A stretch of 26,070 nt of DNA from a virus, in the IMG/VR virus record IMGVR_UViG_3300026533_000016, positions 1 through 26,070 of that record; one strand, given 5' to 3'. Every line of letters begins with the position of its first letter. The first letter of the stretch is position 1. Both the position numbers and the translations under genes were made by a program. This document shows positions 1 through 26,070 of this stretch, one piece after another. The notes under the pieces are model-generated. The model ran no database searches. It saw nothing but the letters and a program-made list of their open reading frames with translations, and was not told the DNA's origin.

Positions 1-57
1 GAACTAAGTACCGAACATAATAATATAGTAATACAATACTCATACACTTTTTATTCA
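1..57 (-). repeat. Dispersed ~55 bp repeat, copy 1
   Basis: Read on the minus strand, this segment contains the core AAAAAGTGTATGAGTA (within 37-53). It continues into AT-rich sequence ending near CGGTACTTAG. The same element occurs in the same orientation at 1803-1857, and on the opposite strand inside both 119-bp tandem repeats at 22352-22410 and 22471-22529. The similarity to the right-hand copies covers nearly the whole 55 bp. The two left copies flank the polymerase-like gene as direct repeats. Function is unknown. Confidence 0.8.
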
Positions 58-102
58 TAAATACAAAGCAAGTGAACTAAGCTAAGTATAAGCTCAATAT
101 GT

Positions 103-146
103 TATAATAAGTATTCTTGAGATGACTTCAACACAAAATATAAATA
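103..146 (+). promoter_or_regulatory. Stacked early-type and late-type promoter elements
   Basis: A sigma70-type -10 box TATAAT lies at 103-108 and a T4-type late box TATAAATA at 139-146. The late box is followed by TTTTTATA, as at the other late promoter at 4183. Both sit upstream of the gene starting at 174, which has a strong ribosome binding site AAGGAGG at 162-168. No clear -35 box is visible. Use of both promoters is inferred. Confidence 0.55.
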
Positions 147-173
147 TTTTTATAAACACAAAAAGGAGGAAGT

Positions 174-1802
174 ATGAATTTTAATTTAAACAATGTAGCA
201 TTAGATCTTTTCAACAAAGAAAAAACGCAAAAGAAACAAACTTTAAAATTAAAAAAAATAACAAAAGGCACATCTTTAATCATCAGTCCAGCTAAAGCAA
301 AAATGCTTAAAGAGAATAAAGTTCTGTTTCATAACAAAAGAAGCATCAACTTAAATAGATTAGTAATTGCTATTTCACTAAACGAAATCAGCACTTATAA
401 TTTTAATGTACACCAATCAGTAGGAGGAGTTCCTCTTTCAGAGTCATATTTAAAAGCAAGAGTTCCACATTTCAGCACAAGGGACTCTTTTAAGTCTGTA
501 TTTAACTTGTTTTTTGATAGAATACATCAAGGAAATCCTTATGATACTCTAGGGTGTAGTGCTTATGATAAAGTCACAGGTGAGCAAGATCTAGCATACA
601 CTAAAACAGATAAAATAGTTCAGTTCTTGTCTGATTACTTCAGCGATAAAATTACTTTAGGGCAGTACACAGCATTCTTTAATGAAAAACTAAAAGAAGT
701 GAAGTCAATTAAAATATCTAAATTAATCACTTCAAACAAAGAACTTTATCTATCGAGTAAAAAAGTACCTGATTCAGCTAATTCAACCAAAACAGTCAGA
801 ACAAAAAAAGTACAAAAACTACCTAAACAAGTACTTAAAAACATAGATTCTCTTTATTCAGAGCTACAAAACAGAGTTCAATACAGAGGATACGAAGTAA
901 CAAAACGGGAATTAGGAACTATTAGTTCTATAAAAAACAGTATTGTAAACGGAAATCTTGTACTTGAAAATAGCGTTTCTTTAAACAATGGTCGTGAATT
1001 CAATACTATAACAGGAGCCCCTAAAGATATAAGAAACATAGTATTTCAAGGTTATCTTTCATTAGATATTTCAAACGCGGCTTACTCTATGATTAGAACT
1101 AAATTAATCAGTGAAGAAAATGAACATAAATTTCCTTTATTCATGGGTTATCTGAAAAACAGAGATTCTATTATTTGTAGCATTGCTGATTCTGTACTGA
1201 AAGATGAGGATTTAAAAGTAAATCGTAGAACAAAGGAATATCAAGAAGTAAAAGGTTATATTAAACTTAATTTCCTTAGTTTACTTTTTGGTTCACAACT
1301 AAGTACATTCAACCTAAGAAAAGGAACAGAACAAGAAGTAAAAGATATAATTTCAGCTTTACCAGAAGTAAAAGGTCTTAAAGTAGAAATTCGTACTCTA
1401 GCAAAACAAAACAATTCAACAGTTAAAGAACTAGGAAATGCCTTCATGACTATTGAAACAGCAGTTATGACTGAAATAGAAGATGCTTTTAGATTGAATT
1501 ACATAGAAGACCAAGATCCATTTATTGCATTTAGAGTACACGATGAAGTAATAGTTCCTAGAGGAAGTTATAGAAATGGAACAACTGAAGTAATTCAAAA
1601 CATCTTAAACAAATACAAACTAAGCACTAAAGACCTCGATTTAAATGAAGCTATATTCAGTGATTTAGTTGCTTTAACTCCTGAAGAGGTTGTTTTTGAA
1701 ACAAACGAACAAAAAACAGATTATGAACAAATAAAGTACATAGATATTGAATTATTAGTCGATTTATTTGTAGAATCGGTTAAGTTAGTAAAACAAGAGT
1801 AA
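174..1802 (+). CDS. Divergent family-A (Pol I-like) DNA polymerase palm protein
   Basis: A 542-aa protein whose C-terminal half carries the three polymerase motifs of family A. Motif A is SLDISNAAYSMIR with Asp298, motif B is K364-LNFLSLLFG, and motif C is RVHDEVIV with His456-Asp457-Glu458. The spacing from Asp298 to His456 is about 160 residues, close to Pol I and T7 polymerase. In motif B the Phe-Gly eight and nine residues after the Lys matches the Tyr-Gly position of Pol I. The first ~290 residues are Lys-rich, match no exonuclease domain that I recognise, and include a possible flexible linker near 200-225. T4-type phages normally replicate with a family-B enzyme, so this may be a second, specialised polymerase. 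It stands alone, flanked by ~55 bp repeats, with early- and late-type promoters upstream. The assignment rests on motifs only. Confidence 0.6.
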   Translation: MNFNLNNVALDLFNKEKTQKKQTLKLKKITKGTSLIISPAKAKMLKENKVLFHNKRSINLNRLVIAISLNEISTYNFNVHQSVGGVPLSESYLKARVPHFSTRDSFKSVFNLFFDRIHQGNPYDTLGCSAYDKVTGEQDLAYTKTDKIVQFLSDYFSDKITLGQYTAFFNEKLKEVKSIKISKLITSNKELYLSSKKVPDSANSTKTVRTKKVQKLPKQVLKNIDSLYSELQNRVQYRGYEVTKRELGTISSIKNSIVNGNLVLENSVSLNNGREFNTITGAPKDIRNIVFQGYLSLDISNAAYSMIRTKLISEENEHKFPLFMGYLKNRDSIICSIADSVLKDEDLKVNRRTKEYQEVKGYIKLNFLSLLFGSQLSTFNLRKGTEQEVKDIISALPEVKGLKVEIRTLAKQNNSTVKELGNAFMTIETAVMTEIEDAFRLNYIEDQDPFIAFRVHDEVIVPRGSYRNGTTEVIQNILNKYKLSTKDLDLNEAIFSDLVALTPEEVVFETNEQKTDYEQIKYIDIELLVDLFVESVKLVKQE

Positions 1803-1857
1803 GGCACTAAGTAACGGACATATAACACACACATATACAATACTCATACACTTTTTA
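1803..1857 (-). repeat. Dispersed ~55 bp repeat, copy 2
   Basis: The element begins at the stop codon of the polymerase-like gene. On the minus strand it contains AAAAAGTGTATGAGTA (within 1841-1857) and ends in CGTTACTTAG. It matches copy 1 at 1-57 in orientation and is inverted relative to the copies near 22.4 kb. In the 415-bp gap 1803-2217, the stretch 1858-2032 is A-rich with no gene or structure that I recognise. The rest holds a terminator and a partial group I intron. Confidence 0.75.
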
Positions 1858-2032
1858 AAGACTTCAAAGAACAGATGCTAGATTAGGCTCAAGAAGCAAT
1901 TTAAAAACAAAAAGAGAGAGTAAAATTGGATTAAGAACACTTTTTAGAATTAACATTTTGAAATTCAAGGATTAAAAAATAGAGGAAGAAAAAAAGATGG
2001 ATAATTATGATTGATTTTTCTGTGAGGGAATA

Positions 2033-2066
2033 AGAAATGAGGCTACCACACCTCATTTCTATTTTT
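2033..2066 (+). terminator. Rho-independent terminator after the polymerase-like gene
   Basis: A perfect 10-bp stem AGAAATGAGG / CCTCATTTCT (2033-2042 with 2051-2060) with an 8-nt loop is followed by ATTTTTAT on the plus strand. On the minus strand the hairpin has no U-run, so termination of the converging sheath transcript there is less certain. It lies just past the point where the second group I intron loses its recognisable structure. Confidence 0.75.
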
Positions 2067-2088
2067 ATGATATTTTTAATTTTAATTA

Positions 2089-2235
2089 TCTTGGATGCTG
2101 ATTGACTCTATTTAAAGAATTTTTAGGGTTCGTTACTCTATCACTAGGTAATATCCTATCTTTAACCTAACAAGTGTTTCCAGCAGTTAAATAAATTTTC
2201 ATTAGATAATTGCTTATCTAGGCGGCAATCTGTCT
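2089..2235 (-). ncRNA. 5' half of a second group I intron in the sheath gene
   Basis: On the minus strand, sheath exon 2 ends ...TTCGGT at 2236. The next bases form a P1 helix: exon CGGU pairs with GCCG at 2226-2223 across a 9-nt loop, with a U.G pair at the splice site, as in the first intron. A P2 hairpin TAGATAA-gcaa-TTATCTA follows. Next come the P element (AACTGCTGG, complement of 2180-2188) and the Q element (AATCAGCATC, complement of 2094-2103). The decamer of Q and the flanking CTCTAT are shared with the complete intron at 3461-3816. Elements R, S, P7, P8 and the 3' splice site are absent down to position 1. The break falls around P6, where T4 introns often carry insertions. Confidence 0.7.
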
Positions 2236-4022
2236 ACCGAATATTGTATTATCTGTAACTGAACCATATGCAAAAGCAATATCTCCAGCATTAACAAAAC
2301 CATCTGAACCATTAGACATATAAAGAACTTTATTAACCGCAGGAGTTAAAACTGTTCCGTCAAGTGCTAATTCAGCACTAGTGAATAATCTAGAATCTGG
2401 CATTTCTACTATTGCAGTATTATCTTTAACATATACTAGAGTATCAAATTTGTTAATTATATCTTCAATATAGTTTGATTTGTTTCTGAAATCTTTAGAA
2501 CCAGGAATTAATGAAACTATGTAAGTTCCTTTAACTTCACCTTTATCTCTTATGATAACAGCAATTTCTTTCTTTGACTCAAGAGGTTTAGTTTCAAAGA
2601 AGTCATTTAGAACTAAGCCGTTAAATACATTTTGTTTTCCTGATGCGAAATCTGCTTCTTTAGCGATAGCAATTTCTACTCCATTCATTAATGCACCACT
2701 AGATTTAGCGATAAATTTTAATTTTGTATTTCCTTTAACAGGAATACTCATCTCTTTAACTTCATACTCTTCTTCGTTAGCTATGTGAATTGCTTCTAAC
2801 TTAAGTTCTTCTGCAGTTTTAGCAGTAGCACCAGTCATTGGAGCAGTTGCGATAGCATTGATTGCTGAATATTTAACTAGAACAACAGCTCCTACATTAG
2901 CAATACTTGAAAAATCAACTTTTTCACCATTAACTTCTGCTAGAACTAATTCGTAAGATTCACCTTCAACATTTTCTGTTACATTTGTTGCAGTCATATC
3001 ACCTGCTACAACCACATTTTCCATTGCAACACCAGCAACTGAAGCAGTTACAGTAATAACAGCACCATCAACAGATACATTAGTAGCATTAGTATCTACA
3101 TTTTCTATTAAAGTTGCAATCTCCGAAGCGATTTCTTCTTTAGTATTATCTGCAGTTGCTGAATAAGTAACTTCTTGACCTCTGTTCTTAACTGTATAAT
3201 CAGTTTCTGAAGCTGAATTAACAGTGATAGTATCTACTTGTTTAACAGCTTCAACTGGTGCTTCAATTTCAGTTACAGTGAATGTATCTTCTGCATTAGC
3301 ATCAAATTTTAATTCAGTACCTACTTGAATTGTAGTTGGAACTTTTGTTACTTCAACTTTACCAGCTTCATTAACAGCATAAACTTCATTCTCTGAAGGT
3401 TTAAATGTTCCGTTTGCATCAACAGCACGAGATACTAAGATCTTGTTTGCATATTGTAAACTTTTTGTTCAATTAAGTTCGTTACACTTAACTCGGTTAC
3501 TTGAACCTGCTTTGAGTCTCCTCAAAGAACAGACTATATCTTTACCTACATCTTTTTATTATGTTTAGGTACTAACCACTTCCAGATTACTTAATCTGTA
3601 CTCCTCCTATGAGGATAGTCGTTGAACTTTTTCCTTATCCAATTTTGGGTTAATAGACTTAGGAACTTAGATGCTGATTGTCTCTATCTTCTTTTTATTA
3701 GACTCTTCTAACTAAGTTTCCTTGAGTTAGTGTAGTAAAGAAGCCTGAACAAGATGTTCCAGCAATTCGATTAGTTATTTTTCATAGATATTTCTACCTA
3801 AGCACTCCTTAAATTGAAGTTGTATACTTGATACCAATCATTAAAATTCGTATTCGTTGGTTTTCCGAAGTTCTCGATTAGTTCATCAACATTAGTGATT
3901 AATATAAATTTGTCACTTGGACCTTTAGTGAATACACCTGCGAATGCCGCGGTAGCGTTTCCTATTTGTGGTACTACTATTGATAAATCTATTTCGTTTA
4001 CTTCTACGCCTGGGCTCAGCAT
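2218..4022 (-). CDS. Contractile tail sheath protein (gp18-like), intron-split and lacking its C-terminal domain
   Basis: Exon 1 is 4022-3817 (start MLSPGVEVNEIDLS, RBS AAGGAG). Exon 2 is 3460-2236. Joining them gives an open frame through ...WYQVYN-FLQYANKILVSRAVD, the conserved sheath N-terminal block, with exactly 477 codons. The unspliced frame would run on six codons (RQIAA then stop at 2218). The middle carries an inserted Ig-like, Thr/Val-rich domain (roughly residues 90-230) of the kind that decorates sheath proteins. The end of exon 2 (SNGSDGFVNAGDIAFAYGSV) corresponds to the region just before the conserved C-terminal domain of sheath proteins, which is missing here. The protein polymerises around the tail tube and contracts at infection. 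It is read from a late promoter at 4179-4190. As it stands the gene is not functional unless a third exon is joined from elsewhere. Confidence 0.85.
3461..3816 (-). ncRNA. Group I self-splicing intron in the tail sheath gene
   Basis: A 356-nt intron on the minus strand. P1 pairs the exon end ACUU with GAGU across a 9-nt loop, with U.G at the splice site. P2 is UAGGUA-gaaa-UAUCUA. Core elements are P (complement of 3759-3767), Q (AATCAGCATC, complement of 3670-3679), R (GTTCAACGACTATC, complement of 3614-3627) and S (AAGATATAGTC, complement of 3532-3542); R and S form P7. The intron ends in G at 3461. Splicing restores N-F-L-Q-Y, the conserved sheath sequence. No endonuclease gene lies inside. 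Six residues further along the exon another in-frame splice point is possible but gives a less conserved junction. Confidence 0.9.
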
Positions 4023-4113
4023 TATATTTCTCCTTTGTTACCTAAGTAACACGTCTTTTTAATAAAGTATAAAGAACCCTTATTTTTAAGAACATAAAAG
4101 ACAAAAAAGTTCA

Positions 4114-4152
4114 CTCGGGAGACCTAGTAGACGCATCTACTAGTTATTCGAG
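4114..4152. other. Long hairpin in the sheath 5' leader
   Basis: An 8-bp perfect stem CTAGTAGA / TCTACTAG (4124-4131 with 4136-4143) with a 4-nt loop is enclosed by an outer CTCG / CGAG pairing (4114-4117 with 4149-4152). It lies between the divergent late promoter and the sheath start, so it would be in the sheath leader RNA. On the minus strand it is followed after five bases by a run of six T. It could act as an attenuator or stabilise the mRNA. It does not fold as a tRNA. Confidence 0.5.
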
Positions 4153-4178
4153 GTATAAGGATTGACCTTATCTATTTT

Positions 4179-4190
4179 TATTTATAAATA
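4179..4190. promoter_or_regulatory. Palindromic divergent T4-type late promoter
   Basis: TATTTATAAATA is a perfect palindrome, so the late box TATAAATA is present on both strands (plus 4183-4190, minus 4179-4186). It lies between the sheath gene (-, start 4022) and the 158-aa gene (+, start 4218). In T4 this box is recognised by the gp55 late sigma factor. The plus-strand copy is followed by TTTTTATA, as at 139-154. Confidence 0.65.
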
Positions 4191-4217
4191 TTTTTATATA
4201 AAATTAAGGAGAGAAAT

Positions 4218-4694
4218 ATGATAAAATACAAGACAGTAATAGATGGGAGTTCAATCACTCTAGGTGTAATGCAAAAGGAAAAAACATTCATGAAAGGTGA
4301 AGAGGTTCTTGAGAACTCATTCACTGAATGTTACCCTCAGTATTTTAAAAAAATAGGTGATATTGAAGGATTTGCTAATTTAGCCAGCACAAAATTCATT
4401 CCAGTTAAACAAGAAGAGAAAGAACAAGAAGAACCCACTAAATTAATTTATATAGATTTAGATAATATAAGTGTAGAAATACTAAATAAAGCTTTGAATT
4501 CAGTAAATGCAACAACCTTAGATATTATATCGCTAACTGATATTATGAACAATATAAAAGAACAAATAACAGAACAAGACATTAAAGAACCAGTTGAAGT
4601 TCAACTAGAAGAACTCCCGGATAGTCTTATTCAAGAGTCCTATGAAGAATATGATGTTAAAATAGAAACTGAAGAAGACGAAAATGAGAATTAG
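4218..4694 (+). CDS. Acidic hypothetical protein, late operon
   Basis: A 158-aa protein that I do not recognise. It begins MIKYKTVIDGSS after a GGAGAG ribosome binding site. It has a globular-looking N-terminal ~70 residues, a Glu/Gln-rich linker (KQEEKEQEEP, about 74-83), and a strongly acidic C-terminus ending EEDENEN. It is the first gene downstream of a late promoter and overlaps the neck gene by 11 nt, so it is probably a virion or assembly protein. An internal CYPQYF only chanceally resembles the C-terminal tag described elsewhere in the window. Confidence 0.7.
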   Translation: MIKYKTVIDGSSITLGVMQKEKTFMKGEEVLENSFTECYPQYFKKIGDIEGFANLASTKFIPVKQEEKEQEEPTKLIYIDLDNISVEILNKALNSVNATTLDIISLTDIMNNIKEQITEQDIKEPVEVQLEELPDSLIQESYEEYDVKIETEEDENEN

Positions 4695-5406
4695 AACTAA
4701 AGAAGATTTAAGGGAATATATAAAAAGGAGATTGGGTGCTCCTTTGCTTAATGTAGAATTGACTGAGGATATGCTTGATGATTGTATAGATAAAGCCATA
4801 GAAATATATTCTAACTACGGATATGATGGAACCACTGAAGAGATACTAGTTGTCAATCTTGAAAGAGGGAAAATGGATTATAAACTACCTGATGAAGTAA
4901 TAGCAGTAACAGGGCTTCAAGCTTCAAGCACTTATTCTACTTTCATTAATATACCAGCAGGATATACTCTAGCAATGAATCCTATATCACTGAACATTCA
5001 AGATAGTATATCAACTATCGATATACAGTCTATGACTTCTAGAATGAGTAAAATGTCTAATCTTAGGGGTTTGTTTGATGTAAACATTAATTTTGATTTT
5101 AATTCTAACACTAAAATCCTTAGATTTTTCGAAGAACCAATGTCTAGTGTAGCAATTCTAGAGTTGGGTTTAGAATACAGTCCAGGAGTAATAGATGCTA
5201 TTTTTAATCATCAATGGATTAAAAAAAGAGCCGAAGGTGAAGCCTGGATTATGTGGTCTACAATAATGGGTAAGTATTCAAGTAGCCTAGTGAATGGTTC
5301 TGAGATTAACTATGCAGATATGAGAGATAGAGGGAATGATTTAATCGAAAAATCAGATGAGGAATTGCTTGGTTTATTTGAACCTTTAGGGGTTTATGTC
5401 TTTTAA
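4684..5406 (+). CDS. Neck protein, T4 gp13-like
   Basis: A 240-aa protein. Its start RTKEDLREYIKRRLGAPLLN, then VELTEDMLDDCIDKAIEIYSNY, is the typical opening of phage neck/head-completion proteins of the gp13 type: an N-terminal helix, then L-G-x-P, then a helical D-x-I-D-x-A-x-E stretch. The C-terminal part contains an aromatic-rich region (IFNHQWIKKRAEGEAWIMWSTI). In T4, gp13 with gp14 closes the filled head and joins it to the tail. The gene overlaps the preceding late gene by 11 nt and lies opposite the sheath gene, which supports a structural role. The family call is from recognisable pattern, not alignment. Confidence 0.6.
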   Translation: MRIRTKEDLREYIKRRLGAPLLNVELTEDMLDDCIDKAIEIYSNYGYDGTTEEILVVNLERGKMDYKLPDEVIAVTGLQASSTYSTFINIPAGYTLAMNPISLNIQDSISTIDIQSMTSRMSKMSNLRGLFDVNINFDFNSNTKILRFFEEPMSSVAILELGLEYSPGVIDAIFNHQWIKKRAEGEAWIMWSTIMGKYSSSLVNGSEINYADMRDRGNDLIEKSDEELLGLFEPLGVYVF

Positions 5407-5418
5407 AAAAATACTTGA

Positions 5419-5448
5419 TTGAAAAGTTAAGTAAAATGTTTGTATAAT
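5419..5448 (+). promoter_or_regulatory. Sigma70-type promoter for the helicase genes
   Basis: TTGAAA at 5419-5424 and TATAAT at 5443-5448 with an 18-bp spacer, and TG just before the -10 box. It lies upstream of the Dda-like gene, whose RBS AAAGGA and start at 5482 follow. No terminator separates it from the neck gene. Confidence 0.55.
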
Positions 5449-5481
5449 ACTACTATAAATTTACTAAACAAAAGGATACAT

Positions 5482-6906
5482 ATGAAAGCAGAATTTAATT
5501 GGGATTTTAGTCCAGAAGATTTAGAACCAGAAGTAGTACCAAAGTCGGATATAGTACTAAATGAAAAACAGCAACTTCATTTAGATAGTATCACTAATGA
5601 CCTCATCAGTTCAAAAGATGACATCTTCGGAGATGATAGTTGGGTCAGCCTAAAAGGTGGAGCAGGTTCAGGGAAAACTACTCTTTCAAAAGAAATAGTT
5701 AGGAAACTACTTAATTCAGGATTTAACATAGCAGTAGTGGCTCCCACACATCAAGCCACTAAGGTAATTAAAAATGCTATTGGTTTTAATCATAAAAAAA
5801 TTCAATATGCTAGTTTACACGCCTTCCTAGGATTAAAACCAGGAAAAATGAATTATGAAACAGGTGAACAACCATTTGTCAAAGAAAGAAATAGACATAA
5901 ACTTTCACAAATAGCACTTGAACATTTTGATATTTGTATATTGGATGAAAGTTCTATGGTTTCAAGAGAATTATTTGGATTTTTGCACGAAGAGATGATG
6001 CAAAATAATAGAATTAAAACTTTCCTTTTTATAGGTGATGAATACCAACTTCTACCTATTAATGAAGACCCGGGCAAACATTCAGTTTATGATAATGATA
6101 AAGTAAACCATTATTCTTTAACTGAACTTATTAGAAATACAGATATGGAAGTTATTAATTTTGTTACTACGATAAGGGAAATGATAGCAAGAAAAGCAAC
6201 TAAGTATGAACTATTTAACTTCCTTAATTCAGAGAAAGACAAACCACATAATAAAATAAAATTCTACGATAACAAGAAAGATTTCTTCGGAGAGTTCATC
6301 AAGAATGATAAGCTAGGAAAATCAGATGATGTTATTGCTACTTTCACCAATAAAAATGTAGATATCTACAACACAAAGATAAGAAACTACTTCACTAAAG
6401 ATAAAGACGGGGTTATTCCTGAGATTCACCCTAAGGATTTATTTGTAGTGCAAAAAACAGTCCATCAAGAAAAGGGTATCATAGATGATAGGAAAGGTTC
6501 ATTTATCAACTCTGAGATTCTAGTACTACAATCAACAGTAGAAAAAGAAATAGAATACAAGGGTAAGAAGTTCAGAGGTTTTGTTTGTACTGTGAAAGAC
6601 GGAAGAAAGTTCAATAAAATTCATTCCGATTCAATAGATGATTTGGAAAGAGCAAAAGAACTCCTTAAAGCTCAAGCATTAAAACAAAAAACAGGTTCTG
6701 CTTGGAAATTATACTATGGATTAGAGAATCTGTTCCTGGATGTAAGACCTCAGTTTTCCAGCACTACACACAAACTACAAGGTTCTAGCTATAAGAATGT
6801 TTTTGTGGATATGACTGATTTAAGTTATGTAGATGATGATTCATTACTTAGACTTTTCTATGTTGCTAGTACTCGTTCAAAAGAAGATATTCATATTTTA
6901 ATCTAA
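5482..6906 (+). CDS. dda: Dda-like SF1 DNA helicase
   Basis: A 474-aa superfamily 1B (RecD/Dda-type) helicase. Visible motifs are Walker A GGAGSGKTT with Lys65, Ia VVAPTHQATKVI, Walker B ILDESSMVS with Asp155-Glu156, motif III FIGDEYQLLPI, motif IV-V region STTHKLQGSSYKNVFVD, and motif VI LFYVASTRSKEDI. Length fits T4 Dda (~440 aa). Dda helicases unwind DNA 5' to 3' and help start origin-dependent replication and clear proteins from DNA. The open frame extends to 5440, but the ATG at 5482 is chosen because it follows AAAGGA at a good distance and the promoter's -10 box overlaps the upstream start. It is followed after 12 nt by the primase-helicase gene, probably in one operon. Confidence 0.9.
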   Translation: MKAEFNWDFSPEDLEPEVVPKSDIVLNEKQQLHLDSITNDLISSKDDIFGDDSWVSLKGGAGSGKTTLSKEIVRKLLNSGFNIAVVAPTHQATKVIKNAIGFNHKKIQYASLHAFLGLKPGKMNYETGEQPFVKERNRHKLSQIALEHFDICILDESSMVSRELFGFLHEEMMQNNRIKTFLFIGDEYQLLPINEDPGKHSVYDNDKVNHYSLTELIRNTDMEVINFVTTIREMIARKATKYELFNFLNSEKDKPHNKIKFYDNKKDFFGEFIKNDKLGKSDDVIATFTNKNVDIYNTKIRNYFTKDKDGVIPEIHPKDLFVVQKTVHQEKGIIDDRKGSFINSEILVLQSTVEKEIEYKGKKFRGFVCTVKDGRKFNKIHSDSIDDLERAKELLKAQALKQKTGSAWKLYYGLENLFLDVRPQFSSTTHKLQGSSYKNVFVDMTDLSYVDDDSLLRLFYVASTRSKEDIHILI

Positions 6907-6918
6907 AAAGGAACTAAA

Positions 6919-9627
6919 ATGAAAGAAGTTCAAATAACTCTATTTAATGCCAAAGGAGAAGGGAAAATCCCTTACTCTCCTTATGAAGATGGTTCTTTTA
7001 TATTCATAACCAAAAAAACAAAAACATTAAAAGAAGCTTTTCTATATATGATATCACAGTTCTCTTTATCTAAACCTCTCGAAATAAAAGAAATACTTAA
7101 AGTAAAAAGAACCAAAACAGCACTAGGTTCTTTTTCTCCTGAAAGAATATTTAATATAGCATTAGATATAGATGAAGTTAAAACTAAAGAGGATTATCTT
7201 GAGATTATAGATTATTTTAAGGATAACAAATATTCAGTTATTCTAGGTAAATCAAGAAGCCATAACTCTAAAACTAACTTCAACATTAAAGGGATGTTAA
7301 GGGTAGATTTTAAAAATGACGAAGAGATAATAAAAATTGGTTTATCACAAATTCAAGCAGACCTTGGTGACATCTGCAAAATAGATCTTACTTCAGGTAA
7401 TATGGTTTCACTTCAAGCTCCATCTAAATGCAACTTCATAATTCACTATCAAGAAAAAGGAAAAATACTTACTGATTCAGGAATTCATATTAAAAATGTA
7501 AAGAAATCAATAGCTCAGTCTAAAGAAGAAGTTCTTGAATACGATAATGATTTAATTGATGAGTGCATTAGCATATTTAATTCTTTAGGATACACTCCTA
7601 TATCAGGAATAAATGATAATGGAAGTATTAATTTCAAACATCCCCAAGAAAGAAAATCTAAAGGAGGTTTCTTCTGGTTTAGTAGTAGTCCTTTAGTTAT
7701 GCGACATCACAACAAAACTAGAAATCTTAATATTTTTCATATTCTGAAAAAAACAGAGGTAGGAAAAAGATGGTTAAAAACAAAAACAAAGGACGACCAA
7801 AGAAAAGACCTTATTAAAGATATAGATACTTCAAAATATAAAAAACATATTTCAGTTAATGAACGATACTTAGATTTCTCTAAAGAAAACAAGAAAGATA
7901 TAATTCAAGAGTTCTTAGAAACACCAAAAGCAGTTCTTAAGATTAAGTCAGCAATGGGAACAGCAAAATCATCAGGAATAGATTTGTGTATAAAAGAAGC
8001 ACACAAACAAAATAAATCAGTAATTTTAGTTTCCAACAGAGTTTCAGTTGCTGAAGATTTTTCAAACAAATATGATATTATGCTCTATAAGAATCCTGAT
8101 TCGTGGAATCACAAAGGTTCTTTAGTTGTTCAGTATGATAGTCTTCATAAGTTCAAACTACAGAATTATGATGTTGTCATTTTTGATGAGTTCAGTTCCT
8201 TACTTCTTCATCACAGAGCAGGTTTAACTGATAACGCCAATATCAATGCAGTTAAATTTAAAATTTTAATGGAACAGAAGAATGTTTTGGTTGCTGATGC
8301 TTTCTTAACTGGTTATGAAGATACATTTTTTAAAGAAAGGGATATATTCAGTATTGTAAATGAATATAAAGATTCAATTAAGTTGTATGAATATAAAAAT
8401 AAAGAGTACTTCGTCAAGAAAATAATAGAAAAAGCCCAGGAATTAGATGAAAGTGAACATATTTCAGCTTCATTTACTTCACTTAATGTTATGAGGGTTG
8501 TGGAAATGGAACTTAAAGAAAAAGGAATTAAAGTAGTTTCACTTAGTTCTGAAACCTCAAAAATAACAAGGGATATAATTTATAGGAAGTTTAAAGAAGA
8601 AAATCATAATGCTTTTAGTGTGATTCTTTTCACACCCACTCTTACAGTAGGCGTATCTAATCTTAACAACATCAGTACTCACTTTCATTACGATTCAGGT
8701 TTAAGTACTGATGTTATAAGTTCACTCCAGATGGTTAAGCGAAGTCGTCTCACTAAAGAGATACACTTTTTTCTTGAAGAACGACAATTTTATTTGGATA
8801 CTGATTTAAGCAGTCTTAATCAAGTAGCAAAGAAAAACATTAATTCTTTCTATAACAAAAAAGATAAGACTTTACTTGTGGATATTAATTATGAGACGGG
8901 TGAACTTCAATTAACTCCTCTAGCCGTCTATATTAACGAAATAGAGGTATTCTATAATATTTTAGCAAATAACCACTCCAATGCTTTTAAATTACTTCTT
9001 TCTTATCAATTTAAAGATAAAGCAAAGAAAATCATAAAAAAAGATGAAACATTTACAGTCAGAGAGAAAGTAAAAAAACTCAATGAAAAGATAAAAGCTG
9101 AAACATTAAACATTCTAGAAGAATACTCAGACAGTATATGGACTATCGAAGATTTGGATACACTGAAGTCTAAGGTTCAAGAACTAACTCCAAACGAGAA
9201 AGCCCAGGTTCTAATGGGTGATGTACAACAGAAGTTCAGCAAATTACTACCTAAAGATATTCTAAAAGAAATAACTGAAATAGAAATAAAAGAGAACTTT
9301 AGATTTATAAACAAAATAAAAAATATGAAAATAGCACTACTGAATCTTCACTCTACTGATTATACAAAATATGAATTATCTAAAGCAATTAGTACAGATA
9401 TAGGTTCTTTGCAAGATAAAAAACAAACTGAGTTCTTAGAATACCTACTTGAATTCAACAGCAAAACTGAATTAAAGAACTCTTATTCTAAGAATGAAAT
9501 TAAAGAGATAGACAGAACCACAGGAAAGAAAAAGTCAGAGCAGTTCTTGAAGAAAATAGGATACAGTTGGAACGAAGCAAAACTTCAAGCCTCTAAGGAT
9601 GTTTTTAAATATTTAATGTATGTTTAA
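6919..9627 (+). CDS. Putative primase-helicase: AEP-like N-terminus plus origin-binding-protein-type helicase
   Basis: A 902-aa protein. Around residues 78-130 it has ALDIDE (Asp83-x-Asp85) followed by ILGKSRSHNSKTNFNIKGML, which resembles the DxD and S-x-H-like motifs of archaeo-eukaryotic primases. A helicase core follows, with degenerate Walker A AMGTAKSS (Gly347-Lys350), VILVSNRVSVAEDF as motif Ia, Walker B VVIFDEF (Asp423-Glu424), LVADAFLTG as motif III, ILFTPTLTVGVS as motif V, and SLQMVKRSRL as motif VI. This motif set is that of the herpes UL9-type origin-binding helicases and related replication proteins. The last ~250 residues are helical and Lys-rich. The likely role is initiation or priming of phage replication, next to Dda. 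The helicase part is fairly sure; the primase part is tentative. Confidence 0.6.
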   Translation: MKEVQITLFNAKGEGKIPYSPYEDGSFIFITKKTKTLKEAFLYMISQFSLSKPLEIKEILKVKRTKTALGSFSPERIFNIALDIDEVKTKEDYLEIIDYFKDNKYSVILGKSRSHNSKTNFNIKGMLRVDFKNDEEIIKIGLSQIQADLGDICKIDLTSGNMVSLQAPSKCNFIIHYQEKGKILTDSGIHIKNVKKSIAQSKEEVLEYDNDLIDECISIFNSLGYTPISGINDNGSINFKHPQERKSKGGFFWFSSSPLVMRHHNKTRNLNIFHILKKTEVGKRWLKTKTKDDQRKDLIKDIDTSKYKKHISVNERYLDFSKENKKDIIQEFLETPKAVLKIKSAMGTAKSSGIDLCIKEAHKQNKSVILVSNRVSVAEDFSNKYDIMLYKNPDSWNHKGSLVVQYDSLHKFKLQNYDVVIFDEFSSLLLHHRAGLTDNANINAVKFKILMEQKNVLVADAFLTGYEDTFFKERDIFSIVNEYKDSIKLYEYKNKEYFVKKIIEKAQELDESEHISASFTSLNVMRVVEMELKEKGIKVVSLSSETSKITRDIIYRKFKEENHNAFSVILFTPTLTVGVSNLNNISTHFHYDSGLSTDVISSLQMVKRSRLTKEIHFFLEERQFYLDTDLSSLNQVAKKNINSFYNKKDKTLLVDINYETGELQLTPLAVYINEIEVFYNILANNHSNAFKLLLSYQFKDKAKKIIKKDETFTVREKVKKLNEKIKAETLNILEEYSDSIWTIEDLDTLKSKVQELTPNEKAQVLMGDVQQKFSKLLPKDILKEITEIEIKENFRFINKIKNMKIALLNLHSTDYTKYELSKAISTDIGSLQDKKQTEFLEYLLEFNSKTELKNSYSKNEIKEIDRTTGKKKSEQFLKKIGYSWNEAKLQASKDVFKYLMYV

Positions 9628-9639
9628 GTTCTAGCAACA

Positions 9640-9645
9640 TATAAT
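9640..9645 (+). promoter_or_regulatory. Early-type promoter -10 box
   Basis: CATATAATTAC with TATAAT at 9640-9645, preceded by TTAAGTTCTAG as at 10838-10847. It starts the operon 9672-10276. The repeated form ACATATAATTA before operons supports the call. Confidence 0.55.
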
Positions 9646-9671
9646 TACTAATATTTAATTAAGGATGCAAA

Positions 9672-10013
9672 ATGAAAGATAATGATATTTTAAGAGTGGC
9701 TATTAGAATAGTAGAAGTTGATACTAAGGTTCCTGAACTTGTCCTAACTGAGGATTTTAAATACATTAATTTTAGAGTTCAAGACCCTATAACCAAAAAG
9801 ACAATTAAAGTCTGGAGATTTAAGCTTAAAGACTTCAGAGAACTTAGTCCACAAGTTAGATCTAAGTTCAGAAAACTAAATTTTCAAGAAATAACTGATT
9901 ACTGTGCCTACAACAAAGAAGTTCACAAACAAACAAAAATAGGAGATATTTTCGATAAAGAAGTAAATAAAGTATATTACGAATTACTAGATAGAACAAT
10001 TAAAAGGAATTAA
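9672..10013 (+). CDS. Hypothetical protein, 113 aa
   Basis: Not recognised. It is a charged protein with alternating hydrophobic stretches near the start (RVAIRIVEVDTKVPELVL) and basic helical sequence toward the end (DRTIKRN). There is no signal peptide, no membrane segment and no C-terminal PE-tag. It has a ribosome binding site AAGGA and its own promoter, and is followed two bases later by the tagged 86-aa gene. Confidence 0.7.
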   Translation: MKDNDILRVAIRIVEVDTKVPELVLTEDFKYINFRVQDPITKKTIKVWRFKLKDFRELSPQVRSKFRKLNFQEITDYCAYNKEVHKQTKIGDIFDKEVNKVYYELLDRTIKRN

Positions 10014-10015
10014 AA

Positions 10016-10276
10016 ATGTATTATTTCAACAAAACAAACAAAATAGTAACGCCAGAGATGTTCAACAGCATAGTTAAACTAGAAAAGAAAGGTTCTAGAT
10101 ATCTTACTTATTATGGTGGAGCAGAAGTTCAAATTGAAAATGAAGACTTCTTGTTTCAAAATATAGCAGAAGTGGTTCAGTTTATAGAAAACCAGTATGG
10201 TTTTGATACTAAAAGTAAAATATTCAATAATAGAATAGACAAAATCAAAGCTGATTTCCCTGAGTATTTTATTTAG
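10016..10276 (+). CDS. Small tagged protein, 86 aa, ending FPEYFI
   Basis: Begins MYYFNKTNKIVTPE, a short beta-hairpin-like opening (Y-x-F-N-x-x-T-N-K) that recurs in other small genes here (13915, 20054 C-terminus). It then has a region LTYYGGAEVQIENEDFLFQ and a helical stretch, and ends KADFPEYFI. This is the first of at least twelve proteins with the shared C-terminal peptide. Its 3' end overlaps the convergent endonuclease gene by 8 bp. Function is unknown. Confidence 0.8.
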   Translation: MYYFNKTNKIVTPEMFNSIVKLEKKGSRYLTYYGGAEVQIENEDFLFQNIAEVVQFIENQYGFDTKSKIFNNRIDKIKADFPEYFI

Positions 10277-10823
10277 TTCCAGGGTTATAGGGGTCTATTT
10301 CGTACCTCTTAAACATTTCATCCAATCCTTTAGTGAGTTTCTTGCTTTTAGGATAAGGAGGAAAATCTTTTTTCTTTTGGTTTTTTCTTTTAGGAATGAA
10401 CTCTTCACTATTGTATATTTTCTTGCACTTATTATAATTTCTCTTTGATACTTTTGGTTCTTTATGAACTTCTTTAGGATGAATGAACATTTTACCATCC
10501 TGAACATAAGCCCCTTTCTCAAAATAATCAGCCGCGTTTCTTAAAAAATCAGATATATTAAACCCTGGTTCTTTGTCTAATCCTACTCTCTTAATTGAAT
10601 TCTCTAATTTTCCAAGGACAGCATTTACCCTGAACTCCAATGAAATCCTGATTGTTCCTTTGTTAGCACTATATGGTTCACTGTTAGTTTTGTGATTGTG
10701 GTCAAGTGCCATTTTTTCAATAGGGATTTCTTTGTTTAAGACAGGGCATTTTTTATTATTTTCTAACCATATCTTTTCTCTTAATGCTTTTATATCTTTT
10801 TGTTTCATTTCTATGAATTCCAT
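10269..10823 (-). CDS. Endonuclease VII-like resolvase (His-Me finger)
   Basis: A 184-aa protein with the endonuclease VII core KCPVLNKEI...MALDHNHKT (Asp41-His42-Asn43-His44), then IRISLEFRVNAVLGKLEN with Asn67. In T4 gp49 this fold cuts four-way junctions before packaging. The family usually has two CxxC zinc pairs. Here only Cys26 of the first remains (CPVL) and the second pair is absent, so zinc binding is probably lost or altered. The C-terminal half is very basic (KRKNQKKKDFPPYPKSKK) and may bind DNA. RBS AAAGGAG precedes the ATG. It is the only minus-strand gene in the accessory region and shares a palindromic promoter with the gene at 10891. An alternative is an HNH-type endonuclease that is not a resolvase. 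Confidence 0.75.
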   Translation of the reverse strand: MEFIEMKQKDIKALREKIWLENNKKCPVLNKEIPIEKMALDHNHKTNSEPYSANKGTIRISLEFRVNAVLGKLENSIKRVGLDKEPGFNISDFLRNAADYFEKGAYVQDGKMFIHPKEVHKEPKVSKRNYNKCKKIYNSEEFIPKRKNQKKKDFPPYPKSKKLTKGLDEMFKRYEIDPYNPGTK

Positions 10824-10851
10824 TTTTAATCTCCTTTTAAGTTCTAGTACA

Positions 10852-10861
10852 TATAATTATA
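10852..10861. promoter_or_regulatory. Palindromic divergent early-type promoter
   Basis: TATAATTATA is a perfect palindrome and supplies a TATAAT box on each strand (plus 10852-10857, minus 10856-10861). It lies between the divergent genes at 10823 (-) and 10891 (+). The 42 bases up to the start at 10891 are nearly repeated before the gene at 14449. Confidence 0.55.
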
Positions 10862-10890
10862 CTAACAAAAAGATTAATTAAGGAAAGAAA

Positions 10891-11091
10891 ATGAACTTCA
10901 ATAAAATAGAAACAGAGTTAGATAAAATAGAATACTTAGATGGTTCAGTGGTACTTGAAGAGTACAATATGATTATTGATTTTAATGATGGTAGATTTTG
11001 TGTTTGGAGTACAGTTGAAACACCTTACTTCTTAGAAGCAGAACTTAAAACCACAGAAGATGTAATTGAATTCCTAAAGAGAGACCAATAA
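10891..11091 (+). CDS. Small acidic protein, 66 aa, paralogue of 14449
   Basis: Shares with the 14449 gene the pattern L-x-x-I-E-x-x-x-D, then I-x-x-D-x-x-D-G-x-x-C-V-W (DFNDGRFCVW), then TTEDVIEFLKR. It is short and acidic with no membrane segment. The promoter, leader and gene appear to have been duplicated together. Its stop overlaps the next start as TAATG. Function is unknown. Confidence 0.8.
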   Translation: MNFNKIETELDKIEYLDGSVVLEEYNMIIDFNDGRFCVWSTVETPYFLEAELKTTEDVIEFLKRDQ

Positions 11092-11333
11092 TGAATATTG
11101 AAGATTTAAAACTTGAAGTTAGTAAAAAATACGGTTGTAGTGCAACTGATTTATTAGGTTATCATTATGGAGATTCAATAGAACTTTCACTTGAAGTTCC
11201 TGGTAATGAAAAAGTTTTTTGTTTTTATCCTGATAGAAAGTTCAGATACCAAGAAGTTAATTATGCTTCAAGACCTATACTCCGAGCAGATGATTTATAT
11301 AGTTCATTCGATGATTTTTTAAAGGAAAAATAA
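11091..11333 (+). CDS. Hypothetical protein, 80 aa
   Basis: Begins MNIEDLKLEVSKKYGCSATD. The centre SLEVPGNEKVFCFYPDRKFRYQEV looks like paired beta strands, and it ends in an acidic helix DDFLKEK. It is joined to both neighbours by TAATG overlaps, so it is probably translationally coupled. Not recognised. Confidence 0.75.
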   Translation: MNIEDLKLEVSKKYGCSATDLLGYHYGDSIELSLEVPGNEKVFCFYPDRKFRYQEVNYASRPILRADDLYSSFDDFLKEK

Positions 11334-11731
11334 TGTTATTTGATATAAATGTAGTCCCAAAAAAGTACAAAAACAGCCCTAAAGTACAACCCACACCAAA
11401 CACTGAATTAAGATATATAGGCAACAGAAGATGCCATATCAATTCTTTAAGTTATGCTAAGACAGAACCAAAAGTAAAAAAGATTATAGGTTGTCTTCAA
11501 GTGTTTAACTGTGGTTACAGTTGTGTTCACTTCGTGGTTGAAATGCTAAATGGTGATATAGTAGACCCTACTTTTGGTAATATGATTTCTGAATACGATT
11601 ATATCATTGAACTAAAAGAATATAAAATAGAGGAGTTCAAACCAAGAACTGAACTAAATGAACTTAAAAGAGAAATATTTCTTGAACATAATTTCTTTAA
11701 AAGAGCATTTAATTCAGAGGATGATATGTAA
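11333..11731 (+). CDS. Putative Cys-His-Asp hydrolase-like protein, 132 aa
   Basis: Contains RRCHIN (Cys34-His35), IIGCLQVFNCGYSCVHFVVE (His66) and NGDIVDPT (Asp78). The order C-H-x-N, then G-x..., then H, then D-P-T resembles small papain- or transglutaminase-like phage and bacterial proteins with a Cys-His-Asp triad. Extra cysteines at 54, 60 and 64 are unusual and could bind a metal instead. The last 40 residues are charged and helical. It is the last gene of the 10891 operon. The function is a tentative reading of motif order only. Confidence 0.45.
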   Translation: MLFDINVVPKKYKNSPKVQPTPNTELRYIGNRRCHINSLSYAKTEPKVKKIIGCLQVFNCGYSCVHFVVEMLNGDIVDPTFGNMISEYDYIIELKEYKIEEFKPRTELNELKREIFLEHNFFKRAFNSEDDM

Positions 11732-11757
11732 TTAAGTTGTTTTTAAATTAAACAACA

Positions 11758-11767
11758 TATAATTATA
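11758..11767 (+). promoter_or_regulatory. Early-type promoter with TATAATTATA box
   Basis: AACATATAATTATAACAT with the palindromic decamer at 11758-11767, 20 bases before the gene at 11787. It has the same form as at 10852, 14410 and 17545. Confidence 0.55.
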
Positions 11768-11786
11768 ACATAAAAAGGATAAAAAA

Positions 11787-11975
11787 ATGTTCATAACAGT
11801 AAGAAGAAGTACAAAGCAGATAAAAACAGAGCAAGAAGCAAAACAGGAAGTTAAAAACAACAGCTTCGTTAAAATTAAAGATATGATTGAAGAAACTGAA
11901 CTTAAAGATTTTGATATTATGCAGGTAAATGGTGTTTCATACCTTTATATGAATGGCAAAATGAAGGAAATTTAA
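11787..11975 (+). CDS. Hypothetical protein, 62 aa
   Basis: Begins MFITVRRSTKQIKTEQEAKQEV, a strand followed by a charged helix. The end FDIMQVNGVSYLYMNGKMKEI looks like a beta hairpin. It overlaps the next gene as TAATG. Not recognised. Confidence 0.75.
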   Translation: MFITVRRSTKQIKTEQEAKQEVKNNSFVKIKDMIEETELKDFDIMQVNGVSYLYMNGKMKEI

Positions 11976-12403
11976 TGATACTTATAGAAAAAGTAGCTAA
12001 ACATTTAGATTTTACTTATGTTGTCACTTTCAGAACCGGATTAGGAGTTAGGAGTGGTTATGTTGCAGTTCCTGCTTCTTATGAAGTTCAAGATGAAAAA
12101 ATAAAAGTTCATAATGGAATTGATTATATCGGAGGTGGGGATTTCCCCATAATAACAAAAGCAAAATCAACCACTTGGTACGGTTTTGATTGTGGAAGTG
12201 AAAATGATAAAGTAGACTTAAAGAAACTTAATGAACTAATTGAATCAGAAACAATTAATGAAGAGACTAAAAAGCAAATTAGGACTCTTATTGATTTTGA
12301 GGTTGATTATAAATTAAGTTCTTCTAGTAATACAGTTAAAAGTCATGATTTTGTAGAAAAAGAGTGCAAATCAGTAATAGAACAAATTAAGGAACAGCAA
12401 TGA
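11975..12403 (+). CDS. Conserved phage-type protein, 142 aa (GYV...GIDY...GFDC pattern)
   Basis: Contains RTGLGVRSGYVAVPASY, then VHNGIDYIGGGDFP, then WYGFDCGSENDK. This run (a Gly-Tyr-Val strand, a H-x-G-I-x-Y block, and W-x-G-F-D-C followed by an acidic residue) is familiar from uncharacterised proteins widespread in phages. No function is known to me. The C-terminal ~55 residues are helical and charged. It overlaps the next gene by ATGA. Confidence 0.65.
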   Translation: MILIEKVAKHLDFTYVVTFRTGLGVRSGYVAVPASYEVQDEKIKVHNGIDYIGGGDFPIITKAKSTTWYGFDCGSENDKVDLKKLNELIESETINEETKKQIRTLIDFEVDYKLSSSSNTVKSHDFVEKECKSVIEQIKEQQ

Positions 12404-12879
12404 ACCCAGAACCTACCGAACTAAATGAACTTCAGGAAGAAGTTAAACAAATAAAGACTGAAATTAAAACTAGAACTTCAAAACTTCAAGAGGAGTTAAG
12501 AAAGAAGCAGGCAAAAATAAGAGTTCTGAAATTAAAAATTAAAAAGCAAAACAGAATTGATGTTCAAGATAAATCTAAGCATATTATAGATAGGTTTAGA
12601 ATATGGATTGATGCAGATGGCAAAGAAACTTCTGAGTGGATTATTGACAACGGACCTATGAGAGATTATGTTTTTAATAATGTTAATAGATATGAAACTA
12701 TAGATTATGTTGAAGATTCATTACTTGATTGGTTCTATGGAGAATTAGGATGTAGATTAAGTGACCAAGAAGCTGAACTTCAATTCAGCAATTTAAAAAC
12801 TGAAAAACAAGAAGAAATAACAGATATAATGGAAGATGCCATCGAACAAAATATTAAATCGTTTAAATGTGATTGGTAA
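12400..12879 (+). CDS. Coiled-coil hypothetical protein, 159 aa
   Basis: The first ~55 residues are a Lys/Glu-rich heptad-like coiled coil (ELQEEVKQIKTEIKTRTSKL...). A compact C-terminal domain follows with HIIDRFRIWIDADGKETSEW and an acidic end IEQNIKSFKCDW. The start overlaps the preceding stop by ATGA. Not recognised. Confidence 0.75.
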   Translation: MNPEPTELNELQEEVKQIKTEIKTRTSKLQEELRKKQAKIRVLKLKIKKQNRIDVQDKSKHIIDRFRIWIDADGKETSEWIIDNGPMRDYVFNNVNRYETIDYVEDSLLDWFYGELGCRLSDQEAELQFSNLKTEKQEEITDIMEDAIEQNIKSFKCDW

Positions 12880-12904
12880 TAAGTAAATTTAAAAGGAGAA
12901 TAAA

Positions 12905-13075
12905 ATGAAAAAATTAAAAGAAGAGTTAGAGGTAGCAGAAAAAGCAATAGTTGAGTTGAAAAAAAAGTTCAAGAAAATGGTTAATAATTTTAAAAGTGAA
13001 GTGAAAATAAAAGATACTGAAATTAAAGTTATCAAGTTAAAAATCAAAGCAGAGAAAAATAAACAAAAAAATTAA
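12905..13075 (+). CDS. Small Lys-rich coiled-coil peptide, 56 aa
   Basis: A frame of 56 codons, MKKLKEELEVAEKAIVELKK and onward, ending KNKQKN, with RBS AAAAGGAG seven bases upstream. It is almost wholly helical and charged. The segment coding MVNNFKSEVKIKDT (12979-13020) is repeated nearly base for base at 14702-14743, where it heads a chimeric frame. It lies in an operon between the 159-aa and 217-aa genes. Confidence 0.7.
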   Translation: MKKLKEELEVAEKAIVELKKKFKKMVNNFKSEVKIKDTEIKVIKLKIKAEKNKQKN

Positions 13076-13084
13076 AGGACAACA

Positions 13085-13738
13085 ATGAAAATTATAGGTC
13101 TTAGAATCAACAAAGTTCCACTAACAAAATATCTTAAAGCAACTCCATCAGAGTTGGACTATAACGACGAACTAGTTGAAGAGTTTGAGTTCATATATGA
13201 AACAAACAAAGGAATTTATTCAAGAAAGTTCTTCTTAGAACATGGAATGTGTTATTCAGGATATTGCGGTTCAGAGTGGATTCATGAAAACAGCGAAACA
13301 ACGGAGTTCGAGTCGAGAGAAGATGTTGGTCCATTGCATTATGTACCTAAAGGAAACCTTAATTTAGAGTATTTCCATACTGAGTACGATGGTAACGAAT
13401 ACTTCACTTTTTATGAAGGAACTGATTCTTACTATCCTAGTGCTACTTTAGATATTAAATTTGATATGTGGATAGAAACAAAAAGAGCAAAAGCAAAGAA
13501 ACAAGTTTATATTTTTGCAGGTCCTTCAGCAATAGGTAAAAGTTTCATAGCAGGTTCATCTTCATTAAATGTTTATGAAACAGATTCATCTAATGAATTA
13601 ATGATGACCTTAGATAATGACATAGTTGTTCTTGGTAACAAATATCCTTATTTAACTTCTGATATTCAAGATTATTATGATTTAAAATATAAAGGATTAG
13701 TAGAATTAATTCTAGTGGGGTTCAAAAAATATGAATAA
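13085..13738 (+). CDS. P-loop protein with an N-terminal beta-rich domain, 217 aa
   Basis: Residues 1-135 look beta-rich, with many Tyr/Glu (EFEFIYETNKGIYSRKFFLE). A nucleotide-binding loop follows, IFAGPSAIGKSFIAG (Gly146 to Ser153, Lys152), as in small kinases. The stretch after it (VYETDSSNEL, then NDIVVLGNKY) could hold the substrate aspartate of a short kinase fold. Only ~65 residues follow the loop, which is short for a kinase. It overlaps the next gene by 8 nt. The substrate is unknown. Confidence 0.65.
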   Translation: MKIIGLRINKVPLTKYLKATPSELDYNDELVEEFEFIYETNKGIYSRKFFLEHGMCYSGYCGSEWIHENSETTEFESREDVGPLHYVPKGNLNLEYFHTEYDGNEYFTFYEGTDSYYPSATLDIKFDMWIETKRAKAKKQVYIFAGPSAIGKSFIAGSSSLNVYETDSSNELMMTLDNDIVVLGNKYPYLTSDIQDYYDLKYKGLVELILVGFKKYE

Positions 13739-13940
13739 AAAATACATCAAAAAAGCACTTGCTTGGAAATGGAAACTAAAGACTAAAGATATTAAAATTA
13801 AAAGTCTTAAATTCGACACAGAAACCGAGTTCGACCCAGTTGTTTTAATAGAATATAAAACACCAGAGTTCAGTGGTAATTTACTACTTAATCTATATGA
13901 GTTAAAGGCATATTATGAACAAAATTTACTTCTACTATAA
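13731..13940 (+). CDS. Hypothetical basic protein, 69 aa
   Basis: Begins MNKKYIKKALAWKWKLKTKDIKIK, then strands LKFDTETEFDPVVLIEYKTP, ending LKAYYEQNLLLL. It overlaps the upstream gene by 8 nt and the next by 26 nt. Not recognised; no tag. Confidence 0.65.
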   Translation: MNKKYIKKALAWKWKLKTKDIKIKSLKFDTETEFDPVVLIEYKTPEFSGNLLLNLYELKAYYEQNLLLL

Positions 13941-14172
13941 TTCTATTTCAAAGCAGTTATACAAATGCAAAGAATCAAAATCCAAAGTGAATAGTTACAC
14001 TCATAAAGATTTAGGTTCAGGAGTGAACTTCATTGCTAATCCTAAGTTTTTATTTGAAACTGAACTTCAAGGAATGAAGTTCATGATTAAAAAAGAAATA
14101 AAAGACTCTGAGATTCCCGAAGGAATCTCAGTAGAAGAACTCAAACAACTATTTCCTGAGTTCTTCATATGA
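13915..14172 (+). CDS. Small tagged protein, 85 aa, ending FPEFFI
   Basis: Starts MNKIYFYYNSISKQLYKCKE, the recurrent short beta-hairpin-like opening, then VNFIANPKFLFETELQGMKF, then a helix, and ends LKQLFPEFFI. A decayed partial copy of the middle (FIANPELLFE) is present in the chimeric frame at 14702-14824. The stop overlaps the next start as ATATGA. Unknown function. Confidence 0.8.
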   Translation: MNKIYFYYNSISKQLYKCKESKSKVNSYTHKDLGSGVNFIANPKFLFETELQGMKFMIKKEIKDSEIPEGISVEELKQLFPEFFI

Positions 14173-14381
14173 TTTGTATGGATAAGAAATTCTATAGAGA
14201 AAAAGGGGTTGTAGTTGAAGTTCCTCAAAACAACTACGGTTCAAATATAAAAGAAATAAGGTTCAGTATTGAAAATAACAAACTTATCAACACTGAATTA
14301 ATTGTATTCAGGAAATCTGGTGAGTATCCAACTGTAAGAACTAAAGATATATTTAGAGATTATCCTGAGTTCTTTATATAG
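14169..14381 (+). CDS. Small tagged protein, 70 aa, ending YPEFFI
   Basis: Begins MICMDKKFYREKGVVVEVPQ, then GSNIKEIRFSIENNKLINTE, ending DIFRDYPEFFI. The ATG at 14169 overlaps the previous stop. A second ATG at 14178 is possible but has no better ribosome site. It is the last gene before the 14410 promoter. Confidence 0.75.
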   Translation: MICMDKKFYREKGVVVEVPQNNYGSNIKEIRFSIENNKLINTELIVFRKSGEYPTVRTKDIFRDYPEFFI

Positions 14382-14409
14382 TCTTTATTTAATTTTAAGT
14401 TTAATAACA

Positions 14410-14419
14410 TATAATTATA
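14410..14419 (+). promoter_or_regulatory. Early-type promoter with TATAATTATA box
   Basis: ACATATAATTATATTAACA with the palindromic decamer at 14410-14419. It is followed by AAAAGATTAA and an AAGGA ribosome site before the start at 14449. The whole leader is nearly the same as 10849-10890. Confidence 0.6.
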
Positions 14420-14448
14420 TTAACAAAAAGATTAAATAAGGATTTAAA

Positions 14449-14712
14449 ATGTTAAGTTACAAAGATTTAGAAATTGAGTTAGATGCAATAGAAGACACAG
14501 ATGAAGAAGTAAACCTTCAAGAAATAGAATTAAAAGTAGACCACAGAGATGGTTTTTATTGTGTTTGGTTTTGTAAAGCAGACTTTGAACCTGAATTATG
14601 TTTTGAAACTACTAACACTGAAGATATTATAGATTTTATCAAAAGAGAGACGAAAAAAACTTACTTCTATGTAAATTTTAAAACTATGAGAGTTCAGGAA
14701 AATGGTGAATAA
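14449..14712 (+). CDS. Small acidic protein, 87 aa, paralogue of 10891
   Basis: Residues 1-68 match the 10891 product in pattern (LEIELDAIED..., VDHRDGFYCVWF, TEDIIDFIKRE). It then continues with a ~19-residue extension TYFYVNFKTMRVQENGE. The extension resembles the hairpin opening of the 13915 protein (IYFYYNSISKQLYK), as if two genes had been fused. The 40-codon chimeric frame at 14702 overlaps its end. Unknown function. Confidence 0.75.
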   Translation: MLSYKDLEIELDAIEDTDEEVNLQEIELKVDHRDGFYCVWFCKADFEPELCFETTNTEDIIDFIKRETKKTYFYVNFKTMRVQENGE

Positions 14713-14824
14713 TTTTAAAAGTGAAGTGAAAATAAAAGATACTGGTTTAGCATTTATTGCTAATCCCGAGCTTTTATTTGAAAGTAGAAATAAAGCACTG
14801 GAATATTTTTTAAAGGAGGCTTAA
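14702..14824 (+). pseudogene. Chimeric 40-codon frame, probable recombination relic
   Basis: Codes MVNNFKSEVKIKDT, nearly identical at DNA level to 12979-13020 in the 56-aa coiled-coil gene. It then has GLAFIANPELLFESRNKALEYFLKEA, which resembles the middle of the 13915 protein (GVNFIANPKFLFETELQGMKF). It lacks the C-terminal tag of the latter. The start lies inside the end of the 14449 gene and the stop is at 14822-14824, and AAAGGAGG inside its end serves as the ribosome site of the next gene. It could be translated, but the simplest view is a remnant of gene duplication and illegitimate recombination. Confidence 0.55.
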
Positions 14825-14827
14825 AAA

Positions 14828-15385
14828 ATGAAAATTCTAAAAGCGATTCAATTCGCTTCAACAAAACATAAAGGTCAAGTAAGGAGAGTTTCAGAACTCC
14901 CTTATATTACTCATCCGATAGTTGTTATGGAATTAGTGCAGAAATACAAAGGTTCTTCTAAACATATTGAAGAACTGAAGTGTTCAGCACTACTACACGA
15001 TACTCTAGAAGATACAGATACTTCTTACTTTGAACTAGAAAGAGAATTTGGTTCGATGGTTGCTTCTTTGGTGCTTGAACTTTCATCAGATAAAGAAAAA
15101 ATAAAAGAAATAGGAAAACATCCTTATATTAAAGAAAAAATGTTAGGTATGAGTCAGTATGCTTTAACACTTAAATTGCTTGATAGATTTTCCAATATTC
15201 TAGATGAACCAGGAAAGAACTACACTAAGAAAACAGTAGAACTTATGGAATACTTAATGAACAACAGAAAAGATATAACTAAAAGACAGCAGATGATTAT
15301 AGGTCACATAGTAGATTATATTAATGGTTTATCCTTAGATGTGATAGATGCAGAAGCAAAAGAATTTAAAAATGGAAGAAATTAA
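14828..15385 (+). CDS. HD-domain (p)ppGpp hydrolase-like protein (small alarmone hydrolase type)
   Basis: A 185-aa protein with the hydrolase motifs of RelA/SpoT and Mesh1: KHKGQVRR, LPYITHP (His29), ALLHDTLEDT (His57-Asp58, Glu61-Asp62), EFGSMVASLVLELS, and LTLKLLDRFSN (Asp119, Asn123). Length equals that of stand-alone small alarmone hydrolases and there is no synthetase domain. The family removes the 3' pyrophosphate of (p)ppGpp with a Mn ion, so a phage copy could lower the host stringent response; related enzymes act on other nucleotides. A strong ribosome site AAAGGAGG lies at 14812-14819. It is first in the operon running through to 17241, with no promoter visible directly upstream other than 14410. 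Confidence 0.8.
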   Translation: MKILKAIQFASTKHKGQVRRVSELPYITHPIVVMELVQKYKGSSKHIEELKCSALLHDTLEDTDTSYFELEREFGSMVASLVLELSSDKEKIKEIGKHPYIKEKMLGMSQYALTLKLLDRFSNILDEPGKNYTKKTVELMEYLMNNRKDITKRQQMIIGHIVDYINGLSLDVIDAEAKEFKNGRN

Positions 15386-15596
15386 AGCCTACAAATCATC
15401 TTTAACAAACAAAATATTCTTAACCAGAGAAGAAGTTCAAAAAGATGACGAAGAAGTTATTAATTCTGAAATATATGAATCAGTATATAAATCTGATGCA
15501 ACGGGTGAAACTTGTATTGATGTAGAGGACTTATTAACTTTAATGACTAAGTTCCCTAATAAAACAGTTCTTAGACATCTTAAGGAGTACATATGA
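15372..15596 (+). CDS. Small protein, 74 aa, with degenerate tag ending LKEYI
   Basis: Begins MEEIKAYKSSLTNKIFLTRE, like the short T-N-K hairpin opening in neighbouring small genes, then an acidic middle, ending VLRHLKEYI. The last four residues resemble the tag (PEYYI) but the proline is replaced. A longer frame from 15348 exists; 15372 is preferred because it yields the recurrent N-terminal module and a 14-nt overlap with the upstream gene. The stop overlaps the next start as ATATGA. Confidence 0.65.
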   Translation: MEEIKAYKSSLTNKIFLTREEVQKDDEEVINSEIYESVYKSDATGETCIDVEDLLTLMTKFPNKTVLRHLKEYI

Positions 15597-15841
15597 ATAA
15601 AATACTATTTCCTTTAATTCAAGATATAGTTGAGTCTTTTGAGTTTCAAATATCTAATATCAAAACCACAGAGAGATTTGAATATTTAGTAAGAAAGAGA
15701 TTAGAGGAAATAAACAGTTATTTTTCTTATAAAGATTTAAAGATAGAATTCACTCAAGATAAATCTAATATTATAATCGGCAAAACTTTAGGAGCAGAAC
15801 TGAAACAGTTCTATTCCAAAAACCCTGAGTATTATATATGA
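15593..15841 (+). CDS. Small tagged protein, 82 aa, ending NPEYYI
   Basis: Begins MNKILFPLIQDIVESFEFQI and ends IIGKTLGAELKQFYSKNPEYYI. The end (G-K-x-L-x-x-E-L-K-Q-F-Y-S-K-N-P-E) is nearly the same as that of the next gene, so the two are tandem paralogues. Start and stop are both in ATGA overlaps. Predominantly helical. Function unknown. Confidence 0.8.
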   Translation: MNKILFPLIQDIVESFEFQISNIKTTERFEYLVRKRLEEINSYFSYKDLKIEFTQDKSNIIIGKTLGAELKQFYSKNPEYYI

Positions 15842-16059
15842 ACAAAGCAGTGAAGAAATTATTGATACCATTAGTAAACGACATCCTTCAAAGACCTTTA
15901 TCCAACAAAAGTGTCTTAGATTTAATTGAAGAGAGATTAAAAAAGATGAATTTTAAGATGGTAGTTGTTTGGTTTCAAAAAGGTGATTTAATAATGGGTA
16001 AAGGATTAAAGAATGAATTAAAACAGTTCTATTCTAAAAACCCTGAGTTCTACATATGA
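15838..16059 (+). CDS. Small tagged protein, 73 aa, ending NPEFYI
   Basis: Tandem paralogue of the preceding gene: MNKAVKKLLIPLVNDILQRP against MNKILFPLIQDIVESF, and ELKQFYSKNPEFYI at the end, with the middle diverged. ATGA overlaps on both sides. The tag differs from its neighbour by Phe for Tyr. Confidence 0.8.
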   Translation: MNKAVKKLLIPLVNDILQRPLSNKSVLDLIEERLKKMNFKMVVVWFQKGDLIMGKGLKNELKQFYSKNPEFYI

Positions 16060-16304
16060 TAGAAAGTGAATTACTGAAAATATTTTTAATTTCAGTTCTA
16101 GAAGGTTTAACTGAAATCGAATACAAAGGAGATGTTCCACAAGAACAAAAGTTCAGTAATAAAGTCCTTGCTATGTTTTTACTAAAAGAAAAAGGATTTA
16201 AAGCGTTCCATTTAAGTCAAGGTAATGGTTGTTTATTATGCACTCCGTTACTCCATCAAGAATTAGAGATGTATGAAATAAAACATCCTGAATATTTTAT
16301 TTAA
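16056..16304 (+). CDS. Small tagged protein, 82 aa, ending HPEYFI
   Basis: Begins MIESELLKIFLISVLEGLTE, has LLKEKGFKAFHLSQGNGCLL in the middle, and ends QELEMYEIKHPEYFI. The overall layout (helix, strand, G-x-G-x-x-L, helix, tag) follows its two upstream neighbours, so it may be a distant third copy. It is followed 13 nt later by the SPFH gene. Confidence 0.8.
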   Translation: MIESELLKIFLISVLEGLTEIEYKGDVPQEQKFSNKVLAMFLLKEKGFKAFHLSQGNGCLLCTPLLHQELEMYEIKHPEYFI

Positions 16305-16317
16305 GAAAAGGAAAAAT

Positions 16318-17241
16318 ATGCAAAAAGTATATAATTGGTTAATAGGTTTAGGTTTTGGTAGTGTAGTAGTTCTAGGTTCACTTAGTTTTATGGCATTTAC
16401 AGGTTTAGGTTTTAGTATTGTTAGTGATGGTTCAAGAGGAATTATGAAAACTGGTACTCAATATGATATGAAAGCAGTAAAACCAGGATATCACTTTTTT
16501 ATTCCAATTTACCAAAGTATGGATATTAAAACTATTAGACCTATTTTAGTTAATTACAGCAAAAGCGAATTTAACAAAGAAGATAAAGAACTTTTAATGT
16601 TCGAATCACCACTTCAAGGATTAGATAAAAAAGGTATTCCTATTGGTCTTGCTTTGAGTATTGAAATTAAACCAAATGGAGACAAACTTCCTTTAATGTA
16701 TCGTGAAGACGGGGACTTCCAGAACTCATTTTATAAGAAGGTTCTTCAGGTTAATAGAGAAGCAGTACAAAGTACAATATCTAAATTTAGTGTAGATACT
16801 ATTATGGATAAAAGATCAGAGGTAGAAAGCATCTTAACAAATAAAATTAGAGAGTCTTATTCGAAGAATCCGTACTTTGAACTTATTACAGTAAATTTAA
16901 AAGATATTATTGTTCCTAAAGGAATAACTGAACGAATGCTTCAGGTTCAGAATGCACGACAAGATGCTTTGAAATCTAAGGAACTTATTAAGAAAGCTGA
17001 AAATGAAGCAAAAGCAGAAGCCGCGAAAGCATTGGGTATTGCCAATAAGAAAAGAATTGAAGCTCAAGGTGTTGCTGATGCTATATTAATGAAAGCAGAA
17101 GCTCAAGCTAAAGCAAACAAATTAGTTAGTTCATCTTTAACTGAAAAAATTCTAAAAAATAATGCTATCCTACAATGGAATGGTGTTACACCAACAACAG
17201 TAGGGAGTGAAAACTCTAATTTTATATTTCAAGTGAAGTAG
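16318..17241 (+). CDS. SPFH/prohibitin-like membrane protein (band 7 family)
   Basis: A 307-aa protein. One membrane segment is near residues 7-30 (IGLGFGSVVVLGSLSFMAFT). The SPFH domain follows (GIMKTGTQYDMKAVKPGYHFFIPIYQSMDIKTIRP, then a valine/isoleucine-rich body to about 200), with VNLKDIIVPKGITERMLQVQNARQ. An Ala/Lys/Glu-rich coiled coil lies at about 215-275 (AENEAKAEAAKALGIANKKR). This is the prohibitin/stomatin/HflK layout, with the body on the outer side of the inner membrane or in the cytoplasm depending on orientation. SPFH proteins form large rings or cages that hold membrane proteases such as FtsH. In a phage it could shield or redirect host proteolysis; this is inference. It lacks the PE-tag. 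Confidence 0.85.
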   Translation: MQKVYNWLIGLGFGSVVVLGSLSFMAFTGLGFSIVSDGSRGIMKTGTQYDMKAVKPGYHFFIPIYQSMDIKTIRPILVNYSKSEFNKEDKELLMFESPLQGLDKKGIPIGLALSIEIKPNGDKLPLMYREDGDFQNSFYKKVLQVNREAVQSTISKFSVDTIMDKRSEVESILTNKIRESYSKNPYFELITVNLKDIIVPKGITERMLQVQNARQDALKSKELIKKAENEAKAEAAKALGIANKKRIEAQGVADAILMKAEAQAKANKLVSSSLTEKILKNNAILQWNGVTPTTVGSENSNFIFQVK

Positions 17242-17247
17242 AAAAGT

Positions 17248-17273
17248 GAAGTTCAGTTTTTAGACTGAACTTC
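17248..17273 (+). terminator. Hairpin after the SPFH gene
   Basis: A perfect 10-bp stem GAAGTTCAGT / ACTGAACTTC (17248-17257 with 17264-17273) with a 6-nt loop, starting seven bases after the stop codon. It is followed by TAAATTTAAT without a solid T-run, so it may be a weak terminator or an mRNA 3'-end stabiliser. Confidence 0.6.
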
Positions 17274-17296
17274 TAAATTTAATATAAGGAGAACAG

Positions 17297-17527
17297 ATGC
17301 AAGACATAATAATTAAAAGTATTACTAAAGAAAGTAATGAAATATGTAATTCAACCACTGAACTTCAGGTAGGTTTTGAAGTTAGAAATGAATTAATGCA
17401 AAATATAAAATCATATGATTCATTCTTAAAAGCACTAACAAGTAACTATCTTATGACCAACTATAACTTAGACTTAAAAACAGTTGATTCTTTAATAAAA
17501 AATAACTACCCTGAGTTCTTTATATAG
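17297..17527 (+). CDS. Small tagged protein, 76 aa, ending YPEFFI
   Basis: MQDIIIKSITKESNEICNST and onward, mostly helical in the second half (LKALTSNYLMTNYNLDLKTV), ending SLIKNNYPEFFI. Ribosome site AAGGAG lies nine bases upstream. It follows the SPFH hairpin and has no clear promoter of its own, so it may depend on read-through. Unknown function. Confidence 0.75.
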   Translation: MQDIIIKSITKESNEICNSTTELQVGFEVRNELMQNIKSYDSFLKALTSNYLMTNYNLDLKTVDSLIKNNYPEFFI

Positions 17528-17544
17528 ATTTAAGATTAAGAATA

Positions 17545-17554
17545 TATAATTATA
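17545..17554 (+). promoter_or_regulatory. Early-type promoter with TATAATTATA box
   Basis: GAATATATAATTATAGC with the palindromic decamer at 17545-17554. A leader with AAAAGATTAAACAAGGA leads to the start at 17587, the same layout as at 10852 and 14410. Confidence 0.55.
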
Positions 17555-17586
17555 GCAACTTAAAAGATTAAACAAGGAAATGCTAA

Positions 17587-17841
17587 ATGAGTTATTTGAA
17601 AATAAAAGTAAATAAAACTTATTATTATTTTAAAGTGCAAGATGTACTAAGAAATATAGATAAGTTGATTGAAGTTATTAAAAGTACAAGAGATGCTGAT
17701 TTCACCAACCACATTAATTACTATAATGAAAACAAAGAACGAAGAGGAACTATATCACTAATGTCTTTGCATAAAAACAAAGACTTAATTAAATTCTCCA
17801 AAGAATATAAAGAACTTTACCCTATAAATTCACCAAATTAA
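17587..17841 (+). CDS. Hypothetical protein, 84 aa
   Basis: MSYLKIKVNKTYYYFKVQDV and onward, a beta-type opening, then helices with many Lys and Asn. It ends FSKEYKELYPINSPN. The YP near the end is where the tag would be expected, so this could be a member that lost its tag; the last residues do not otherwise match. It is first in an operon through 19943. Confidence 0.7.
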   Translation: MSYLKIKVNKTYYYFKVQDVLRNIDKLIEVIKSTRDADFTNHINYYNENKERRGTISLMSLHKNKDLIKFSKEYKELYPINSPN

Positions 17842-17854
17842 ACAAGGAAACAAA

Positions 17855-18316
17855 ATGACACTAAAACAACTAACTAAAACAGTAGCGAAGAGACTAATTA
17901 ATTCATACAAAGTAAAAACATCTGAAGATGTAACTGTTTTAACACTAACAACAGATTTAGATATGTATGATTACACCAAAACAATCAAAGACACACAGAA
18001 GAGATTAATTGCTTCTTTTGTTAGTGGTTCTTTTATTCATTATAGTACAGATAACCTTCAAGGTAAGAATATCTATGCTTTTTACACTAACTTAGGTTTG
18101 AATATTAGTACCTCCAAAGATAACATAACTGTAATGCAAAGTGAGGATTTTAAACTAAAAAATACCATTAAGAATCTTGCTATTTTATCTCACTTATCTG
18201 GTGTTAAAATAGGGAAAGGTTTACTTCTTAAATTTGCTGATGTTCATTATGTTATTAGACATTTAGATTTTATTCTTGAAGAAGCAAGAAAAATTAAAAC
18301 TTTAATGGAGAAATAA
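17855..18316 (+). CDS. Hypothetical protein, 153 aa
   Basis: MTLKQLTKTVAKRLINSYKV and onward. The central part has IASFVSGSFIHYSTDNLQGKNIYAFYTN and the end is helical (VIRHLDFILEEARKIKTLMEK). No membrane segment, no catalytic motif that I recognise, no tag. AAGGA ribosome site. Lies between two untagged genes in the 17587 operon. Confidence 0.7.
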   Translation: MTLKQLTKTVAKRLINSYKVKTSEDVTVLTLTTDLDMYDYTKTIKDTQKRLIASFVSGSFIHYSTDNLQGKNIYAFYTNLGLNISTSKDNITVMQSEDFKLKNTIKNLAILSHLSGVKIGKGLLLKFADVHYVIRHLDFILEEARKIKTLMEK

Positions 18317-18318
18317 AA

Positions 18319-18645
18319 ATGGAATTTTTCAATACCCTAGATGTAGAAGTACCAGAACATTTAATGAATGATGTACTTAAACTAGGAATCTACTGTTCAG
18401 ACAAAAAACCATCAGAGAGATTAACTTCTTACACAGATTGGAATAATGCAAACAAAGAAGTAAAAATAGAGTTATCTGTTCCTGGAGAAGTTATCACTAA
18501 ACGAGGACCTACCCCTCGACTTACCAAGAAACTAGAATTGATTTCTCTAATTGCTTATTCTACAAAGATTGAAATATGGTTGGTTAAAAATTTAAAAACA
18601 GAAGAACAAGAGATAAAATCCATATTTTATACTCCGTTCACATAA
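18319..18645 (+). CDS. Hypothetical protein, 108 aa
   Basis: MEFFNTLDVEVPEHLMNDVL and onward, with a Thr/Arg/Pro-rich loop VITKRGPTPRLTKKLE and a strand-rich end STKIEIWLVKNLKTEEQEIK. It begins two bases after the previous stop. Not recognised. Confidence 0.7.
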   Translation: MEFFNTLDVEVPEHLMNDVLKLGIYCSDKKPSERLTSYTDWNNANKEVKIELSVPGEVITKRGPTPRLTKKLELISLIAYSTKIEIWLVKNLKTEEQEIKSIFYTPFT

Positions 18646-18656
18646 GGATAGAAACA

Positions 18657-18923
18657 ATGCACTTAGTATTTTTAGATTACCAAGAATCTAAAGGTGAATT
18701 TAAGATTCACGAAGCAAACAAACCAGCAGAATGCCAAACTGAAGCACTTGAATTTTTTCAGAGAGATGAAGAAATAAAACATTTAATGCAGGAATACACT
18801 ATTACCAGAAATATAGAAAAAGAGATGGCTAAGAAAAGAAAAGAGATCTTGATTAATTTAAAATCTAAGTTTAAAGATGATTTGGTTAATTTTGAAGAAG
18901 AACACCCTGAGTTCTTCATATAA
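18657..18923 (+). CDS. Small tagged protein, 88 aa, ending HPEFFI
   Basis: MHLVFLDYQESKGEFKIHEA, a beta-hairpin opening, then a long charged helix (EYTITRNIEKEMAKKRKEIL), ending NFEEEHPEFFI. It is a tandem paralogue of the next gene: the same length, the same MHLVFL start, the same F-E-E-E-H-P-E end and matching helix layout. Ribosome site AAGGA. Confidence 0.8.
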   Translation: MHLVFLDYQESKGEFKIHEANKPAECQTEALEFFQRDEEIKHLMQEYTITRNIEKEMAKKRKEILINLKSKFKDDLVNFEEEHPEFFI

Positions 18924-18925
18924 TT

Positions 18926-19192
18926 ATGCACTTAGTATTTTTAAACAGTGAAGAACCATCAGGCGGGTTTAATGTTCATAAAAAAGGTGAAACTCTAGAA
19001 TTCAGAGAAGAAGTACTCGAATATTTCCTAAAAGATAAAAAGTACAAAGTTCTAATGGATGAATATTTCTCTATTAAAAATGAAGCGGAGTTAATAGCCT
19101 TAAGAAGGAAAGAAGTACTCCAAGAATTAAAAGATGGATTTAAACTGATTAGTCCTAAATTTGAAGAAGAACACCCTGAATATTTTATTTAA
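18926..19192 (+). CDS. Small tagged protein, 88 aa, ending HPEYFI
   Basis: Tandem paralogue of 18657-18923: MHLVFLNSEEPSGGFNVHKK against MHLVFLDYQESKGEFKIHEA, then a helix with RRKEVLQELKDGF, ending KFEEEHPEYFI. Only two bases separate the copies. Codons of the tag differ at third positions from the upstream copy while its residues are kept, apart from Phe/Tyr exchange. Confidence 0.8.
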   Translation: MHLVFLNSEEPSGGFNVHKKGETLEFREEVLEYFLKDKKYKVLMDEYFSIKNEAELIALRRKEVLQELKDGFKLISPKFEEEHPEYFI

Positions 19193-19201
19193 AGGAAAAA
19201 G

Positions 19202-19432
19202 ATGACTTATCAAATAAATGAAAACAGTATAACTATAAAGAAACTTTCGGATAAATCTAGTATTGCATTCGTTGAAGAAATCATCAAAGAATCTTTTGTG
19301 GATAAAGACCAAGTTCACCCAAAACACGAAAGGGCAACCATAACTTATAAACTAAGAAGATTGACTAAAAAGCAAAAAGAATCCTTAGTCAATCTACTAA
19401 AAGAAAATTTCAATGAAAAAATATCTTTATAA
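19202..19432 (+). CDS. Hypothetical protein, 76 aa
   Basis: MTYQINENSITIKKLSDKSS and onward, with a basic middle (RATITYKLRRLTKKQKESL) and a helical end LLKENFNEKISL. The untagged end overlaps the next gene by 20 nt. Not recognised. A minus-strand frame over this region is a shadow. Confidence 0.7.
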   Translation: MTYQINENSITIKKLSDKSSIAFVEEIIKESFVDKDQVHPKHERATITYKLRRLTKKQKESLVNLLKENFNEKISL

Positions 19433-19943
19433 TCTTAACTCGTGTAATGAAGGTTTCCTATCTTTTAATAAAGTAGTTTACCGTGAGTTAAAAACAAGTG
19501 GGTTACTTGAAAGAGAGTATCAACAAATTATATATGAAACTAGAACAGCACTAAATCAAATTATTGAAGAAAATAATATAGATTTAGTAGTTATCCCTCA
19601 GTCCTCAAATAAAATCCTTCGAGATATTTTAGTGGGTGTAGATTACATCGTACTAAAGAAAACCAACCCTGAACTAATGAAGAAAAAAGTTCAGCTTCTA
19701 GATATACAAAAATCACAGAAACAATCATTATTAAAATCACTTGATGCAAATGAAATTAAAATTAGTTCATTTAAAGGAAAACAAAGAGATATCATTAAAG
19801 ACTTCTTGTTTGAAAAAGTAGATGCTGAAAAAGATAATGTTCTTATTTTTGATGATAGTTCATTTAGTTCAAGTACACTAACAGCACTCAATAATTCAGT
19901 AAATGCAAAATCTAAACTATCTTTCACTATCTTTGGTTTTTAA
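19413..19943 (+). CDS. Phosphoribosyltransferase-like protein, 176 aa
   Basis: Contains VLIFDDSSFSSSTLTAL (Asp147-Asp148), which fits the PRPP-binding loop of type I phosphoribosyltransferases: four hydrophobic residues, two acidic, then a Ser/Thr/Gly-rich turn. Upstream, NNIDLVVIPQSSNKILRDIL matches the conserved strand before the substrate loop. The order agrees with small ComF- or PRTase-like proteins, though the protein is short at the C-terminus. It begins MKKYLYNLNSCNEGFLSF, like the Y-x-Y-N opening of the small genes. It might act in nucleotide salvage or in base modification. No promoter upstream; translated from the 17587 operon. Confidence 0.6.
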   Translation: MKKYLYNLNSCNEGFLSFNKVVYRELKTSGLLEREYQQIIYETRTALNQIIEENNIDLVVIPQSSNKILRDILVGVDYIVLKKTNPELMKKKVQLLDIQKSQKQSLLKSLDANEIKISSFKGKQRDIIKDFLFEKVDAEKDNVLIFDDSSFSSSTLTALNNSVNAKSKLSFTIFGF

Positions 19944-20023
19944 GTTGAATTTTATCTCTTTTTCGTATATGAAGCCTGATAACTTATTTTTTAGAATTAA
20001 GCAGACTTTAATATTTAATTGTA

Positions 20024-20029
20024 CATAAT
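20024..20029 (+). promoter_or_regulatory. Possible early-type promoter
   Basis: GTACATAATAC with CATAAT at 20024-20029, followed by TTAACAAAAAAGGATA and the start at 20054. It is a weaker match than the other modules. The 110-bp gap before it (19944-20053) shows no hairpin that I would call a terminator. Confidence 0.4.
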
Positions 20030-20053
20030 ACTTTTAACAAAAAAGGATATAAA

Positions 20054-20365
20054 ATGGATTTTGAAAAAATATTAGTAGAATGTGATTTATACAGATACTT
20101 AAAATATACAGATAAAAGTTTTATCTTAGAATATGTTATTGGTGATGAAGATAACAAAGATAAAGTTATTCTTACACTCAAAAATGAAGTTTTCAGCTGT
20201 GATTTGTATGTTGATGGTCTGTTAGTTGGTTCTTGTGTTATAGATAATAACTTTACACTTTTACATAGGATTAATTTTTTAGATGAGTTGCTTCAATGTC
20301 AAGAAAAAACCTACTATATAGTAGACAACATCAATAGAAACTTATACCAAGTAGGAATTCATTAA
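20054..20365 (+). CDS. Hypothetical protein, 103 aa
   Basis: MDFEKILVECDLYRYLKYTD and onward, beta-rich (VILTLKNEVFSCDLYVDGLL), ending KTYYIVDNINRNLYQVGIH. The last ~19 residues resemble the hairpin module of the small genes (IYFYYNSISKQLYKC in 13915; TYFYVNFKTMRVQ at the end of 14449). Like 14449 it therefore looks like a two-part protein with that module at the C-terminus. Function unknown. Confidence 0.7.
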   Translation: MDFEKILVECDLYRYLKYTDKSFILEYVIGDEDNKDKVILTLKNEVFSCDLYVDGLLVGSCVIDNNFTLLHRINFLDELLQCQEKTYYIVDNINRNLYQVGIH

Positions 20366-20367
20366 AA

Positions 20368-20595
20368 ATGTATAGAAAAAATAAAATTCACGGAACTAGA
20401 AGTTTTTCTATTAATGAAAAACGACCAAACGATTTAGATAATGCAATTAAACTAGAAATTAGCAGATTAACTGAAGAAAAAATTAATCAAGGAACAGTTG
20501 ATATAATAGATATTTCTATTAGGACTATCTATTTAGGAGGAACTGAACACTACATAACTCTTATATATGCAATCCTAGAAGAGAGAACAATATGA
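20368..20595 (+). CDS. Hypothetical protein, 75 aa, weakly Cse60-like
   Basis: MYRKNKIHGTRSFSINEKRP, then a helix DLDNAIKLEISRLTEEKINQ, then two strands (VDIIDISIRTIYLGG, YITLIYAILEE). The order of an acidic helix, D-I-x strand and a final hydrophobic strand recalls small Cse60-type and similar proteins, but this is weak. It overlaps the radical SAM gene by ATGA. Confidence 0.6.
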   Translation: MYRKNKIHGTRSFSINEKRPNDLDNAIKLEISRLTEEKINQGTVDIIDISIRTIYLGGTEHYITLIYAILEERTI

Positions 20596-21299
20596 AACTA
20601 GATTATATATCTATTTTAGCTGGTGGAAGTTGTAAATTCAACTGTGACTTTTGTGTTGGTAAAGATATAAGGAAAAACATTACACCACATATAAGTCCCA
20701 AGTACAAAGCATTTATCGAATGTTTTGCTGAACAAACAGATTTATTAAGTATTTCAGGGGATACCTCAGACCCTTCCTTTGTAGAAGAAATATGGGAAAT
20801 TCCTGAGATTGCTAAAGAAGTAAATCCTAATATTAAAGTAACAATTCACACTAGAAATATTGAAGCAATTCATAAGACTTTTGTAGATAATTGCTTTGAT
20901 AAGTTCGTTTTTTCTATAGATGAAAATATTACCAAAGAAACACTTCAAATATTAAAGCACTACAAGAAGAAAGTAAGACTTAGTTTTGTTATGACAGAGT
21001 CTAACTATTCTATTGTATATAATTGGTTAGATGAACTTCCTGAAATATTTGATTTTCAGATGACTATTAGACCTGAAGTGCATCAGGTTCAAAATAATAA
21101 AATTTTGTTCGAGAGTACTTTTCGTGATATATCTTCTAATTCAACTATAACAGAATTAAGTTCAGGAGCAGTTCAATTAAACCAAAAACCAAATATTTGG
21201 TATTGGGATTACAGAAAAACAAACGATAAAATAAACACTATGTATCTTTTTAGTTCAGGAGAGATATCTAATAATTGCAAATGGAGCGAAATAATATGA
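20592..21299 (+). CDS. Radical SAM protein, 235 aa
   Basis: The motif CKFNCDFC (Cys14, Cys18, Cys21) is the CxxxCxxC site for a [4Fe-4S] cluster, preceded by ISILAGGS. LSISGDTSDPSFVEE follows as the second conserved strand (S-G-x-x), with VTIHTRN, KFVFSIDE and RLSFVMTE as later barrel strands. Length is short for the family and there is no obvious second cluster. A single Cys remains near the end (SNNCKWSEII). The substrate cannot be read. It is followed by the YidD-like gene through an ATGA overlap. Phages of AT-rich hosts often carry such genes; a role in RNA, peptide or cofactor modification is possible. Confidence 0.85.
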   Translation: MKLDYISILAGGSCKFNCDFCVGKDIRKNITPHISPKYKAFIECFAEQTDLLSISGDTSDPSFVEEIWEIPEIAKEVNPNIKVTIHTRNIEAIHKTFVDNCFDKFVFSIDENITKETLQILKHYKKKVRLSFVMTESNYSIVYNWLDELPEIFDFQMTIRPEVHQVQNNKILFESTFRDISSNSTITELSSGAVQLNQKPNIWYWDYRKTNDKINTMYLFSSGEISNNCKWSEII

Positions 21300-22063
21300 A
21301 AACAAATAAAGTATTAAATATACTAAGATATGCAACAGCAGGTTCACTAATAGTTCTTGCCTCTTACACTACGAATTTGAGTATAGATAAAGGGATTATA
21401 GAGGATAAAGTCAAAACATTGGTTTATGAAAAAACATCTTTGAATTCAACCCTTAAATTCACTGAAGATAATATTAATGTTTCCTTTGGAGCACCTAAAG
21501 ATGGTTTTGTTGGGAAATTAGTTAATCTGGCTTTTAATGATAGACTGAATGAAGGTATTAACTTAAAACCCTCAATAGAAAACAATAATGTATATATGGG
21601 AGTTCCTATTATGGGCTCAGTAAGAAAACTAAAAATTATGTCTTTGGAAGATAGACTTATGTTTCTCGAAGTTCAGAAAACCAAAATAGATGAAGATGGA
21701 ATTGAACTATTGATGAAAACTTCAGGATTAAGCAAATTCTTGATATTTGTAGGTGTTGTTCTGTTGTTACTTAGAGAGATAGGAATTGGGGCTATTAAAT
21801 TCTATAGAAGATTTCTATCAAGTAAGAAATCATATAAGTGTGCGAAAGGGGTGCAGACAGGTGAAACTTGTTCCACAACAGTATTAAATGAATTCCAAGA
21901 TAAAGGATTTTATTCAGGAATGAAATCATATTACAAATCCACTTCTGAGTGCAAAGAACATAATAGAAGATATCATGACCAAGGAAGTGGTTGTTCAGCT
22001 GGTTCAGGTGCCTGCGATGCTAATTCTTGTGATATAGGAGATTGTGATGTTGGTAGTTGTTAG
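21296..22063 (+). CDS. Membrane protein with YidD-like domain and Cys-rich tail
   Basis: A 255-aa protein. A first membrane segment lies at about residues 14-30 (TAGSLIVLASYTTNLSI) and a second at about 147-168 (KFLIFVGVVLLLLREIG). AIKFYRRF...YKCAKGVQTGETCS follows (Cys182, Cys192), then STTVLNEFQDKGFYSGMKSY, matching the YidD pattern: F-Y-x-R-F, K-C, T-C-S, then a G-x-x-x-G helix; a third Cys is at 219. The tail has cysteines at 233, 240, 245, 250 and 255, the last four spaced exactly five apart, each but the last followed by Asp. YidD is linked to membrane protein insertion next to YidC. The ATG at 21296 is chosen since GGAG precedes it and it overlaps the radical SAM stop; a longer frame from 21275 has no ribosome site. 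The tail could bind metal or form disulfides. Confidence 0.65.
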   Translation: MKTNKVLNILRYATAGSLIVLASYTTNLSIDKGIIEDKVKTLVYEKTSLNSTLKFTEDNINVSFGAPKDGFVGKLVNLAFNDRLNEGINLKPSIENNNVYMGVPIMGSVRKLKIMSLEDRLMFLEVQKTKIDEDGIELLMKTSGLSKFLIFVGVVLLLLREIGIGAIKFYRRFLSSKKSYKCAKGVQTGETCSTTVLNEFQDKGFYSGMKSYYKSTSECKEHNRRYHDQGSGCSAGSGACDANSCDIGDCDVGSC

Positions 22064-22295
22064 AACTATCCCTATAAATGAAGATTGGAGGAATAATCTT
22101 CAGTATATTGTAGATAGAATTCCTTTAAACGAACAACAGCATTTCAATAAAACTTTTAAATTGAATGAAAAACTAGTCTTGGAATTAATCAAAAACAACT
22201 TCATTAAAACAAAATCTCTCTACATTGCTTGGAATTCTTTAACCAAGGACTCACAAAATAAAATTAAAGATCTTTATCCTGAATATTATATTTGA
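22047..22295 (+). CDS. Small tagged protein, 82 aa, ending YPEYYI
   Basis: MLVVVRTIPINEDWRNNLQY and onward, helical, with NFIKTKSLYIAWNSLTKDSQ and the end KIKDLYPEYYI. The ATG at 22047 is preferred to GTG at 22044 since GGAG at 22037-22040 is well spaced. The start overlaps the Cys-rich tail of the upstream gene by 17 nt. The stop codon lies within the first bases of the tandem repeat unit. Unknown function. Confidence 0.75.
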   Translation: MLVVVRTIPINEDWRNNLQYIVDRIPLNEQQHFNKTFKLNEKLVLELIKNNFIKTKSLYIAWNSLTKDSQNKIKDLYPEYYI

Positions 22296-22580
22296 TGTTA
22301 CAGACTATTAGTGGTAGTAGCTTAGTTGTTCCTTAACTTAGTATCTACTACTGAATAAAAAGTGTATGAGTACAGTATTACTACTTTATTATCTTCGTTT
22401 ACTTCATAGCTTGATGTTACAGACTATTAGTGGTAGTAGCTTAGTTGTTCCTTAACTTAGTATCTACTACTGAATAAAAAGTGTATGAGTACAGTATTAC
22501 TACTTTTTTATCTTCGTTTACTTCATAGCTTGATGTTACAGACTATTAGTGAGCTTAGTTAATCTACTAATGAATAAAAA
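22292..22580 (+). repeat. Two 119-bp tandem repeats plus a partial third
   Basis: Units are 22292-22410 and 22411-22529, nearly identical. A third, from 22530, keeps the first ~22 bases and then a shortened, diverged part up to about 22580. Each full unit forms a hairpin: GTAGTAG-CTTAGTT against AACTTAG-tat-CTACTAC (22314-22327 with 22335-22351), one mismatch and a 3-nt bulge. It is followed by the ~55 bp element with TAAAAAGTGTATGAGTA (22356-22372 and the matching site in unit 2). That element occurs inverted at 1-57 and 1803-1857. No open frame and no spacer variation, so not a CRISPR array. This fills most of the 453-bp non-coding gap 22296-22748. A replication origin, recombination site or regulatory RNA are candidates. 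Confidence 0.85.
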
Positions 22581-22591
22581 AACAAGAAAGA

Positions 22592-22664
22592 CTGAAGCTC
22601 GTGGACTTGTGTTTTTTGGAGCGTAGCGAACAAAAATAAAGAAGGACGCAGGCACGAAGTGCCT
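22592..22664. other. GC-richer stretch with two small stem-loops
   Basis: The stretch is less AT-rich than its surroundings. It contains TTTTTG / CAAAAA (22613-22618 with 22631-22636) around GGAGCGTAGCGAA, and AGGCAC-gaa-GTGCCT (22650-22655 with 22659-22664). Both have the compact form of interspersed palindromic elements. No gene is visible. It lies between the tandem repeats and the ligase promoter. Confidence 0.5.
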
Positions 22665-22713
22665 TAAGACCTAAGTAAACCTAAGTTTAATAACTAATTA
22701 AGTTAAGATAAAA

Positions 22714-22719
22714 TATAAT
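22714..22719 (+). promoter_or_regulatory. Early-type promoter for the ligase gene
   Basis: AAATATAATG with TATAAT at 22714-22719, followed by AAAAAAGGATA as ribosome site and the start at 22749. An AT-rich run AATTAAGTTAAG lies upstream. Confidence 0.55.
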
Positions 22720-22748
22720 GTTGAACAACTAAAAAAGGATACTAAAAA

Positions 22749-24221
22749 ATGGAAATCATAGAAATCATAAATGAATTGAACGTTACAAATTCATCAAACG
22801 ATAAAATTAAAACATTAACAGAACATAAAGATAATTTAATCCTACAAAGAGTTTTAAAAATGACATACGACAAAGTGAAATTCACTTTTGGTGCAACAAT
22901 GAAAAATGTTAAAGCTGGGACTTCTGAAAACACTAATGACTTAGAATGGGGTTTAAACCAACTAGATAAACTAGCAAACAGAGAAGTAACAGGTAACAAT
23001 GCAGTAATTCTAATTCAAGATACTCTAGAAGCTATGTCTGAAGCAAACAGAGAAGTAATAATTAAAATACTTAATCGTGACCTCCGTATTAATATGGGCA
23101 GAACTAATATTAACAAGGTAATCAAAGGTCTTATTACTAAACCAGTGTATCAAAGATGTGAAGTGGGTCGCGGAGAAGTAAAACTTCCTAATGGAAAAAC
23201 TAAAAAATCAACATTCGATAAAATCAGCTACCCAGCAATAGTAAATCTTAAATCAGATGGAACATTCCGTGCAACAGAAATGGATGCAGAAGTAGTGTTT
23301 TTATCTAGACAAGGAGAAGAGTACAAATACGACTTCGCTAAACATTTAGTCAACGAAACAGGATTCCTTAATGGAGAGATGACTGTTATTCTAGATGATG
23401 ATTTGCTTCAAAAAATACTTCCTAAAATAGAAAAAGCCGACAAAAAGAACAAAACAGCAACAGCTAAAGAGATTAAAGATGGCTATGCTAGAAGCAAAGA
23501 ACAGAATAGAGAGTACATTTTACCTAGGTCATTAGGTAACGGTTTACTGAACTCAGATGACGTACCTCAAGACAATATCATATATGAAGTATGGGATTTA
23601 ATAACTCCTGAAGATATGAACTTAGCTTCACTTAAAGATAAAAATAATCTCCCTAAAGAAGATTATCGAACTAGATTCTTGAAGCTAAAAGCATTAATCC
23701 AAAGAGTAAATCATCCTAGGATAAGACTTATAGAATACAAAGAAGTCCAGAACTTAGATGAAGCTATGCAGTTCACACTTCAAAAAATGGAAGAAGGACT
23801 AGAAGGAGCGGTACTAAAAGATTATAGTGCAAAGTTTAAAGATGGAACTTCAGCACTTCAATTAAAACTCAAACTAGAAGTAGAAGGGGACTTTGTTGTT
23901 ACTGGTTTTATCGAAGGAAAAAAAGGAACTAAGCGTGAACTAACTTTTGGTTCTTTGACTTTTGAATCTTCAGATGGTATAATTAAAGGAAGTACTTCTG
24001 GTTTTAACGATGAGATGCTAGAGATGATTAATACTAACAGAGAATTCTATGTAGGTAAAATTATTGAAGTTCACTTCAACGACCTAACCAAAGGAAGAAA
24101 TAACCTTCACTATGCACTAAGTCATCCTAGATTTAAAACATTCCGAGAAGATAAAACAGAAGCAGATACTTTTGAGCGGGTACTTGATTCAGTTAATATG
24201 GCTAAAGGATTAAAAGGTTAG
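22749..24221 (+). CDS. ATP-dependent DNA ligase (T4 gp30-like)
   Basis: A 490-aa protein. Adenylation motif I is NLKSDGTFRA with Lys168-x-Asp-Gly; then MDAEVVFLSRQGEEY as motif III region; GFLNGEMTV as motif IIIa-IV region; EGLEGAVLKDY as motif IV (EGxV-like); and LQLKLKLEVEGDFVVTGF as motif V. An OB-fold like end (KIIEVHFNDLTKGRNNLHYALSHPRF) follows. The order and length match T4 gp30 (487 aa). The first ~140 residues are an all-helical DNA-binding domain. It seals nicks in phage DNA. It has its own promoter and lies after the tandem repeats. It is followed three bases later by two tagged paralogues. Confidence 0.92.
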   Translation: MEIIEIINELNVTNSSNDKIKTLTEHKDNLILQRVLKMTYDKVKFTFGATMKNVKAGTSENTNDLEWGLNQLDKLANREVTGNNAVILIQDTLEAMSEANREVIIKILNRDLRINMGRTNINKVIKGLITKPVYQRCEVGRGEVKLPNGKTKKSTFDKISYPAIVNLKSDGTFRATEMDAEVVFLSRQGEEYKYDFAKHLVNETGFLNGEMTVILDDDLLQKILPKIEKADKKNKTATAKEIKDGYARSKEQNREYILPRSLGNGLLNSDDVPQDNIIYEVWDLITPEDMNLASLKDKNNLPKEDYRTRFLKLKALIQRVNHPRIRLIEYKEVQNLDEAMQFTLQKMEEGLEGAVLKDYSAKFKDGTSALQLKLKLEVEGDFVVTGFIEGKKGTKRELTFGSLTFESSDGIIKGSTSGFNDEMLEMINTNREFYVGKIIEVHFNDLTKGRNNLHYALSHPRFKTFREDKTEADTFERVLDSVNMAKGLKG

Positions 24222-24224
24222 ATT

Positions 24225-25070
24225 ATGAATTTTTATGTTGAACAAAATGAACTAAAAGGTGATAGGGAAGCAACTCAAGCAATCCTAGAACTAAAAGAAG
24301 AAGCAACTCAAATAGACAAATATGTAGATGACTTCTGCTCAGTAGTTAAAAACAACAGCAAAGCAAACATAAGATTATCTTTAAAATCTTATCCTGGAAG
24401 TGTTGTTATTAAGAAGAAGAAATACAGTAAGGATAGTATTCCTTACTGTATGTACATTGGAGATATGTTAGGAACAGTAGAAGTATCTTACGGGGAACTT
24501 CCTTATAACTGGTTAATCAAAGATGAGCATTACAAGGGTATTTCTTTGTTTGTAGGGGTTTCTAGCCCGAACAAAGGAGGGTTTAAGTCTTTTTATTATT
24601 CAGATTGTGAAATATATACTTCATCACTACCAAAACTAGATAAAAAAATAAACAATGATTTCCTTATTGATATTGAACTTAAGAAAATTCAACTAGAGTT
24701 CGATAATGAAATCAAAGCTAAGAAAACCAAATATATTGAAGATTATAATAAGTTATACAGAGAAAAAATTGAAGTAAGTGATGACATTAATCAGCTTCAG
24801 TCTTTAGAATCCAAATTAACTAAGATGCTTCACCAATGTAGAATTAAAGATAAAAAAGCAAGAAATGCAGTAAAAGATGAAGTCACAAAAGAGTTGTTTT
24901 TTGATATAGAATACAATGATAATCCTTATATAGACAACTTTTTACTCCAAGATTTAAAAACAACCATTGAATTAAAAGAACCACTAAAGAACCATTTAGT
25001 GTTTAACTTAAACAAATACAATCAGGAAATAAAACAATTAGAGTTAGATTATCCTGAGTACCTAATATAA
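24225..25070 (+). CDS. Large tagged protein, 281 aa, ending YPEYLI
   Basis: Begins MNFYVEQNELKGDREATQAI, then KEEATQIDKYVDDFCSVVKN with NNSKANI. A beta-rich part follows with many Tyr and Gly (PYNWLIKDEHYKGISLFVGV). A coiled coil lies at about 150-215, and it ends KQLELDYPEYLI. It is a tandem paralogue of the next gene, with highest similarity in the first 55 residues and the last 12. It is much longer than the other tagged proteins but uses the same N-terminal strand and C-terminal tag layout. It starts three bases after the ligase stop. No known family is apparent. Confidence 0.8.
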   Translation: MNFYVEQNELKGDREATQAILELKEEATQIDKYVDDFCSVVKNNSKANIRLSLKSYPGSVVIKKKKYSKDSIPYCMYIGDMLGTVEVSYGELPYNWLIKDEHYKGISLFVGVSSPNKGGFKSFYYSDCEIYTSSLPKLDKKINNDFLIDIELKKIQLEFDNEIKAKKTKYIEDYNKLYREKIEVSDDINQLQSLESKLTKMLHQCRIKDKKARNAVKDEVTKELFFDIEYNDNPYIDNFLLQDLKTTIELKEPLKNHLVFNLNKYNQEIKQLELDYPEYLI

Positions 25071-25082
25071 AAAAGGAAAATT

Positions 25083-25931
25083 ATGAATTTTTATGTAGAT
25101 TCAAACAGACTAGAAGGTGATGCTGAGGCAATTCAGTATATCAAAAAACTAAAAGAAGAAGCAACTCAAATAGACAAATATATAGATGACTTCTGTTCAG
25201 TAGTTAAAAACAACAGCAAAGCAAATATAACACTAAACCTAGACTATTATCCAACTCATTTTACTATTAAAGAGAAGAAATACTTCAATAACGGTATTTT
25301 AATTCCTATGTTTACTGGTGAGATATCAGGAACAACATCAGCAACAAATGGAATGGTTCCTTACTCCTGGGTTATAAAAGATGGTTTTTGTACTGGTAAT
25401 TCTATCTTTCTATTTGAAGGAGAAACTGGAAGTGGTGGAGGAGTAAATAATTTTTCCTATACGAACTGTGAAATATATACTGATTCTTTACCGAAAATCC
25501 ATCAGAGACTAAAATCAGAACATTTTATTGAAACTGAAATAAAAACTATCCAGAAGAAATTCGATAAAGAAATAGATGCTCTAGAACAAAAATACCATGA
25601 AGATTTTCGTGATTTAAATCTTCAGAAAAAGAATAACAACAAAGAACTTCAAGAACTAAATGCACTAGAACAAAATCTTAAAAAAATGATTAATAAATGC
25701 AAAACTGAAATTAAAAATAAAGAAATGATTTGTGTTCAAGAATCTAAAGAAGAACTGTTTTTCAGTATTAAATACGATGATAATCCTTTACTTAATACTT
25801 CAAAACTACAAAATCTAAAAATCCTCATAAAACCTAAAGAACTTAATAAACCCTCTAAGATTTTTGATTTGTCTAAGTTCAGTTCTGAAGCAAGACAATT
25901 AGAATTAGATTATCCTGAATACCTATTATAA
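25083..25931 (+). CDS. Large tagged protein, 282 aa, ending YPEYLL
   Basis: Paralogue of 24225-25070: MNFYVDSNRLEGDAEAIQYI, KEEATQIDKYIDDFCSVVKN, then NNSKANI, a beta-rich middle with a glycine run (GEGETGSGGGVNN-like) and a coiled coil at about 160-235, ending RQLELDYPEYLL. The last residue is Leu in place of Ile, the only such case. Ribosome site AAAGGA. The middle is more diverged than the ends, which suggests selection on both termini. Confidence 0.8.
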   Translation: MNFYVDSNRLEGDAEAIQYIKKLKEEATQIDKYIDDFCSVVKNNSKANITLNLDYYPTHFTIKEKKYFNNGILIPMFTGEISGTTSATNGMVPYSWVIKDGFCTGNSIFLFEGETGSGGGVNNFSYTNCEIYTDSLPKIHQRLKSEHFIETEIKTIQKKFDKEIDALEQKYHEDFRDLNLQKKNNNKELQELNALEQNLKKMINKCKTEIKNKEMICVQESKEELFFSIKYDDNPLLNTSKLQNLKILIKPKELNKPSKIFDLSKFSSEARQLELDYPEYLL

Positions 25932-25984
25932 ATAAAAGAGTAATAAAGAGCATAGCATTTAAGCACAGATAAAGCTTTTTGTGT

Positions 25985-25990
25985 TATAAT
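25985..25990 (+). promoter_or_regulatory. Early-type promoter at the window edge
   Basis: GTGTTATAATTACTGTATAG with TATAAT at 25985-25990, with nothing coding after it in the window (25991-26070). It probably drives a gene beyond the right edge. Confidence 0.5.
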
Positions 25991-26070
25991 TACTGTATAG
26001 AAAGACTAGATATAACCTAATGTGTAAGTCTAGATGTTTAATAGTACTTCTTCAGCCCTAGACTCCTATT

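What the first reader, a model, noticed from the sequence alone, without database searches (positions are those of the whole stretch)
2089..2236. Sheath gene ends inside the 5' half of a second group I intron: split, possibly trans-spliced, or hugely expanded intron
Exon 2 ends at 2236 on a codon boundary (477 codons), followed by P1, P2, P and Q elements homologous to the complete intron at 3461-3816. No R, S or 3' splice site is found from 2089 to position 1, and a hairpin (2033-2060) lies where P6 would continue. The sheath C-terminal domain, needed for a working tail, is not in the window. Either the intron continues past the left edge with the opposite-strand polymerase-like gene nested in its P6 loop, or the two intron halves are apart in the genome and splice in trans, or the gene was broken by a rearrangement. 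Naturally split group I introns are rare.
Basis: partly seen in the sequence, partly recalled or inferred. Interest (0 to 1): 0.82.

Follow-up and report, generated by a model that had tools for sequence, protein, structure and literature searches.

The report
Phage intron carrying a backwards gene
A tail gene of an uncultured phage is cut by a self-splicing intron whose loop holds an unrelated gene on the opposite strand; the second half of the intron most likely lies just beyond the end of the sequenced piece, as it does in a close relative, so nothing requires splicing between separate RNAs.

Summary
Sheath exon 2 ends at 2236 after 477 codons. A family model of group I intron 5' halves, built without the window, scores 2213-2088(-) at 107.6 bits, E 1e-23. 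The matching 3'-half model finds only intron 1 and nothing in 1-2300. The window is the whole record, so the genome cannot be followed to the left.

A close relative answers the question. G001 has an intron at the same codon boundary (TIFG|N), 1,584 nt long, with its 3' half and exon 3 in cis, split in the same P6 loop by a 1.25-kb insertion. That insertion holds an antisense remnant of a polymerase-like gene. The window has an intact antisense gene at the same place. The simplest reading is an ordinary cis-splicing intron with cargo in P6 that runs past the contig end, at least 2.2 kb long. G001 sheath introns reach 2.5 kb.

Trans-splicing is not needed but not excluded. Unusual here: antisense, non-endonuclease-like cargo, and nine group I introns in G001's sheath gene. 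RNA splicing is untested, and the polymerase label rests on recalled motifs.

The parts
3817..4022 (-). sheath exon 1
   Evidence: joins exon 2 in frame, 477 codons; relatives' sheath matches PHROG tail sheath and Pfam sheath domains
3461..3816 (-). complete group I intron 1 (at a different site from the L002/G001 first intron, about five codons away)
   Evidence: Rfam Intron_gpI 84 bits, E 2.7e-20
2236..3460 (-). sheath exon 2, ending ...ACA ATA TTC GGT (TIFG)
   Evidence: homology to L002/L003 stops at this point
2088..2235 (-). 5' half of group I intron 2: P1, P2, P3 5' strand, P4-P5, Q, start of P6
   Evidence: R1 model 107.6 bits over 2213-2088; P1/P2 fold; same site and layout as G001 82964-84547
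2223..2239 (-). P1 across the 5' splice site, U2236 opposite G2226
   Evidence: fold of 2242-2193
2033..2060 (.). hairpin just inside the P6 insertion: intrinsic-terminator-like on the + strand; sense-strand loop UGUGGUAG shared with L051 and L052
174..1802 (+). 542-aa antisense ORF (polymerase-like by recalled motifs only) lying in the P6 loop if the intron is cis
   Evidence: ORF; no significant family match; weak similarity to the L002 731-aa protein
3..53 (.). left copy of a direct repeat flanking the antisense ORF; also resembles the 22292-22551 tandem repeat in reverse, a plausible assembly break
1806..1857 (.). right copy of that direct repeat

Best explanation
2236-2088(-) is the 5' half of a cis-splicing group I intron in the sheath gene, at the TIFG|N boundary. 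Its P6 loop has received a cargo insertion: a terminator-like hairpin and an antisense 542-aa gene with its own ribosome-binding site. The intron continues past position 1, where the contig stops in repeated sequence, and its 3' half followed by exon 3 (NKEE-D...) lies there. After transcription of the sheath strand the two halves would fold together around the P6 insertion, the intron would leave, and the exons would join. Shown: 5' half, splice site, absence of a 3' half in the window, the homologous cis intron in G001. Inferred: the missing part, and that splicing happens.
For: R1 107.6 bits for the half. G001 intron 82964-84547 at the same boundary has both halves in cis (Q-R distance 1,254 nt); splicing its nine introns in silico gives a 769-aa sheath, ungapped and 88.4% identical to the intronless L007 sheath. 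Both insertions begin at the same P6 point. G001's holds an antisense 38-aa match to the L002 polymerase-like N terminus (25.6 bits, i-E 9e-7 among 3,022 ORFs; best in five shuffled ORF sets 12.7 bits). P6 insertions of 400 nt or more occur in 8 of 28 hand-listed cis introns and 21 of 99 in a wider scan. No orphan halves in relatives. Left-edge repeats explain the contig end.
Against: The 3' half was not seen for this phage. The antisense gene contains a predicted terminator for its own strand, and transcription of both strands could interfere. Of 21 long P6 insertions, the longest ORF is sense in 16, antisense in 1 and absent in 4, so antisense cargo is unusual. Similarity of the window ORF to the L002 protein is short and weak, and G001's 447-aa protein is no closer to it than shuffles.
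Confidence: 0.82

Rival explanations
1. Truly split intron: the 3' half and sheath C terminus are elsewhere in the genome and the exons are joined by trans-splicing.
For: No 3' half in the 26-kb record. [quoted passage not shown]
Against: The homologous intron in G001 is cis. Half counts balance in all four records with hits. The record simply ends 2.2 kb into the intron.
Confidence: 0.07
2. The sheath gene was broken by a rearrangement and is dead in this copy, or the 5' half is a remnant.
For: Only the 5' half is visible; G001's P6 insertion shows decayed ORFs.
Against: Exons 1 and 2 are open for 477 codons; the 5' half is intact, scores higher than intron 1 and keeps P1 pairing.
Confidence: 0.07
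3. Assembly chimera joining the 5' half to unrelated DNA near 2040-2090.
For: Repeats occur in this window, and metagenome contigs can be chimeric.
Against: The join is at the same P6 point as in G001, with the same order of parts (hairpin, then an antisense gene). The repeats lie at 3-53 and 1806-1857, not at the join.
Confidence: 0.04

Closest known systems
Phage group I introns with a homing endonuclease gene in a peripheral loop (T4 td, Twort, Bastillevirinae)
   Same: Same core elements, same kind of peripheral-loop insertion; most relatives here carry a sense ORF there. Genes with two or three introns and a small exon between two introns are reported in Bastillevirinae (PMC11878797, passages).
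   Different: Cargo in antisense and with no endonuclease match; the G001 relative has nine introns in one gene.
Nuclear group I introns with antisense homing endonuclease genes (Didymium S956-2)
   Same: Opposite-strand gene inside a group I intron; P6 is among the listed insertion sites (PMC3679873, passages).
   Different: Nuclear rDNA, and a real endonuclease gene.
Giant group I intron ND5-717 of mushroom coral mitochondria
   Same: Ordinary genes embedded in a peripheral loop (P8) of a group I intron (PMC6545197, abstract).
   Different: 18-19 kb and back-spliced; here about 2-3 kb expected and in P6.
Trans-spliced group I introns of mitochondria (Prasinoderma and others)
   Same: Break in the loop where cis relatives carry an ORF (PMC3873408, passages).
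   Different: Two separate pieces shown there; here only a contig end.

Membership tests
[quoted passage not shown]
   U2236 opposite G2226
group I intron | P/Q elements forming P4 with P5 between | tested here: met
   R1 107.6 bits; fold
group I intron | R/S elements forming P7, and P3' and P9 | tested here: not met
   absent from the window; the record ends within the intron, so this is a test of the visible part only
group I intron | exon joining with G at the intron end | not testable with these tools
   3' end not in the window; in G001 all nine modelled introns end in G after exons ending in U (boundaries were chosen by hand with that rule)
trans-spliced (split) group I intron | two halves on separate transcripts or loci | tested here: inconclusive
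   only one half seen; the homologous intron is cis
trans-spliced (split) group I intron | RNA joined across the junction | not testable with these tools
   no RNA data
intron with homing endonuclease cargo | endonuclease motif in the ORF | tested here: not met
   no endonuclease family for 174-1802 in Pfam, PHROGs or NCBIfam
family A DNA polymerase | profile or structure match | tested here: not met
   best is PHROG 7766 'DNA polymerase' at E 0.072; models of pLDDT 34; motifs recalled only

The most novel reading that the evidence does not exclude
In this phage lineage group I introns carry, in place of a sense-strand homing endonuclease, an undescribed polymerase-like protein family, placed antisense in P6 in two phages at one site and in sense in another intron of the same gene; in a relative (L002) the protein is fused to an HNH homing endonuclease domain. 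These proteins may take part in intron movement or in copying DNA during homing.
Probability: 0.2. Interest if true: 0.72.

Novelty: new variant of a known kind. Interest (0 to 1): 0.5.

Why it matters
It resolves an apparent split intron into a cis intron with cargo, and shows how contig ends can imitate trans-splicing. It also points to a phage lineage whose sheath gene is an intron hot spot (nine introns in one gene in G001, with exons of 10 and 18 nt), a good natural test of how many group I introns one essential, highly expressed gene can carry, and to a candidate new kind of intron cargo.

Tried and rejected
Tried without result: relatives of the window ORF 174-1802 in viral contigs (6 pattern stretches, none confirmed), phages, plasmids, PDB sequences and six relative records; relatives of the L002 and G001 polymerase-like proteins in phages. 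AlphaFold of the ORF, alone and with two weak relatives, gave pLDDT 34, so no fold search was run. Scanning viral contigs for the repeat AAAAAGTGTATGAGTA gave 18 stretches, about what chance gives for 16 bases in a collection of that size (my estimate); not followed. L090 (contig starting at sheath residue about 516, 99% identical to the L002 C terminus in the query part) was considered as a continuation of the window; nothing links it and it lacks an intron end.

Rejected: 'the hairpin is P6' (it lies after the P6 5' strand and inside the insertion); 'needs trans-splicing' (G001 is cis). L051 and L052 have introns six codons downstream (after NKEELD), not at the same site; I first took them for the same site and corrected this from the sequences. 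Three Q-R distances above 2.5 kb are probably false pairings, and 14 of 113 introns there had no 5' half by my regular expressions; neither set was resolved.

Full report
What was checked. The window is a complete virus record of 26,070 bases, so the genome to the left of position 1 is not held. The sheath gene is on the minus strand. Exon 1 (4022-3817), a complete group I intron (3816-3461; Rfam 84 bits) and exon 2 (3460-2236) give 477 open codons ending TIFG. Intronless relatives L003 and L007 run straight through this point as ...TIFG-NKEELD.... Of 79 loci from a later scan, 63 have one uninterrupted segment crossing residues 480-500 (the other 16 were not examined one by one, and one search kept 80 of 247 relatives).

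The half intron is real. Rfam does not report it even at E 10, so I built a covariance model from the 5' halves of 15 introns in relatives, none from the window. It hits 2213-2088(-) at 107.6 bits (E 1.2e-23) and intron 1 at 80.1 bits; the next hit in the window is 13.9 bits. A model of 17 3' halves finds intron 1's 3' half (105.6 bits) and nothing else, and nothing in 1-2300 with all filters off (best 8.7 bits, E 0.21). E-values of these models are rough. P1 spans the splice site with U2236 opposite G2226, and P2 follows.

The decisive relative. Scans for the missing C terminus gave 58 loci. One, L058, belongs to a 100-kb contig (G001) whose sheath is in pieces. Modelling exons by homology, with exons ending in U and introns ending in G, gives ten exons and nine introns of 337 to 2,464 nt; the product is 769 residues, without gaps and 88.4% identical to the L007 sheath. 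Boundaries were placed by hand. In the whole contig the 5'-half model has nine hits and the 3'-half model nine, all in this gene. The second intron (82964-84547) sits at exactly the window's site. Its 5' half has the same layout; then comes an insertion in P6 (Q to R 1,254 nt), then the 3' half and an 18-nt exon NKEEVD. So the homologous intron is cis, with cargo in P6.

The insertion. In G001 the P6 insertion begins with a hairpin, then an antisense fragment matching the first 38 residues of a 731-aa protein of L002 (25.6 bits, i-E 9e-7 among 3,022 ORFs; five shuffled ORF sets gave nothing or 12.7 bits). In the window the order is the same: hairpin (terminator-like on the + strand), then an antisense ORF of 542 aa. 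The window ORF resembles the L002 protein around one motif (BLASTP E 3e-5 for the pair; profile alignment score 31.2 against at most 23.4 in 60 shuffles). The 447-aa protein in another G001 sheath intron resembles the L002 protein (28.4 against at most 21.2) but not the window ORF (18.3 against up to 24.4). No library names any of them; 'polymerase-like' rests on recalled motif A and HDE-type motif C letters. The C-terminal part of the L002 protein (residues 458-668) matches a homing endonuclease PHROG.

How usual is this? In 28 cis introns that I listed by hand from a motif scan (introns lacking one of four motifs were left out), 8 have Q-R distances of 400 nt or more. Cargo in P6 is therefore common, but antisense cargo is not.

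Why the contig stops. Positions 5-84 match the reverse complement of the 22292-22551 tandem repeat, and the ORF is flanked by direct repeats at 3-53 and 1806-1857. Repeats of this kind often end an assembly; this is inference.

Mechanism. Most likely the sheath strand is transcribed through the cargo, the two halves of the core fold around the P6 insertion, and the intron is removed in cis. Shown: both the half and the cis homologue. Inferred: the unseen 3' half, splicing itself, and expression of the antisense gene from its own signals.

Literature. Antisense endonuclease genes in nuclear group I introns, with P6 among the insertion sites (PMC3679873, passages), and whole gene blocks inside a P8 loop (PMC6545197, abstract) are known. 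[quoted passage not shown] Bastillevirinae genes with two or three introns, a small exon between introns and exon skipping are described (PMC11878797, passages), and 18.5 introns per genome on average in Jug phages (PMC12363816, passages). My searches showed no phage trans-spliced group I intron and no phage gene with nine introns in what I read; the library lacks most subscription journals, so this is weak evidence of absence.

Noticed in passing
G001 80928-94381 (L082, L083): Sheath gene with nine group I introns and exons of only 18 and 10 nt; all intron halves found in the 100-kb contig lie in this one gene.
   Followed up: partly
window 10276, 14172, 14381, 15841, 16059, 16304, 17527, 18923, 19192, 22295, 25070, 25931 (ORF ends, + strand): Twelve window ORFs end in PE[YF][YFL][IL] before the stop; none in six loci of relatives. 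Looks like a shared C-terminal tag.
   Followed up: partly
L002 5659 and 9650; L083 3175 and 8478; L086 145, 3928 and 9726; L012 4911: A hairpin, mostly with a 25-nt loop, whose loop pairs with sequence just downstream (pseudoknot-like), placed upstream of endonuclease-like genes and of two polymerase-like genes; 11 hits counting the opposite-strand readings, 0 in three block-shuffled sets.
   Followed up: partly
window 22292-22551: Tandem 119-nt repeat whose core recurs at 29-52 and 1833-1856 on the other strand; function unknown.
   Followed up: no
L051 1986, L052 1667, window 2050(-): Hairpins with the same loop UGUGGUAG and different stems at the start of P6 insertions.
   Followed up: no
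L002 9760-11955: 731-aa protein joining a polymerase-like N-terminal part to a homing endonuclease domain (PHROG 655, residues 458-668).
   Followed up: partly

Follow-up and report, generated by a model that had tools for sequence, protein, structure and literature searches.

The window, by which is meant the whole 26,070-nucleotide stretch analysed here, belongs to a T4-like phage, of which it covers 26 kb. Twelve of its 44 predicted genes end in PE.[hydrophobic][hydrophobic], whereas shuffling of the last 15 residues yields 0.03 on average and never more than 2. All 12 endings fit [YFHN]-P-E-[YF]-[FYL]-[IL]-COOH, referred to below as the tag, which bears out a preliminary description of twelve proteins of 70–282 aa with a common C-terminal peptide, at the coordinates in Table 1. 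Pro(-5)-Glu(-4) was also the top pair in an unbiased scan of C-terminal residue pairs (12 observed, 0.11 expected), and the DNA pattern for PE[YF][FY]-[I/L/M]-stop was found six times on the forward strand of the window, never on the reverse strand and never with the reversed control.

Table 1. Genes of the window that end in the tag or in a probably decayed form of it.
Position	Strand	Length (aa)	C-terminal residues	Remarks
10016–10276	+	86	ADFPEYFI	tag codons and stop at 10256–10276
13915–14172	+	85	QLFPEFFI	stop overlaps next start (ATATGA)
14169–14381	+	70	RDYPEFFI	
15593–15841	+	82	SKNPEYYI	AF2 model alpha/beta, tag beyond the last helix
15838–16059	+	73	SKNPEFYI	paralogue of 15593–15841
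16056–16304	+	82	IKHPEYFI	
17297–17527	+	76	NNYPEFFI	
17587–17841	+		ELYPINSPN	tag probably decayed; homologue in contig G003 ends KFPEYTL
18657–18923	+	88	EEHPEFFI	orthologue L017_3314 (35% identity) also tagged, THPEYFL
18926–19192	+	88	EEHPEYFI	paralogue of 18657–18923
22044–22295	+	83	DLYPEYYI	
24225–25070	+	281	LDYPEYLI	
25083–25931	+	282	LDYPEYLL	paralogue of 24225–25070

The tagged proteins had been described as otherwise different from one another, which holds for about nine independent bodies rather than for all 12. The bodies of 18657/18926 and 24225/25083 are paralogous with the tags removed and those of 15593/15838 align at 46–49%, giving three paralogous pairs. Two further genes had been thought to carry degenerate versions. 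The ending at 15596 (LKEYI) fails as a tag, while that at 17841 has plausibly decayed from one, since its homologue in G003 (L034:18159-18449, 34% identity) is tagged. Synonymous variation within the tag was likewise seen in part: the third codon position is variable for E, Y/F, F and I, but Pro is CCT in every window case, with CCA, CCC and CCG also occurring in relatives. As all three stop codons are used as well, selection is on the peptide. Searches of the window's tagged proteins against Pfam and PHROGs gave no convincing homology, and known phages gave no nucleotide match to the window and no protein match to a tagged gene.

The virus record has no close relatives among named phages. The helicase (39%) and ligase (46%) of the window are nearest to those of Vibrio phages phiKT1024, Va1, phiTY18 and pv27, followed by the CP220 group of Campylobacter phages and, for the ligase, Variovorax phage V45v66. 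Scans of IMG/VR by ligase and helicase returned no useful kin. Closer relatives are the IMG/VR contigs L017 (11 kb), G006 (224 kb) and G029 (100 kb), which have an SPFH protein in common with the window at 64–66% identity and, in G029, gene order as well. All three carry the tag, and it is kept in orthologues in L017, as expected if the C-terminus is conserved among relatives.

Beyond these contigs, the consensus across phages is [YHF]-P-E-x-F-I-COOH, with a wider form [YHF]-P-E-x-[FLY]-[IVL]-COOH. Scanning IMG/VR with two codings of the tag at gene-length spacing yielded G001 (103 kb), G002 (83 kb), G003 (97 kb), G006 and smaller contigs. In two contigs of 4 kb, binned with a Thermoplasmata MAG, 6 and 8 of 10 predicted genes are tagged. 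Tagged genes number 74 of 333 in Vibrio phage phiKT1024, 48 of 166 in G001, 31 of 374 in G006, 17 of 124 in G002 and 14 of 171 in G003 (shuffled controls 0.04–0.2), and the genome of Va1 gives 46 and 62 matches with two DNA patterns. G001 and G002 are N4-like, with portal (63–64%) and capsid (69%) proteins related to those of Alteromonas phage AD45-P1. As phiKT1024 and the window with its kin are T4-like, the tag is common to two unrelated lineages. Open-access literature searches found no description of it. No other C-terminal motif of comparable strength was seen in RaK2 (first 50 kb) or Moorella phage MTATph1 (49 kb), both of which also encode MoxR-vWA genes.

The bodies of tagged proteins are mostly unrelated. 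After trimming of the tags, clustering of 185 proteins gives 143 groups, of which 118 are singletons. Of 122 proteins scanned, no more than a handful match Pfam or PHROG families; among the recognised bodies are nucleotidyltransferases, DUF285 leucine-rich repeats and a DUF7448 domain. Among 31 homologous tagged pairs, mean identity is 35% over the body, 23% at residues -7 to -16 and 81% at the four core tag positions, consistent with the earlier proposal that selection acts on the C-terminus as a unit across differing proteins. The DUF7448-type homologues are instructive in this respect. Those of CBB and phiN3 end directly after the domain (...DETKLK, ...DESKLK) and those of G002 and G001, the two tagged proteins that we infer to be of this type, extend ~12 residues further (...DDIAKRNPELFI, ...GDLATTRPELLI). 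The tag is thus a modular addition after a domain that stops earlier in untagged phages. One tagged protein, L035:19155-19523, has an N-terminus that appears FliM-like by eye, which hints at host mimicry; its comparison with PDB sequences gave no significant match.

Within the tag, a count of residue tolerance found the full core in 182 genes. Pro was exchanged beside a retained Glu in 12 cases, where 4 are expected, while the converse, Glu exchanged beside a retained Pro, was seen in only two, showing no excess over the 1.65 expected. Position -2 varied to A, C, I, V, S or T in 28 genes. Glu(-4) is therefore the residue of the tag that is least tolerant of change.

The tag coincides with a pair of enzymes, a MoxR-type AAA+ ATPase and a DUF2201_N metallopeptidase fused to a DUF2201 vWA domain, together termed the machine here. 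No other BLAST-detected family is common to phiKT1024 and each of G001, G002, G003 and G006, and phiKT1024 shares few genes with G001–G003. Both subunits occur in every contig of at least 80 kb found by the tag alone (G001, G002, G003, G006). In phiKT1024, whose vWA protein is UOK16726, both DUF2201_N and DUF2201 score above the Pfam cut-off, as does DUF2201_N in seven records, and the zincin HExxH and MIDAS DxSxS...T...D are unchanged in six aligned peptidases. A close peptidase was found in 11 of 50,697 phage records, comprising six Vibrio phages and five AD45 records; that of Va1 is 98% identical to that of phiKT1024. Tagged genes adjoin machine subunits in phiKT1024 and in loci L062, L067, L069, L074 and L077, and in phiKT1024, G002, L067 and L068 a neighbour of MoxR is a tagged nucleotidyltransferase.

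A tag-blind scan of IMG/VR with the peptidase alignment identified 22 loci. The new records with a phiKT1024-type MoxR (G010, G015, G016, G017, G018, G019 and AD45-P1) were all tagged, with 1–3 tags in small or sparse records and up to 9 or more in others. A need of the machine for many tagged partners is made less likely by AD45-P1 and G017, in each of which just 2–3 tags were counted. Tags were absent from records whose forms of the machine are all distant (G022–G026) and from G020, and G021 gave two tag DNA-pattern matches in 306 kb. Counts were at control level in records lacking the close pair, namely CP220, V45v66, KVP40, T4, RaK2, PBS1, S6, LPJP1, CBB, phiN3, Vibrio phages 2.275.O and D474, G020 and G022–G024, where the named phages gave 0–1 matches per record and pattern, as did reversed patterns. 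Comparing 10 records with the close pair to 19 without gives a nominal Fisher p of ~5e-7 that is uncorrected for kinship and, as the records are related, reflects few independent events, with two lineages identified. The association covers both T4-like (phiKT1024, window kin) and N4-like phages.

Neither subunit lies within the 26 kb of the window itself. Both are present in its 224 kb relative G006 and in G003. The tagged 100 kb contig G029, close to the window, has no peptidase. G029 and G003 derive from one metagenome and appear to complement each other in gene content, so they may be parts of one genome. Judging from G006, and from G003 through G029, the window phage would also encode the machine.

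The position of tagged genes relative to late promoters gives an indication of their timing. The T4-type late promoter TATAAATA stands directly upstream of 31–34 genes of phiKT1024, which are largely structural; not one of the 74 tagged genes is among them (Fisher p 1.5e-4). Pooling phiKT1024, the window, G003 and G006, one of 75 promoter-proximal genes is tagged compared with 131 of 922 overall. This test covers only the first gene behind the promoter, whose identity is borrowed from T4, and by that measure tagged genes appear to be mostly non-late, as they are almost never found directly behind it. The structural cluster of phiKT1024 (~46–78 kb) contains no tagged genes, and its MoxR and peptidase genes have no TATAAATA just upstream.

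Taken as a whole, the tag is best read as a short linear docking peptide on many small, mostly non-late proteins of unrelated folds. Among the options raised in the preliminary description, a docking peptide for one common phage partner is the best fit. The most likely reader, on correlative evidence and with moderate confidence, is the phage-encoded MoxR and metallopeptidase-vWA machine. MoxR rings with vWA partners remodel proteins (PMC9976466, PMC7159879), and the metal of the vWA MIDAS accepts an acidic ligand supplied by the target (PMC9976466). Given this acidic ligand and the change-intolerant Glu of the tag, the tag is proposed to dock on the vWA domain. By analogy, the MIDAS of the peptidase subunit would possibly take Glu(-4) as its acidic ligand, with the hydrophobic residues at -2 and -1 and the terminal carboxylate contributing affinity. 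The MoxR ring would then remodel the bound protein, which the peptidase may cut. We infer the binding, the MIDAS contact and the fate of the bound protein alike.

What the tagged proteins do for the machine is a more tentative matter. Most of them may be interchangeable adaptors, each with a variable body that would hold a target, in all likelihood a protein of the host, and with a shared tail that would hand this target to the machine. This role, argued from the diversity of the bodies, is favoured over that of substrates because the tag is found on mostly orphan, fast-evolving bodies and is absent from recognisable replication enzymes. It is possible, at a similarly speculative level, that two unrelated phage lineages run a modular system of targeted degradation or remodelling, with dozens of fast-evolving small host-binding adaptors passing captured host proteins to a MoxR-vWA-metalloprotease.

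The same association of tag and machine would be expected if the tag were a degron. Tagged proteins would then themselves be the substrates, of either the MoxR/peptidase machine or some ClpP-like protease, and early proteins would be cleared on schedule. The conserved active site of the peptidase and the near absence of tagged genes directly behind late promoters are also compatible with this. However, it is hard to see why 20–29% of genes, mostly orphan accessory ones, would need a degron when recognisable replication enzymes have none, and orthologous bodies retain the tag despite 65% divergence, making this account rather unlikely. Processing of the tag by the metallopeptidase, which would remove the C-terminal peptide from variable precursors to release active bodies or a peptide signal, has a conceptual parallel in the zincin peptidase and variable FxSxx-COOH proteins (PMC7159879). 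As the C-terminal Ile, Val or Leu is conserved right to the stop codon and a cleavage site is not evident, this is improbable. A stability signal, another option of the preliminary description, is retained as a rival. The sliding clamp was considered as a reader by analogy with T4 and is not favoured; the DNA polymerase of phiKT1024 and a few other proteins end in -DDW or -EEW instead.

T4-type phages package internal proteins through short terminal signals, and a sorting or packaging signal was among the roles first suggested for the tag. Direction of tagged proteins into the phage head for ejection is nevertheless very improbable, because late promoters are hardly ever followed directly by a tagged gene, in phiKT1024 or in the four pooled T4-like records, in contrast to what late expression of a T4-type internal head protein would give, and the structural cluster of phiKT1024 is devoid of tagged genes. 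The reader could instead be a conserved host protein, given that the host is the site of action for many small early phage proteins. Against this, the Vibrio phages KVP40, 2.275.O and D474, which lack a close machine, are untagged while phiKT1024 and Va1 are tagged, indicating that the tag tracks phage genotype and not host genus, and a host reader has a correspondingly low probability. Least probable is that the peptide is the last helix of one shared small domain, as also suggested earlier, or that a DNA or RNA element lies at the gene ends. Some bodies are paralogous and the ATATGA stop-start overlap is frequent, but the variable third codon positions and stop codons oppose a nucleic-acid element, and the 118 singletons among 185 bodies, as well as the untagged DUF7448 domains that stop short of the tag, oppose a shared domain. 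AF2 modelling of the 15593–15841 protein predicts an alpha/beta fold (of five models, the best has a mean pLDDT of 82 and the others 61–68), while a tagged protein of G002 is predicted to be mostly beta, as a beta-barrel, with pLDDT 52–55 in its C-terminal stretch. As the two predicted folds differ, the tag is unlikely to be the end of one domain; neither sequence nor fold homology unites the bodies, and a fold search with the model of the window protein returned nothing at E below 0.001.

Several known systems resemble parts of this arrangement. The relevant part of Iyer et al. 2021 (PMC7824862) describes in group 2.2 jumbo phages a MoxR ATPase and a vWA protein with an N-terminal metallopeptidase, proposed to act in virion assembly and structural protein processing. 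This is the same type of pair, with both Pfam DUF2201_N and DUF2201 present here; however, that part of the paper mentions no C-terminal tag, whereas the pair here tracks tagged, mostly non-late proteins. RaK2, PBS1 and S6, phages with distant forms of the machine, are untagged, and the scarcity of late promoters directly before tagged genes makes a virion-assembly role a poor fit for the tagged proteins. RavA-ViaA, NorQ-NorD and CbbQ-CbbO likewise consist of a MoxR ring and a vWA protein, the MIDAS of which is believed to contact an acidic residue in the target (PMC9976466). Their own targets are one or two host complexes. To our knowledge, no proteome-wide tag accompanies any of these three. 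In FxSxx-COOH systems, variable small proteins share a conserved peptide at the C-terminus and are associated with MoxR-vWA systems and a zincin (PMC7159879), a similar assembly that differs in motif, PExFI here, and in the many unrelated tagged proteins per genome in the present phages. The ssrA-type and other ClpXP C-terminal degrons are also short portable C-terminal peptides, with reading by an AAA+ protein being putative here. They differ in sequence and AAA+ clade: ssrA-like tails are apolar, such as ALAA, and added by tmRNA, while the PExFI tag is encoded in the gene and its link to degradation is putative.

Most small early phage proteins are orphans with no clue to their function. In some phages, between a fifth and a quarter of all genes share one tail, which provides a handle by which sets of such proteins can be found, counted and pulled down and which directs attention to one specific, testable machine. 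The correlation between tag and machine suggests that the tag is an address label which the machine reads. If the adaptor reading is true, these phages would possess their own version of exchangeable substrate receptors that all dock through one motif, and portable recruitment peptides as well as host-binding domains could be drawn from them.

On the minus strand of the window, the tail sheath gene is in two pieces, with a group I intron between them. Elsewhere in the window, ORF 174-1802 (542 aa) has no match among named phages and is flanked by similar sequences, one on each side (1-60 and 1803-1860, around aatactcatacacttttt). The ORF and these flanks could be an inserted element.

Among tagged proteins, which end in the shared C-terminal peptide, a cysteine pattern such as CxxxxCxxCPxxxxC recurs in several of 60-97 aa, from the N4-like phage contigs G001 and G002, the T4-like Vibrio phage phiKT1024, and two 4 kb contigs, L083 and L084. 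The latter two are dense with tagged genes and are assigned to a Thermoplasmata MAG; they are probably misbinned phage DNA. In a G004 nucleotidyltransferase homologue (L019:2600-3475), YPEYFI is not terminal: the protein runs on for another 18 residues, in contrast to its C-terminally tagged orthologues.

About 8 phiKT1024 proteins (loci L009-L012), among them DNA polymerase and Dam methylase, end in another motif, of the type -[DE][DE]W, which is possibly the sliding-clamp binding tail.

Location of the intron, the tail sheath gene pieces and example -[DE][DE]W-type protein ends
Feature	Sequence	Position	Strand	Match
Group I intron	window	3510-3827	-	Rfam RF00028, 84 bits
Tail sheath gene piece	window	3798-4022	-	
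Tail sheath gene piece, part with ORF	window	2218-3024	-	
-[DE][DE]W-type protein ends	phiKT1024 record	19861, 31678, 151225, 181772		

The tagged contig G003 encodes a run of ORFs (L018:758-4393) that, read from sequence, are predicted to be Hsp20, DnaK, GrpE and DnaJ. One of its tagged proteins (L035:19155-19523) contains MADILSQDEINALL, which by eye we take to resemble the CheY-binding N-terminal peptide of FliM; this stretch is a possible host mimic. G003 and a second tagged contig, G029, both from IMGVR_UViG_3300026484, have apparently complementary gene contents and could each cover part of the same genome, one related to the window phage.
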